Source: Akkermansia muciniphila
GTDB lineage: Bacteria > Verrucomicrobiota > Verrucomicrobiia > Limisphaerales > BJHT01
Length of the DNA: 64,000 nt
Assembly (NCBI GenBank): GCA_945861535.1
Contig: CAMAUZ010000009.1
Coordinates: forward strand, 1 to 64,000
Direction of reading: 5' to 3'
Shown here: in pieces, positions 1-64,000 of the stretch
How positions within the stretch are numbered: position 1 is the stretch's first letter
Layout: every line of letters begins with the position of its first letter
Notes under the pieces: model-generated
Told to the model about the DNA's origin: nothing
Seen by the model: the letters and a program-made list of their open reading frames with translations, nothing else
The model's database searches: none
Position numbers and translations under genes: made by a program

Positions 1-1
1 C

Positions 2-3000
2 GGCGTGGCTGCCAACGGCCCGGTGAACTCGATCGGGGCCCGCGCCGACGGGAGCTTCACCGTGGCCGGCAACTTCACCACGATGAACGGCATCCCGCGT
101 TCGCGCGTGGCGCGGCTGAACACGGATGGCTCGGTGGACCTGACGTTCAATCCGGGGCTGGGCGCGGATGCGGAGGTGCGGACCGTGGCGGCGTATGCCG
201 TGACCGTGCCGCCGCCGATTCCGGTCGCGGCGGCGGGTGGCGGCGTTGGCAGCAATACCAATGCGATAAATACCGGATCGACCGCCGGTGTCCTGACACT
301 GAACATCAATACTTTCGCCATCCTCGACAATCTGCGGGTTTATTACGAAGGCGTCCGGCTGCTCGACACCAATTTCGCGGCCGTGTTGACTTTCAATATT
401 CCTTACGGTCCGGGCACTTCGACCGTGGTGACGATCATCATGAACGAGGGCGGCGTGGGTGGCAGCGTGTGGAACTACAACGGTTCGCTCCAGCCAGCAG
501 CCGCCGGAGTCGGGTCGGATCGGGCGCTCATCGGCGGCGGGTTCACGAATTACAATGGCGAACTCAAGCGGCGCATCACGGAGTTGAACGACGGCGGGGC
601 CGCGCTCGCCGGCTTCGGTCTGGGCCGGGGCGGCGCGCAGGTGCAATCGCTGGGGATCGTCACGAACAACGCGTTGCCGGGGTTGCTCGGCAAGGTGGTG
701 GTCGGTGGCACCTACAATTTCCTCCACGGCGTGGCGACGGAGAACCTCACGCGGCTCAACGTGGATGGATCGATCGATCTCGCCTTCAACCCGGGCACGG
801 GTCCTGATGCCGGCGTCAGCGGCGTGGCGGTGCAGGCCGATGGCCGCGTGCTCGCGGTCGGTTATTTCCAGACGGTCGCGGGCATCTCGCGGAGCGGCGT
901 TGCGCGTTTGGCCACGGATGGATCGGTTGACCCGACGTTCGATCCTGGCATTGGTGCGAACAACCCGGTCTTCGCCGTGGCGCTCCAAGAGGACGGCAAG
1001 GCGGTGGTCGGCGGCTCGTTCACGATCTTTAACACCACGTTGCGCAACCTCGTGGCCCGCTTGAACACGGACGGGACGGTCGATGCCTCGTTTGATCCGG
1101 GCGTCGGTCCGAACGATCAGGTTCGTGCGGTGGCGGTGCAGGCGGACGGGAGAATTTTGGTTGCGGGTGACTTCACGCAGTTTGCCGGGCAGGCGCGCGG
1201 GCGGCTCGCGCGGCTCACGGCGACCGGCGCGCTGGATCCCAGCTTCAACACGGGCAGCGGCTTCGGCGGCGCGGTGAGCACGGTGGTGATCGATGCCGCC
1301 GGGAAAATTCTCGTCGGCGGTTCCTTCACCTCGTTCAACGGGGCGCCCGCGATGCGGATGGTGCGGCTCAATCCCGATGGCTCGCTCGACGGCTCCTTCA
1401 ACCTCGGGTCCGGCTTCGATGACGCGGTCCAATCCATCGCGGTGCAGGCGGATGGCCGGATCGTGGCGGGTGGCGACTTCACCAGCGTGGGCGGCTTCGC
1501 CCGCAGCCGGATCGCACGGCTCAACGCGGATGGCTCGATTGATCCGACAATCAACTTTGGTCTCGGGGCCGACAGCGGCGTGTCGGCGGTGCTGGTGCAG
1601 TTCTACGACGGGCGGATCGTTGCCGGCGGGGCGTTCGTGCGCTTCGATGGCGTCCTGGCCGACCGGCTCGTGCGGCTGAATGGCGGGAACAATGTCGGCT
1701 CCGGTTCGTTCGAATTTGAACCCGCGGGTTTCGCCCGCATCGAAAGCGGCGTGACGGCGCAGATCACCGTGCTGCGGCGTAACGGCCTGACCGGCGCGGC
1801 CTCCGTGCAATATCAGGATGTCGCCGGCGGGACGGCGATGGCGGGCACGAACTATCAGGCCATCAGCCCGGCCGGGACGTTGAACTTCGCCTCCGGTCAG
1901 GGCAGCGCGACCTTCAACGTGAGCCTGCTCGACGACGGGGCTTCGACCGGAAATCTCACGGCGAACCTGCGCCTGCTGAATCCGGTTGGCGCGGTGCTCG
2001 GCCTGCAGAACACGGCGACGCTGACGATTCTCGATGATGACGCGACGCTCGCGTTCAGCAACTCGGCCTACTCGATCAACGAGCGCGGCGGGCAGGCTAT
2101 CATCGATGTCGTGCGCACTGGCGGCATCAATGGCGTGGTGACGGTGGACTTCGGGACGGTGCCGGGCGGGACGGCGACGGCGGGTGTCGATTACACGAAC
2201 GTGACCGGCGTGCTGGTGTTCGGGGACGGCGAGACGCTCAAGATGTTTACCGTGCCGATCATTGATGACGCGATTGTCGAAGGGAACGAGACGGTCATGC
2301 TCGCGCTGTCGAATCCGAAAGGGCAGGGGGCCGCCACCGCGCGGCTCGGGGCGCAGGCGACGGCGACGTTGGTGATTGTCGATGATGAGTTCAGTCCGGG
2401 CGTGCTCAGTTTCGCGACCAATGCGTCGCAGGTCAGCGAGGGCGGGACGGTCACGATCACCGTCAACCGCCTCAACGGCAGCCGCGGGCTGGTGTCGGTG
2501 AGCTACCTCACCGCGGATGTTACGGCGCAGGCGGGTTTGGATTACACCGCCGCCGCTGGTTCGCTCTCGTGGGCCGATGGCGACGTGACCCCGAAGACCT
2601 TCACGATTGCGACTATTGAAGATGCGCTGGTCGAGGGACTGGAGACGTTGAACCTGGCGCTGAGCCTGCCTACGGGCGGCGCTTCGCTGGGGGCGAGCAA
2701 TGCGGTCCTGACCCTCGTGGACAACGACGGCGTCGTGCAGTTTGCCGCCGCGAATTACTCGGTGATGGAGGCCTCGACCAACGTGGTGATCACCGTCCTG
2801 CGCACGGGCGCGACGAACAATTTGGTGAGCGTGAATTTCAGCACGGTGGGCGGCTCCGCGGTGGCCGGGGTTGATTTCACGCCGACGAACGGAACGCTGA
2901 TCTTCACGCCCGGGGCCACGAGCCTGACCTTTAGCGTGACCATCCTCGACGATCAGATCGCCGAGCCGACGAAGACGGTCGGCTTTGCGTTGAGCGGTCT

Positions 3001-6000
3001 GACGGGCGCGGCGTTCTTGGGCACGCAGATCAACACCGTGCTCACGATCCTCGACAATGACATCAGCGTGCAGTTTGGCGCCGCGAGCTTCTCGGTCAGC
3101 GAAGGGACCTCCAACGCCGTCATCTCGGTCACCCGCGCGGGCAACCTCGGCGGCACCAATTCCGTGACCTTCTCGACGAGCGATGGCACGGCCACGGCCG
3201 GCGCGGATTACCTGTCGCAGGTCGGGACGGTCACCTTCCTGCCGGGCGAGACGAACAAGACCTTCACCCTCACGATCCTGCAGGACACGCTGGTCGAGGC
3301 GTCCGAGACGGTGAACCTGACGCTGAGCCTGCCCACGGGTGGCGCGGTGCTGGGCACCCCGGCGGTCGCGTCGCTCGCGATCCTGGATGACGACGCGTCG
3401 TTTGAGTTCACGGCGGCCACCTTCTCGGTGGCGGAAAACGCTGGCAGCGTGACCATCTCAGTCCGACGCAACGGCCAGACCACCGGCGCCGCGAGCGTTG
3501 ATTTTGCGGCGTTCGACGGCACGGCCACGGGCGGCGTGGATTACGCCAGCACCAACGGCATTCTCGTATTCGCCGCCGGGGTCGCCGTGCGGACCTTCGA
3601 TGTGGACATCACCGATGACGCGCTGCCGGAGGGCGACGAGACGGTGAATCTGGCGTTGAGCAATCCGGCCGGGGCCGTGCTGGGCGTGCAGCGGACGGCG
3701 GTCCTGACGATCGTCGATAACGACACCTTTGTGCAGTTCAGCAGCGCGGTGTTCAGCGTGCAGGAGGATCGCACCAACGCCGTCATCACGCTCATCCGCA
3801 GCGGGCAGACCAACGGGGTGGTCACGGTGGATTACGCGACCGCCGCCGGCACGGCGGTCGCGGGCACGGATTACGCCAACACCAGCGGGACGGCGACCTT
3901 CCCGGCGGGCGTGACCAGCGCGGTCTTCCAAGTTTCCCTCACGGACAATCTGCTCCGGCAGGCCAATCGCACGGTCAATCTGAGCCTGGCCAACGCGTCC
4001 GCGAACGCCCTGCTCGGCGCGCCCTCGACGGCGACGCTCCGCATCGTGGACAACGACCGCGTAGGCAGCGTCGATTCCCCGTTCAACGTGCGGTTTGGGG
4101 CGAACAACACGGTGTATGCCGTGGCGTTCCAACCGGACGGCAAAGTGCTCTTCGCGGGCGATTTCACCGCGGTCAACGGCACCAACATCAATCGCGTGGC
4201 GCGGCTCAATCCCGATGGTTCGCTGGATGCGACCTTCAATCCGGGCTTGGGCGCGAACAACGTGGTGTATGCGCTGGCGCTGGCGACGAACGGGCAGGTG
4301 CTGATCGGTGGCTCATTCACCGCGGTCAACGGCACGAATGCGAACTTCCTCGCCCGCCTCAATGCCGACGGTTCCCTCGATACGACCTACACCGGCGGGG
4401 CCGGGATGAACGGCGCGGTGCTGGCGATCGCGTTGCAGGTCGATGGCAAGGCGGTGGTCGGCGGCGCGTTTACGGCGGTCACGGGCGGGCTGCGCAATCA
4501 CATTGCACGACTGCTGACCAGCGGGACGATGGATGCCACCTTCAATCCGGGTCGCGGCGCGGACAACACCGTGTACGCGGTGACGCTCGACGCGACGGAG
4601 AACATCCTCATCGGCGGCCTCTTCAACACCGTCGCGCTGAACCCGCGGACGCAGGTCGCGATGCTGGCACCCAACGGCGCGCTGGACAATTTCATCGCGC
4701 CGCAGTTGAGCGCGGGCGGCCGCGTGTATGCGCTGGCGGTGCAGCCCGACGGCAACCTCCTGATCGCCGGCCAGTTCACGCAGGTGGATTCCTACGGCCG
4801 GACCAATCTGGCGCGGCTGCTGATGGCCGATGGCACGGTGGACCCGCTGTTCAATCCCACCCTCTCGCCGAGCAGCACCGTGCGGGCGCTGGCGTTGCAG
4901 GGCGCGCGGAGCATCGTGCTCGCCGGGGATTTCACGGCGGTGAACGGGCAGGCCCGCAGCGGCATCGGGCGGTTGAACGCCGACGGATCGTTGGATGCGG
5001 TGTTCGACAGCGGCATCGGTGCGGATGGCACCGTCTATGCCGCGGTGACGCGGGTGGATGGCAAGGTGCTCCTCGGCGGCGATTTCACCACGGTGGATGG
5101 CATCGCCCGGCGCGGGGTGGCGTTGCTCAACGGCAACCTCAGCCAGTTGGCCTTCACGGCGGCGACCGCTTCGGTGTTGGAAAACGCGGGCTCGGTCACG
5201 CTCACGGTCCGGCGGACGGGCGATACGAACAGCACGGTGACGGTGCCGTACCTGACGACGGACTTCACGGCGTTGGCAGGGGTGGATTACGTGACCAACA
5301 GCGGCGTGCTGATCTTTACCAACGGGCAGACCACGAACCTGATCAACGTCGGCGTCCTCAATGACCAGATCACAGAAACGGCGGAAGATTTCTTCGTGCG
5401 GCTGGGCGTTCCGGTGGGCGAAGTGATGCTCGGTGCGATCACGAATGTGACGGTGACCATTGTCGATAACGACAGCATCCTGGGTCTCGCGACTAACTCG
5501 CTGTCCGTGGCCGAGGCGGGCGGCGGCGTGGACGTGACCGTGTTCCGCCTGGGATCGACGACCGGCACGGTCAGCGTGGTGCTGGCGACCGCGGACGGAA
5601 CGGCGTTGGCGGGCAGCGATTATACGGGAATCACCAACGTGCTCACCTTTGGTCCGGGAGTCAGTTTGCTGACGAACCGGATTGCGATCCTGAACGACCG
5701 GTTGGTGGCGGCGTCCCGGCAGTTCACAGTGACGCTCGGCGCGGTCACGGGTGAGGCGCTGGCGGGTGGGATCACGAACGCGACGGTCACCATCACGGAC
5801 GACGACAGTGTGGTGCAGTTCGCGCTGGGGGCGACGAACGTGTTGGAAAATGTCGGGACGGCCGCGCTCGTGGTGACGCGCACCGGCGACTTGCGCAACA
5901 CCGTCACGCTGCCGTTTGCGACGGCGTTCGGCACGGCGCTGTCGGGCATCGACTTCATCGCGACCAACGGCACGCTGACCTTCGGCCCGGGGGAATCGAA

Positions 6001-8569
6001 CAAGACGATTTCGGTGACGGTGATCAACGACACCATTGCCGAGCCGAACAAGGGCTTCGTGGTGAATCTTGGCGTGCCGACCGGCGAGGTGACGCTCGGG
6101 GCCAACACCTCGGCGGCGGTCACGATCCTCGATGACGACAGCACGCTCCAGTTCAGCGCCGCGGCGGTGACGGTCCTCGAGCGGACCACGAACGCGACGC
6201 TGACGGTGATCCGGCGCGGCTCGACGAACACGGCGGTGACGGTTGTTTACAACACGGTCAACGGCCTGGCTTTGGCCGGCGCTGATTACACCTTCGCCAG
6301 CGGCTTGCTGAGTTTCCCGGCGGGGGTGAGCACGCAGGCGCTGGTCATTCCCATCCTCAACGACAAGGTGGTCGAGGGCGTCGAGAGCTTCACGGTCAAC
6401 CTCAGCGCGCCGACGGGCGAGGCGATCCTGGGCGCGCCGAGCGCGGTCGTGGTGAGCATCCAAGACGACGACAGCCTCGTGCAGTTTGCGGGCGTGGCGG
6501 CCTCGGTGATCGAGAACGCCGGGATCGTGACGCTCACCGTGAATCGCACGGGGAACATCGACAGCGTGATCACCGTGCCGTTCAGCTTCGCCAACGCCAC
6601 GGCGTTCAATGGCACTGACTATCGCGGCACCAACGGGCTGATCACCTTCGGCTCCAATGTGGCGAGCCAGACGATCACCGTGGACATCGTGAACGACAAG
6701 GTGATCGAGCCGAACAAGGCCTTCAGCGTGGTGCTGGGTGCGCCGCAGGGCGAAGCGCTGCTCGGGGTCAATACCTCGACGTTGGTCACGATCGTCGATG
6801 ACGACAGCACGGTGCAGTTCACCGCCGGCAGCGTGGGCGTGGCGGAAAATGGCGGCAGCATCACGGTGACGATCCAGCGCCAGGGCGTGACGAACAACGC
6901 GGTGGCGGTGCAGGTCACGTCGATCAATGGCGGCGCGACGGCGGGCTTGGACTTCGTGGCGGTGAACACGAATGTGACCTTCAATCCGGGCGAGGTCACC
7001 AAGAGCATCGCGGTCGGGATTCTGCAGGATTTGGTGGCCGAGAGTTCGGAGACGTTCCAAGTGGCGTTGAGCAATCCGACGGGCGAGCTGAGCCTCGGCG
7101 CGCAGCCCACGGTCACGATCACGATTGACGACGTGCGGGCGGTGGTGCCGGCGGGCTTTGCGCTGGTCACCGAGAGCCTGCTGCCGGCCAACCAGGCCGT
7201 TGATCCGAACGAGCAGGTGACCGTGAGCTTCTCGCTGCGAAACCTCATCAATACCGCGACGGCCAATCTCGTGGCGACGCTCCTGCCGGGGGGCGGCGTC
7301 GGCTCGCCGGGCGGGCCGCAGAATTACGGTGCGTTGGCCCGCGGGACCGATGTGGCGCGGTCGTTCACCTTCCGTGCGGATGCGGTGCAGACGGTCGTTG
7401 CGACGCTGCAGTTGCAGGACGGCGCGGTGAACTTGGGCACGGCGGTGTTCACGATTGATCTGGGCAGTCCGTATTCCTTCACCAACCGCGCCCGCATCAA
7501 CATCCCCGGCACCATCTCGGTGCCCAGCATCGGTGCGGCCAATCCGTATCCGTCCTCGCTCGCCGTGGCCAATGTTCCGGGCGTCATCAACAAGGTGACG
7601 GTCCGCTTCAACCAGTTGACCCACACGTTCCCGGCGGACATCTCGGCCGTGGTCGTCGGGCCGGGCGGCCAGGCGGTGTTGCTCATGGCGCATGCGGGCG
7701 GGGGATTCGGCGTGACCAATGCAAACATCACCTTCGCCGACGCCGCCGCGGTGGCGCTGCCGAATCTCGGGCAGATCACCTCCGGCGCGTATCGGCCGAC
7801 CTCGTATCTGGGCGGGGCGACCCTGCCCGCGCCCGCGCCGCCGGCGCCCTACAACGACGCCTTGAGCGTCTTCAACGGCCAGAATCCCAACGGCACCTGG
7901 TCGCTCTACCTCCTCGACGACACCGGGCAAAATGACGGCGTGATGTTCGAGGGCTGGACGCTGTCCCTGGCGACGGCGACGCCGTCCGTCGATGTCGTCC
8001 TGAATGTCACCGCCGCGCCGGATCCGGCGGTGACGGGGAGCAACCTGACTTACACCGCGAACATTCGGAACTCCGGCGTCACGGCCGTGAGCGGCCTGAG
8101 CTTCACCAACGTGCTGCCGGCGGGCGTGACCTTCGTCTCGGCCACCAGCTCGCAGGGCCCGGTGACCCACGCGGGCGGGCGGGTGATCGCCAACGTCGGC
8201 GCGCTGACGGTGGCGGGCAATGCCACGGTGAGCATCGTGGTTGCTCCATTCGCCGCGGGTCTCCTCACGAACACGGCGAGCCTCGGGGTGAACGAGGTCG
8301 AGCTGAATCTTCAGAACAACACGGTGCGGACGGTGACGCCGGTCAACGGCCCGACCCAGAGCCTCTTCGGCGGCGTCAGCCTTACGAACGGGACGTTTGG
8401 CGGGGCGTTGAACGGCGTGCCGGGCCGGACCTACGTGGTCGAGGTTTCGACCAACTTTGTGACGTGGATTCCGCTCTCCACCAACACCACGCTCAGCGGA
8501 GCCTTGAATTTCATCGACACAAACGTTCGCGGCTTCAGGCTTAAGTTTTACCGGGCCATTGAACGGTGA
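2..8569 (+). CDS. Giant Calx-beta / delta-60 propeller surface protein 1 (5' partial)
   Basis: The frame is open at the left edge, so the true start and any signal peptide lie upstream; the GTG at 5 falls inside a repeat and is not a start. Domains, numbered from nt 5: nine delta-60 repeats (residues 1-560), with an extra beta-rich domain inserted in the second visible repeat (nt about 200-513); seven Calx-beta domains (566-1350); exactly seven delta-60 repeats (1355-1712); six Calx-beta domains (to 2377); a CARDB-like beta module (LVTESLLPANQAVDPNE, to about 2488) of the sort often found before P-domains; a proprotein-convertase P-domain (2489-2658, with VVGPGGQAV and FNGQNPNGTWSLYLLDD); a DUF11 domain (2661-2779); and a C-terminal module ending KFYRAIER. 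Calx-beta domains carry the usual acidic Ca2+ positions (ENAG, DGTA.AG.DY, DDD). No catalytic motif is seen. A secreted Ca2+-binding structural or adhesive role is inferred from composition only. Confidence 0.93.
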   Translation, partial: GVAANGPVNSIGARADGSFTVAGNFTTMNGIPRSRVARLNTDGSVDLTFNPGLGADAEVRTVAAYAVTVPPPIPVAAAGGGVGSNTNAINTGSTAGVLTLNINTFAILDNLRVYYEGVRLLDTNFAAVLTFNIPYGPGTSTVVTIIMNEGGVGGSVWNYNGSLQPAAAGVGSDRALIGGGFTNYNGELKRRITELNDGGAALAGFGLGRGGAQVQSLGIVTNNALPGLLGKVVVGGTYNFLHGVATENLTRLNVDGSIDLAFNPGTGPDAGVSGVAVQADGRVLAVGYFQTVAGISRSGVARLATDGSVDPTFDPGIGANNPVFAVALQEDGKAVVGGSFTIFNTTLRNLVARLNTDGTVDASFDPGVGPNDQVRAVAVQADGRILVAGDFTQFAGQARGRLARLTATGALDPSFNTGSGFGGAVSTVVIDAAGKILVGGSFTSFNGAPAMRMVRLNPDGSLDGSFNLGSGFDDAVQSIAVQADGRIVAGGDFTSVGGFARSRIARLNADGSIDPTINFGLGADSGVSAVLVQFYDGRIVAGGAFVRFDGVLADRLVRLNGGNNVGSGSFEFEPAGFARIESGVTAQITVLRRNGLTGAASVQYQDVAGGTAMAGTNYQAISPAGTLNFASGQGSATFNVSLLDDGASTGNLTANLRLLNPVGAVLGLQNTATLTILDDDATLAFSNSAYSINERGGQAIIDVVRTGGINGVVTVDFGTVPGGTATAGVDYTNVTGVLVFGDGETLKMFTVPIIDDAIVEGNETVMLALSNPKGQGAATARLGAQATATLVIVDDEFSPGVLSFATNASQVSEGGTVTITVNRLNGSRGLVSVSYLTADVTAQAGLDYTAAAGSLSWADGDVTPKTFTIATIEDALVEGLETLNLALSLPTGGASLGASNAVLTLVDNDGVVQFAAANYSVMEASTNVVITVLRTGATNNLVSVNFSTVGGSAVAGVDFTPTNGTLIFTPGATSLTFSVTILDDQIAEPTKTVGFALSGLTGAAFLGTQINTVLTILDNDISVQFGAASFSVSEGTSNAVISVTRAGNLGGTNSVTFSTSDGTATAGADYLSQVGTVTFLPGETNKTFTLTILQDTLVEASETVNLTLSLPTGGAVLGTPAVASLAILDDDASFEFTAATFSVAENAGSVTISVRRNGQTTGAASVDFAAFDGTATGGVDYASTNGILVFAAGVAVRTFDVDITDDALPEGDETVNLALSNPAGAVLGVQRTAVLTIVDNDTFVQFSSAVFSVQEDRTNAVITLIRSGQTNGVVTVDYATAAGTAVAGTDYANTSGTATFPAGVTSAVFQVSLTDNLLRQANRTVNLSLANASANALLGAPSTATLRIVDNDRVGSVDSPFNVRFGANNTVYAVAFQPDGKVLFAGDFTAVNGTNINRVARLNPDGSLDATFNPGLGANNVVYALALATNGQVLIGGSFTAVNGTNANFLARLNADGSLDTTYTGGAGMNGAVLAIALQVDGKAVVGGAFTAVTGGLRNHIARLLTSGTMDATFNPGRGADNTVYAVTLDATENILIGGLFNTVALNPRTQVAMLAPNGALDNFIAPQLSAGGRVYALAVQPDGNLLIAGQFTQVDSYGRTNLARLLMADGTVDPLFNPTLSPSSTVRALALQGARSIVLAGDFTAVNGQARSGIGRLNADGSLDAVFDSGIGADGTVYAAVTRVDGKVLLGGDFTTVDGIARRGVALLNGNLSQLAFTAATASVLENAGSVTLTVRRTGDTNSTVTVPYLTTDFTALAGVDYVTNSGVLIFTNGQTTNLINVGVLNDQITETAEDFFVRLGVPVGEVMLGAITNVTVTIVDNDSILGLATNSLSVAEAGGGVDVTVFRLGSTTGTVSVVLATADGTALAGSDYTGITNVLTFGPGVSLLTNRIAILNDRLVAASRQFTVTLGAVTGEALAGGITNATVTITDDDSVVQFALGATNVLENVGTAALVVTRTGDLRNTVTLPFATAFGTALSGIDFIATNGTLTFGPGESNKTISVTVINDTIAEPNKGFVVNLGVPTGEVTLGANTSAAVTILDDDSTLQFSAAAVTVLERTTNATLTVIRRGSTNTAVTVVYNTVNGLALAGADYTFASGLLSFPAGVSTQALVIPILNDKVVEGVESFTVNLSAPTGEAILGAPSAVVVSIQDDDSLVQFAGVAASVIENAGIVTLTVNRTGNIDSVITVPFSFANATAFNGTDYRGTNGLITFGSNVASQTITVDIVNDKVIEPNKAFSVVLGAPQGEALLGVNTSTLVTIVDDDSTVQFTAGSVGVAENGGSITVTIQRQGVTNNAVAVQVTSINGGATAGLDFVAVNTNVTFNPGEVTKSIAVGILQDLVAESSETFQVALSNPTGELSLGAQPTVTITIDDVRAVVPAGFALVTESLLPANQAVDPNEQVTVSFSLRNLINTATANLVATLLPGGGVGSPGGPQNYGALARGTDVARSFTFRADAVQTVVATLQLQDGAVNLGTAVFTIDLGSPYSFTNRARINIPGTISVPSIGAANPYPSSLAVANVPGVINKVTVRFNQLTHTFPADISAVVVGPGGQAVLLMAHAGGGFGVTNANITFADAAAVALPNLGQITSGAYRPTSYLGGATLPAPAPPAPYNDALSVFNGQNPNGTWSLYLLDDTGQNDGVMFEGWTLSLATATPSVDVVLNVTAAPDPAVTGSNLTYTANIRNSGVTAVSGLSFTNVLPAGVTFVSATSSQGPVTHAGGRVIANVGALTVAGNATVSIVVAPFAAGLLTNTASLGVNEVELNLQNNTVRTVTPVNGPTQSLFGGVSLTNGTFGGALNGVPGRTYVVEVSTNFVTWIPLSTNTTLSGALNFIDTNVRGFRLKFYRAIER
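200..513 (+). other. Inserted beta-rich domain within a delta-60 blade (gene 1)
   Basis: About 100 residues replace the usual QPDGK turn of a delta-60 repeat. The blade starts with VRTVAAYAV and resumes after the insert with RALIGGGFTNYNGE. The insert contains LRVYYEG, YGPGTSTVVTIIMNEG and WNYNG. It is clearly paralogous to the insert at 33283-33609 in gene 3. Family not recognised; it looks like a compact beta-sandwich. Confidence 0.75.
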
Positions 8570-8580
8570 TTTTTGCACTC

Positions 8581-11500
8581 ATGAACAGGTCGCATCACTT
8601 AAACGCCGCCGTCCCATCCGTGCCCGCCCTTTCGGATAGCCAGTGGATTCGCCGGGCGGGGGCGCTGGTGGCGGTCATGGCGTTCTGCCTGGGGCTGGTC
8701 GCGCCCGCCGTCGCGCAGTTTTTCCCTTCGAACGACAATTTTGCCAACGCCACGCCGGTGACGCGCGCGGGGTCGTTTTTTGGAATCAACACGTTTGCCA
8801 CGACGGAGTTTGGTGAACTTTCCTTCCCTGGGTATTCCGGTTCCCGGTCGGTTTGGTACCAGTGGATTGCGCCGTCCTCTGGCTTTTTCACGTTTAGCAC
8901 GGCGGGCAGCGCCTTCGACACCACGATGGCCGTTTTTACGGGCTCGGCGGTGCAGTTCCTGACGTTGATCGTCGCGGACGATGACAGCGGTCCGGGGAGC
9001 AGCAGTTTGGTGACTTTTTTTGCGAACGCCGGCACCACCTACTCCATCGGGGTGAAGGCGTTTTTTGGCAGCGGTGGCAACTATGTGTTGAATGTTCCGG
9101 CAGCCGGCCTCGGTGGGGGCGGCTCGGGCGGGATAACCAATGATCTGTTCAGTGCCGCGCAGGTCATCACCGGTCCCTCTGGTACGGTCTCCGGCACGAC
9201 TTTTGGAACGTCCAAAGAAGTGGGCGAACCCATTCACGCGGGCAATCCCGGCGGCGCGTCGATCTGGTATTCTTGGACTGCGCCGGTGAGCGGCGGAGTA
9301 ACTTTCGACACGCTGGGCGCGAACTTCAACACCCTGCTCGCGGTGTACACGGGCACGGACGTGACCAACCTCACGATGGTGGCCAATGATGACAATTCGG
9401 GACCGAACGGGAGCAGCCGCGTGCGTTTTACCGCCGTGGCGGGGACCAATTACTTCCTCGCGGTGGACGCCTTCAACGGGCTGGCGGGGTCGTCGATCCT
9501 GAACTGGGGCTACGAGAGCGCGGCCGGGCAGTTCCGGTTCACCGCGACCAACTATTATGCCCGGGTTGACCAGTCGTCCGCGAATGACAATGCCGCGGAC
9601 CCGCTGGGGGCGGAGATCACGGTGACGCGGGTCAATGGCAGCACGGGCCGGATGCTGGTGGATTATCAGGTTCTGCCCGGCGGCTCGGCGACGGCGGGAG
9701 TGGATTATCCGGCGTTTGCCACCAATGGCACGCTGGTGTTCGACGATTTCCAGATGAGCGCGAAATTCCTCCTCCCGTTGTTCACGAATTTTACGCTCTT
9801 CGGGTTCACCAACACCGTGGTGTTCGGGCTGACCAATGCGCGGCCGGACGTGGCTGCGGGCGAAGATCCCACGTTGCTCCCGGCGTTGACGGGGCCGTTG
9901 ACAACGACCCTGCTGATTGAAGATCCGCGTAACAACAACATCTTTCGATCCGATTATTTCCTTCGTGCCAATTACCGGGCGATGGAGGGAACCACGGCCC
10001 TGATTCGGACCAGCGGTGGGGCGCGGACAGTGCGGTCCGTGCCGGGGATCAGCTTTTTCACGACGAGCGGGCTATTCTTTGGGAGCAGTTTTTTCACGGC
10101 GCTGGACCTGCAGGCCGGCTCCGATTACGCGCGGTCAAACGATGCGCCATTGCAGTCCACGAACCGGAGTGGCGGTTTGTTCAGCATGCCGATTCCTGAC
10201 GACTCCGAGGTGGAATTCAACGAGGACACGGTGATCTGGCTCATTGATGCCGCCGGTGCGGTCATTGACGAAGCGACGCTCACGATTCTCTTCGAAGACC
10301 AGCCGCCGGGAGCCATGGACCGGACGTACAATTTGGATGGCGTGGCGACCACCATCCCGCCCTTCAACACCTCGCCGGGGGCCAATGGTCCGGTTTATGC
10401 CGTGGCGGTGGATGCTGCCGGACAGGCGCTGATCGCCGGTAATTTCACCGCGGTGAACGCGCAGTTCCGCCGGTGCATCGCGCGGATGGATACGAATGGC
10501 GCGGTGGATTTCACCTTCACCCCCGGCGTCGGCGCGGATGATTTCATCAGCGCCCTCGGCGTGTACACCGGGACGACCACCAACGCGGGGACGATTGTGA
10601 TCGGTGGCGCGTTTACCTCCTTCAACGGAACGGGGCGCAACCGCATCGCGCGGCTGCTGCCGAACGGGCTGGTGGACCCATTCTTCAATCCCGGGATCGG
10701 GGCCGACGCGCCGGTCCGGGCGATGGCCTTTTACACCAACGGCACGCACCTCGATAAAATCGTCATCGTCGGCGATTTCACTTCGTTCAACGGGACCAAC
10801 CGCAACCACATCGCGCGGTTGAACGCCGATGGCTCGCTCGACTCGAGCTTCAATCCGGGCACGGGGGCCAATGGCAACGTGTTCGCGGTGAAAATCCAGC
10901 AGGATGGCAAGGTCGTCATCGGCGGCGATTTCACGATGGTCAACGACGTGCCGCGCAACCGCATCGCGCGGTTGAACGCCGCGGGGGCCGTGGACCCGAC
11001 TTTCAATCCCGGTGCCGGCGCGGATGGCAACGTCTATTCCCTGGCGTTGGATGATGGTGCGACGATCATCCCGAACGGCGTGGTCGTGAACGCCACGGCC
11101 AATCGCACGGCTGCGGGCGGCGCCAATGAGGACATTTTTGATTTTGTGGTTCCCGTCCCTCCTGGCATCCCGGCGGGCACGCCGATCTCGGGAATCGTGA
11201 CGATCAACTACGACTTCTACGGCATTCCGGATTCGATCAACGTTTATCTGGGCACCAATCATCTCGGGGTCTCGAATTCTCCGCCGGCGACGCCGCTGTT
11301 CGCCACCGGCCTGGTCCCCGGCTCGCAGACCTTGACCATCGCCTTCGGTCCCTCGACCGAATCGACCGTCCGCATCATTGTGAACCAGGGCAACAATGCG
11401 AATACGGGGACCGCCTGGGCGTATGACGCGACCATGACGGCGGTCATCTCCTCGACCCCGCAGCCGGTGCCGGCCGGCCCGCAAAAAATCGTTCTTGGCG

Positions 11501-14500
11501 GCGCGTTTACCTCCGTGGATCAGCGCAGCCGGAACTCCATTGCGCGGCTGCACCCGGACGGCACCGTTGATACCACGTTTGATCCGGGTCGTGGCTTTGA
11601 TGGTCCGGTCTTCGCGCTGGTGCAGGAGCCGGGGCGTCCCTTGGTCGCGGGCGGGTTGTTTACCAGCTTCAACAGCACGCGGCGCATGAGTCTGGCGCAA
11701 TTGCGGGGGGATGGGACGCTCGATACCGGCTTCATGGACACCGCGTACAACCAGTTCGCGGGCCTGCCCATCCGCGTCAGCACCGAGCCGAAGAAATTCA
11801 TCGACACGATCGCCTTCCAGGCGGACGGGAACCTGATCGTCGGCGGCAGCTTCGCCCGGGTGGGCGGCGGGTTTCGGCGGGATGAAGTTCATCCGCGCAA
11901 CAATTTCACGCGGATTATCGGCGGCTCGATCAACGGTCCGGGCAACATCGGGTTCGCGCAATCGACCTACAACTTCGATGAAAACGGCGGTTCGAGCTTC
12001 ATCACACTCACCCGCACCAATGGGAACCTGGGCCAGGCGGCGGCGACGTTCTCGACGGAAGACCGGCCCGCCGGTCCCGCAGCGGCCCAAGCCGGGTTGG
12101 ACTACACCTCTCTGGTGAGCACGCCTACTTGGATTTCAACTTTCGGAAGAATCACCAACTCGATGATTAGCGAAGCGTTTCAGGGGCCGAATAACGCGAC
12201 TTTTGGCGGTGGCACATTGACCAATGTCTTCCAGATCGTGACCAACAACTCCGTGGTCGTCACTCTCCGCGACGATGCGGTCATCGAAGGTGACGAGGTG
12301 TTTAACCTGACCCTGAGCCAGCCCAACGGCCGGGACGTGCTCTTTCTGGGCGGTGAGAACATCCCGCTGGGCGTGGCTCTCGGGCCGTCGAGCGCCCGGC
12401 TCACGCTCATCGACAATGATTTCCAAAGCGGGGTGCTCGGGTTCGCGGCGTCCACCTTCACGGTCAATGAAAACGCGGGGGTGGCGACCATCACCGTGCT
12501 CCGGACCAATGGCACGGTCGGCTCGGTGTCGGTGGATTATGCGACCACCAACGGGACGGCGCTGGCCGGCTTTGACTACGTGGTCACGCGCGGAACGCTG
12601 ACTTTTGGCGGCGGCGTCACCAGTCGCACGTTCACTGTGCCGATCGTGGATGACACGACGGCGGAGAGCGACGAAACGATCCAGTTGAGCCTCTCCAATC
12701 CGGTCGGCGGTGCGATCCTGAATTCTCTCGTGTTGCCGGCGTTGGCGACGCTGGTGATTTACGACAACGATTTTGCCGCGGGTAAGCTCAGTTTCGTGAC
12801 GGACACGGCGACGGTTGGCGAGTCGGCGGGCAGCGTGTCGGTCAGCGTCTTCCGCACCGGCGGCAGCGTCGGCACGATCACGGTGGATTACTTCACGACC
12901 AACGACACCGCGCTCGCCGGGTCTGACTTTGTGGCGACCACGGGGACGCTCGGCTGGGCGGCGGGCGACACGGCGCCGAAGACCATCACGGTGCCGATCC
13001 TCAACGATTCCGTGCCGGAATTCCCCGAAGTCTTCAACGTGATGCTGGTCAATCCCCGCGTGGTGGCGACGGGCCTGCCGGGGATGCTCGGTCTCACGAC
13101 CAATGTGAAAGTGACGATCACGGACGATGACTTTGCGGGCACGGTCCAGTTCACCTCGGCGATCTACAACGCCAACGAAAACGGCGGCAGCACCGTCCTG
13201 ACCGTCCGCCGCACCGGCGGGGTGAGCGGGCAGGCGTTGGTGGACTATACGGTGACCGGCGGCACGGCCAGTCCGGGTACGCACTTCAACCTGGCCAACG
13301 GCACGCTCGTGATTGAAGACGGGCAGTTCAGCAGCAGTTTCGCGGTCCAACTCATCGACAACGGCACCGCGGATGGCAACCGGACGGTCGTCATCGATCT
13401 CTCCAATCCCCAGGGTGCGACCTTGGGGGCGACCGCCCAGGCGACGCTCACCATCATCGACGACGAGTCGTTCAACGTGCCGGCGGGTTCGCTGGACACG
13501 GCCTTCAATGCGGCGGCGGGCGGCGACAATTTCGTGTACGCCTCCGTGTTGCAGCCCGATCAGAAGGTCATCGTTGGCGGCGATTTCCGCTATTTCAACG
13601 GGGTCGCCCGCAACCGCATCGCGCGCATCGACACCGATGGCAATCTGGATCCCTCGTTCGATCCGCAGGGCGGGGTCAACGGCTCCGTCCGGGCGTTGTC
13701 GCTGCAGCCGGACGGCAAGGTGCTCGTCGCCGGCCTCTTCTCGGTGGTCAACGGCACCAACCGGGCGCGCGTGGCGCGGCTCAATCCCGATGGCTCGCTC
13801 GACGCCACCTTCAATCCCGGCAGCGGTCCGGACAACCCGGCCTATGCCCTCGCCCTCCAAGCCGACGGGCGCGTACTGGTCGGCGGTTTGTTCACGTCCG
13901 TCGGCGGCCAGTCGCGGAATTTCATCGCGCGATTGGGCACCAACGGGGTGATCGATCCCTCCTTCAATCCCGGGGTCGGACCCAACGCCAATGTTTATGC
14001 CATCGCGGTCCAGGCTGACGGCCAGATCGTCATCGGCGGGGATTTCACCACCGTGGGCGGAATCAACCGCGGCCATGTCGCGCGCCTGAATCCGGACGGG
14101 ACGTTGGACCCGACGTTCAGCAGTGCCGTGGGCGCGAACGATTCCGTGCGGTCGATCCTGATCCAGCCCGACGGCCGGATCGTCCTGGGCGGTTTGTTTA
14201 CGACGCTCAATGGTGCGCCGCGCGCGTTTGTCGGCCGACTGAACCCGGACGGGACGCTCGACAACACGTTTGATCCCGGCGAGGGCGGCAGCCATTCCGT
14301 GTACGCCATGGCGTTGCAGGACGACGGCAAGCTGGTGCTCGGCGGCGACTTCAACCGCTTCGGCGGCGTCGGCCGGAACCGGATCGTCCGTCTCAATTCC
14401 GACGGCTCGGTGGATCCGGCCGTCAACTTCGGTTCGGGCGCCAACAGTTTTGTCGCCACGATCACGATCTATGCGAGCGGTCCGCCCATCGGCAAACTTC

Positions 14501-17500
14501 TCATCGGCGGCGGCTTCACCAGCTACGACGGGCTGCCGCGCAATTATCTGGCGCGCATCAACGGCGGCGACAACGGCGGTCAGGGGCGGCTCGAATTCGT
14601 GTCCGCGACCTTCTCGGTGACCGAGGAAACCCCGGAGGCGATCATTTCCGTGCGCCGCATCGGCGGCACGGCCGACGCGGTGACGGTGGATTATGCCACG
14701 GTCGGCGGCACGGCGACGCCCTATTCAGGGACGGGGCCGACCGCGGGGGCGGATTATGTCGGCGTGACCAACACCCTCACTTTCCCGTCGGGCGAAACCT
14801 TCCGGACCTTCCGGGTTGGCATTCTGAACGATGCCCTCGCCGAACCCGATGAAACCGTCGGCCTGATTCTCTTCAATCCCGCCGGCCCGCCGTTTTCGCC
14901 CGCCAGCCTGGCGGTGGCGCTGGGCAACCAGCCGACGGCCACGTTGTCGATTGTGGATGACGAGAGCGTGTTCAACTTTGCCTCCGCCAGCTACAGCGTC
15001 GTGGAAAACACGGCGGCGGGCACCGTGGTTTTGACCGTCAACCGGACCGGCGGCGCCTACAAGTCGGCCTCGGTGAAAGTCGTCACCCGCGACGGCACGG
15101 CCACGGCCGGGTTGGATTACGTGTCACTCGGCACCAACACGACGCTCTCCTTCGGTCCCGGCGAAACGACCAAGACCATCGCCGTGCAGATTCTCAACGA
15201 CCTCTTCGTCGAGGGCGACGAGACCTTCTTTGTCGATCTGCTCGACCAGAGCGGCGTCGCCGCCCTGCTGGGCACGATCACGACCACGCGGGTCACCGTC
15301 GTCGATGACGACCTCCTGCCGGGCACGGTGTTCTTCGCGGCGAGCACCTTCGTGACCAATGAAAATGCGGGCGTTGCCATTATCACCGTTGTCCGCACCA
15401 ACGGCTCGACCGGGATCATCTCGGTGCAGTTCGCCACCAGCGACGGCAGCGCCAGCGCCGGCCTCGATTACTTCGCGACCAACGGGATTCTCTCCTTTGC
15501 GGATGGCGAAGTGACCAAGTCCTTTGCGGTGCCGGTCGTGCTGGACTCGATTTCGGAACCGACGGAAACCGTGAACTTGACGCTCTCCAATCCCACCGGG
15601 GGCGCGTTGCTCGGGGCGCAGAGCCGGGCGCGGCTGCAGATCGTCAACAACGACTTTGTCATCTTCGGTAACGTGGTCTTCAGTTCAGCGGCTTATTCGG
15701 TGACGGAGAATGCGGGTGCCGCCTCGATCAGCGTCCTGCGCGCCGGCGGCACCGCGACCAACATCTCGGTGGTGGTCTCGACGGCGGATGGTACGGGCGT
15801 TGTCGGCCAACACTATCTCGGCATCACCAACACGCTGACGTGGGGCGTGGGCGACAACACGCCGCGCTCCCTCAGCGTGCCGATCATCGACAACCCGCTG
15901 GTGGACGGGCGGAAGACCGTGAATCTGCTCCTCAGCAATCCCGGCGGCGGCGCCAGCGTGGGTCTGCCCGGTCAGGCCGTGCTGACGATTCTGGATGACG
16001 ACACGGCGCCGGGGGTGGTCGGGTTCGCCGTGGGAGCGTACACGGTCTTGGAGAATGTTGGCGGCAGGGCGGTCACCCTCGTTCGGACCAATGGCTTCAC
16101 GGGCGTGGTGTCGGTCGATTTCGCGACGGTGGACGGCACGGCGGTCAGCGGCGTGGACTACACGGGCGTGACGAACACCGTGATGTTCGCGGATGGTCAG
16201 ACAAACCGGACGGTCTTCGTGCCGGTCATCGACAACCAGTTGCAGGAGGGCAACCGCACCTTGGCGATGATTCTCTTCAACCCCACGAACACGACGCTCG
16301 CCCTCACCAACGCATCGCTCACGATCTTCGACAATGAACGCGCGGCGGGATCGGCCGACATCGGCTTCCTCCCGGGCACGGGGGCCAACAACACTGTGTA
16401 CGGACTGGCCTATCGCGACAGCGACGGCACGCTGGTGGCGGTGGGTGACTTCACGATGTTCGACGGCCAGTTCCGCACGAATGCGGTTCGCCTGCTCACC
16501 GACGGTCAGGTGGACCCGCTGTTTGACCCCGGCGCGATCAATCTGGCGGGATCGAACGCGGTTTCGTCGATCCGCGCCGTGGCGCTGTACACGAACGGGG
16601 TAAACGCCGGCAAGGTCGTCATCGGTGGCTTCTTTGATTCGGTTGGCGGACTTGGCCGCACCAATATCGCCCGGCTCAACCTGGATGGGACGCCCGACAC
16701 CAACTTCCTTTCCTCGGCGGTCGGCGTGGCCAACGGCGTGTATGCCGTCGCCGTGCAGAACGACGGGCGCGTGCTCATCGGCGGCGGCTTCACGCTGGTC
16801 AACGGCGTGGCCCGCAACTTCATCGCGCGGCTCAACGACGACGGCACGGTGGACACCGGATTTAACCCCGGCTCGGGCGCCAACGGCACGGTGCGCTCGA
16901 TTGCCATCGACGAGAACGGTCAGATTCTCATCGCGGGCGACTTCACTGTCGTGGACGGCGTGTTGCGCAACCGCCTCGCGCGACTCAAGGCCGATGGCAC
17001 GGTGGACAAGGTGTTCGATCCCCGCGGCGGCGCGGATGGCACGGTCAACTCGGTGGCCGTCGCTCCCGACGGCAAGATCGTGATCGGCGGGGCGTTTGGC
17101 ACGGTCAACGGCGTGCCGCGGGTCCGGCTCGCGCGGTTGGATGAGGTGGGTTTGCTGGATGCGAGCTTCGATCCGGGGACCGGCCCGGAGGAGCAGGTGA
17201 GCGCGGTGGCGATCGAGCCGGATGGCAGCGTGCTGGCGGGCGGCGCGTTCACCACGGTCGGCGGGCATACGCGTCACCGGTTCGTCCGCCTGACCCCGGC
17301 GGGCGTGGTGGACTCCGCGATCAACATCGGCACGGGTGCGAACAATTTCGTCGCGGCGGTGTTGCGGCAGCCGGCGGACAACAAGATCGTACTGGGCGGC
17401 GGCTTCACGGCCTTCAACGAAGTGTCGGCCTCCTATCTCACGCGGCTCAACGGTGGCAAGAACTCCGGCCGCGGCAACTTCAATTTCCTCACGCCCGCCT

Positions 17501-20500
17501 ACACCATCGCCGAGGACGGCACCAACCAGGTCGTCACCGTCATTCGCGCCGGCGGCCTCGCCGGGGCGGTGTCCGTCAGCTTCACCACGGTGGATGGCAC
17601 GGGCCGCGCCGGGTTCGATTTCACCGCCACCACCGGCACGCTCACCTTCGCGGATGGTGTGGGATTGCAGACCTTCTCGGTGCCGATTCTGGACAACCTG
17701 ATCGTGGACGGCGCGCGGGATTTCACCGTGACCCTGCTGGCACCGTCGGTCGGTTCAACCCTGGGCGCCGCGGTGATTTCGACGATCACGGTGCTCGACA
17801 ACGACGGCGTGGTCGGCTTCAAGCCCTTCGCCTATTCGATCAATGAAAACGGCGGCGCGGCGACGATCGGCGTGCAGCGGGCGGGCGGTGCCAGCGGGAC
17901 GGTCAGCGTGGACTTCACCACCCTCGGCGGCTCGGCCGTCGCGGGGACCGACTACACGCCGACAAACGGTACGCTGATATTCCTGCCCGGGCAGACCAAC
18001 GCGACCTTCGACGTGGTGGTGTTCGATGACTCGCTGATCAACGGCGACCGGACCGTGGGGATGATCCTGTCCAATCTCGTGGGCAGCGCGACCTTCGGGC
18101 GCACCAATGCCTTGCTGACGATTTTGGACAATGAGTTCGCGCCGGGCGCGGTCCGGTTCGGCACCAACTTCATGGCCGTCCACGAGGCGCTCACGAATGT
18201 CACCGTCACCATCCTGCGGACCAACGGCAGCTCGGGCATCGTCTCGGTCGGCCTCGTCAGCGCCGACTGGACCGCCTTCTCGCCCGCCGACTTCCGCCCC
18301 CTGAACACCATCGTCACCTTCCAGGACGGCGAGACAATCAAGACCGTGGACATCCCCATCGTGGCCGACGGCATCTCCGAGCCGGACGAGATGTTTACCG
18401 TCAGTTTCGTGAACCCGACTGGCGGACTGGTGCTGTTCGAGACCAACGCGGTGGTCGCTATCCTCGACGCGAGCCTGCGGTTTGAGACGAATAATTTTGT
18501 CTTCAACGAGGGCCTGCGCCAGGCGGTCATCACGGTGCTGCGACCCGAGAGCACGCGCGGCCCGATCAGCGTCGATTACCTCATCTCGCCCGCCGGCGCG
18601 ACCTTCGGCGACGACTACCTCGGCACCAATGGCACGCTGGTTTTCCTGGATGGCGAGTCGAACAAGACCTTCACCGTCACGCTGGTGGACAACCTCTTCT
18701 TCACGCCGAACAAGACGGTGTTCCTCCAGTTGACCAATGCGACGCCGGGCGTGGTCCTCACCGTGCCGAGCGCCGTGCTCACCATCACGGACAACGACCC
18801 GTTCGCCGTGCAGACGCGCTTCGTCAATCCCGCGCCGATCACCATCCGGGACAACACCAACGCGACGCCGTATCCCTCGACCCTGTTGGTCTCCGGCATC
18901 AACGGCCAGGTCGTCCGCGTGCAGGTGACCCTCAGCAATCTCACCCACGCCATGCCCGCCGACGTTGATCTGCTGCTGGTCGGTCCCGGCGGCCAGAAGG
19001 TGATGCTGCTGTCCGATGCCGGCGGCGGCTTCCCGGTCTCCGGCGTGAATCTGCAGTTCGATGATTTTGCCACCAACGCGGTGTCCGACGCGGCCGCCAT
19101 CACCAACGGCCTCTACAAGCCGACGAACTACGGCACCGTGGACAACCTGCTCGCCCCCGCCCCCGCCGGACCGTACGGCTCGGTGCTCGCGACTTTCAAC
19201 GCGGTCAACCCCAACGGCCTCTGGTCGCTCTACGTGATGGATGACCAGGCCCAGGGCGCGGGCGTGGTGGCCGACGGCTGGGGCCTCATCATCAGCACCA
19301 TCGCCCCGCCGGCGACCAATGACCTCGTGCTGACGATCCATGATATTGGCGATCCCGCCGTCGTGAACGGCAACATTTCCTACACCATCGCCATCGTGAA
19401 CAACGGCCCCGCCGACGCCACCGGCGTCGTGCTCTACGACCCGCTCCCCGCGCAGATGTCGTTCATCTCGTCCGTCAAGTCGCAAGGCTCGGTTTCCAAT
19501 GCGTTCGGCACCATCGTGTACAATGTCGGCACCATCTCCAACGGCGCGTCCGCCTCGCTCACGATTGTCGTGGCCGCGACCATTCCCGGCGTGTTCACCA
19601 ACACCGTGTTCGTGGTCGCGGCCGAGACGGACCGGAATCTGGCCGACAACTACGCGTCGGAAACCACCACCGTGGCCGTCCCGGCGAACACCGGGGCCGG
19701 CATCATCGACAACGGCACCGTGCAACTCGGCGTCAATCCGGCCGGGCATTTGAACGTCCCCGGCGGCCCGCCCTCCTCCGGCACCGGCACCACCGTCGTC
19801 GGCCTGCGCTATCTCGCGACCGGCGCGGAGAGCACGGCCCCCGGCTGCGCCTGCGAGGGCTGGGGTGTGGCGGACGGCATCCGCCGCATCGCGGGTTTCG
19901 CGGACGAAACCCTCACGCCCAAGGTCAACAACCTCGTCGTCGAAAGCTTCACCAGCGACGGGCGCTCGGCCGTGTCCGTGGTGGTGATGAGCAACATCTT
20001 CCGGGTGACGCACAACTATCATCCGTCGGTAAGTTCCAATCTTTTTGAGGTCAGCGTCACGATTGAAAACATCTCCACCAACGTCACCCGCGCCCTGTAT
20101 CGCCGGGCGATGGACTGGGACGTGGAACCGACGGCCTTCCGCGAGTTCAGCACCATCGTGAAAGGCACCTCCACGAACCTGGTCTTCACCAGCGACAATG
20201 GCTTCGCCTCGCCCAATCCCCTGTTCCCCGCCGGCAGCATTCTCGCCACCGGCACGTTCATCGACAGCGGGCCGGCGGATCACGGCGCCGTGTTCGACTT
20301 TGATTTCGGCCTGCTGCAACCCGGCGCGAGCACCAGCTTCAAGACCTATTACGGCGCGGCCGGCAGCGAGGTCGCGGCGCTCAATGCCATCGGGCGCATC
20401 GGGGCCGAGGCCTATTCCTTCGGCCAGCCGAGCACGGTCAACGGCGCGGCGCTGGGCACGCCCAACACCTTCATCTTCGCGTTTGGCGGCATCGGCGGGA

Positions 20501-21603
20501 GCGCGCTGGCGGGCACCGACCTGGGCGTGAGCGTGGTCGCCGGCCCCAACCCGGCGCTGCTGGGTGATGTCGTGACCTACACCATGACCGTGACCAACGC
20601 GGGGCCGGATGCGGCCACCGGACTGGTGCTCACCGATGTGTTGCCGGCAGACATCTCCTTCGGCGGCGTGAACACGACCCAGGGATCCATCAGCAACTCG
20701 CCCGGCGCGTTCTCGGTGAACCTCGGCAACCTCGCCGTCGGCGGCATCGCCACCGTCACCTTCAGCGTGCGCCCCAACTCGGTCGGCGCGCTCACCAACC
20801 TCGTCACCATCGTCGCCAACGAACCGGACCCGCGCTCCTCGAACGACTCCGTCACCAACATCATCCCCGTCGTCAGCGTCGGCACCTTCGGCAATTCCGC
20901 CCCCATCCCGATCGCCGACGCCGGCACAGCCCTGACCTATCCGGCGACGATCAACGTGACCGGCCTGACCGGCACGGTCTCGCACATGACGGTGAGCCTG
21001 CTCGACCTGAGCCACTCCTTCCCGGCCGATCTGGACATTCTCCTCGTGGCCCCCGATGGCCGCGCGGTGCTGCTGATGTCCGATGCCGGCCAGGGCTTCG
21101 ATCTCACCAACTCCTTCCTGGTCTTCGACGACAACGCGACCAACGCGCTCCCGTCCAATTCCCCGATTCTGTCGGGCAATTACCAGCCCACCGACATCAA
21201 CCTGGGCGGCGTCGACTTCTTCCCGCCGCCCGCGCCCGCCGGACCGTACACCAACGCCACGCTGGCGACGTTCAACGGCATGAACCCGAACGGCGCGTGG
21301 AAATTGTTTATCGTGGATGACCAGGGATCGGACACCGGACAGTTGGCGGGCGGTTGGCGGATTACCTTCCAGACCGCCACGCCCCCGCCGCCGGCACCGC
21401 CGGTGCGCACGGTGCGCTCGGGCAACAACCTGACGGTTTCGTGGCCGATCTCGGCCGCGGGCTTCGTCCTCGAATCCTCGCCGTCGCTCTCACCGCCGAA
21501 CTGGCAGGCGGTCTTGACTCCCCCGGCCAACGACGGCGTTAATTTCTCGATCACGGTGGTCACAATGAGCGGAACGGGTTACTTCCGGCTCCGCAAGCCG
21601 TGA
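8581..21603 (+). CDS. Giant Calx-beta / delta-60 propeller surface protein 2, with PPC-like N-terminus
   Basis: About 4,340 residues. The ATG at 8581 is preferred: it gives a signal peptide with a long n-region, hydrophobic core GALVAVMAFCLGLVAP and cleavage after AVA at residue 45. An in-frame GTG at 8566 overlaps the stop of gene 1. No clear Shine-Dalgarno is seen. Domains: two PPC-like beta-sandwiches (46-178, 187-314; NDNFANA, VWYQW, FDTTMAVFTG); two Calx-beta, the second divergent (319-577); seven delta-60 repeats with an inserted domain in blade 5 (581-1120); four Calx-beta; seven delta-60 (1636-2004); five Calx-beta; seven delta-60 (2590-2967); four Calx-beta (to 3407); P-domain (3412-3577); DUF11; a domain of about 270 residues with VQLGVNPAGHLNV, CACEGWG and MDWDVEPTAF (3707-3980), seen in other extracellular proteins but whose name I cannot give; DUF11; P-domain (4104-4269); C-terminal module ending FRLRKP. 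Probably secreted or surface-bound; ligand unknown. Confidence 0.95.
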   Translation: MNRSHHLNAAVPSVPALSDSQWIRRAGALVAVMAFCLGLVAPAVAQFFPSNDNFANATPVTRAGSFFGINTFATTEFGELSFPGYSGSRSVWYQWIAPSSGFFTFSTAGSAFDTTMAVFTGSAVQFLTLIVADDDSGPGSSSLVTFFANAGTTYSIGVKAFFGSGGNYVLNVPAAGLGGGGSGGITNDLFSAAQVITGPSGTVSGTTFGTSKEVGEPIHAGNPGGASIWYSWTAPVSGGVTFDTLGANFNTLLAVYTGTDVTNLTMVANDDNSGPNGSSRVRFTAVAGTNYFLAVDAFNGLAGSSILNWGYESAAGQFRFTATNYYARVDQSSANDNAADPLGAEITVTRVNGSTGRMLVDYQVLPGGSATAGVDYPAFATNGTLVFDDFQMSAKFLLPLFTNFTLFGFTNTVVFGLTNARPDVAAGEDPTLLPALTGPLTTTLLIEDPRNNNIFRSDYFLRANYRAMEGTTALIRTSGGARTVRSVPGISFFTTSGLFFGSSFFTALDLQAGSDYARSNDAPLQSTNRSGGLFSMPIPDDSEVEFNEDTVIWLIDAAGAVIDEATLTILFEDQPPGAMDRTYNLDGVATTIPPFNTSPGANGPVYAVAVDAAGQALIAGNFTAVNAQFRRCIARMDTNGAVDFTFTPGVGADDFISALGVYTGTTTNAGTIVIGGAFTSFNGTGRNRIARLLPNGLVDPFFNPGIGADAPVRAMAFYTNGTHLDKIVIVGDFTSFNGTNRNHIARLNADGSLDSSFNPGTGANGNVFAVKIQQDGKVVIGGDFTMVNDVPRNRIARLNAAGAVDPTFNPGAGADGNVYSLALDDGATIIPNGVVVNATANRTAAGGANEDIFDFVVPVPPGIPAGTPISGIVTINYDFYGIPDSINVYLGTNHLGVSNSPPATPLFATGLVPGSQTLTIAFGPSTESTVRIIVNQGNNANTGTAWAYDATMTAVISSTPQPVPAGPQKIVLGGAFTSVDQRSRNSIARLHPDGTVDTTFDPGRGFDGPVFALVQEPGRPLVAGGLFTSFNSTRRMSLAQLRGDGTLDTGFMDTAYNQFAGLPIRVSTEPKKFIDTIAFQADGNLIVGGSFARVGGGFRRDEVHPRNNFTRIIGGSINGPGNIGFAQSTYNFDENGGSSFITLTRTNGNLGQAAATFSTEDRPAGPAAAQAGLDYTSLVSTPTWISTFGRITNSMISEAFQGPNNATFGGGTLTNVFQIVTNNSVVVTLRDDAVIEGDEVFNLTLSQPNGRDVLFLGGENIPLGVALGPSSARLTLIDNDFQSGVLGFAASTFTVNENAGVATITVLRTNGTVGSVSVDYATTNGTALAGFDYVVTRGTLTFGGGVTSRTFTVPIVDDTTAESDETIQLSLSNPVGGAILNSLVLPALATLVIYDNDFAAGKLSFVTDTATVGESAGSVSVSVFRTGGSVGTITVDYFTTNDTALAGSDFVATTGTLGWAAGDTAPKTITVPILNDSVPEFPEVFNVMLVNPRVVATGLPGMLGLTTNVKVTITDDDFAGTVQFTSAIYNANENGGSTVLTVRRTGGVSGQALVDYTVTGGTASPGTHFNLANGTLVIEDGQFSSSFAVQLIDNGTADGNRTVVIDLSNPQGATLGATAQATLTIIDDESFNVPAGSLDTAFNAAAGGDNFVYASVLQPDQKVIVGGDFRYFNGVARNRIARIDTDGNLDPSFDPQGGVNGSVRALSLQPDGKVLVAGLFSVVNGTNRARVARLNPDGSLDATFNPGSGPDNPAYALALQADGRVLVGGLFTSVGGQSRNFIARLGTNGVIDPSFNPGVGPNANVYAIAVQADGQIVIGGDFTTVGGINRGHVARLNPDGTLDPTFSSAVGANDSVRSILIQPDGRIVLGGLFTTLNGAPRAFVGRLNPDGTLDNTFDPGEGGSHSVYAMALQDDGKLVLGGDFNRFGGVGRNRIVRLNSDGSVDPAVNFGSGANSFVATITIYASGPPIGKLLIGGGFTSYDGLPRNYLARINGGDNGGQGRLEFVSATFSVTEETPEAIISVRRIGGTADAVTVDYATVGGTATPYSGTGPTAGADYVGVTNTLTFPSGETFRTFRVGILNDALAEPDETVGLILFNPAGPPFSPASLAVALGNQPTATLSIVDDESVFNFASASYSVVENTAAGTVVLTVNRTGGAYKSASVKVVTRDGTATAGLDYVSLGTNTTLSFGPGETTKTIAVQILNDLFVEGDETFFVDLLDQSGVAALLGTITTTRVTVVDDDLLPGTVFFAASTFVTNENAGVAIITVVRTNGSTGIISVQFATSDGSASAGLDYFATNGILSFADGEVTKSFAVPVVLDSISEPTETVNLTLSNPTGGALLGAQSRARLQIVNNDFVIFGNVVFSSAAYSVTENAGAASISVLRAGGTATNISVVVSTADGTGVVGQHYLGITNTLTWGVGDNTPRSLSVPIIDNPLVDGRKTVNLLLSNPGGGASVGLPGQAVLTILDDDTAPGVVGFAVGAYTVLENVGGRAVTLVRTNGFTGVVSVDFATVDGTAVSGVDYTGVTNTVMFADGQTNRTVFVPVIDNQLQEGNRTLAMILFNPTNTTLALTNASLTIFDNERAAGSADIGFLPGTGANNTVYGLAYRDSDGTLVAVGDFTMFDGQFRTNAVRLLTDGQVDPLFDPGAINLAGSNAVSSIRAVALYTNGVNAGKVVIGGFFDSVGGLGRTNIARLNLDGTPDTNFLSSAVGVANGVYAVAVQNDGRVLIGGGFTLVNGVARNFIARLNDDGTVDTGFNPGSGANGTVRSIAIDENGQILIAGDFTVVDGVLRNRLARLKADGTVDKVFDPRGGADGTVNSVAVAPDGKIVIGGAFGTVNGVPRVRLARLDEVGLLDASFDPGTGPEEQVSAVAIEPDGSVLAGGAFTTVGGHTRHRFVRLTPAGVVDSAINIGTGANNFVAAVLRQPADNKIVLGGGFTAFNEVSASYLTRLNGGKNSGRGNFNFLTPAYTIAEDGTNQVVTVIRAGGLAGAVSVSFTTVDGTGRAGFDFTATTGTLTFADGVGLQTFSVPILDNLIVDGARDFTVTLLAPSVGSTLGAAVISTITVLDNDGVVGFKPFAYSINENGGAATIGVQRAGGASGTVSVDFTTLGGSAVAGTDYTPTNGTLIFLPGQTNATFDVVVFDDSLINGDRTVGMILSNLVGSATFGRTNALLTILDNEFAPGAVRFGTNFMAVHEALTNVTVTILRTNGSSGIVSVGLVSADWTAFSPADFRPLNTIVTFQDGETIKTVDIPIVADGISEPDEMFTVSFVNPTGGLVLFETNAVVAILDASLRFETNNFVFNEGLRQAVITVLRPESTRGPISVDYLISPAGATFGDDYLGTNGTLVFLDGESNKTFTVTLVDNLFFTPNKTVFLQLTNATPGVVLTVPSAVLTITDNDPFAVQTRFVNPAPITIRDNTNATPYPSTLLVSGINGQVVRVQVTLSNLTHAMPADVDLLLVGPGGQKVMLLSDAGGGFPVSGVNLQFDDFATNAVSDAAAITNGLYKPTNYGTVDNLLAPAPAGPYGSVLATFNAVNPNGLWSLYVMDDQAQGAGVVADGWGLIISTIAPPATNDLVLTIHDIGDPAVVNGNISYTIAIVNNGPADATGVVLYDPLPAQMSFISSVKSQGSVSNAFGTIVYNVGTISNGASASLTIVVAATIPGVFTNTVFVVAAETDRNLADNYASETTTVAVPANTGAGIIDNGTVQLGVNPAGHLNVPGGPPSSGTGTTVVGLRYLATGAESTAPGCACEGWGVADGIRRIAGFADETLTPKVNNLVVESFTSDGRSAVSVVVMSNIFRVTHNYHPSVSSNLFEVSVTIENISTNVTRALYRRAMDWDVEPTAFREFSTIVKGTSTNLVFTSDNGFASPNPLFPAGSILATGTFIDSGPADHGAVFDFDFGLLQPGASTSFKTYYGAAGSEVAALNAIGRIGAEAYSFGQPSTVNGAALGTPNTFIFAFGGIGGSALAGTDLGVSVVAGPNPALLGDVVTYTMTVTNAGPDAATGLVLTDVLPADISFGGVNTTQGSISNSPGAFSVNLGNLAVGGIATVTFSVRPNSVGALTNLVTIVANEPDPRSSNDSVTNIIPVVSVGTFGNSAPIPIADAGTALTYPATINVTGLTGTVSHMTVSLLDLSHSFPADLDILLVAPDGRAVLLMSDAGQGFDLTNSFLVFDDNATNALPSNSPILSGNYQPTDINLGGVDFFPPPAPAGPYTNATLATFNGMNPNGAWKLFIVDDQGSDTGQLAGGWRITFQTATPPPPAPPVRTVRSGNNLTVSWPISAAGFVLESSPSLSPPNWQAVLTPPANDGVNFSITVVTMSGTGYFRLRKP
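11056..11488 (+). other. Inserted beta-rich domain within a delta-60 blade (gene 2)
   Basis: About 145 residues sit in the turn of blade 5 of the first propeller, between NVYSLALDDG and KIVLGGAFTS. The core (IPDSINVYLGTNHLG, then STVRIIVNQG and AWAYDATM) matches the other three inserts in order of motifs, though the sequence is much diverged. Confidence 0.7.
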
Positions 21604-21707
21604 CAAATGCGCGCGGCATGGCAACCCCTCGAACCCTCTCCGGCCGGTCTTTGCCCGGTGGTTCCGGGGCCGCTGCCGCGCGGGTGCGGGCGCTGAATTT
21701 TTGAAAC
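21604..21707. other. Intergenic gap between giant genes 2 and 3
   Basis: 104 bp separate the stop of gene 2 from the ATG of gene 3. No convincing promoter, Shine-Dalgarno or terminator with a T-tract is visible. The sequence just before the ATG (GAATTTTTGAAAC) is A/T-rich. Confidence 0.5.
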
Positions 21708-24700
21708 ATGGTCAGAACTAGAAACCACGCTTTTGGACTCGCCGCCCGCCTGCTGACAGGTTTGGTCGCGGGTGTGCTGCTGCTCGCCGCCCTGCCTGCC
21801 CGCGCGCAGACGATCGGGTTCGCCTTCGGGACCACCAGCGTGTCGGAAGGCGGCACCAACGCGGTCTTGGTCGTGTCGCGCAGCCCCGCCAACGGCGCGG
21901 CCTCGGTCCTGTTTTCCACGGTTGATGGCAACGCGGCCGGCGGGACGGATTTCATCGCGACCAACGGCGTGTTGTCCTTCGTGAACGGGGAGGCCTCCAA
22001 ACTCATCAGCATCGGGATTTTATCGGACACTTTGCCCGAGCCGCCCAAGTCTTTCTTCGTCATCTTGTCCGATCCCATCGGCGGCGTCCTCGGCATCTCA
22101 ACGAATGTCGTGACGATCCTCGACGACGATTCGCTCTACAGCTTCTCGACGTTCGCCTATCGCGTGGACGAGGGCGCTTCCAATCTCGTCGTCACCGTCA
22201 TCCGCGGCGGCGGCACCTTTGGCGCGGGCACCGTCGAGGTCACCACCTCGGACGGCACGAACGCCAGTCCCGCCCTCTCCGGCGTGAACTACGTGGCCAC
22301 CCGCGCCATCGTCTCGTTCACCAATGGTCAGTCCAGCGCCACGGTCAACATCCCGATCATCGACAACCTCCTCACCGAGACCAACCTCTCGTTCTTCGTC
22401 GCGCTCGGGAACCCCGTCAGCGGCTCGGTTGCCACGCCCGCGTCGGCCACGGCGACGATCACCGACAACGATCCTGCCGGCGGCACGCTCGAGTTCATCT
22501 ACCCGCCGCCCATTCCCGTCATCGAGGGTTTCGGCACCACTATCGCCGTCACCCGCCGCGGCGGCTCCGTGGGCGCGGTGTCGGTGGATTACCGGCAGAT
22601 CAACCGGGGCAATGCGGTGACCAACGCGACGCCGCTGATCGATTACACCGGCGACAGCGGCACGCTCACCTGGGCCGATGGCGATTCCACCCCGAAGTTC
22701 ATCACCCTCACGATGCTGAATGACGCGAATGTCGAGCTCGACGAAACCGCCGTCATTGGCCTCTTCGGCTCGACCAACGCCGCCATCAACCTTTCGCGCA
22801 GCACGATGCCGGTCATCATCCTTTCGAGCGACCAGGCCCCCGGCTCCGCCGAGCGCGGCTACAACGCCGGCGTCGGCGCGAACAACACCGTGTACGCGCT
22901 CGCCGTGAACAACCTCCCCGGCGATCCCAACAACGGCCGCACCGTCATCGCCGGCGACTTCACCGCGGTGAATGGCGTCCCGATCACCCGCATCGCCCGG
23001 GTCAATGCCAACGGCTCGGTGGACACGAACTTCAATGCCGGCACCGGTCCCGACGGCTATGTCGCCGCCGTGGCGATTCAACCCAACGCCGCGGTCGTGC
23101 TCGGCGGCGGTTTCACCTCCGTCAACGGCACCAACTGGAACGGCATCGGCCGGTTGCTCCCGAACGGCGCGCTCGACCCCAGCTTCCGCCCCGGCGACGG
23201 CGCGAACGGCCCGGTGAACGTGCTCGCTCTCCAGCCCGACGGGAAAATCCTCATCGGCGGCGAGTTCACAGCTATCGACCATGTTGCGCGCAACCGCCTC
23301 GCGCGCTTGAACGTCGATGGTTCCCTCGACTCCACCTTCAATCCCGGCGCGGGTGCCAACGCCACCGTTCACGCGCTCGACTTGCAGGCCGACGGCAAGA
23401 TTCTGGTTGGCGGTCGATTCACTTCCTTCAACAACGGCACGCTGCCGTACCTCGTGCGGCTCAACCCGGACGGCTCGACCGACGCGACGTTTGCGCCGCT
23501 GTCCGGCCCGGACGCGCCCGTGTTCACGGTGCTCGCGCAGGCCTCGGGCGCAATCTATGCCGGCGGCAATTTCCGCACCTTCGACGGCCTCGACCGCTCC
23601 GGCGTCGTGCGCCTGGCGACGAATGGGTTGGTGGATGCGACCTTCAATCCCGGCACCGGCGTGAACGGCGCGGTGTACACGATGCGCGTCGAGCCGGGCG
23701 GCCTGCCGCTGCTGGCGGGCGACTTCACCGTGTTCAACGGCACGGTCCGCACCAACCTCGCGCGGCTGAATGTGGACGGCACCCTTGATACCTCGTTCAT
23801 GGACCTCTACTACAACCAGACCGCGCCCGGCCCCAACGGGTTTGTGCTCGCGCTGGACCTCGAGGCCGGTGGCAACCTCATGATCGGCGGCGGCTTCACC
23901 GCCATCGGCGGCGGCAATTCGCCGCAGGATGTGCGCCCGCGCTTGTACTTCGGCCGCGTCGTCGGCGGGCCGATCGCCCCGCCGCTCAACAACCCCGGCA
24001 ACGTCGAGTTCTTCCAGGCCGGCTACACCGTCGACGAGAACGACTCGCGCACCTTTATCACCATCCAGGCCCGCCGCCTCCACGGGAACCTCGGGCCGTT
24101 CATCGCGGACTACGTGACGGTGGACGGCACCGCCGTCTCGGGCCGCGACTACATCGGCGGGCAGGGCACGGTGAATTGGGCCGATGGCGATCCGCTCACG
24201 CAGCTCGTGACGATCCAGATCAGCCTCATCAACAACGCCGTGATCGATGGGAACCGGACCTTCTCCGTGGTGCTCTCCAACCCGCGCAATCTCAGCCCCC
24301 GCCCGACCACCCAGCCCGCCCTCGGCTTCACGACCACCACGGAGATCACCATCGTGGACGATGACTTCAACCGCGGCGTGCTCGCCTTCTCGTCGGCCGT
24401 CTATGAAGTGCTCGAAGGCGCCGGCACCGCCACGATCACTGTCGTCCGCACCAACGGCTCCGCGGGCGCCGTCTCGGTTCAGTACACCACCGCGAACGGC
24501 TCGGCCAGCGCCACGGTCGGTCCGGTGCAGGGCGATTACACGACCACCGCCGGCACGCTCACCTTTGTCTCCGGCCAGACCAACGCCTCCTTCACCGTGC
24601 GCCTCACCGATGACACGGTCGTCGAGTTCGATGAAACGGTGAACCTCCGCCTCTTCAATGTTTCCGGCGGCGCGACCCTCGGACGGAGCAACGCCACGCT

Positions 24701-27700
24701 GGTGATTTTCGACAATGAAAACCCCGCGTTGAATCCCGGCAGCCTCAGCTTCGCCTCCGCCACCTACACGGTCGGCGAAGGCGCGACCAACGCCCTCGTC
24801 ACCGTCCGCCGGACCAGCGGCGCCGCGGGGGTCGTGACGGTCGATGCGCTGACCGCTGACTTTCCGGCGGGACCGGGCTTTGCGCGGGCGGGCAGCGATT
24901 ACGCCGCCACGACGAACCGCCTCGTGTTCGGCGCGGGCGTGACGAGCCAGTCCTTCGTCGTTGCGGTTTATCAGGACCCGTTCGTCGAGGGCGATGAAGT
25001 CCTCGGCCTCCAGCTCGTGAATCCGCTCGGCGGCGCGCGGCTGGGCCTGCTCACCAATGCCTCGCTGACGATCGTGGAGGATGATTTCTACGGCGCGATT
25101 TCCTTCTCCGCGGCGAACTACAGCGTGAATGAAATCGCCGGCAGCGTGGCGATTTCCGTCACCCGCACCGGCGGCAGCTCGCAGCCGGTGTCGGTGGATT
25201 TTGCGACCGCGCCGCTCACCGCCATCCCCGGGACCGATTACCTCGATGTCATCAGCACGCTCAACTTCGCCGACGGCGAGACCAACAAGGTGGTGACGAT
25301 CCCCGTGCTGAACAACGACCTCGTGCAGAACAACAAGACTGTGGCCCTCACGCTCTCCAACCTGCTCAAGGCCACGCCCGGCCGGTTCATGCAGGCCACC
25401 CTGACGATCTTCGATGACGAATCGCTGGCCGCGCCCGCGGGCACCGTGGACCCGAGCTTCGTGCCGGTGCCGGGCTTCAACGGTCCGGTGAACGCGCTGG
25501 CGCTGCACCGCAACAACGCCCTGCTGGTCGGCGGCGGCTTCTCGACCTTCAACGGCCAGGCGGTCGGGCCGCTCGTGCGCCTGACCTTGAGCGGGCTGCT
25601 CGATCCGACCTTTGCCTCGCGCGTGGGCACCGATGGCGACGTGCGCGCGCTGGCCGTGCAGAACGACGGTCGCATCGTGGTTGGCGGCGGCTTCCTGAAT
25701 TTCAACGGCGTCAGCCGCCGCTCCATCACCCGGCTCAATGATGACGGCACGACGGACACGACGTTCGCGCCCGGCGCGGGCGGCGACAATCCGGTCTTCG
25801 CGGTCGCCGTGCGGGCCGACGGGCGCATCGTCGTGGGCGGCAGTTTTGTCACCTTCAACGGCGTGAGCCGGCCGAACGTCGCGCTGCTCAACGCGGATGG
25901 CTCGGTGGATGCGTCGTTCAACACCGGCGTCGGGCCGAACGGGCCGGTGTACGCGCTGGGCGTGCAGGTGGATGGCAAGGTCGTGATCGCCGGTGATTTC
26001 ACGACGGTGAACAACGTCGCCCGCGCCCGGGTTGCGCGGCTGAACGCCAACGGCACGCTCGATCTCACCTTCGATCCCGGCACCGGCCCGGACTCCGGCG
26101 TGCGCGCGCTGCTCGTGCTCAGGGATCGCCGCATCGCGGTGGGCGGCTCGTTCGGGAATGTCGCGGGCGCGGCCCGCTCGGGCATTGCGTTGCTGACCAC
26201 CAACGGCGTGGTCGATGCCGCCTTTAATCCCGGCACCGGCACCGATGCGGTCGTGCTCGGGCTGGCGCAGGATGCCAATGGCCGGCTGCTCGCCGTCGGC
26301 AACTTCACCGAATATCAGGGCCTCACCCGGCGCGGCGTGGTGCGCATCAACCTCGATGGCGGCGTGGACTCTTCGATCAATTTCGGCGCGGGCGCGGACA
26401 ACTTTGTTGCCGCCGTCGTCACGCAGCCGGACCAGCAGATCGTGGTCGGCGGCGGTTTCACGCAGTTCGATGGCCGGCCGCGCGGCGGCATCGCCCGCGT
26501 GCTCGGCGGGGAAAATCCGGGCGGCGGCGAATTTGAACTGGCCTCCACGTCCTACTCGGTCAGCGAGGCGGGCGGCCTGGCGGTGATCGACGTGCGGCGG
26601 CGCGGCGGGCTGTTCGGCCCGGCTTCCGTGAACTATACCATCGCCCCCGGCACCGGCGTGGCGGGCGTGGATTATGTGGCGGCGAACGGGACGTTGACCT
26701 TCCCCGCGGGCGAGGCGCTCGGCTCCTTCACGCTCCAGATTCTCAACAACACCAGCATTGCCGATGGCGACCGCACGGTGCTGCTTGCGCTGAACACCAA
26801 CGCCCCGGCGTCCGGCGCGGGCCTCGGGGCCGTGCGCGCGGCGGTGCTCACGATCCTGAACGACGACCAGAGCGTCGGCTTCGTGACGGCGAATTACAGC
26901 GTCAACGAAAACACCATCAGCGGCCGGGCCTCGATCCTCGTCCAGCGCACGGGCGGGACCAGCGATTTCCTGTTCGTCGATTACGCGACCACCACCACGG
27001 GCACGGCGACACCCGGACTGGATTTCGTCCCGACCAGCGGCACCTTGGTTTTCAACCCCGGCGAAACCGCCGTGGCGTTCAGCGTCGCGATCATCAACGA
27101 CTCGCTCGTCGAGTCCGACGAGACGGTCGGACTCCTCCTCTCCAACGCCCGCGTCCCCGCCAATTCCACCGCGACCATCGCGCTGGGCCTGAGCAGCGCG
27201 ACGCTCACGATCATCGACAATGAATTCGGCCCCGGCAGCTTCCAGTTTGCGACCAATAGTTTCATCGTTAGCGAAGGCGTTGGCTCGGCGGCGGTTGTGA
27301 TCCAGCGGGTCAATGGCAGCGGCGGCATTGCCACGGTGCGTTTTGCCACCAGCAATGGAACCGCTATAAATGGACTCGACTACATCGCTACAAACGGGGT
27401 TCTGACGTTCGCGGCGGGGGAGATTTCTAAGACCGTGCTGGTTCGGGTCATCAACGATGCGTTCTTGGACGGTGACGAAACTGTGAATCTTACACTATCC
27501 GCCGCGACTGGAGCGGGGATCATCCGAAGCAACGCCGTGTTGACTATTCTGGACGATGACTCGCTCGTGTCGTTCAGTGCTTCGACCTATAGCGTGGACG
27601 AAGCGGGACCAACCGTCCCGGTCACCATTCTGCGAACGGGTTCAACTAACGTGACAGTCAGGATATCCCTATCTACCACCGACGGTACCGCCTTGGCGGG

Positions 27701-30700
27701 AAGTGACTACGTAGCGCTGGCCACCAACGTGGAATTCGTGCCAGGAGTCACGAATCTAACCGTTCGAATCCCGATAATTAGCAATCCCAACATCACTGGG
27801 AATCGTGCCTTCTTTGTATCGCTCACGAATGGGGTATCGGTCCCGTCCGGTTCGGTTTTGTTTGGCCAGACCACGGCTATGGTGACGATCCGGGATCTTA
27901 TCGCTGGCGGAGTAGACACCAATTTCGTGCATGGTTTTGGTGCTGATGGCCCAATCCATACGATTTTGTCGCTGACGAACAGTGTGTATCAGTTGAACGG
28001 CGCGGCAACGAACTGGCAGTTCATCGTCGCCGGCGATTTCCACCGATTCAATGGCGCGCGGGCCAACCGGGTGGTGGCGGTCAATTCCGACGGCACGGTG
28101 GACCCGACGCTGAATGTCAATTTGGGACCGAACGATCAGGTCTATGCGGTTGCTTTCTATCCCGGGGCTCCTTCCCGCATCATTCTGGGCGGTGATTTCA
28201 CGCAGGTGAACGGCACCAGTCGGGCGTATTTGGCGGCGGTGGACGAGGGGGGGAATCTGAATCCGCTGTGGGGTGGTGCTGGGCCGGATGCTCCGGTGCG
28301 GGCGCTGGTAGTCGATTCGACCGGTCAGTTGGTCGTTGGCGGACTGTTCACGAATGTGAATGGGGTGGCCTCGCCTGGTCTGGTGCGTCTGGACACCAGT
28401 GGAAACGTGGACGCGACCTTCAACGTCGGGACGGGCTTTAACGGGCCGGTCTATGCGCTGGCGGTGCTTCCCGCTGGCGGTCCTGCGGGACGGCCGGCGG
28501 AGATCATCGTGGGTGGCGATTTCACCAGTTACAACGGAATCTCGGCGCCTACTTTCAATGGAAGTTACTTTCAGGGCGGGGCCAATCGGTATGTTCGCCT
28601 GAATACCAACGGCACGCAGGACTTGAATTGGCCGTATGTGGCGTTTGATGGTCCGGTTTATTCCATTGTCAGTCTGCCCTCGACCGTGACTTTTGTCGGC
28701 GGGGCTTTCACCAACGTGCATCGTGACACCAATGCGGCCGCAACCATTCGCAGTCCCGGGCTGATCAATCTGGATACGCTGGGCTTTATTGTCAGCGGTG
28801 GTGGGGGCTTCGTATCCCCCGTTCTTGGCGGGCCGAACCCCGTGGTTCGTAGTCTGACCGCGCTGTCCGCCACCAACGTGCTGGCAGCAGGTGACTTCTT
28901 ATCGGTCAACGGCCTGCCGGGGGATTTCGTCTCCGTGTTGCCGCGCGGCAATGTGGCTGTGTTTCATGAATCGGGGACTTTTGCCCCATTGCCGTTCAGC
29001 CTAGGTGGGGCGGACGCGTTGGTGACTGCGTCAGCCTATTCCCCCCTGTATCAACCCGCGCCGATTGTGACGGCAGCGCAGGCGGTCCCGGGGCAGGCAA
29101 CGAGCCATACCAATGTCATAGAAACCGGTTACAGCTCGGGGTCACTGGTCTTTTTCGATCTTAGCTTCCGGAAGCCCGAAAGTGTTCGGGTCTATTATGG
29201 CGGGCAGCAGATTTATAGTGCGGTTATCCAATATCCGGGCGCACCGACCTACCTCACTGTTCCTTACTCGGTGCCTTCCTTCGGGCCCGGGCTTTCGACT
29301 ACGCTGACAGTCATCATCAACGAAGGTGTCACGGGACCGACCTTTGACGGGTGGCGATATTCCGCAATCGTTTATCCCGGCCCGGTGTCGAGCAACGTGG
29401 TGGCGGTGGGCGGAACCTTTCAGAAATTCAATCACCATCCTTATCAAGGGTTCACGTTGACGGATGGTTTGGGGATAGATACCGGTGCTCCCCCGGCGGC
29501 GGCGACAACTGCTGTGAAGGCGCTGGGCATCTACTCGGATCCGACGGTGCCCGGGAGACTGGATCAGATTGTGGTGGGTGGGCAGTTCGCCGGCCTGAAC
29601 GGAGTGCGGTCCTATAATCTGCTCCGGTTCAATCCCGACGGGACGGTGGATTTGAGCTTTGCCAACTTCATGTTGGATGGACCCGTCAACGCCATCGCGA
29701 TGGGTTCTGGGGGAAGCGTCTATGTCGCGGGCGACTTTTTGGGGACGCGAGATCCGTCCGTCTATCACTTTGGCCGCATCCGGCACATTGGCCAGGATGG
29801 GACTGACCTCGCGGTTTACAATATCGGCTTCGGGCCCGACGCCGCGGTGAATGCCTTGGCGCTTCAGCCGGACGGACGCTTGATCGTGGGTGGTGCCTTC
29901 CAAACATTAGACACGGTGGTCCGTCCGTTCATTGGCCGGCTGAATCCGTTGGGCGAGGTGGATCTCAGTTTCAATCCGGGCAGCGGGCCGAACGGAACCG
30001 TGCGGGCGGTGGCCTTGCAGCCGGACGGAAAAGTCGTGATCGGCGGCGACTTCACCACCGTGAATGGCACGAACCGCAATTACATAGCCCGCCTCAATGC
30101 CAATGGCTCGCTCGACACCACGTTTAATCCGGGCGGCGGCTTTGACGCCCAGGTCAACGCCCTGGCCTTGGATGCCCTTGGTCGGATTGTGGTGGGCGGT
30201 TCCTTTCAACAGTTCAATGGCCGGTCACAGGCTTGGTTGACACGCATGGACGCCAGTGGAGCGCTGGACGCGACCTTCAATCCCGGTAGCGGGCCGAATG
30301 ATTACGTGGCTACCATCACCGTGACGGGGGACGGGCATATAATCGTGGGCGGTGGTTTCACCGCTTACAACGGCATCCCAGCCGGGAGCGCGGTTCGTTT
30401 GAACGCCAATGGTTCGCTGGATGGCACCATTAATCTCGGCACGGGTGCGGAGGCGCCGGTGCTGGCTTCGCTGGAGCAGTCTTTCGATAGACGCGTCGTG
30501 CTGGGGGGGGCGTTCCAATCGTTCAATGGGGTCGCCGCCGACCGCGTGGTGCGCATTAATGGCAGTGGGAATCCGGGATCCGGTGTCCTCGCCTTCAGCG
30601 CCCCGGCCTATACCGTGGCGGAGAGCGGAGGAGCCGTGACGGTCACGGTGAACCGGTTGGGCGGGCTGAGCGGCGTGCTGACGGGCGTGTTTACAAATTT

Positions 30701-33700
30701 GGGCGGTACGGCCGTTCTCAGAACAAATTACACCCTGCCGACGACGCGCCTGACGTTTGTGGACGGACAGTACTCCACGAATCTCGTGCTGACGATCGTG
30801 GATGACTTGCTGGACAATCTGGATCGTTTGGCAACGCTAGGGGTGATCAGCGCGGGCGTGACGAACACAGCGCAACTGACGATCGTGGACAACGAGTCGG
30901 TGCCGAACTTCGTGCTGGCCAGCTACAATGTGCTGGAGAACGCGGGCGTGGCGGTGATCAGCGTGGCGCGGCTGGGCGGGGCGGCTGATGCCTACAGCGT
31001 GCAATATGCGACCTCGAATGGCACCGCGATGGCCGGCGTGGATTTCACGAGCACGAACGGCGTGCTGAACTGGGCGGACGGCGACGCGGGCGCGAAGACG
31101 TTCACGGTCGGCATCATTGACAATCAGGTGATCAACTCGGTGCGGGCGCTGAATCTGGCGCTGTTCGGCGCGACCAATCAGACCCTCGGCACCGCGGCCC
31201 CGATGAGCGGACAGACAAACGCGACGCTGGTGATTCTGGACAACGAGTCCGGCCCCGGCTTCCTCGGCTTCACTGCCGCGGCCTACACGGTCGGTGAATC
31301 GGGGACGAACGTGACCATCACGGTCACCCGCACCAACGGCATCCTCGGCGCGGTGAGCGTGAACTTCGCGACGCTCAACGGGACGGCGTTCGCGGGGACG
31401 AACTACACGAACACGGCCGGCACGCTCCGCTGGGCGAACGGGGACGGAACCCCGCGGACCATCGTGGTGGGGATCGTGAATGATTTCGCGCCGAACGCGG
31501 ACCGCACGGTGCTGTTGCAGTTGAGCGGGTTGACCGGCGGGGCGCGCGGCGTCCTGACCAACGCGGTGCTGACCATCGTGGACGATGACTCGATCATCTC
31601 GCTCAGCGCGCCGGCGTATTCCGTGGATGAAGCGGCCGGCGTGCTGCCGGTGACCGTCCTGCGCACGGGCGCGACGAATACGACAGTGAGCGCGCTGCTG
31701 CTCACGAGCGACGGTTCCGCGCTGGCGGGCACGAACTACCTCGCGGTCTCCAACGTGGTGGTGTTCCTGCCGGGCATCACGAGCCTCACGGTCCCGATTC
31801 CGATCCTCGACAACACTAACATCGCCGCGAATCCCACCTTCAACCTGGCGCTGTCGGCCCCCGTCTCGACGCCGGCGGGCACGAGCGTTTTGGGCGAGAG
31901 CAACGCCGTGGTGACGATCATTGAAAACGACGCCGGGCTGCGCTTCTCGGCCGCGGGCTACAACGTCCGCGAGGATGCCGGACGCTTCGCCATCACCGTG
32001 CTGCGCACCGGGCGGCTGGATTCCACCGTGGCGATTGATTACGCGAGCAGCAACCTGACGGCCGTCGCCGGACTGCATTACGTGCCGGTGAGCGGCACGC
32101 TGGTGTTTGCGCCGGGGGTCACGACGCGCACGTTCGACGTGCCGTTGCTCGACAACTCGATCACCAACGCGGACCGGACCGTGCTGCTGAGTTTGCGCAA
32201 CCCCGTCGGCCCGCTCGGCACGATGCTGATCGCTCCAGTGACCGCCACGTTGACCATCCTCGACAACGAGGCGCTCGGCGCGGTCGCGGGCTCGGTGGAC
32301 CCGACGTTTAACTACGGCCTCGGGGCGAACGGCCCGGTGAACGCGCTGACCTTTGCGACCAACGGCCTGCTCGTGGTGGCCGGTGATTTCAGCACGCTCA
32401 ACGGCGCGCGGGTCAATCGCGTGGGCCGGCTGAATGTGAACGGCACCGTCGATGCGTCGTTCAATCCGGGGCTGGGTCCGAACGGCGTGGTGTTCGGCGT
32501 GGCGGTGCAGGAGTTGCGCACGAATGCGGTGATCGTCGGCGGGGCCTTCTCTTCCGTGAACGGGACCAATGCGCCGTTCCTGGCGCGACTCCGCGGGGAT
32601 GGTTCGCTCGACACCACGTTTGCCACGAACAGCGCGCCGGACAACACGGTGTTCGCCGTGGCGGTGCAGCCGGATGGCGCGGTCGTGTTCGGCGGCGCGT
32701 TCACCACGGTCGGCGGCACCAACCTGGCGCGCATCGCCCGCGTGGATGTGGATGGCGCGCTGGATGCGACCTTCAATCCCGGCACGGGGGCCAACGGCAT
32801 CATCCGCGCCATCGCGGTGCAACCGGACGGGCGGATTCTCATCGGCGGCGATTTCACCAGCTACAACGGGACCAACATCAACCGCATCGCGCGGCTGAAT
32901 GCGGATGGCTCGCTCGACAACACGTTCCTGCCGGGCTTCGGCGCGGATGGTTCCGTGCAGTCGCTGGTGGTGACGACCAACGGCACCATCGTGGTGGGCG
33001 GGGCGTTCGTGACCTTCAATGGGTTCACGCGGAATGGGATCACGCAGCTCAATCCCGATGGCTCGCTGGATGCGGGCTTCAACGCGGGCGTCGGCGCGAA
33101 CGGCCCGGTCAATGCCATCGGCCTGCGCAGCGACGGCAAGCTGGTCGTGGTGGGCGACTTCACCGGGTTCAACGATTTGCCGCTTGTCCGCGTGGCGCGG
33201 CTTAACGAGGACGGCAGCGTGGACGACACGTTCGAGCCCGGCAGCGGGCCGGACAATGCGGTGAATGCGGTGGCGCAATTCACGCAGACGGCCCCGCCGG
33301 TGATTCCGATCTCGGCGGCGGGCGGCGGCATCGGCAGCAACACCAACGTGGTGAACACCGGATCAACTTCCGGCGTGCTGACCCTCAACCTCAACACGCT
33401 CGTCATCGCGGACAACCTCCGCGTTTATTACGAAGGCCTGTTGCTGCTGGACACCAACGTAGTGGGTCGGCTCCAGTTCACGATTCCCTACGGCCCCGGC
33501 ACTTCGACCGTGGTGACCATCATCATGAACGAGGGCAATCCCCGCGGCAGCATCTGGAACTACACCGGCGCCCTGGCGCCCGGGGCCGCGGGCGCGAACG
33601 TAGATCGCAGCGTGATCGGCGGGTTGTTCCGCAACTACAACGGCGAGCCGCATGATCGGCTCGCATTGCTGACCGGGACCGGAGTCGCAGACCCGGCGTA

Positions 33701-36700
33701 TGGCGTCGGGCAGGGGGCCGGGCTGATCACGAGCGTCGCGATCAACACGAATGCCGCGCAGCCTGATTTGCTCGGCAAGTTGGTCATCGGCGGGGCGTTC
33801 AATTTCCACAACGGCGTCGCGCTGCCACATCTGGCGCGGTTGAATCAGGACGGGACGGTGGACCTGAATTTCAACACGGGTGCCGGTCTCAACGCGGGTG
33901 TCAACGCCGTGGCCGTGCAGGGTGACGGTCGGGTGGTGGCGGGCGGTTATTTCAGTTTCGCCAACGGCGTGTCGCGCAACGCGATTGCGCGGTTCAACGC
34001 GGATGGTTCCCTCGACACGGCGTTTGATCCCGGCGTGGGCGCGAACAAAACGGTCTTCGCCGTGACCTTGCAGGCCGACGGCAAGGCGCTCATCGGCGGT
34101 CTCTTCACGGTGGTGAACACCACGGCGCGCAACTACATCGCGCGGCTGAATCTGGATGGCACCGTCGATGCCACCTTCAATCCCGGCACGGGTGCGAACG
34201 ACAGCGTGCGCGCGATTGCGGTGCAGCCGGACGGCCGGATCATCATCGCGGGCGAGTTCACCTCGGTCGCCGGCACAACGCGCAACCGGCTGGCGCGGCT
34301 GAATGCGAACGGGACGCTGGACGCCTCGTTCAATCCGGCGGGTTTGCTGGACGGCGCGGTCCACGCAGTGCTGATCGACGCGACGGGCGGGATTGTCGTA
34401 GGCGGTTCCTTCACGTCGGCGGGCGGCTCGAGCCGGAGCTATCTGGCGCGTTTCACTGCGAGCGGGGTGCTGGATGCGGCCTTCAACGCAGCGGGCGGGC
34501 CGGATGATTTTGTGAGCACGCTGAGCCGGCAGGCGGATGGCAGGCTGATCGTCGGCGGCGGTTTCACGAGCGTGAGCGGCCTGACGCGGCAACATCTGGC
34601 GCGGCTCAATGCGGACGGCTCGGTGGATGCCACGATCAATTTCGGCACGGGCGCGAATGACGCGGTGCTCGCGTCGCTGGTGCAATTTTACGATGGCCGC
34701 GTGGTGGTGGGCGGCGCGTTCACGGCGTTCGAGGGCGTGCCGGTGCCGCATCTGGTGCGGCTCAACGGCGGGAACAACTCGGGCGCGGGGACGCTGACGT
34801 TCGAGCTGTCCGCCTACTCGGTGTCCGAGAGCGCGGGCACCAACGCGGTGCTGACGGTGCTGCGCGCGGGCGGTTTGAACGGCACGCTCACCGGGCAGTT
34901 GAGCGTGACTGGCGGCACGGCGGTGAACGGCACCGACTACGTTTTCAGCAGCCCGCGCACGCTGAACTTTGTGTCCGGCCAGAGCGTGCTGAACATCCCG
35001 GTGCCGATTCTCGACACCCCCGGCGTCAACGCGGACCGCACGATCAATTTCGCCGTGACCGCCGCCGGACAGACCAGCACCACGACGCTGACCATCCGCG
35101 ACAACGACACCGAACTCGCGTTCTCCCTGGCCAGCTACAGCGTGGTGGAAAATGCGGGGACGGCCCTAATCACCGTGGTGCGGCGGGGCGGAACGGCCAA
35201 TGCCTACAGCGTGCAATATGGAACGGTGGATGCCACGGCGGTGGCGGGCGTGGATTACACGAACACGACGGGCGTGCTCAACTGGGCGGACGGCGACGCG
35301 ACCGCGAAGACCTTCACGGTGACCATCATCAACAACGCCGCGACCAACTCGGCGCGGTCGTTGAACCTCGTCCTGTTCGGGGCGACGAACCAGACGCTGG
35401 GCACGGCGGCGGTGCTGAGCGGCCAGACCAATGCGACGCTGGCGATCGTGGACGACGAGTTCGGCCCCGGTGAATTCCGCTTTTCGGCGGCGACGTATGC
35501 GGTGCTCGAGAACGCCGGGTTCTTCACGGTGCCGGTCGTGCGGACCAATGGCAGCGCGGGTGCGGTGGCGGTGCGGTATGCGACGGCGAACGGGACGGCG
35601 CTGGCGGGAACCAATTATCTGGCGACCAGCGGCATCCTGATTTTCGCCGCGGGCGAGACGGTCAAGACGTTCAACATTCCCCTCCTCAACGACACGGTGG
35701 CCAATGGCAACCGGACGGTCGCGTTGAGCCTCAACTCGCCGTTGGGCGGCGCGCGGATCATCCAGACCAATGCGGTGTTGACGATTCTCGACGACGATCT
35801 GCCGGGCGGCGCGGTGGACCTCACGTTCGCCAGCGGCAGCGGCTTCGACGGCGCGGTGCTGGCGCTGGCGCAACCGCGGGATGGCGGGCTGCTGGTGGCC
35901 GGTGATTTCACCAGCTACAACGGCACGACGAATGTCATCCGACTGGCGCGGCTGACGACGGATGGCTTGCTGAACACGAATTTCAACGCGGGCACGAACT
36001 TGAACGCGGCGGTGACGGCGCTGGCGCTGCGGCCCGATGGGCGGCTGGTGGCGGGCGGGCAGTTCACGAACTTCCTCGCGATCAACGCGGCGGGTCCGGT
36101 GAGTTATCTCGCGGGCTTGGATACGAACGGTGCGGCGGACGCGGCGTTCAACGTGGGCACGGGTCCGAACAACGTGGTCTTTGCGCTCGCGCTGCAGCCG
36201 GACGGCAAGCTCCTCGTGGGCGGGCAGTTCACGGCGATCAACGGCACGAACCGCACGTTCCTCGCGCGGCTGCTGCCGGATGGCGGAGTCGATCCCTCGT
36301 TCAACCCGTCGCTCGCGCCGAATCAGCCGGTGCGCGCGCTGGCGGTGGATGCCCTCGGGCGCATCGTGCTGGGCGGCGACTTCAGGTTGATCAACGGCCT
36401 GAAGCACGACTACCTGGCGCGGGTGGACACGAACGGCGTGCTGGACGCGGGCTTCAACACGGATGCGAACGGGCCGGTGTACGCGCTGACGGTGCAGCCG
36501 GACGGGAAGATTCTGGTGGGTGGCGATTTCGCGGCGATCAACTTCACGCCGATGGGTTCGCTGGCGCGCTTGAATCCCGACGGCAGGCTCGATGGCACGT
36601 TCACGCCGGGAACGGGGGCGAACGATTTCATTTCGCTGATCGTGCTCCAGGCGGATGGGCGCATTCTCGTGGGCGGCGGCTTCAATCTCTTCAACGGGGC

Positions 36701-39700
36701 CGGGCAGAATTTCGTGGCGCGGCTGACTCCGGGCGGCGTGCTGGACCCGACGATCAACTTCGGCACGGGCGCGGATAATTTCGTGGCGGCGGCGGCGGTG
36801 CAGCCGGACGGGAAAATCGTGCTGGGCGGCGGGTTCACGGTGTTCAACGGGGTGCCGCAGAACCGGATCACGCGCGTCAGCGGCCGGAGCAATCTGGATG
36901 CGGGCCTGGTGGTTTATTCCGCGACCAACTATTTCGTCGCGGAGAACACGCGTGCGGTGGACATCACGTTGCTGCGGCTGGGCGGCCTCAACGGCGCGCT
37001 CACGGTCACCAATGTCAGCGCGGCGGGCGGGTTGAATCCGGCGCGGCCCGGGGTGGACTTTGTCACGGCGACCAACGTGTTCACGTTTGCCGCCGGACAG
37101 GCGACGACCAATTTCGCCATCGCGATTTTCGACACGTCGGGGACCAACGCGGACCGCACGGTGGCGCTGGGCTTGAGCGGTGCGGTCGGGGCGACGGCGA
37201 GCGCGCAGGTGACGATTGTGGACAACGATGCCTTCCCGAGTTTCTCGGCGACGAACGGCCTCGTGACGAGTTTCAGCGTGGCCGAGAATGCGGGCCAGGC
37301 GGTGATCACGGTGCTGCGGGTGGGCGGGGCGGCCAATGCGATCTCGGTCGGCTACTCGGCGACCAACGGGACGGCGCTCGATGGCGTGGATTTCTTCCAG
37401 ACCAACGGCGTGCTGACGTGGGCGGACGGCGATGCGAGTCCGAAGACGTTTCTGGTGACGGTGCGGGACAACGCGCTGCTGGACGGGGCGCGGACGGTGA
37501 GCCTGAGCCTGTTCAATCCCTCGAACAGCACGATGCAGACGACGATCCCCGGGTTCCTCCAGAGCACGGCCGTGCTGACGATTTTCGACAACGAGGCGCT
37601 GCCGGGGCAGCTCACCTGGAGCACGAATTTGTATCTGGTGAACGAGAACGCCGGATTTGTGGACCTGCCGATCCAGCGCGTGGGCGGCAGCGCGGGGATC
37701 GTGTCGGTGAACGTGAGCACGGCGGATGACACGGCGTTGTTCGGCAATGATTACACGCGCTTCAACGCGGTCGTGGTGTTCGCGGATGGCGAGACGAACA
37801 AGGTCGTGCGGATCGGGATCGTGGCCGATGCCATTCCCGAGGGGGATGAACAATTCCGCGTGCTGCTCTCGAATCCTGCGGGCGGCGCGGCGTTGGGGGC
37901 GGTCGCGAATGCGGTTGTGGTCATCGCGGACAATGTCGTGAGCTTCGCCAGCGCGGCGTACACGGCGAACGAGGCGGGCGGTCAGGCGTCGATCCGGCTG
38001 ATCCGGCCGGTGAGTTCGCTCGGGGCGGTGACGGTTGACGTCGCCACGGTGGTGCTGGGCGCAGGGCCGGGGTTTGCCGCGCCGGGGTTGGATTATCTGG
38101 CGGTGACCGGGACGGTGACGTTCGCAAATGGCGAGACGACCCAGGATTTTGTGGTGCCGCTGGTGGACGACCAGGTGTTCCGCGGCACGCGCACGCTGGG
38201 GTTGCAACTGCTGAATCCCGGCCAGGGCGCGACGATTGGGATCGGGGCGGCGGTGCTGACGATCACGGACAACGATGTGCCGACGATGTTGTATTCGTTC
38301 ACCAACGCGGCCCGCATCTCGATCTTCAACACGCCCGACCTGGGCGCGGCGACGAATCAGGCGCGCTCGCCGTATCCGTCGGTGATCCCCGTGGCGGGCG
38401 TCACCGGGCAGGTGGTGCGCGTGGCGGTGACGCTGCGGGATTTCATGACGACGAACCGGCCGGCGAATGTGGACGTGTTGTTGCAGGGACCGGGCGGGCA
38501 GTCGGTGGTGTTGATGGCCGGGGCCGGGACGAACATCCCGGTCGCGTCGGCGACGCTCGGGTTTGATGACGCGGCGCTCGATTTCCTTCCGGCCAGCACG
38601 GCGCTGACGAACGGCGTGTATCGGCCGACGCTGCTCCCGGGCGGTACGGTTTTGTTCCCGGCACCGGCGCCGGTCAGTCCGCAGGGGAACACGTTCCTCG
38701 GGGTCTTCAATAACGTCGCGCCGAACGGCGACTGGAAGTTGTTTGTGAAATCGCGCGGCGGCTCGCTCGAGGCGTTCGTGCTGGCGGGCTGGCAACTGGA
38801 CTTCACGACGGTCGTGCCGGCGAAGACCAATAATCTCTCGCTGACGATGTTCGACACGGTGGATCCGGTGGCGGTGGACGGCGTGGTGACGTATCTGATC
38901 TCGGTCGAGAATCTGGGGCCGAACGTGGCCAACAATGTGACCGTGTTCGACACGTTGCCGGCGCAGTTGGATTTCCTGTCGGGCATTGCGTCGCAGGGGC
39001 GGATTTCCGATTCCAACGGGCTGGTGATTGTGAACTTCGGTTCGATTCCCAACGGCAGCGTGGCGACGGTGCTGCTCGCAGCGCGGGCGGTGGTGCCGGG
39101 CGTGTTCACGAATTATGCCACGGTGGTCGGCGGCGACGCGGAGGCGAGTGCGGCCGACAACAGTGCGTTCGAAGTGACGACGGTGGTGCCGGGCGCGGTG
39201 TCGTCCGGCGGGACGATTCCGCTGGGGATCACGCCGATGTTGGATGCTACGTTGCTGGCCAGCACGCTGACGGGTGGGAACTCGGCCGGCCTGACGGTCC
39301 AGAGCGCGACGTTGCAGGGGCACACCAACGCGGCGTCGGGCGCGACCTCGAGCGGGTTGTTCAACTTCGGACCGCCGCCGACGCTGTTCGGCTTGCCGGC
39401 CCCGGGCATCGTGCTGAGCACGGGCAATGTGCTGGATTACGGGGTGGGCACGAACAACTCGCCGACGAACACCACGGATTTCGGGGTGGCGGCGACGGCG
39501 GCGCAGCAGTTGTTGCTGAACCCGATCACGCGGCCGAACACGCACTTTGACGTGACCCAGTTGGACATCCGGTTCGCGGTGCAGCCGGGCTTCAATCAGG
39601 TGACCTTCAACCTGGTCTTCGGCTCGGAGGAATGGCCGGCGTTCGTGGGTTCCTTCAACGACGGCTTTGGCATCTTCCTCAACGGCACGAACATCGCCTT

Positions 39701-41015
39701 CACCGCCGGACGGGCCGTGAACATTGATCACCCGAACATGGTGAGCAACACGCACCCGAACGAGTTGAACGGCATCCTCGCGCCGGGCAACAACCCGGTG
39801 CTGTCCTTCACCGCGCCGGTGGTGCCGGGTTCCACGAACAACGTGCTGACGTTCATCATTGGCGACACCTTGGATGGGTTGTTGGACTCGACGGTGTATG
39901 TCTCGTCGCTGCGGGCGTTGCAGGCGCCGAACGCGGATCTGTCGGTGAGCGTGTCGGCGGTGCCCGCGCCGGTGTTTGTCGGCAGCAACCTGAGCTACTC
40001 GATCACGGTGAACAATCTCGGCCCGAACGTCGCGCCCAACGCGGTGTTGCGGGATGTCCTCCCGCCGGAGTTCCACCTGCTGTCGGCCACGACCTCGCAG
40101 GGCATCCTGTCGGTGAGCAACAGCACGCTGATCTGCGCGCTGGGCAATCTCGGGCCGAACGGCTTTGCGTTGATCAATGTCGTGGGCACCGTGGTGGCCG
40201 AGGGGCTCCTGACCAATGTGGCCAGCGTCGGCTCGGACCTGCCAGATTTCGCGAACGCGAACAACACGGCGGTGGACGTGATCACCGCGTTCCCGTTCTC
40301 GGGGTACAATCCGACTCCGGTGAGCATCGCCGACGCGGGTCCGGCGCTGCTCTATCCGTCCGTGGTCCACATCTCCGGCTTCGGCGGCCTGGTGGACAAG
40401 GTGACGGTCACGCTGACCAACTTGAATCACGCCAACGTGGCCGACATTGACCTGCTGCTGGTCGGGCCGCAGGGCCAGAAGGTGCTGCTCATGTCGGATG
40501 TCGGGCTGCTGGGGAGCGTGACGAACGCGGACCTGACGTTCGATGACGACGCGACCAACTCGCTGCCGCAGACCGGGTCGGTGGTTTCCGGCCGGTATCG
40601 GCCCACCAATTTCGGCACGGGCGACACCTTCTATCCGCCGGCTCCGACCGGGCCGTATGCGACGACGCTGGCGGCGTTCACGGGCACGGACCCGAACGGC
40701 GACTGGAAACTCTTCCTCGTCGATGACTCGGGCCGCGACCTCGGCGAGCTGACCGGGGGCTGGCGCTTGACGTTTGTGAGTCCGCCGCCGCCGCCGCCGG
40801 TGCCGGCGCTGCAGCAGCCGCGGCGCGTGGGCAACAGCCTCGTCTTCGCCTGGCCGCTCGGGGCGTTCGGGTACGTTTTGGAAAGCACCACGATGATGGG
40901 ACCGGGGGCGGTCTGGGTGCCGGAAGGGCAGGTGCCGACCACGGACGGCATCAACAACCAGGTGACCGTGCCAATTGGAAACGGCCTGAAGTTTTTCCGC
41001 TTGCGCAAGCCATGA
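21708..41015 (+). CDS. Giant Calx-beta / delta-60 propeller surface protein 3, with choice-of-anchor L domain
   Basis: 6,435 residues. The signal peptide MVRTRNHAFGLAARLLTGLV... has a core to residue 30 and cleavage after ARA at 33; mature QTIGF begins directly in a Calx-beta domain, as in gene 4. Order: three Calx-beta (35-381); seven delta-60 (384-761); four Calx-beta; seven delta-60 (1245-1606); four Calx-beta; fourteen delta-60 (2065-2958) with an inserted domain in blade 7; five Calx-beta; fourteen delta-60 (3526-4360) with an inserted domain in blade 7; three Calx-beta; seven delta-60 (4700-5062); four Calx-beta (to 5521); P-domain (5527-5703); DUF11; choice-of-anchor L domain (5831-6075; NSAGLTVQSATLQG, FGSEEWPAFVGSFNDGFG); DUF11; P-domain (6200-6360); module ending FRLRKP. 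Total 23 Calx-beta and 49 (7x7) delta-60 repeats. Residues about 1845-3050 are encoded by DNA of clearly lower G+C than the rest. Secreted; function beyond Ca2+-binding scaffold or adhesion is not inferable. Confidence 0.95.
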   Translation: MVRTRNHAFGLAARLLTGLVAGVLLLAALPARAQTIGFAFGTTSVSEGGTNAVLVVSRSPANGAASVLFSTVDGNAAGGTDFIATNGVLSFVNGEASKLISIGILSDTLPEPPKSFFVILSDPIGGVLGISTNVVTILDDDSLYSFSTFAYRVDEGASNLVVTVIRGGGTFGAGTVEVTTSDGTNASPALSGVNYVATRAIVSFTNGQSSATVNIPIIDNLLTETNLSFFVALGNPVSGSVATPASATATITDNDPAGGTLEFIYPPPIPVIEGFGTTIAVTRRGGSVGAVSVDYRQINRGNAVTNATPLIDYTGDSGTLTWADGDSTPKFITLTMLNDANVELDETAVIGLFGSTNAAINLSRSTMPVIILSSDQAPGSAERGYNAGVGANNTVYALAVNNLPGDPNNGRTVIAGDFTAVNGVPITRIARVNANGSVDTNFNAGTGPDGYVAAVAIQPNAAVVLGGGFTSVNGTNWNGIGRLLPNGALDPSFRPGDGANGPVNVLALQPDGKILIGGEFTAIDHVARNRLARLNVDGSLDSTFNPGAGANATVHALDLQADGKILVGGRFTSFNNGTLPYLVRLNPDGSTDATFAPLSGPDAPVFTVLAQASGAIYAGGNFRTFDGLDRSGVVRLATNGLVDATFNPGTGVNGAVYTMRVEPGGLPLLAGDFTVFNGTVRTNLARLNVDGTLDTSFMDLYYNQTAPGPNGFVLALDLEAGGNLMIGGGFTAIGGGNSPQDVRPRLYFGRVVGGPIAPPLNNPGNVEFFQAGYTVDENDSRTFITIQARRLHGNLGPFIADYVTVDGTAVSGRDYIGGQGTVNWADGDPLTQLVTIQISLINNAVIDGNRTFSVVLSNPRNLSPRPTTQPALGFTTTTEITIVDDDFNRGVLAFSSAVYEVLEGAGTATITVVRTNGSAGAVSVQYTTANGSASATVGPVQGDYTTTAGTLTFVSGQTNASFTVRLTDDTVVEFDETVNLRLFNVSGGATLGRSNATLVIFDNENPALNPGSLSFASATYTVGEGATNALVTVRRTSGAAGVVTVDALTADFPAGPGFARAGSDYAATTNRLVFGAGVTSQSFVVAVYQDPFVEGDEVLGLQLVNPLGGARLGLLTNASLTIVEDDFYGAISFSAANYSVNEIAGSVAISVTRTGGSSQPVSVDFATAPLTAIPGTDYLDVISTLNFADGETNKVVTIPVLNNDLVQNNKTVALTLSNLLKATPGRFMQATLTIFDDESLAAPAGTVDPSFVPVPGFNGPVNALALHRNNALLVGGGFSTFNGQAVGPLVRLTLSGLLDPTFASRVGTDGDVRALAVQNDGRIVVGGGFLNFNGVSRRSITRLNDDGTTDTTFAPGAGGDNPVFAVAVRADGRIVVGGSFVTFNGVSRPNVALLNADGSVDASFNTGVGPNGPVYALGVQVDGKVVIAGDFTTVNNVARARVARLNANGTLDLTFDPGTGPDSGVRALLVLRDRRIAVGGSFGNVAGAARSGIALLTTNGVVDAAFNPGTGTDAVVLGLAQDANGRLLAVGNFTEYQGLTRRGVVRINLDGGVDSSINFGAGADNFVAAVVTQPDQQIVVGGGFTQFDGRPRGGIARVLGGENPGGGEFELASTSYSVSEAGGLAVIDVRRRGGLFGPASVNYTIAPGTGVAGVDYVAANGTLTFPAGEALGSFTLQILNNTSIADGDRTVLLALNTNAPASGAGLGAVRAAVLTILNDDQSVGFVTANYSVNENTISGRASILVQRTGGTSDFLFVDYATTTTGTATPGLDFVPTSGTLVFNPGETAVAFSVAIINDSLVESDETVGLLLSNARVPANSTATIALGLSSATLTIIDNEFGPGSFQFATNSFIVSEGVGSAAVVIQRVNGSGGIATVRFATSNGTAINGLDYIATNGVLTFAAGEISKTVLVRVINDAFLDGDETVNLTLSAATGAGIIRSNAVLTILDDDSLVSFSASTYSVDEAGPTVPVTILRTGSTNVTVRISLSTTDGTALAGSDYVALATNVEFVPGVTNLTVRIPIISNPNITGNRAFFVSLTNGVSVPSGSVLFGQTTAMVTIRDLIAGGVDTNFVHGFGADGPIHTILSLTNSVYQLNGAATNWQFIVAGDFHRFNGARANRVVAVNSDGTVDPTLNVNLGPNDQVYAVAFYPGAPSRIILGGDFTQVNGTSRAYLAAVDEGGNLNPLWGGAGPDAPVRALVVDSTGQLVVGGLFTNVNGVASPGLVRLDTSGNVDATFNVGTGFNGPVYALAVLPAGGPAGRPAEIIVGGDFTSYNGISAPTFNGSYFQGGANRYVRLNTNGTQDLNWPYVAFDGPVYSIVSLPSTVTFVGGAFTNVHRDTNAAATIRSPGLINLDTLGFIVSGGGGFVSPVLGGPNPVVRSLTALSATNVLAAGDFLSVNGLPGDFVSVLPRGNVAVFHESGTFAPLPFSLGGADALVTASAYSPLYQPAPIVTAAQAVPGQATSHTNVIETGYSSGSLVFFDLSFRKPESVRVYYGGQQIYSAVIQYPGAPTYLTVPYSVPSFGPGLSTTLTVIINEGVTGPTFDGWRYSAIVYPGPVSSNVVAVGGTFQKFNHHPYQGFTLTDGLGIDTGAPPAAATTAVKALGIYSDPTVPGRLDQIVVGGQFAGLNGVRSYNLLRFNPDGTVDLSFANFMLDGPVNAIAMGSGGSVYVAGDFLGTRDPSVYHFGRIRHIGQDGTDLAVYNIGFGPDAAVNALALQPDGRLIVGGAFQTLDTVVRPFIGRLNPLGEVDLSFNPGSGPNGTVRAVALQPDGKVVIGGDFTTVNGTNRNYIARLNANGSLDTTFNPGGGFDAQVNALALDALGRIVVGGSFQQFNGRSQAWLTRMDASGALDATFNPGSGPNDYVATITVTGDGHIIVGGGFTAYNGIPAGSAVRLNANGSLDGTINLGTGAEAPVLASLEQSFDRRVVLGGAFQSFNGVAADRVVRINGSGNPGSGVLAFSAPAYTVAESGGAVTVTVNRLGGLSGVLTGVFTNLGGTAVLRTNYTLPTTRLTFVDGQYSTNLVLTIVDDLLDNLDRLATLGVISAGVTNTAQLTIVDNESVPNFVLASYNVLENAGVAVISVARLGGAADAYSVQYATSNGTAMAGVDFTSTNGVLNWADGDAGAKTFTVGIIDNQVINSVRALNLALFGATNQTLGTAAPMSGQTNATLVILDNESGPGFLGFTAAAYTVGESGTNVTITVTRTNGILGAVSVNFATLNGTAFAGTNYTNTAGTLRWANGDGTPRTIVVGIVNDFAPNADRTVLLQLSGLTGGARGVLTNAVLTIVDDDSIISLSAPAYSVDEAAGVLPVTVLRTGATNTTVSALLLTSDGSALAGTNYLAVSNVVVFLPGITSLTVPIPILDNTNIAANPTFNLALSAPVSTPAGTSVLGESNAVVTIIENDAGLRFSAAGYNVREDAGRFAITVLRTGRLDSTVAIDYASSNLTAVAGLHYVPVSGTLVFAPGVTTRTFDVPLLDNSITNADRTVLLSLRNPVGPLGTMLIAPVTATLTILDNEALGAVAGSVDPTFNYGLGANGPVNALTFATNGLLVVAGDFSTLNGARVNRVGRLNVNGTVDASFNPGLGPNGVVFGVAVQELRTNAVIVGGAFSSVNGTNAPFLARLRGDGSLDTTFATNSAPDNTVFAVAVQPDGAVVFGGAFTTVGGTNLARIARVDVDGALDATFNPGTGANGIIRAIAVQPDGRILIGGDFTSYNGTNINRIARLNADGSLDNTFLPGFGADGSVQSLVVTTNGTIVVGGAFVTFNGFTRNGITQLNPDGSLDAGFNAGVGANGPVNAIGLRSDGKLVVVGDFTGFNDLPLVRVARLNEDGSVDDTFEPGSGPDNAVNAVAQFTQTAPPVIPISAAGGGIGSNTNVVNTGSTSGVLTLNLNTLVIADNLRVYYEGLLLLDTNVVGRLQFTIPYGPGTSTVVTIIMNEGNPRGSIWNYTGALAPGAAGANVDRSVIGGLFRNYNGEPHDRLALLTGTGVADPAYGVGQGAGLITSVAINTNAAQPDLLGKLVIGGAFNFHNGVALPHLARLNQDGTVDLNFNTGAGLNAGVNAVAVQGDGRVVAGGYFSFANGVSRNAIARFNADGSLDTAFDPGVGANKTVFAVTLQADGKALIGGLFTVVNTTARNYIARLNLDGTVDATFNPGTGANDSVRAIAVQPDGRIIIAGEFTSVAGTTRNRLARLNANGTLDASFNPAGLLDGAVHAVLIDATGGIVVGGSFTSAGGSSRSYLARFTASGVLDAAFNAAGGPDDFVSTLSRQADGRLIVGGGFTSVSGLTRQHLARLNADGSVDATINFGTGANDAVLASLVQFYDGRVVVGGAFTAFEGVPVPHLVRLNGGNNSGAGTLTFELSAYSVSESAGTNAVLTVLRAGGLNGTLTGQLSVTGGTAVNGTDYVFSSPRTLNFVSGQSVLNIPVPILDTPGVNADRTINFAVTAAGQTSTTTLTIRDNDTELAFSLASYSVVENAGTALITVVRRGGTANAYSVQYGTVDATAVAGVDYTNTTGVLNWADGDATAKTFTVTIINNAATNSARSLNLVLFGATNQTLGTAAVLSGQTNATLAIVDDEFGPGEFRFSAATYAVLENAGFFTVPVVRTNGSAGAVAVRYATANGTALAGTNYLATSGILIFAAGETVKTFNIPLLNDTVANGNRTVALSLNSPLGGARIIQTNAVLTILDDDLPGGAVDLTFASGSGFDGAVLALAQPRDGGLLVAGDFTSYNGTTNVIRLARLTTDGLLNTNFNAGTNLNAAVTALALRPDGRLVAGGQFTNFLAINAAGPVSYLAGLDTNGAADAAFNVGTGPNNVVFALALQPDGKLLVGGQFTAINGTNRTFLARLLPDGGVDPSFNPSLAPNQPVRALAVDALGRIVLGGDFRLINGLKHDYLARVDTNGVLDAGFNTDANGPVYALTVQPDGKILVGGDFAAINFTPMGSLARLNPDGRLDGTFTPGTGANDFISLIVLQADGRILVGGGFNLFNGAGQNFVARLTPGGVLDPTINFGTGADNFVAAAAVQPDGKIVLGGGFTVFNGVPQNRITRVSGRSNLDAGLVVYSATNYFVAENTRAVDITLLRLGGLNGALTVTNVSAAGGLNPARPGVDFVTATNVFTFAAGQATTNFAIAIFDTSGTNADRTVALGLSGAVGATASAQVTIVDNDAFPSFSATNGLVTSFSVAENAGQAVITVLRVGGAANAISVGYSATNGTALDGVDFFQTNGVLTWADGDASPKTFLVTVRDNALLDGARTVSLSLFNPSNSTMQTTIPGFLQSTAVLTIFDNEALPGQLTWSTNLYLVNENAGFVDLPIQRVGGSAGIVSVNVSTADDTALFGNDYTRFNAVVVFADGETNKVVRIGIVADAIPEGDEQFRVLLSNPAGGAALGAVANAVVVIADNVVSFASAAYTANEAGGQASIRLIRPVSSLGAVTVDVATVVLGAGPGFAAPGLDYLAVTGTVTFANGETTQDFVVPLVDDQVFRGTRTLGLQLLNPGQGATIGIGAAVLTITDNDVPTMLYSFTNAARISIFNTPDLGAATNQARSPYPSVIPVAGVTGQVVRVAVTLRDFMTTNRPANVDVLLQGPGGQSVVLMAGAGTNIPVASATLGFDDAALDFLPASTALTNGVYRPTLLPGGTVLFPAPAPVSPQGNTFLGVFNNVAPNGDWKLFVKSRGGSLEAFVLAGWQLDFTTVVPAKTNNLSLTMFDTVDPVAVDGVVTYLISVENLGPNVANNVTVFDTLPAQLDFLSGIASQGRISDSNGLVIVNFGSIPNGSVATVLLAARAVVPGVFTNYATVVGGDAEASAADNSAFEVTTVVPGAVSSGGTIPLGITPMLDATLLASTLTGGNSAGLTVQSATLQGHTNAASGATSSGLFNFGPPPTLFGLPAPGIVLSTGNVLDYGVGTNNSPTNTTDFGVAATAAQQLLLNPITRPNTHFDVTQLDIRFAVQPGFNQVTFNLVFGSEEWPAFVGSFNDGFGIFLNGTNIAFTAGRAVNIDHPNMVSNTHPNELNGILAPGNNPVLSFTAPVVPGSTNNVLTFIIGDTLDGLLDSTVYVSSLRALQAPNADLSVSVSAVPAPVFVGSNLSYSITVNNLGPNVAPNAVLRDVLPPEFHLLSATTSQGILSVSNSTLICALGNLGPNGFALINVVGTVVAEGLLTNVASVGSDLPDFANANNTAVDVITAFPFSGYNPTPVSIADAGPALLYPSVVHISGFGGLVDKVTVTLTNLNHANVADIDLLLVGPQGQKVLLMSDVGLLGSVTNADLTFDDDATNSLPQTGSVVSGRYRPTNFGTGDTFYPPAPTGPYATTLAAFTGTDPNGDWKLFLVDDSGRDLGELTGGWRLTFVSPPPPPPVPALQQPRRVGNSLVFAWPLGAFGYVLESTTMMGPGAVWVPEGQVPTTDGINNQVTVPIGNGLKFFRLRKP
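27235..30850 (+). other. Low-G+C mosaic segment inside gene 3
   Basis: The frame stays open but composition and codon use change. By hand, 27721-27780 has 29 of 60 G+C and 27421-27480 has 30 of 60, against 42 of 60 at 26521-26580. Codons rare elsewhere in these genes (CTA, ATA, TCT, ACA) appear here. The segment covers part of a Calx-beta run and the whole first 14-repeat delta-60 block, whose blades have longer and less regular loops. It may be recombined from a different source or simply under different selection. Confidence 0.65.
29050..29393 (+). other. Inserted beta-rich domain within a delta-60 blade (gene 3, first)
   Basis: About 115 residues are inserted in blade 7 of the first 14-repeat block, between LVTASAYSP and NVVAVGGTFQKF. 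It contains ESVRVYYGGQQIY, FGPGLSTTLTVIINEG and WRYSA, and lies inside the low-G+C segment of the gene. Confidence 0.72.
33283..33609 (+). other. Inserted beta-rich domain within a delta-60 blade (gene 3, second)
   Basis: About 110 residues are inserted in blade 7 of the second 14-repeat block, between VNAVAQF and RSVIGGLFRNYNGE. It contains LRVYYEGLLLLDTN, YGPGTSTVVTIIMNEG and WNYTG. It is the closest match to the gene 1 insert, visibly similar even at the DNA level. Confidence 0.75.
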
Positions 41016-41098
41016 GTGGCGCGCGCGCGGAAAGAGCGGGTAGTGGCTTTCTTGTAGGTGACACTGTGCGAAAAAACACGATGATGGCCGGGCATAGC
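41016..41098. other. Intergenic gap between giant genes 3 and 4
   Basis: If gene 4 starts at 41099, 83 bp separate it from gene 3. The stretch is in frame with gene 4 but reads unlike the mature protein or a normal signal peptide and includes an A-tract (GCGAAAAAACACG), so I treat it as non-coding. No clear Shine-Dalgarno precedes any of the three candidate ATGs (41012, 41081, 41099). Confidence 0.45.
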
Positions 41099-44000
41099 AT
41101 GACTTTGAACGAGCGACGGTTCTATCTGGTTTGGGTGGTGGCGGCCATTTTGCTGGGGGGAGTCCTCGCGCAGGCGCAGACCATTGGTTTTGTGCCGGGG
41201 AATCCTTCGGTCAATGAGAACGGGACCAACGTGACCCTGGTCGTCACGCGCTCGCCGGCGACCGGCCTGGCGCGGGTCAGCTACGCCGCGCGGGATCTGA
41301 CTGCGACGGCCGGCCTGGATTACACGGCGGTGTCCGGCACGCTCACGTTCACCAACGGGGAAACCTTCAAGACCATCGTGGTGCCCATCGTGGAGGACGC
41401 CAGCGTCGAGGCGCACGAAACCTTCGAGGTCAATCTCTTCAACGTGGTCGGCGGCGTCCTCGCGCGGACCAATGTCGCGGTGACGATCTACGACAACGAC
41501 ACGCTCATCTCCTTCACGTCGCCCAACTACTCGGTGAACGAGAGCGATCCGAACGCCGTGATCACGCTCGCCCGGTCGGGTGGCAACGCCGGGGCCGCGT
41601 CGGTGCTGGTCGCCACGCGCAGCGGGACGGCGGTTGTGGGCAGCGATTTCGTGCAGACCGCGACGACGGTGTTGTTCACCAACGGCCAGACGTTCGGCAC
41701 CTTCCTGGTCCCGCTGATTGATGACTGCGTGCTCGAGGGGGCCGAGTCGTTCACGGTTTTTCTCACCAATGCCTTCGGGGCCAGCATCGGCGCGGTCAGC
41801 AACGCCACGGTCACGATCATCGACAACGACTCGCTGGCGGGCACCCTGATCATCCGGTCCGTCAGCCGCGCCCTCGCGCCGGAAGGCAGCCTGGTCACGG
41901 TGACCATTGGCCGGCTGTGCTCGGCGCTCGGTGCGGTCACAGTCGATCTCGTGCCGTTGAACAGCACCAACAACTCGAGTTCGAACGCGTTGCTGGGCGT
42001 GGGTCTGGACTACACGTTTGCCTCCACCAACGGCACGGTTTCGTGGGCGACCAACGATCTCACGGACAAAGTGATCGTGCTCGACCTCCTCGCCGACGGC
42101 CTGGTCGAGTTGAACGAGGTGATCCTGCTCGGCCTGACCAACGCCACCGGCGGCGCGCTGATCAACCCCAACGCCAGCACGGTGGCGATCACGATTGATT
42201 TCAATGACCAGCCCGCCGGCGCGGCGGATCTCATCCACAACCCGATCACCGCGTTCAACCCGACACCGGGGGCGAACAACACGGTGCGGGCGGTCGCGGT
42301 GAACAGCGTGGTCGGTGATCCGAATTTTGGAACCGCCGTGATCGCCGGCGATTTCACCGCCGTGAACGGCGTCGTGCGGAACCGGCTGGCGCGGCTGGAT
42401 GTGACCGGCTTTTTGGACCCGACCTTTGCGCCGCTCGATGGCGCGGACGGCTCGGTCGCGTCGGTTGTGATTCAGCCGGACGGCCGAATCTTGGTGGCGG
42501 GCGGCTTCGCGGCGATCAACGGCCTCCCGCGCAACGGCGTGGCGCGGTTGCTGGATACCGGGTTGCCGGATGTCTCGTTCGATCCCGGCCTGGGCTTGAA
42601 CGGGACGGTGGCGGCGATGGCGTTGCAGCCCGATGGGCGGGTCGTGGTCGTGGGGGATTTCACCACGGCGGGCGGCGAGGTGCGCCGGCAGGTGGCGCGG
42701 TTCAACACCAATGGTTCCGTCGATCTTACGTTTGATGCGCGGCTGGGGTCGGATGGCTCGTTGCTCGCGGTGGCGATTGTGCCGGGAGCCGGCGGTGCGC
42801 CGTCCCGGATTCTCGTGGGCGGCGCGTTCTCCTCGTTCAACGGCGTCGCGGCCAACGGCATCGTGCGCTTGAATACAGATGGTTCGGTGGATGGAACGTT
42901 TGCGCCGGTGGCCGGGATTGACGGGATTGTGTTTGCGATCGCAGTGCAGGCGAACGGCGCGAGTTTGCTGGGTGGTTCGTTCAATGCGTTCGATGGCGCG
43001 AGCCGCCGGTCCATCGTCCGGGTGAATCCGAACGGGACGTTGGATGCCACGTTTGATCCGGGCGCGGCGGTGGAGGGATCGGTGTTCGACATCGCGATTC
43101 AGGCGAACGGCGGGATTCTGATCGCCGGCCAGTTCTCGGCGTTCGACGGCGTGGTGCGGAACAACCTGGCGCGCTTGAATGCGGACGGGACGTTGGACAC
43201 GAGCTTCCTGGATTCTTACTACAACCAAACCCAGCAGGGGCCGAACGGCTTGGTGCTGTCGGTGGCGTTGCAACCGGACACCAATGTCGTCGTGGGCGGC
43301 AGCTTCGACACCGTCGGTGGCGGGCCGAGCGCGAGCGACGTGCTACAACGGCAGAACGTGGCGCGGCTCCTTGGCGGCAACCCGCCGCCGCCGCTGAATC
43401 GTCCCGGCAATGTCGAGTTCGTCGCGGCCAGTTTTTCTGTGAATGAAAATGCCGCCGGCGGGGTGGTGATCGTGACCGCGCGTCGCACGGGCGGGAACCT
43501 GCTGCCGCTGGTGGTGGATTATGCGACCAGCGACCGCACGGCGGTGGCGGGCGTCGATTATCAGGCCGTCACCGGCACGCTGTCGTGGAACGATCAGGAA
43601 TCGCTGGCGACCAACAAGACCTTCGCCATTCCGATTCTGAACAACGCGCTCGTGGATGGGAACCGCACGTTCGAGGTCATCCTCGCCAATCCGCGTTCCG
43701 GCACTCAGCCGCCCACCACGCAGCCCGCGCCTGGTTTTCAGCGCCGCGCGGTGGTGACCATCATCGACGATGATTTCACGGTCGGCGTGTTCGGGTTCGC
43801 CGGTCCGGTCTTCGAGGTCAGCGAAGCCGTCGGCAACGCCACCATCACCATCGAACGTGCGAACGGCTCGACCGGCGTGGCGTCGGTGCAATACGCCACC
43901 GTCCCCGGCACGGCGACCACCGGCGTGGATTATCTCTCGCGCAGCGGCACGCTGACGTTCATCTCGGGACAGACCAAGGGCACGTTCACCGTGCCGATCA

Positions 44001-47000
44001 TCAACGACGTCGCGCCCGAGTTTGAGGAGTCGATCCAGCTCACTCTTTCCAACCCGACCGGCGGCGCGACGCTCGGTCTCGCCAACGCGGTGCTGCTCAT
44101 CATGGACAACGATTCCGGCCCCGGCAGTTTCGGGAGCCTGAGTTTCACGACCAATAATTTCAGCGTCAGCGAGACCAACAGGTCGGCCAGCATCGTGGTG
44201 CGGCGCACCAGCGGCGGGGTCGGTCAGGTCGAGGTCGATGTGCAGAGCGGCGATTTCCTCCCGGTGGCTCCGGGCCGGGCGCGCGCGAATCTGGATTACA
44301 CGCCGGTGACCCGGCACCTGATTTTCCCGGCCGGCTCCACAAATTCGCAGACCGTGTCCATTCCCATTCTGGCGGATCGCCTGGTCGAGGGGACCGAAGT
44401 CTTCACGGTGTGGCTGACGAATGTGACGGGCGGCGCGCGGCTCGGCTACCTGAGCAACGCGACCGTGGCGATTGTCGATGCCAACACCTACGGCCAGCTC
44501 ACCTTCTCGGCGGCGAGTTATTTCATCAGCGAAAATGGCGGCACCAGCAGCATCCGCATCGACCGCGTGGGCGGCGACGCGGAGCAGGTGGCGGTGGAGT
44601 ATCTGATCGTGCCCGGCACGGCGATTTCCAATGTCGATTTCGTCGCCGCGTCGGGCACCTTGATCTTCGAGGACGGGCAGACTTCCACGAACCTCCTGAT
44701 CCCGATCATCGACAACCTGCTGGTCGAACCGAACCGCACGCTCTCGCTCATCCTCTCCAATTTCAACAAGGCCACCCCCGGCCGTTTCACCAACGCCACG
44801 CTGACCCTCTTCGACGACGAGTCGCTCGCGGCCCCGGCGGGCGCGGTGAACACCGGGTTCGACACCACGGTGGGTGCCAACGCGCCGATCAACGCGCTGC
44901 TGCTGGCGGCCGGCGGGAAGCTGGTCATCGCGGGGCAGTTCACCGGCTACGGCGGGACCGCGATCAATCGCATTGCGCGGCTGAATCCGGACGGCCGGCT
45001 CGATGTGGAGTTCCAGCCGGGCACCGGGGCCAACGGGGAAATCACGGCCCTCGCGTTGCAGGCGGACCAGAAGCTCGTGGCGGGCGGTAGGTTTACCGCC
45101 TTCAACGGGGCCAACCGCAGTTACCTCGCGCGGCTGAATGCGGAAGGCTCGCTGGATTCCACCTTCAACATCGGCTCGGGGCCGGACAATCCGGTCTTTG
45201 CCGTCGCCGTGCGGAACGACGGACGGCTGGCCGTGGGCGGTTCGTTCACCACGTTCAATGGAATCGGGCGCGCCAACTTTCTCGTGCTCACCACCAACGG
45301 CGTGGTCGATCCGAGTTTCAATGTCGGCGCGGGGGTGAACGGTCAGGTGTTCGCGGTGGCCGTGCAGCCGGATGGCCGGGTGCTGATCGGTGGCGACTTC
45401 ACGCTGGTCAACAACACCAATCGCGCGCGGCTCGCCCGTTTCAACGCGAACGGCACGCTGGATTTGAGCTTTGATCCCGGCACCAACGGCGCGAACGCCA
45501 CGGTGCGGGTGATCACGGTGCAGCCCGATGGCAAGGTGCTCGTCGGCGGTTCCTTCACCAACATCAGCGGCACGAACTGGAATCACCTTGCGCGCTTGAA
45601 TGCGGACGGCACGCCCGACCGCTTCTTTAATCCCGGCACCGGTGCGAATGAAGACGTGCTCGCGCTGGCCCTCCTGCCGGCCCCGGACAACCGCATTCTC
45701 GTCGGCGGTTCGTTCACCAATTTCAACACCCTCGGCCGCCACTATCTCACGCGGCTGACCACGAATGGCGCGGTGGATTCCACGATGAATTTCGGCTTGG
45801 GCGCCAACGCCCCCGTGTTCGCGCTCGCGCTCCAGGCCGACCAGCAGCTCAACGCGGCCGGGGCCTTCACGCAATTTGATGGCGTGCCCCGCAACCGCCT
45901 CGTGCGGCTCTTGGGCGGCGATAATTTCGGGCCGGGCGAGTTCGAGTTTTCGGCCGCGGATTTCACGGTTTCGGAAAACGCCACCAACGCCACGCTGGTG
46001 GTGCGCCGCGTCGGCGGCAGCCAGGGCGCGGCGACGCTGACCTTCGCCACGGCCAACGGGACCGCGACGAACGGCGTGGATTACACCGCGACGAGCGGCC
46101 CGCTGGTCTTCCGCGACGCCGAGCTGTTCCGCACGATCCAGGTGCCGGTGACGAACAATCTCACCAGCGACGGCGACCGGACCTTCACCGTGACGTTGGG
46201 CAGCACGGGCGGGGCGGTGCTGGGCCGGCCGACCGTGGCGACGGTCACGATCCTCGATGACGACACGATTCTGAATTTCAGTTCGCCCACGTTTTCCGTG
46301 ATTGAAAATGTGCCGGGCGCGCGGGCTTTCATCACCGTCGAGCGGTTGGGCGGTTCCGCCGGCTCGGTGTCGGTGCAATATCTGACCTCGACCGGCGGCA
46401 CGGCGATTCCGTATCCGGGTGCGGGACCGGTCGGCAACGCGAACTACACCAACGCGGCGGGCGTGCTGACGTGGGCGAATGGCGAGACGGGCGGCAAAAC
46501 GTTCGCCATCGGAATCATCGATGACCTCCTGACCAATGCGAACCGCACGATCAATCTGGCGCTGTTCGGCGCGACCAACGGGACGGCGCGCACGCCCATC
46601 ACCCTGACCGGCCAGACCAACGCGACGCTCACCCTGGTGGACAATGAATTCGGGCGCGGGCTGGTCGGCTTCAGCCAGCCGACGTTCGATGTGTCGGAGA
46701 GCATCGCGGTGGCGACCATCACGGTGATTCGCACCAACGGCAGCGCGGGTGTGGTGACGGTGGATTTCAGCACCAGCGACGGCTCGGCGCTGGCGGGGGT
46801 GAACTACGTGGCGACGAGCGGAACGCTGTCCTTTGCCGACAGCGAGCAGGCCAAGACGTTCCCGCTCACGATCCTTTCCGACGGCCTGTCCACGACGAAT
46901 CTGAGCTTCTCCGTGACCGTGTCCAATCCCACCGGCGGGGCGGGGCTGGGCTTCCAGGACAGCGCCGTGGTGCTGATTCTGAACGATGACCAGTTGGTTT

Positions 47001-50000
47001 TTGGCGGCCTCGTTTTCTCGGCGACGAACTACGTGGTGAGCGAGGCGGTGGGCGAGGCGATCCTCGAAGTGCAGCGCCTGGGCGGAACGAGCAATGCCGT
47101 GGCGGTGTTCTATACGACCACCACGAACGGCACGGCGACGACCAATGATTACGGGCCGGCGAGCGGGAATTTGTTCTGGGCCGATCGGGACGGGAGCAGC
47201 CGGTTCATCCGGGTGCCGGTGACCGACAACAATTTCGCGGACGCGGATCGCACGGTGGAAGTGGTGCTGCTCAACGCGGTGGGCGGGGCGTCGATCGGCA
47301 CGCCGGGCAGCACGTTCATCACGATCACGAACGATGATTTTCTGGCGGGGACGCTCGGGTTTGGCGAGGTGGTGTTCAACGTGACGGAGAATGCGACTAA
47401 CGCGGTGATCACGGTGACGCGGACGAATGGGACGCTGGGGATCGTGGGCGCGAGCTTTGCGACGCTGGACGTGACGGCGGTGGCGGGGCGGGATTACGTG
47501 GCGACGAACGGGTTCCTCGTGTTCACCAACGGGGCGACGAACGCGACCTTCAGCGTGCCGCTGATTAACAACGCGCTGCAGGACGGCCCGCGGTTCCTCG
47601 CGGTGCAACTCTTCGGCCTGGCCGGGGGCGCGCAGCCCGGACTGACCGGGGCGCTGGTGCGGATCGGTGACGACGAAGGCGCGGCGGGTTCGGTGGATGC
47701 GTCGTATCTGCTGGGGAGCGGGTTCAACGGGACGGTCTATGCGCTGGCGGTGACGACGAACAATCTGGCGTATGTCGGCGGCGATTTCACGACGTTCAAC
47801 GGGACCAACCGTCCGCCGCTGGTGCGGCTCAATGCGGACGGGACGTTTGACGCGGGGTTCAACGTCGGGGCGATCATCCGTCCGGGCACGAACGCGGCGG
47901 TGCGCGCGGTGGCGCTGGCGGGCAGCAACGGCGTGGCGGACGGGCGCGTGGTGTTCGGCGGCGTCTTTACGTCGGTGGGCGGGGTGGCGCGGACGAACGT
48001 GGCGCGGCTGAACGCGAACGGGACGCTGGACACGAATTTCGTCGCGAACGTGAACAATCTTGTGAACGCGGCGGCGGTGCAGAATGACGGCCGTGTGGTG
48101 TTGGGCGGGCAGTTCACGGTGGTGAACGGACTCACCCGTAACTTCGTGGCGCGGCTGAATCTCGACGGCACGCTCGACGCGGGATTTGCGACGGGCCTCG
48201 GGCCGAACGGCGCGGTGCGGGCGCTGGTGCTGCAGCCCGACGGCAAGACGATCATCGGCGGCGAGTTCACGGCGGTGAACGGCGTGAGCGCCAGCCGGCT
48301 GGCGCGGCTCAATGCGGACGGCTCGCTGGACGGCAGTTTCAGTGGCGGCCGCTGGCTGACGAACGGCGCGGTGTACGCACTGGCCTTGCAGCGGGACGGG
48401 CGGCTGTTGGTGGGCGGCGCGTTCGTGGCGACCAACGGGGTGGTGCATACGAACCTCGTGCGGCTGACGGCGGGCGGCGTGATCGAGGACGGCTACAACC
48501 CGTTCGTCGAGCGGAACGATTATGTGAGCGCGCTGGCCTTGCAGGGCAACGGGCGCGCGGTGGTCGGGGGAGCGTTCACGACGTTCAACGGGCTGTCCGA
48601 AAATCGCATCGTGCGGCTGACGACGAACGGCACGGTGGACGTGAGCATCAACTTCGGGGCCGGGGCCGATGATTACGTGGCGGCGCTGGCGGTGCAGCCG
48701 GACGGGCGGCTGCTGGCGGGCGGGGCGTTCACCAATTTCAACGGGACGACGGCGAATCATTTTGTGCGGCTGTTCGGCGGCGAGAACCTCGGGTCGGGCG
48801 TGTTGGCGTTTGCGACGCCGGTGTTCCTGGTGGCGGAGAGCGGGACCAACGCGGTGATCACGGTGCTGCGCAGCGGCGGGCTGGCGAATCCGGTGACGGC
48901 GAGCTTCACGACGACCAACAACGGCACCGCCGTGGCGGGCGTGGATTACGTGGCGACCAACGGCGTGCTGAACTTCGCGCCCGGCGTGGCGGCGGCGAGC
49001 TTCCTGGTGCCGGTGCTCAACGACTCGACCATCCGCGGTGACCGGACGGTGGGGCTGGCGCTGACGGGCGTGACCGGCGGGGCCGCGTTCGAGGTGCCGC
49101 CCGCGGCGGTGCTGGCGATCCTCGAGGACGACAGCCTGATCAGCTTTGCATCGGCGACCTACAGCGTGGGCGAGAGCACGACCAACGCCTTGATCACGCT
49201 GGTGCGCAGCGGCGGCGCGGTGGGCCCGGCGACGGTGACGTTTGCAACGACGACCAACGGGACGGCCGTGGCCGGAGTGAACTACGTGCCGACGAGCCAG
49301 GTGGTGCTCTTCCCGCCGGGAACCAATTCGGTGACCGTGGCGGTGGGCGTGCTGGACGACGGCCTGATCGTCGGGAATCTCACGGTCGGCCTGACACTGA
49401 CCAACGCCGGGCCGACGAATTTTGTCGCGCTGGGCGAAGTGACCAACGCGACCTTGACGATGGTCGAGAGTCTCAACGCGGCGGGCGTGCTGAACTTTGC
49501 GAGCACGAACTTTGTGGTGGACGAGGCGGTGGGCAGCGCGGTGATCACGGTGGTGCGCAGCGGCGGATCGCTGGGCCTGGTGACGGTGCAATATGCGACC
49601 GGCGACGGCACGGCGCTGGCTGGGTTGGACTACGGGAGCGTGACCGGCGTGGTGTCGTTTGCGGACGGGGAAATGGCCAAGAGCTTTTTGGTCCCGGTGA
49701 TTTTGGATCAGGTGGTGGAAACCAACGAGTTCCTGAACCTGACGCTGTTCAATCCCAACGGCGGCGCGGTGCTCGGCGCGGCCGGTCGGGCCGTGCTCAC
49801 GATTGTGAACAACAATCTGCTGGTGTTCGGCAACCTGGCCTTTTCCGCAACGAACTATGTCGTGAGTGAAGCCGTGGGCGAGGCCGTGCTGACGGTCCGG
49901 CGCCTCGGTGGCACCACCAATGCCGTGTCGGTGTTCTACACCACCACGACCAACGGGACCGCGGCGGCGACGGATTTCGCGGCGACCAACGGCCTCTTGA

Positions 50001-53000
50001 GCTGGGCGCATTTGCAGGGCGGCGACCGGTTCATCCGGGTGCCGATCTTCAACAACCCGTTCGCGGACGGGGACCGGACGGTTGAAGTCGAGTTGTCCAC
50101 TGCGACCGGCGGCGCAGACATCGCGCCGCCCGGCCGGACGCTCATCACGATCACCAACGATGACCTCACCAATCCCGGTGCGCTTGGGTTCAGCCAGTTG
50201 ATCGTGGGCACTTCCGAGACCAACGGCACGGTGCTGGTCGAGGTCGTGCGGACCAACGGCTCCTTCGGGATTGTGTCGGCCAGCTTCACCACGGCGGATG
50301 CCTCGGCCCGCGCGGGGATCGATTACGTCGCCACCAGCAGCGTGCTCACGTTCACCAACGGCCAGACCACACAGACCTTCTCGGTGATGTTGCTGGACAA
50401 CGCGATCCAGGATGGCGCGCGTTTCTTCGGCGTGCGGCTCACCGGGTTCACCGGCGGGGCTACCGGCGGCCTGACCAACGCGTCGGTGCGGATCGCCGAC
50501 GACGAAGGCACGGCCGGGTCGGTCGATCTTTCGTATCTGCTGGGGAGCGGCTTCAACGGAACGGTCTATACGCTGGCGGTGACGACGAACAATCTGGCGT
50601 ATGTCGGCGGCGACTTTACCGCGTTCAACGGCTCCAATCGGGCGGGTTTGGTGCGGCTGTTGCCGGACGGTTTGCTCGATGGCGGGTTCGACCTCGGTGC
50701 GGTCGGCTTCACCGGTTCCAACGCGTCGGTGCGCTCGGTGGCGGAATATCCGCCGAACGGGTTTACCGCGAGCCAGGTGGTGTTCGGCGGGGTGTTCAAC
50801 TCGGTGGGCGGTGTCGGGCGGACCAACGTGGCCCGGGTGAATCCGAACGGTTCGGTGGACCCGAGTTTCGTGGCGGGCACGGACAACTTGGTCAACGCGG
50901 TGCTCGTGCAACCGGACGGCCGGGTGGTGCTGGGCGGCCTGTTTACGCGGGTGAACGGCAGCAGCCGGAACTTCGTCGCGCGCCTGAATTTCAATGGCTC
51001 GCTGGACGCGGACTTCTTGACCGGCACGGGACCGGACGGCGCGGTGCGCGCGCTGGCGCTGCAACCCGACGGTAAGCTGATCATCGCCGGTGAATTCACC
51101 ACTTACGCGGGCGTGCCGGCCAGCCGGATTGCACGGCTGAATCCGGACGGAACGCTCGACCCGACATTTGCGGGCGGCAGTTGGGTGGCCAGTGGTTCCG
51201 TGCAGGCGCTGCTGCGGCAGCCGGACGGACGCATCCTGGTCGGCGGCGCGTTTGTCGCGACGAACGGCGTGGCGCACACCAACTTGATGCGGCTGAACGG
51301 CGACGGCACGGTCGATGCGAGTTTCAATCCCGGCACCGGCCCCAACGAATTCGTGGGTGCGCTGGCCTTGCAACGCGACGGCCGGATCGTGGCGGGCGGT
51401 GCATTTACGATGGTCAACGGCCTGCCGGAAAACCGGATCGTCCGGTTGCAGCCGGATGGTTCGGTGGACTACAGCATCAACTTCGGCGGCGGCGCCAACG
51501 ACTATCTGGCCGCCGTGGCGGTGCAACCGGATGGCGACCTGCTCGTGGGCGGCGCGTTCACGAACTTCAACGGCGTCGCGGTCAATCACTACGCGCGGCT
51601 CACGGGCGGCCAAAATCGCGGCGCGGGATTGCTCCAGTTTGGCGCGGCTGGTTACCCGGTGGCGGAGAACGGGACCAACGCGGTGCTCACGGTGGTGCGG
51701 ACCGGCGGGTTGAGCAACGTGGTGACGGTGACGTATGCCACAACCGCCAACGGCACCGCGGCGGCGGGCGTGGATTATCAGGCCGTGTCCGGCGTGCTGA
51801 CGCTGGCCCCCGGCGTGATGACCACGAACATCCTGGTGCCGGTGATCGACAACCGCTCGGTGACCAGCAACCGGACGGTGGAGGTGGCGTTGAGCGGTGT
51901 GACCGGCGGGGCCACGCTGCCCGTGCCGACGACCACGTTGGTGACGATTCTCGAGGATGACAGCGCGATCAATTTCGTGTCGGCCAATTACAGCGTCGGC
52001 GAAAACGCGACCAACGCGGTGATCACGCTGACGCGCAGCGGCGGTCTGGTGGGCGCGGTGTCGGTAAATCTTGCAACGACGACCAACGGAACCGCGGTGG
52101 CCGGGGTGAACTACCAGCCGACCAACTTGGTGGTGAACTTCCCCGCCGGAACGAATGTGGTGACCGTGGCCGTGGGCGTGCTGGATGACGGTCTGGTGCT
52201 GGGCAACCTGACCGTCGGCCTGGTCTTGAGCAACGCGGTACCGACCAATTTCGTGGCGCTGGGCACGGTGACGAACGCGACGTTGACGATTGTGGAAAGC
52301 CGCAACGCCGCCGGCGTGCTGAACTTCGCGAGCGCGAATTTCGTGGTGGACGAAACGGTGGGCAACGCGGTGATCACCGTGGTCCGCAGCGCCGGTTCGC
52401 TGGGTTCGATTTCCGTGCAGTACGCGACGGCGGATGGTTCGGCGCTGGCGGGGTTGGACTTCACCGGGGTCGGTGGCGTGCTCTCGTTTGCCGATGGGGA
52501 AACGGCCAAGAGCTTCGTGGTGCCCGTGATTCTGGACGCACTCCTCGAACCGAACGAGTTCTTGAATTTGTCCCTCACCAACCCGGGCGGCGGCGCGCTG
52601 CTGGGGGCGACCAATCGCGCGGTGGTGACGATCGTGAACAACAACCAGTTGATCTTCGGTACGCTGGTCTTCACGGCGACGAACTACGTGGTGGGCGAGG
52701 CGGCGGGCGAAGTGATCCTGGAAGTACAGCGCATCGGCGGCCGCACCAACGGCATCGCGGTTTTCTACACGACCACCACGAACGGCACGGCGACGACCAA
52801 TGATTACGGGCCGGTGAGCGGAAACCTGCTCTGGGGCAACCTTGATGGCAGCAGCCGGTTCATCCGTGTCGCGATCACGAACAACAACCTGGCCGACGCG
52901 GATCGCACGGTGGAAGTGGTGCTGCGCAACGTGGTTGGCGGCGCGGCCATCGGCACGCCAGGCAGCACGTTCATCACCATCACCAACGATGATTTCCTGG

Positions 53001-56000
53001 CGGGCGCGCTCGGGTTTGAGCAGTTGGTGTTCGTGGTGACGGAGAACGCGACCAACGCGCTGATCACGGTGGTGCGCACCAACGGGGTGAACGGCATCGT
53101 GGGTGTGAGTTTTGCCACGGTGGACGGCACGGCTGTGAACGGCCTCGATTACCTGGCGACCAATGGATTCCTGGTGTTTACCAACGGGGCGACGAATCAG
53201 ACCTTCAGCGTGCCGGTGCTCAACAACACGCTGCAGGATGGCACGCGCTTCTTCGGTGTCCGGCTCTCCGGTTTCGTCGGTGGCGCGGTGCCGGGCCTGA
53301 CCAATTCCCTGGTGCGGATTGGCGATGACGAAGGCCCGGCCGGGTCGGTCGATGCGCTCTACGCGTTGGGCACCGGGTTTAACGGCACGGTCTATTCCCT
53401 CGCGGTCACGACCAACAGCCAGGCCTATGTGGCGGGCGATTTCACGGTCTTCAACGGCAGCAACCGCGCCGGCTTGGTGCGGCTGAATGCCGACGGCGCG
53501 CTCGACGCCGGGTTCGATGTCGGCGCGCTCGGCTTCACCGGTTCCAACGCGTCGGTGCGCTCGGTGGCGCTCGTCATCACCAACGGCTTCTTCACGGGCA
53601 AGGCTGTCTTCGGCGGACTCTTCACGTCGGTGGGCGGGGCCGCTCGGACCAACGTGGCGCGGGTGAACACCGACGGCACGCCGGATACGAGTTTCGTGGC
53701 GAACGTGAACAACCTCGTGAACGCGGTGGCGGTGCAGAATGACGGCCGCGTCGTGCTCGGCGGCCTGTTCACGCGGGTGAACGGAACCAACCGCAATTTC
53801 ATCGCGCGCCTCAATTCCGACGGTTCGCTGGACGCGGGCTTCTCCCGTGGCCTCGGCCCGAACGGCGCGGTGCGCACGCTGGTGTTGCAGCCGGATGGCC
53901 GGGCGATCATCGGTGGCGAATTCACGACCGTGGACGGATTCGCCAGCAGCCGGCTGGCGCGGCTGAACCCGGACGGCTCGTTCGACAGCACCTTCCGCGG
54001 CGGCGACTGGATCACCAATGGCGCGGTGTACACGCTGGCGTTGCAACGCGACGGGCGGCTGCTGGTCGGCGGCGCGTTCGTGGCGACCAACGGTGTGGCG
54101 CATACGAACTTGGTGCGGCTGGATGCGAACGGGGTGCTGGACGGCGGCTTCAATCCGTTCGTCGCGCGGAACGATTATGTGAGCGCGCTGGCGGTGCAGC
54201 CCGACGGGCGCGTGGTGGTCGGCGGGGCGTTCACCACGTTCAATGGTCTGCCGGAAAACCGGATCGTCCGCCTGGAAGCCACCGGCGTGGTGGATGTCAC
54301 CTGCAACTTCGGCTCCGGGGCCAACGATTACATCGCGGCGCTGGCGTTGCAGTTTGATGGCAGAATTCTGGCGGGCGGGGCGTTCACCAACTTCAACGGG
54401 ACGACGGCCAATCATTTCGTGCGCTTGCACGGCGGGGAGAATCTCGGGGCGGGCGTGCTGGCGTTCTCCGCGCCGGTGTATGCGGTGGAGGAGAGCGGAA
54501 CCAACGCCGTGATCACCGTGGTGCGCGCGGGCGGCTTGAGCGGTCAGGTGACGGTGGGCTATGCGACGACGACCAGCGGCACGGCGGTGGTGGGCGTGGA
54601 CTATCGGGCGACCAACGGCGTTCTGAGCTTCGCGACCGGCGTGACGGCGCGCAGCTTCCTGGTGCCGGTGCTCAATGATTTCGCCAACCGGGGCGACCGG
54701 ACCGTGGGGCTGGCGCTGAGCAGCGTGACCGGCGGGGCCGCGCTGGAAGTGCCGCCGACAGCGGTGCTGACGATTCTGGATGACGACAGCCTGATCAGCT
54801 TCGCGTCGGCGACTTTCAGCGTGGGCGAGGGCACGACCAACGCGTTGATCACGCTGGTGCGCAGCGGTGGTTTGGTGGGTGCGGTGTCGGTGAATTTTGC
54901 GACGACGACCAACGGCACCGCGGTGGCCGGGGTGAACTATCAGCCGACCACCCGGGTCGTGACGTTCCCCGCGGGGACCAACGAGGTGACCGTGACGGTG
55001 GGCGTGCTGGACGATGGTTTGGTGCTGGGAAATCTGACCGTCGGTTTGGCCTTGAGCAACGCGGTGCCGACCAATTTCGTCGCGCTCGGGGTTCTGACCA
55101 ACGCCACGCTGACGATCGTGGAGAGTCTCAACTCGGCGGGCGCGCTGAACTTCGCGAGCGCCAATTTCATGGTGGACGAGGCGGTGGGCGACGCGGTCAT
55201 CACGCTGGTACGCAGCGGCGGTTCGCTGGGCCTGGTCTCGGTGCAATATTCGACGGCGGATGGCTCGGCGCTGGCGGCGCTGGATTACACCAGCGCGTCG
55301 GGCGTGATCTCGTTTGCCGACGGGGAAACGGTGAAGAGTTTCCTGGTGCCCGTCATTCTCGACACGCTGGTCGAGACGAACGAATTCGCGAACCTGGTGC
55401 TCTCCAACCCGAGCGGCGGCGCGGTGCTCGGCGCGACCAACCGGTCGGTCCTGACCATCATCAACAACAACCAGTTGAGCTTTGGCAGCCTGGTCTTTTT
55501 GACCACCAACTTCGTGGTGAGCGAAGCGGCGGGCAGCGCGGTGGTCGAGGTCCGGCGCATCGGCGGCCTGACCAATGCGATAACGGTGTTCTGGGCCACG
55601 GCTTCGGGCAACACACCGACGACGAACGAAACCGCCGCCACAGCCGCCGATTACACGTCGGCCAGCGGCATCCTTTCCTGGGGCAACCTTGATGGCGCGG
55701 CCAAGTTCATCACGAACCAGGTGATCAACAACCTGCTGGTGGACGGGAACCGATCCTACGAGCTCGTGCTCGCGAACGTGACCGGCGGCGCGAGCATCGG
55801 CACGCCGGGGCGCACCTTTGTCACCATCACCAACGAGGACGCCCTGCCGGGCGCGCTCGGGTTTGCGCAGATGGTGTTCGCCGCGGTCGAGAACGGCACC
55901 AACGCCACCGTCACCGTCGTGCGGACCAATGGTTCCACGGGGACCGTGTCGGTCAGTTTCAACACCGCTGATGCCACCGCGCTGGCGGGCCGCGATTACG

Positions 56001-59000
56001 CCGCCACGAACGGCGCGCTGACCTTCACCAACGGCCAGACCACGCAGACCTTCGCGGTGCCGCTGTTCGACAATGCCGTGCTGGACGGCTCGCGTTTCTT
56101 CCAAGTGCGCCTCTCCGGCTTCACTGGCGGAGCGGTCCCGGGCCTGGCTAACGCGCTGGTGCGGATCGCCGACGACGAAGGCGCGGCCGGGTCGATTGAT
56201 TCCTCCTACACCAACGGACTCGGGCCGGACGCGATCGTGTACTCGCTCGGCCTGCAGGGGAACGGGCAGTTGATCATCGGTGGGGAGTTCAATTCCTTCG
56301 ACGGCATCACTCGCTCCCGCGTGGCGCGGGTGAATGACGACGGAACGCTGGATCAGAGCTTTGACGCGGGCGCGGTTTCGTTCGCTTCCGGCGTGGCCTC
56401 GATCCGTGCGGTCGCACCGCACACGAACGGTTTCTACGCGGGTCAGGTGGTCGTGGCTGGCTTCTTCAATTCCGTCGGCGGCCGGGCGCTCAGCCACGTC
56501 GCGCGGCTGGATGTCAACGGTGTGGTCGATGCCTCCTTCACGAACTCCCTGACCGGCCCCAACAACGGGGTGTACGCCGTCGCCGTGCAGGCCGACGGTC
56601 GCGCGGTCATCGGCGGCACCTTCACGACGGTGAACACCACCAATCGCAGCTTCGTGGCGCGCCTGACGGCTACCGGCGGGGTTGACCCCAGCTTCGATCC
56701 GCAGGTCGGTCCCGACGGCCCGGTGCGCGCGGTCGCGATTCAGAACGATGGCAAGGTCATCATCGGCGGCGATTTCTCCTCGGTGAACAGCCTGACCAAT
56801 CGCAATCACCTCGCCCGCCTCAATGCCGACGGCTCGCTCGATGCGAGCTTCGTGCCGTTTGGACTCTCGATCACCGGATCGGTGTACTCCGTAGCGATTC
56901 AGACGGACGGCAAGGTCCTCGTCGGCGGCCAGTTTCTCGCCGCCGGCGGCGCGCAGCTTCAGACCAACATGGGCGGCGTCGTGCGGCTCCATGCCGACGG
57001 CTCGCTCGACACCACCTTCTTCGCCGGCACCGGTGCGGATGATTCCGTCTCCGCCGTCGCCGTGCAGCCGGATGGCAAGGTGCTCCTCGGCGGTTCCTTT
57101 GTGAACGTGAACGGCATCGGCCGCAGCCGCCTCGCCCGCCTGAACGCGGATGGTTCGCTGGACGCGTCGTTCAACGTGGGCTTGGGCGCGAACAACCTGG
57201 TCACCTCGCTGGCCGTGCAGGGCGACGGAAAAATTCTGCTGGGCGGCGCCTTCACCCGTTTCAACGGCGCGACGAACAACTACCTCGCGCGACTGTTCGG
57301 CGGCGACAACCTCGGCAGCGGCACGCTGGCGTTTAGCGCGTCGCTCTATCAGGTCAGCGAGAGCGCCTCGAACGCGGTCCTCACCGTCACCCGCTCGGGC
57401 GGCACCTTCGGCCAGGTCACTGTGGCGCTGACGATCCCCAGCGGGGCGGCGGGCGGGACGGCGATTCCGAACATCAATTACGTCCCCCTGACCACCAACA
57501 TCCTCGTCTTCGCCGAAGGCCAGGCCACCGCCGAGTTTGCGATCCGGCTGCTCGACGATCACGTCATCCTGCCCGACCGGACCATTGTGTTGAACCTGGC
57601 CAATGCGGGCGGTGGCGCCGTCCTCGACGCGGTCACGGACACCACGGTCCTGCTCCGGGAAAAGGACTGCCTCGTGAGCTTTGGCGCCGCGGTTTACAGC
57701 GTCGCGGAGAACGTCGGCAACGCCGTCATCACTGTCGCGCGCACCGGCGGTGTGGTCGAAAACCTGACGGTCGATGTCAGCACCGGCACCAACGGCACCG
57801 CTTTCGCCGGGACCGATTTCACGGTGGTCTTGACCACGGTGACGTTCGCCAGCGGCCAGAGCAACGCCACCTTCACCGTGGCGATCACCGACGACGGCTT
57901 GATCGAGGGCAACGAGACCATTCCCCTCTCGCTGTCGATCCCTGCCGCGTTCGGCAGCTTCGCCTCCCCCGGTCAGTTCACCAACGCGGCCCTGGTCATT
58001 ATTGATAACGATGGCGGCAGCGGCACCCTCGGCTTCGCCACCAACGCGTTCTCGGTGCTCGAGACCGGCGGCTTCGCCACCGTCACGGTGGCACGCTCCC
58101 TCGGACGCTCGGGCGCGGTGTCGGTGGATTACGCCACGGTCGCGGTGCCCAACGGCGCCAGCGGCGGCGTGGTGGGCGGGCCGAATGTGGACTTCGTCAT
58201 CACGCAGGGCACGCTGGCCTTTGCGGATGGCGAAATCGTCAAGACCTTCACCGTGCCGGTCTTCGCCGATCAATTGATCGAGGGCAATGAACCGGTGAGC
58301 CTCACGCTCACGAACACCACCGGCGGCGCGGTGCTCGGGCTGGCCGCGGCGACGCTGACCATCGTGGACGACGTGGTCTTTGCCGGCCGCTTCGAGTTTA
58401 CGGCGGACACATTCCGGGTCGGTGAAGGCGAGACCAATGCCGTCATCACGGTCCGCCGCACCGGCTTGAACGCCGGCCGGGCCACGGTGTCGTTCTCGGT
58501 GACGGACATCACGGCGGTCGCGGGCCTCGATTATCTCGTCACCAACGGTTCGCTCGTGTTCCCCGACGCGGGACCGGGCAACGTCCCGACGGTGCAGACC
58601 ACGAACTTCCTGGTGCCCATCATCGACGATTCGCTGCTTGAGGTGGACGAGCAGGTCCGCGTGACCCTCTCCAACCCGAGCCTCGGTTCGGCGCTCGGAG
58701 CCTTGCCCACCGCGGTCCTCACCATCGTCGATAACGACGTGGTCATCGCCTTCAGCACCAATCGCTTCGCCGTGGACGAGGACGCGGGCGATGGCCACCT
58801 GCTTGTCGTGCGGACCGGCAACACAAACTCGGCGGTCACCTTCCAAGTCGCCACCCGGGACGGCTCCGGCACCAACGGTATCGACTACACTGGTTTCACC
58901 AACGCGTTCGCCTTCGGCCCCGGCGAAATCTTCCGTGACATCCCGGTGCCGGTCATCGGCAACACCCTCGTGAACGGCAGTCGCACCGTGAATCTGCGCC

Positions 59001-61522
59001 TGCTCAATCCGTTCCCGACCAACAGCGTGCAGTTGGGTCTCACCAACACCGCCGTCCTGAACATTCTGGACAACGACAGCGGCTTCCTGTTCTCGACCGC
59101 CAGCTTCTCCGTCGGCGAGGCCGCCGGCTCGGCGGTCATCACGGTGTTGCGCACCGGAACCAACTCGCAGGAAGTCACCGTGACCTATGCGACGGCCGAC
59201 GGCACCGCCGTGTCCCCGGCTGATTACCAGGCGACCAACGGGGTTCTGCGCTTCGCCTCGGGCGATACGGCCAAGTCCTTCAGCGTGGTCATCCGCGACG
59301 ACGCGCTGCCCGAGAGCGACGAAACCTTCTCGGTGCTGTTGAGCGACCCGACCCCCACGAACAGCGCCTTCCTCGGTGCGCTCAGCACCGCCACCGTCAC
59401 CATCCAGGACAACGACGCGCAGGTCGGCTTTGCGCTGGCCAACTACGCGGTGAGCGAGGCCGCCGGCACTGCGGGCATCTCGCTCGTGCGCCTCGGCGCC
59501 ACGAACCGCGCGGTCTCCGTGAATGTCTCCACCGGCGTCGGCACCGCCACTGCCGGCGCAGACTATGTGGCGACCAATGGCGTGGTTGTTTTCGGCCCCG
59601 GCATGCTCACCAATGTCTTCAACGTGACCGTCGTTCTCGACAATGTCGTCGAGGGTTCCGAGACCCTGCCGCTGGTCCTTTCGCTGCCCAGCGTTGGCGT
59701 CACCCTCGGGCCGATCACGACGGCGACCCTCACCATTTCCGACAACGCCGGCACCTTCGCCTTCACCGCCGCGGCCTACACCGTGCTCGAAGACGGGACC
59801 AACGCGGTGCTCACCGTCGTGCGCACCTCCGGGGCCGCCGGAACGGTTAACGTCGATTATCGAACGGTGGATGGCACCGCCATCGGGGGCTCCGATTACG
59901 TCGGGGCCGGCGGCACGCTGGTCTTCGCGCCGGGCGTCCTCGCCAGCTTCATCGTCGTCCCGATCATCGACGACCGCCTGATCGAAGCGACCGAGACCTT
60001 CACGGTCACCCTCCGCATCAGCGATCCGACCACCGGGGCGAAGCTGGGCGCGTTCAGCAATGCGACGGTCAGCATTCTCGACAACGACACGCCGTCCGGG
60101 AACGACTTCCGTTTCGATCCGACGACTTGGATCACCAACGGCTCGGTGTTCTCCGTCGTGGCGCAGCCGGATGGGAAGCTGCTCGTCGGCGGTTCCTTCC
60201 GCGTCGTGGTCACCAACGTGGTGGTGGTGGGTGGCGTTCTGGTCACGAACTACCCGGTGATGAACAATATCGCCCGCCTGAACAGCGATGGCTCGCTCGA
60301 CGCCACCTTCACCCCCGGTGCCGGACCGAATGACGCCGTGCGTTCGATGGTCCTCCAGGCCGACGGCAAGGTGCTCATTGGCGGCGACTTCACCTATGTC
60401 GCCCAGCCCGGCTACATCCGTAATCACGTCGCCCGCCTGAACGCGGATGGCTCGCTCGACACGAGCTTCACCCCGAACACCGGCGCGGGTGGCCCCGTGA
60501 TTGTTGTGGCGCGGCAACCCGACGGCAAAGTGCTCATCGGCGGCATGTTCAGCATGGTGATCACCAACGTCGTGGTGAGCAACTCGGTCGCGATCACCAA
60601 TCGCTACGCGCTGACCAACATCGCGCGGCTCAACTCGAGCGGCTCGCTCGACACGAGCTTCGGGGCCGCCAATGGGACCAACCGATTTCTCGCCGCCGCC
60701 GATCAGTCCGTGTTCGACATCGCGGTGCAGCCGGACGGGAAGATCGTCATTGCCGGCGCCTTTACCCGCTACAACGGCACCAACCGCAACTACCTCGCCC
60801 GGCTGAACGCCGACGGTTCGCTTGATCCCAACTTCAACCCCGGAACGGTGCTGGATGGGGCCGCGCTGGGCCTGGCGATTCAGCCCTTCGACGGCAAAAT
60901 CATCGTCGTGGGTGTCTTCGGGCAGTCGCTGCCGCCGTCGCCTTTCCCGATCACCAATCTCGCCGTCCGCAGCTTCGTCGCCCGCTTCCAGACCAATGGC
61001 GCGCTGGACACCGGCTTCGCGCCGTCGATTGACGGCTCGGTCCTCACGGTGGCGCTCCAGCCCAACGGCCAAATCATCGTCGCCGGCGACTTCAGCCGCG
61101 TCACCGGCGTGCCCCGGTCGCGCATCGCCCGCCTGACTCCCGATGGCCTGGTGGATCTGGCCTTCGACCCCGGGGCCGGTGCGGACGGCATCGTTTACTC
61201 GGTCACATTCGGGCTGAATGGCAAGGTGTTCCTCGGCGGCGACTTCACGCACTTCGACGGCGTTCCCCGGAACCACGTCGCCCGCTTGAACGGCACCCCG
61301 AACGTCGCCGCGCTGGCTCCCCTCAACGCCGCTCGCACCGGGCCGTTCCAACTCAACCTTCAGGGCCTGCCGCTCGGCAACTACCGGATCGAGGCTTCGA
61401 CCGACTTCGTGACCTGGACCGTGGTGGCCACGGTGACCAACAATCTCAACGGCCAGGCCACCTTCTCCGACCCCTCGTCCCCCGGCATGCGCCGCCGCTT
61501 CTACCGCGTGGTCAAGCTGTGA
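41099..61522 (+). CDS. Giant Calx-beta / delta-60 propeller surface protein 4, with 942-residue super-repeats
   Basis: About 6,807 residues from the ATG at 41099, chosen because it gives a compact signal peptide (MTLNERRFYLVWVVAAILLG..., cleavage after AQA at 26) before QTIGF. An ATG at 41012 overlapping the gene 3 stop (ATGA) and an ATG at 41081 are alternatives. Order: three Calx-beta; seven delta-60 (378-763); four Calx-beta; seven delta-60 (1246-1613); three Calx-beta; then three near-exact tandem super-modules and a diverged fourth, each beginning with two Calx-beta and seven delta-60, the first three closing with three further Calx-beta (start residues 1968, 2910, 3853, 4795); eight consecutive Calx-beta (5407-6333); seven delta-60 (to about 6735); a C-terminal module ending RRFYRVVKL. 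Total 35 Calx-beta and 49 (7x7) delta-60 repeats. Unlike genes 1-3 it has no P-domain or DUF11. Probably a secreted or surface fibre-like protein; ligand unknown. Confidence 0.95.
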   Translation: MTLNERRFYLVWVVAAILLGGVLAQAQTIGFVPGNPSVNENGTNVTLVVTRSPATGLARVSYAARDLTATAGLDYTAVSGTLTFTNGETFKTIVVPIVEDASVEAHETFEVNLFNVVGGVLARTNVAVTIYDNDTLISFTSPNYSVNESDPNAVITLARSGGNAGAASVLVATRSGTAVVGSDFVQTATTVLFTNGQTFGTFLVPLIDDCVLEGAESFTVFLTNAFGASIGAVSNATVTIIDNDSLAGTLIIRSVSRALAPEGSLVTVTIGRLCSALGAVTVDLVPLNSTNNSSSNALLGVGLDYTFASTNGTVSWATNDLTDKVIVLDLLADGLVELNEVILLGLTNATGGALINPNASTVAITIDFNDQPAGAADLIHNPITAFNPTPGANNTVRAVAVNSVVGDPNFGTAVIAGDFTAVNGVVRNRLARLDVTGFLDPTFAPLDGADGSVASVVIQPDGRILVAGGFAAINGLPRNGVARLLDTGLPDVSFDPGLGLNGTVAAMALQPDGRVVVVGDFTTAGGEVRRQVARFNTNGSVDLTFDARLGSDGSLLAVAIVPGAGGAPSRILVGGAFSSFNGVAANGIVRLNTDGSVDGTFAPVAGIDGIVFAIAVQANGASLLGGSFNAFDGASRRSIVRVNPNGTLDATFDPGAAVEGSVFDIAIQANGGILIAGQFSAFDGVVRNNLARLNADGTLDTSFLDSYYNQTQQGPNGLVLSVALQPDTNVVVGGSFDTVGGGPSASDVLQRQNVARLLGGNPPPPLNRPGNVEFVAASFSVNENAAGGVVIVTARRTGGNLLPLVVDYATSDRTAVAGVDYQAVTGTLSWNDQESLATNKTFAIPILNNALVDGNRTFEVILANPRSGTQPPTTQPAPGFQRRAVVTIIDDDFTVGVFGFAGPVFEVSEAVGNATITIERANGSTGVASVQYATVPGTATTGVDYLSRSGTLTFISGQTKGTFTVPIINDVAPEFEESIQLTLSNPTGGATLGLANAVLLIMDNDSGPGSFGSLSFTTNNFSVSETNRSASIVVRRTSGGVGQVEVDVQSGDFLPVAPGRARANLDYTPVTRHLIFPAGSTNSQTVSIPILADRLVEGTEVFTVWLTNVTGGARLGYLSNATVAIVDANTYGQLTFSAASYFISENGGTSSIRIDRVGGDAEQVAVEYLIVPGTAISNVDFVAASGTLIFEDGQTSTNLLIPIIDNLLVEPNRTLSLILSNFNKATPGRFTNATLTLFDDESLAAPAGAVNTGFDTTVGANAPINALLLAAGGKLVIAGQFTGYGGTAINRIARLNPDGRLDVEFQPGTGANGEITALALQADQKLVAGGRFTAFNGANRSYLARLNAEGSLDSTFNIGSGPDNPVFAVAVRNDGRLAVGGSFTTFNGIGRANFLVLTTNGVVDPSFNVGAGVNGQVFAVAVQPDGRVLIGGDFTLVNNTNRARLARFNANGTLDLSFDPGTNGANATVRVITVQPDGKVLVGGSFTNISGTNWNHLARLNADGTPDRFFNPGTGANEDVLALALLPAPDNRILVGGSFTNFNTLGRHYLTRLTTNGAVDSTMNFGLGANAPVFALALQADQQLNAAGAFTQFDGVPRNRLVRLLGGDNFGPGEFEFSAADFTVSENATNATLVVRRVGGSQGAATLTFATANGTATNGVDYTATSGPLVFRDAELFRTIQVPVTNNLTSDGDRTFTVTLGSTGGAVLGRPTVATVTILDDDTILNFSSPTFSVIENVPGARAFITVERLGGSAGSVSVQYLTSTGGTAIPYPGAGPVGNANYTNAAGVLTWANGETGGKTFAIGIIDDLLTNANRTINLALFGATNGTARTPITLTGQTNATLTLVDNEFGRGLVGFSQPTFDVSESIAVATITVIRTNGSAGVVTVDFSTSDGSALAGVNYVATSGTLSFADSEQAKTFPLTILSDGLSTTNLSFSVTVSNPTGGAGLGFQDSAVVLILNDDQLVFGGLVFSATNYVVSEAVGEAILEVQRLGGTSNAVAVFYTTTTNGTATTNDYGPASGNLFWADRDGSSRFIRVPVTDNNFADADRTVEVVLLNAVGGASIGTPGSTFITITNDDFLAGTLGFGEVVFNVTENATNAVITVTRTNGTLGIVGASFATLDVTAVAGRDYVATNGFLVFTNGATNATFSVPLINNALQDGPRFLAVQLFGLAGGAQPGLTGALVRIGDDEGAAGSVDASYLLGSGFNGTVYALAVTTNNLAYVGGDFTTFNGTNRPPLVRLNADGTFDAGFNVGAIIRPGTNAAVRAVALAGSNGVADGRVVFGGVFTSVGGVARTNVARLNANGTLDTNFVANVNNLVNAAAVQNDGRVVLGGQFTVVNGLTRNFVARLNLDGTLDAGFATGLGPNGAVRALVLQPDGKTIIGGEFTAVNGVSASRLARLNADGSLDGSFSGGRWLTNGAVYALALQRDGRLLVGGAFVATNGVVHTNLVRLTAGGVIEDGYNPFVERNDYVSALALQGNGRAVVGGAFTTFNGLSENRIVRLTTNGTVDVSINFGAGADDYVAALAVQPDGRLLAGGAFTNFNGTTANHFVRLFGGENLGSGVLAFATPVFLVAESGTNAVITVLRSGGLANPVTASFTTTNNGTAVAGVDYVATNGVLNFAPGVAAASFLVPVLNDSTIRGDRTVGLALTGVTGGAAFEVPPAAVLAILEDDSLISFASATYSVGESTTNALITLVRSGGAVGPATVTFATTTNGTAVAGVNYVPTSQVVLFPPGTNSVTVAVGVLDDGLIVGNLTVGLTLTNAGPTNFVALGEVTNATLTMVESLNAAGVLNFASTNFVVDEAVGSAVITVVRSGGSLGLVTVQYATGDGTALAGLDYGSVTGVVSFADGEMAKSFLVPVILDQVVETNEFLNLTLFNPNGGAVLGAAGRAVLTIVNNNLLVFGNLAFSATNYVVSEAVGEAVLTVRRLGGTTNAVSVFYTTTTNGTAAATDFAATNGLLSWAHLQGGDRFIRVPIFNNPFADGDRTVEVELSTATGGADIAPPGRTLITITNDDLTNPGALGFSQLIVGTSETNGTVLVEVVRTNGSFGIVSASFTTADASARAGIDYVATSSVLTFTNGQTTQTFSVMLLDNAIQDGARFFGVRLTGFTGGATGGLTNASVRIADDEGTAGSVDLSYLLGSGFNGTVYTLAVTTNNLAYVGGDFTAFNGSNRAGLVRLLPDGLLDGGFDLGAVGFTGSNASVRSVAEYPPNGFTASQVVFGGVFNSVGGVGRTNVARVNPNGSVDPSFVAGTDNLVNAVLVQPDGRVVLGGLFTRVNGSSRNFVARLNFNGSLDADFLTGTGPDGAVRALALQPDGKLIIAGEFTTYAGVPASRIARLNPDGTLDPTFAGGSWVASGSVQALLRQPDGRILVGGAFVATNGVAHTNLMRLNGDGTVDASFNPGTGPNEFVGALALQRDGRIVAGGAFTMVNGLPENRIVRLQPDGSVDYSINFGGGANDYLAAVAVQPDGDLLVGGAFTNFNGVAVNHYARLTGGQNRGAGLLQFGAAGYPVAENGTNAVLTVVRTGGLSNVVTVTYATTANGTAAAGVDYQAVSGVLTLAPGVMTTNILVPVIDNRSVTSNRTVEVALSGVTGGATLPVPTTTLVTILEDDSAINFVSANYSVGENATNAVITLTRSGGLVGAVSVNLATTTNGTAVAGVNYQPTNLVVNFPAGTNVVTVAVGVLDDGLVLGNLTVGLVLSNAVPTNFVALGTVTNATLTIVESRNAAGVLNFASANFVVDETVGNAVITVVRSAGSLGSISVQYATADGSALAGLDFTGVGGVLSFADGETAKSFVVPVILDALLEPNEFLNLSLTNPGGGALLGATNRAVVTIVNNNQLIFGTLVFTATNYVVGEAAGEVILEVQRIGGRTNGIAVFYTTTTNGTATTNDYGPVSGNLLWGNLDGSSRFIRVAITNNNLADADRTVEVVLRNVVGGAAIGTPGSTFITITNDDFLAGALGFEQLVFVVTENATNALITVVRTNGVNGIVGVSFATVDGTAVNGLDYLATNGFLVFTNGATNQTFSVPVLNNTLQDGTRFFGVRLSGFVGGAVPGLTNSLVRIGDDEGPAGSVDALYALGTGFNGTVYSLAVTTNSQAYVAGDFTVFNGSNRAGLVRLNADGALDAGFDVGALGFTGSNASVRSVALVITNGFFTGKAVFGGLFTSVGGAARTNVARVNTDGTPDTSFVANVNNLVNAVAVQNDGRVVLGGLFTRVNGTNRNFIARLNSDGSLDAGFSRGLGPNGAVRTLVLQPDGRAIIGGEFTTVDGFASSRLARLNPDGSFDSTFRGGDWITNGAVYTLALQRDGRLLVGGAFVATNGVAHTNLVRLDANGVLDGGFNPFVARNDYVSALAVQPDGRVVVGGAFTTFNGLPENRIVRLEATGVVDVTCNFGSGANDYIAALALQFDGRILAGGAFTNFNGTTANHFVRLHGGENLGAGVLAFSAPVYAVEESGTNAVITVVRAGGLSGQVTVGYATTTSGTAVVGVDYRATNGVLSFATGVTARSFLVPVLNDFANRGDRTVGLALSSVTGGAALEVPPTAVLTILDDDSLISFASATFSVGEGTTNALITLVRSGGLVGAVSVNFATTTNGTAVAGVNYQPTTRVVTFPAGTNEVTVTVGVLDDGLVLGNLTVGLALSNAVPTNFVALGVLTNATLTIVESLNSAGALNFASANFMVDEAVGDAVITLVRSGGSLGLVSVQYSTADGSALAALDYTSASGVISFADGETVKSFLVPVILDTLVETNEFANLVLSNPSGGAVLGATNRSVLTIINNNQLSFGSLVFLTTNFVVSEAAGSAVVEVRRIGGLTNAITVFWATASGNTPTTNETAATAADYTSASGILSWGNLDGAAKFITNQVINNLLVDGNRSYELVLANVTGGASIGTPGRTFVTITNEDALPGALGFAQMVFAAVENGTNATVTVVRTNGSTGTVSVSFNTADATALAGRDYAATNGALTFTNGQTTQTFAVPLFDNAVLDGSRFFQVRLSGFTGGAVPGLANALVRIADDEGAAGSIDSSYTNGLGPDAIVYSLGLQGNGQLIIGGEFNSFDGITRSRVARVNDDGTLDQSFDAGAVSFASGVASIRAVAPHTNGFYAGQVVVAGFFNSVGGRALSHVARLDVNGVVDASFTNSLTGPNNGVYAVAVQADGRAVIGGTFTTVNTTNRSFVARLTATGGVDPSFDPQVGPDGPVRAVAIQNDGKVIIGGDFSSVNSLTNRNHLARLNADGSLDASFVPFGLSITGSVYSVAIQTDGKVLVGGQFLAAGGAQLQTNMGGVVRLHADGSLDTTFFAGTGADDSVSAVAVQPDGKVLLGGSFVNVNGIGRSRLARLNADGSLDASFNVGLGANNLVTSLAVQGDGKILLGGAFTRFNGATNNYLARLFGGDNLGSGTLAFSASLYQVSESASNAVLTVTRSGGTFGQVTVALTIPSGAAGGTAIPNINYVPLTTNILVFAEGQATAEFAIRLLDDHVILPDRTIVLNLANAGGGAVLDAVTDTTVLLREKDCLVSFGAAVYSVAENVGNAVITVARTGGVVENLTVDVSTGTNGTAFAGTDFTVVLTTVTFASGQSNATFTVAITDDGLIEGNETIPLSLSIPAAFGSFASPGQFTNAALVIIDNDGGSGTLGFATNAFSVLETGGFATVTVARSLGRSGAVSVDYATVAVPNGASGGVVGGPNVDFVITQGTLAFADGEIVKTFTVPVFADQLIEGNEPVSLTLTNTTGGAVLGLAAATLTIVDDVVFAGRFEFTADTFRVGEGETNAVITVRRTGLNAGRATVSFSVTDITAVAGLDYLVTNGSLVFPDAGPGNVPTVQTTNFLVPIIDDSLLEVDEQVRVTLSNPSLGSALGALPTAVLTIVDNDVVIAFSTNRFAVDEDAGDGHLLVVRTGNTNSAVTFQVATRDGSGTNGIDYTGFTNAFAFGPGEIFRDIPVPVIGNTLVNGSRTVNLRLLNPFPTNSVQLGLTNTAVLNILDNDSGFLFSTASFSVGEAAGSAVITVLRTGTNSQEVTVTYATADGTAVSPADYQATNGVLRFASGDTAKSFSVVIRDDALPESDETFSVLLSDPTPTNSAFLGALSTATVTIQDNDAQVGFALANYAVSEAAGTAGISLVRLGATNRAVSVNVSTGVGTATAGADYVATNGVVVFGPGMLTNVFNVTVVLDNVVEGSETLPLVLSLPSVGVTLGPITTATLTISDNAGTFAFTAAAYTVLEDGTNAVLTVVRTSGAAGTVNVDYRTVDGTAIGGSDYVGAGGTLVFAPGVLASFIVVPIIDDRLIEATETFTVTLRISDPTTGAKLGAFSNATVSILDNDTPSGNDFRFDPTTWITNGSVFSVVAQPDGKLLVGGSFRVVVTNVVVVGGVLVTNYPVMNNIARLNSDGSLDATFTPGAGPNDAVRSMVLQADGKVLIGGDFTYVAQPGYIRNHVARLNADGSLDTSFTPNTGAGGPVIVVARQPDGKVLIGGMFSMVITNVVVSNSVAITNRYALTNIARLNSSGSLDTSFGAANGTNRFLAAADQSVFDIAVQPDGKIVIAGAFTRYNGTNRNYLARLNADGSLDPNFNPGTVLDGAALGLAIQPFDGKIIVVGVFGQSLPPSPFPITNLAVRSFVARFQTNGALDTGFAPSIDGSVLTVALQPNGQIIVAGDFSRVTGVPRSRIARLTPDGLVDLAFDPGAGADGIVYSVTFGLNGKVFLGGDFTHFDGVPRNHVARLNGTPNVAALAPLNAARTGPFQLNLQGLPLGNYRIEASTDFVTWTVVATVTNNLNGQATFSDPSSPGMRRRFYRVVKL
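47000..57315 (+). repeat. Tandem super-repeat array, 2,826-2,829 bp units, inside gene 4
   Basis: Units begin at the phenylalanine of equivalent FG.L.F segments at 47000, 49826, 52655 and 55481, so the periods are 2,826, 2,829 and 2,826 bp (942, 943, 942 residues). Each of the first three units is two Calx-beta, one seven-repeat propeller, then three Calx-beta. The fourth is more diverged and continues into a different Calx-beta run after its propeller, about 57315. Units 1 and 2 are visibly close at the DNA level, for example around the first blades at 47740 and 50566. Confidence 0.9.
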
Positions 61523-61549
61523 GCCGTGCGCTGCGCGGCGGTGTTTTCC

Positions 61550-61582
61550 GGCGCGCGGGCGGTCCCCGCCCGCAGCCGCGCC
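61550..61582 (+). terminator. GC-rich hairpin after gene 4 (possible terminator)
   Basis: About 28 bp after the gene 4 stop, GCGGGCGG (61555-61562) and CCGCCCGC (61566-61573) form a perfect 8-bp stem with a 3-nt loop; GGCGCG and CGCGCC outside it can extend the stem. No T-tract follows, so this is not a classical intrinsic terminator. Position supports a 3'-end role. Confidence 0.4.
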
Positions 61583-61592
61583 AAACTCGCGA

Positions 61593-61619
61593 AGGGGTCG
61601 GAATAATTCCAACGCCCCT
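61593..61619. terminator. Second imperfect inverted repeat after gene 4
   Basis: AGGGG (61593-61597) can pair with CCCCT (61615-61619), enclosing GGAA-TAA-TTCC as an inner stem-loop. On the + strand a short pyrimidine run (CTTTCC) follows, so it could act as a terminator for gene 4; it may equally be part of an intergenic palindromic element. Confidence 0.3.
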
Positions 61620-61720
61620 CTTTCCTGCCCGCGCTGCGATCCTGGGCCGGTCGTACTTCTCCTAGCGGAAGGCCTGCCCCCGGCACCATTGCGGGGGACG
61701 AGCCATCCCCGATCCCCCAC

Positions 61721-61734
61721 GGGCCGCGCGGCCC
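61721..61734. repeat. 14-bp perfect palindrome downstream of slyX
   Basis: GGGCCGCGCGGCCC is a perfect palindrome 11 bp past the slyX stop, in the convergent gap with gene 4. On the - strand it is preceded by GGTA, giving GGTAGGGC, the same eight bases that begin the long inverted repeat at 62037. It could end slyX transcription or be a REP-like element. Confidence 0.5.
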
Positions 61735-61745
61735 TACCACGGCAA

Positions 61746-61958
61746 TCACGCGTAGTGCGGGGGTTTTGTTTGGTCGGCGTGGATGCGTTCGAGTTCCTGG
61801 TTGGCGAGGAGCTCGGTGGTGGTGCGTTGCTGGGTGCGGAGGCGGGTGAGGGTTTTGTCCTGCTCGGCGACTATTCGATTGAGGTCGTCGCAGAGTTTCT
61901 CGAGGTGGGCGAGGTGGGATTCCACGCGGACAAGGCGGGCTTCCAAGGATTCGTTCAT
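61746..61958 (-). CDS. slyX: SlyX family small coiled-coil protein
   Basis: 70 residues from the ATG at 61958. The chain is almost entirely heptad-patterned (LEARLVRVESHLAHLEKLC, then LNRIVAEQDKTLTRL), followed by a short tail ending KPPHYA. Both the length (E. coli SlyX is 72 residues) and the C-terminal PPHY match the SlyX family (PF04102). SlyX is a small cytoplasmic protein of unknown molecular role, first noted next to slyD in E. coli. It lies convergent to gene 4 and in the same direction as clpB, 170 bp downstream of the clpB stop, with an inverted-repeat element between them. No Shine-Dalgarno is evident upstream of the ATG. No link to the giant genes is implied. Confidence 0.85.
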   Translation of the reverse strand: MNESLEARLVRVESHLAHLEKLCDDLNRIVAEQDKTLTRLRTQQRTTTELLANQELERIHADQTKPPHYA

Positions 61959-62036
61959 GTGCAGGAGAGAATGGGGCAGGCGCGGGGTGGCAGCAAGGTT
62001 CCGCCGCCGAAAGGGGCAGGGGAAACCACTGCGGCT

Positions 62037-62115
62037 GGTAGGGCGCGTCTGTCCTCAGCGCGCCGGTTGCGCGTAGGCACGGTCCACGGCGCGCTGAGGA
62101 CAGACGCGCCCTACC
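62037..62115. repeat. Perfect 29-bp inverted repeat between slyX and clpB (REP-like)
   Basis: The left arm 62037-62065 (GGTAGGGCGCGTCTGTCC...) and right arm 62087-62115 are exact reverse complements over all 29 positions, separated by a 21-nt loop. The arms contain CTCAGCGCGCC. The element begins 14 bp... from the clpB stop side (62129-62131) and could form a very stable hairpin at the 3' end of the clpB message. No transposase lies nearby; the form fits a REP/MITE-like intergenic element. Confidence 0.85.
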
Positions 62116-62128
62116 TCACGGCGGGAGG

Positions 62129-64000
62129 TCAGCCGCGAGCGAAGGCGAGTTCGTCGTCCTTGACCGTGACTTTGATCTGGTCGCCGGGCTTGAAGTCGCC
62201 GTTGAGGAGCTTGGTGGCAAGGGGGTCGAGGAGTTTTTCCTGAATGGCGCGCTTGAGAGGGCGCGCGCCGAATTGCGGGTCGTAGCCCTCGCGGGCGATG
62301 AGCTTTTTGGCGGCGGCGTTGACGTCGAGGGTGAGGCTTTGCGCAGCGAGGCGCTGACTGACGCGGATGAGTTGGATGTCCACGATGCGGGCGAGTTCGT
62401 CCTCGGAGAGGCTGTGGAAGATGATGGTGTCATCGACGCGGTTGAGGAATTCGGGGCGGAAGAGGCGCTTAAGCTCGGCGCGCACGCGGACTTCCATTTC
62501 GCGCAGGTTGGCCGCGCTGGTTTTGCCGTCCATGAAGTACTCTTGGATGATCGGCGAGCCGATGTTGGAGGTCATGATGACGATGGTGTTTTTGAAATCG
62601 ACGGTGCGGCCCTGGCCGTCGGTGAGGCGGCCGTCATCGAGGACCTGGAGGAGGACGTTGAAGATGTCGTGGTGCGCCTTTTCAATTTCATCGAAGAGCA
62701 CGACGGAATAGGGACGGCGGCGGACGGCTTCGCTGAGCTGGCCGCCTTCCTCGTAGCCGACGTAGCCGGGAGGCGCGCCGACGAGCCGCGAGACGGTGTG
62801 CTTCTCCATGTACTCGGACATGTCGATGCGGACCATGGCCTGCTCGTCATCGAAGAGAAACATCGCGAGCGCGCGCGCCAGCTCGGTTTTGCCGACGCCG
62901 GTGGGGCCGAGGAAGATGAAGGAGCCGATCGGGCGGTTCGGGTCCTGGAGGCCGGAGCGGGCGCGGCGGACGGCGTTGGAAACGGCGACGATGGCTTCGC
63001 GCTGGCCGATGACGCGGTCACCGAGGCGGGCTTCCATTTTCACCAGCTTCTCGCGTTCGCCCTCGAGCATCCGCGTGACGGGGATGCCGGTCCACGAGGA
63101 GACCACTTTCGCGATGTCTTCGTCGGTGACTTCCTGGGAAAGGAGGCGTGGGCCGGAGGGTTGTTCGCGGAGGCTTTTCTCGGTGCTGGCGAGTTTGCGC
63201 TGCAGTTCGGGGATGCGGCCGTATTGAATTTCTGACGCGAGGCCGAGGTTGCCTTGGCGGCGGGCTTTCTCGAGATCCGCTTTGGCTTCCTCGACGCGGG
63301 CGTTGACGATGCTCACGGCGTCGAGGGCGGATTTCTCGTTCTGCCACTGGGCGTTGAGCTGCTTGGATTTTTCTTTGAGGTTGGCGAGGTCGGCGTCGAT
63401 TTTTTTGAGGCGTTCCTTGCTGGCGTCATCCTTTTCCTTGGCGAGGGCGGTACGCTCGATTTCGAACTGCATGATCTGGCGGTCGAGCTGGTCGATGGCG
63501 GTGGGTTTGGAGTCGAGCTCCATCTTGAGGCGGGAGGCGGCTTCGTCCATGAGATCGACGGCCTTGTCGGGGAGGAAGCGGTCGGCGATGTAGCGATGCG
63601 AGAGCGTGGCGGCGGCGACGATGGCGGCGTCCTGGATGCGGACGGCGTGGTGGACTTCGTAGCGTTCCTTGAGGCCGCGCAGGATGGCGATCGTGTTCTC
63701 GACGGTGGGTTCGGCGACGAGCACGGGCTGGAAACGGCGTTCGAGGGCGGGGTCTTTCTCGATGTGTTTGCGGAACTCGTCGAGCGTGGTCGCGCCGATG
63801 CAACGGAGTTCGCCGCGGGCGAGCGGGGGTTTGAGCATGTTGCCGGCGTCCATCGAGCCTTCGGCCTTGCCGGCGCCGACGATGGTGTGGAGTTCGTCGA
63901 TGAAGAGGATGATCTGGCCTTCGCTGGCGGTGACTTCTTTGAGGAAGGCCTTGAGGCGGTCCTCGAATTCGCCGCGGTATTTCGCGCCGGCGATCATCGC
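62129..64000 (-). CDS. clpB: ATP-dependent chaperone ClpB (N-terminal part beyond window)
   Basis: The last 623 residues of a ClpB/Hsp104 disaggregase; the frame runs off the right edge, so the N-domain and the first Walker A (about 250 residues by comparison with E. coli ClpB) are missing. Counting from the first visible Met (nt 63997): NBD1 substrate loop AKYRGE (5-10), Walker B ILFIDELH (30-37), arginine-finger region ALERRF (84-89), middle coiled-coil domain (about 160-290), NBD2 Walker A GPTGVGKT (364-371), pore loop GYVGYEEGG (411-419), Walker [10 protein letters not shown] (432-440), sensor 1 in TSNIG, and sensor 2 GARPLKR near the C-terminus. The M-domain distinguishes it from ClpA. 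ClpB is a cytoplasmic hexamer that threads aggregated proteins through its pore with DnaK/DnaJ/GrpE. The visible part looks intact. Its promoter is outside the window. Confidence 0.97.

What the first reader, a model, noticed from the sequence alone, without database searches (positions are those of the whole stretch)
2..61300. Delta-60 repeats occur only in blocks of exactly 7 or 14
Counting each blade by its V.A.A.QPDG+...GG.F core, all complete blocks give 7 repeats (gene 1 second block; gene 2 three blocks; gene 3 blocks 1, 2 and 5; gene 4 seven blocks) or 14 (gene 3 blocks 3 and 4). Genes 3 and 4 each total 49. Sixteen complete blocks without exception argue that the unit is a seven-bladed beta-propeller. 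DUF5122 is described as a beta-propeller family; the strict seven-fold count across a whole locus is the observation here.
Basis: partly seen in the sequence, partly recalled or inferred. Interest (0 to 1): 0.8.

Follow-up and report, generated by a model that had tools for sequence, protein, structure and literature searches.

The report
Seven-bladed propellers in giant bacterial proteins
Four giant, probably exported bacterial proteins carry a repeated protein module in blocks of exactly 7 or 14 because seven copies close into one ring-shaped "propeller" and fourteen make two rings in tandem; the rule holds in most relatives checked and matches how better-known propeller proteins are built.

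Summary
The count is right. A 51-position repeat profile finds 16 complete blocks, 14 of 7 blades and two of 14, plus a gene-1 block cut off by the contig start (2+7 visible blades; the sister genome's intact copy has 14). That makes 19 complete seven-blade units.

A single block folds in AlphaFold2 with pLDDT 94 and pTM 0.92, and matches seven-bladed WD40 rings end to end (RACK1, Z 30.7). A 14-block best matches 2YMU, a crystal structure of two tandem seven-bladed rings. Blocks start with an orphan outer strand and end without one, as in outer "velcro" closure.

The rule generalises. In a count-blind survey of Verrucomicrobiota loci, 54 of 55 well-scored blocks hold 7 or 14 blades, and a few long arrays hold 27-28. 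One block in a distant plasmid has six.

Two corrections. The 16 blocks are not independent: 67 of 130 blades are closest to the same position in another ring. The "49" per gene is incidental; the sister's gene 1 totals 42. Pfam already calls DUF5122 a propeller, and 7/14 peaks are published for WD40. Well supported, mostly expected.

The parts
2..8569 (+). Gene 1, 5' end cut off by the contig start (2855 aa visible): truncated propeller block, Calx-beta domains, one 7-blade block, Calx-beta, P-domain-like and DUF11 domains
2..619 (+). Gene 1 block 1, last two blades of a first ring; the second blade carries the beta-sandwich insert (about 200-511)
   Evidence: intact in sister genome G001:C52
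584..1699 (+). Gene 1 block 1, second ring, 7 blades (start overlaps the shared outer strand of the previous blade)
4055..5152 (+). Gene 1 block 2, 7 blades
8566..21603 (+). Gene 2 (4345 aa as read), three 7-blade blocks, Calx-beta, P-domain and DUF11 domains
10336..11913 (+). Gene 2 block 1, 7 blades; blade 5 carries an insert at about 11056-11469
13477..14571 (+). Gene 2 block 2, 7 blades; the block that was folded
16339..17469 (+). Gene 2 block 3, 7 blades
21708..41015 (+). Gene 3 (6435 aa), blocks of 7, 7, 14, 14, 7 with Calx-beta, DUF11 and P-domain regions
22833..23963 (+). Gene 3 block 1, 7 blades
25431..26525 (+). Gene 3 block 2, 7 blades
27915..30578 (+). Gene 3 block 3, 14 blades (two rings, several weak blades); insert in blade 7 at about 29046-29393
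32280..34784 (+). Gene 3 block 4, 14 blades; insert in blade 7 at about 33291-33596; the 14-block that was folded (32268-34805)
35799..36902 (+). Gene 3 block 5, 7 blades
41012..61522 (+). Gene 4 (6836 aa as read), seven 7-blade blocks separated by Calx-beta domains
42227..43372 (+). Gene 4 block 1, 7 blades
44831..45934 (+). Gene 4 block 2, 7 blades
47678..48796 (+). Gene 4 block 3, 7 blades; close duplicate of blocks 4 and 5
50507..51625 (+). Gene 4 block 4, 7 blades
53333..54451 (+). Gene 4 block 5, 7 blades
56180..57319 (+). Gene 4 block 6, 7 blades
60089..61312 (+). Gene 4 block 7, 7 blades, some with long loops

Best explanation
Each run of seven delta-60/DUF5122 repeats is one closed, WD40-like seven-bladed beta-propeller. 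One 51-residue repeat gives the three inner strands of a blade (A, B, C) and the short outer strand D. Every block opens with an orphan D strand and its last blade ends after strand C, so the ring closes when the first D pairs with the last C (outer velcro closure). Fourteen repeats are two such rings in tandem without a linker, as in Aip1, 2YMU and Utp21. Blocks are multiples of seven because other numbers would leave a ring that cannot close well, and because whole rings were often copied as units. In these proteins the rings act as rigid discs strung between Calx-beta domains. The most likely role of the whole is a very long exported or surface scaffold that binds other molecules. Shown here: the counts, the strand frame, the ring-level relatedness. 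Predicted: the ring fold. Inferred: selection against other counts, export and function.
For: Counts. Single block: pLDDT 94.4, pTM 0.92, VIA-align Z 30.7 to RACK1 and 30.6 to v13WRAP-T over residues 4-365. 14-block: pLDDT 84.3, pTM 0.65; best match 2YMU, Z 31.9, 564 aligned; one half (20-480) matches the non-velcro seven-bladed nvWRAP-T, and velcro-closed rings match residues 8/9 to 835. Strand frame: N-terminal D score median 9.6 bits, after the last blade 0.3, background -1.1. Same topology described for Utp21, Aip1 and 2YMU (PMC3897721). Generality: 108 of 157 blocks unfiltered, 54 of 55 at the strictest score filter, are multiples of seven. Freshly amplified ring L119 (71% identity between its blades) also has seven.
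Against: No experimental structure of a DUF5122 protein was found; the only sequence hits in the PDB are designed proteins and chance-level matches. The two models are AlphaFold2 predictions without templates, and no coordinates or error matrix could be inspected; ring closure is inferred from alignment ranges. The N-terminal strand of the 14-block has low confidence (pLDDT 55-67). Methylobacterium L134 block 1 has six clear blades. Many non-multiples in the raw counts were resolved by eye, and only the exceptions were re-read.
Confidence: 0.92

Rival explanations
1. Inheritance only: an ancestral seven-repeat cassette was copied many times, and the constant count reflects common descent rather than a structural need for seven.
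For: In the window 67 of 130 blades have their nearest relative at the same position of another ring (about 18 expected), and gene 4 blocks 3-5 are 69-78% identical.
Against: Between genomes position-matched similarity is barely above rotated (best rotation 0 in 19-23% against 14% by chance), neighbouring rings of one array show no clear positional match (4 of 21), and the freshly amplified ring L119 has seven. Proteins with only about 22-40% identity between blades still keep the count. The high-confidence ring prediction gives an independent structural reason. It is a partial cause inside this window.
Confidence: 0.06
2. Open beta-solenoid or superhelix: repeats stack linearly and seven is incidental.
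For: Regular short-period beta repeats can form solenoids; strand D is only a single bridge residue in the DSSP of both models.
Against: Single-block model aligns end to end with closed seven-bladed WD40 rings at rmsd about 2.1-2.4; block ends show the velcro strand frame.
Confidence: 0.02
3. 14-repeat blocks are single 14-bladed rings rather than two seven-bladed rings.
For: The two halves follow each other without a linker.
Against: The 14-block model matches 2YMU and single seven-bladed rings; published overviews give twelve blades as the largest known propeller (PMC9218822).
Confidence: 0.02
4. Counting artefact: the number depends on where weak repeats are accepted.
For: Unfiltered automated counts give 49 of 157 blocks that are not multiples of seven, mostly diverged or interrupted ones.
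Against: The fraction of multiples rises as blade quality rises: 66/76, 59/66, 55/60, 54/55; reversed sequences give no blades.
Confidence: 0.03

Closest known systems
DUF5122 (PF17164) / delta-60 repeat domain (TIGR02608)
   Same: The repeats score far above both families' cut-offs; Pfam already describes DUF5122 as a beta-propeller.
   Different: The 36-position Pfam model covers only part of the 51-residue blade. No statement of a strict multiple-of-seven count was found in the papers searched; one modelling paper proposed 2YMU as template (PMC8078820).
WD40 seven-bladed propellers (RACK1, PRL1, WRAP-T)
   Same: Predicted fold, seven blades, outer velcro closure.
   Different: Only 12-20% identity in the alignments; the blade consensus has no WD or GH dipeptide; PF00400 matches only weakly.
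Tandem two-ring WD40 proteins: 2YMU (WRAP of Nostoc), Aip1, Utp21
   Same: 14 repeats without linker forming two seven-bladed rings, with the first outer strand closing the last blade (PMC3897721; model match).
   Different: Here several single and double rings alternate with Calx-beta domains in one giant protein, and some blades carry a beta-sandwich insert.
Recently amplified beta-propellers (Pereira and Lupas 2022)
   Same: Blade number peaks at 7 and 14 in WD40-like arrays (PMC9218822).
   Different: There a continuum of intermediate numbers is reported; here well-scored blocks are almost all multiples of seven.

Membership tests
DUF5122 / delta-60 repeat family (PF17164, TIGR02608) | Profile match above the curated cut-off | tested here: met
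   PF17164 454-801 bits against cut-off 27; TIGR02608 297-321 bits against 76.5 (genes 1 and 2)
Seven-bladed beta-propeller fold | Seven four-stranded blades in a closed ring | tested here: met
   By prediction only: pLDDT 94.4, pTM 0.92, end-to-end match to seven-bladed rings
Seven-bladed beta-propeller fold | Outer velcro closure: first strand D pairs with last strand C | tested here: met
   Sequence frame in 14 of 16 testable blocks above background 95th percentile, and match to v13WRAP-T
WD40 repeat family | WD and GH dipeptides in the repeat | tested here: not met
   Consensus [51 protein letters not shown] has neither
WD40 repeat family | Pfam PF00400 match | tested here: inconclusive
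   Whole-protein scores 24-42 bits, mostly around the cut-off 27, no single stretch significant
Tandem double propeller of the Aip1/2YMU type | Two seven-bladed rings from 14 repeats | tested here: met
   By prediction only: best match 2YMU, Z 31.9, 564 residues
Tandem double propeller of the Aip1/2YMU type | N-terminal strand D closes the second ring, not the first | tested here: inconclusive
   Alignment ranges point that way (20-480 non-velcro; 8/9-835 velcro) but that strand has pLDDT 55-67 and coordinates could not be inspected

The most novel reading that the evidence does not exclude
Blade number in this family is held to multiples of seven by selection on ring closure across independent amplifications, and uninterrupted arrays of 28 blades (five orthologous proteins of the class, loci L113, L115-L118) fold as four tandem rings closed by a single N-terminal strand, an arrangement larger than the single, double and triple ones described for WD40 domains.
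Probability: 0.35. Interest if true: 0.55.

Novelty: new member of a known kind. Interest (0 to 1): 0.4.

Why it matters
It turns an annotation ('DUF5122 beta-propeller') into a testable structural rule: one block equals a whole number of seven-bladed rings. That gives correct domain boundaries for giant proteins (cut before the first orphan strand D, after the last strand C), lets gene truncations and frameshifts be spotted from the blade count, and offers natural series of 7-, 14- and 28-blade arrays to study how propellers grow. The WD40 literature shows that isolated blades can form rings of six to nine, so a family that keeps to seven so closely is a useful contrast.

Tried and rejected
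The first looping-profile settings were far too permissive and found blades in Calx-beta domains and in reversed sequences; stricter settings were kept. The apparent 21-blade array in G003:C135 was rejected as one array: it is 14 + a short Calx-beta remnant + 7. Counts of 29 in L113, L116 and others were double counts of one long blade. The loop inserts have no Pfam match; Foldseek suggests a beta-sandwich (4DZG, 3AFG among the 14-block hits) but this was not followed. The genome's own DUF5122 hits all lie on this contig, but only 150 of 258 candidates were scored, so 'only locus' is not proven. Literature searches for 'DUF5122', 'PF17164' and 'delta-60 repeat' found a single relevant paper.

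Full report
What is there. The window is the first 64 kb of contig C9 of a 7.9 Mb assembly. It holds four co-directional giant genes, 1 to 4, on the + strand (2-8569, 8566-21603, 21708-41015, 41012-61522), followed by a ClpB-like gene on the other strand. Genes 1/2 and 3/4 overlap by four bases. All four proteins mix DUF5122/delta-60 repeats with Calx-beta domains; genes 1 to 3 also have DUF11 and P-domain regions. Genes 2, 3 and 4 begin with stretches that look like export signals by eye; this was not tested. A same-genus genome (G001) matches Lake Biwa-type record BJHT01000052, a Verrucomicrobiota bacterium, so the window is from that phylum.

The count. A 51-column profile built from the window's repeats finds 135 blades in 17 blocks: 14 complete blocks of 7, two of 14 (gene 3 blocks 3 and 4), and the truncated gene-1 block with 2 + 7. 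The truncated block is complete in the sister genome, with 14 blades.

The strand frame. Block starts carry an orphan outer strand D (for example GSVDPTFN) and the last blade stops after strand C (RLNGG). Scored with the profile, the N-terminal D has a median of 9.6 bits, the place after the last blade 0.3, Calx-beta background -1.1 with a 95th percentile of 4.7; 14 of 16 testable blocks exceed that percentile. This is the outer velcro frame of WD40 rings.

Structure. The single block at 13477-14571 was folded on an alignment of 16 window rings: pLDDT 94.4, pTM 0.92. VIA-align puts seven-bladed WD40 rings on top, aligned from end to end (RACK1 of Leishmania Z 30.7, rmsd 2.1, 281 residues; PRL1 30.7; v13WRAP-T 30.6). 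Plain Foldseek also ranks designed eight- and nine-bladed Cake proteins first by E-value, with lower TM-scores than PRL1 or Doa1, so the blade number rests on the VIA alignment and on the sequence count together. The 14-block at 32268-34805 gave pLDDT 84.3 and pTM 0.65. Its best match is 2YMU, two tandem seven-bladed rings (Z 31.9, 564 of 577 residues). The non-velcro ring nvWRAP-T matches residues 20-480, and velcro-closed rings match residues 8/9 to 835. That pattern is what the Utp21 paper describes for tandem WD domains: the first strand D of the chain closes the last blade (PMC3897721). The strand in question has low confidence in the model, so this detail is tentative.

Does the rule hold elsewhere? 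DUF5122 occurs in 16 of 20 relatives within the order and 18 of 145 genomes across the phylum. I fetched loci and counted with a looping-profile Viterbi fixed on the window and its reversal, blind to the count. Of 157 blocks, 108 are multiples of seven: 87 of 7, 16 of 14, 2 of 21, 3 of 28. Filtering by blade quality, without regard to number, raises the share: 66/76, 59/66, 55/60, 54/55. This set includes the window and its sister. Reading the exceptions by eye resolved most of them to 7 or 14 once diverged or interrupted blades were counted. That reading was one-sided, because only exceptions were re-read, so the filtered count is the evidence to quote. One '21' is 14 + 7 with a remnant between. 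Five orthologous proteins carry uninterrupted arrays of 27-28.

Other phyla, from plasmid records, read less formally: Hymenobacter 7+7 in two proteins, Azotobacter 7, Streptomyces 7, Deinococcus 7, Methylobacterium 7 and 7 but also one block of six clear blades. The six-blade block is a candidate true exception.

Why seven? Two causes can be separated. Within the window, copying of whole rings is clear: 67 of 130 blades have their nearest relative at the same position of another ring against about 18 expected, and gene 4 blocks 3 to 5 are 69-78% identical. The sixteen blocks are therefore not independent. Across genomes the positional signal nearly vanishes, neighbouring rings in one array show none to speak of, and ring L119, with 71% identity among its own blades, looks freshly amplified and still has seven. 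Closure of the ring is the simplest reason for both. One fresh amplification is thin evidence for selection, so that step remains inference.

Function. Not shown. Export signals, calcium-binding-type Calx-beta domains and rigid rings suggest a long surface or secreted scaffold. Rival uses (enzyme, nutrient capture) are not excluded.

Against the literature. Pfam names DUF5122 a beta-propeller; one modelling paper used 2YMU as its template (PMC8078820). Pereira and Lupas report peaks at 7 and 14 with a continuum between for WD40-like arrays (PMC9218822). Afanasieva and colleagues show that WD40 fragments form rings of six to nine blades (PMC6805158). What is added here is the strictness in this family, the strand frame that explains the linker-free 14-blocks, and the 28-blade arrays. 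It is a sound, mostly expected result.

Noticed in passing
L113, L115, L116, L117, L118 (class-level relatives): Orthologous proteins of about 2000 aa with one uninterrupted array of 27-28 blades and a single N-terminal outer strand; would be four tandem rings.
   Followed up: partly
L119 (from residue 2377 of its ORF) and L125: Rings whose blades are unusually alike (71% within L119), a sign of recent amplification from one blade; both have seven.
   Followed up: partly
window about 200-511, 11056-11469, 29046-29393, 33291-33596: Inserts of about 100-140 aa in the loop between strands A and B of one blade, probably a beta-sandwich, without Pfam match.
   Followed up: partly
L048, ORF of 1192 aa: Six blades, then about 300 aa of other sequence, then eight blades; consistent with a domain inserted into one blade of a 14-blade array.
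   Followed up: partly
L134, ORF at 4824: Methylobacterium currus plasmid protein whose first block has six clear blades; candidate true exception.
   Followed up: partly
window 43343-61720, - strand: A 6125-codon open reading frame antisense to gene 4, most likely a by-product of high G+C and repeated codons.
   Followed up: no
window 8566-8569 and 41012-41015: Four-base overlaps of genes 1/2 and 3/4, suggesting one transcription unit of four giant genes.
   Followed up: no
L036-L039 (Actinomycetota): More distant relatives in which three or four blades score and the rest are diverged; by eye seven blades seem present.
   Followed up: no
L055, L059, L066, L052: Blocks broken at contig ends or by apparent frameshifts; the blade count exposes them as incomplete.
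   Followed up: partly
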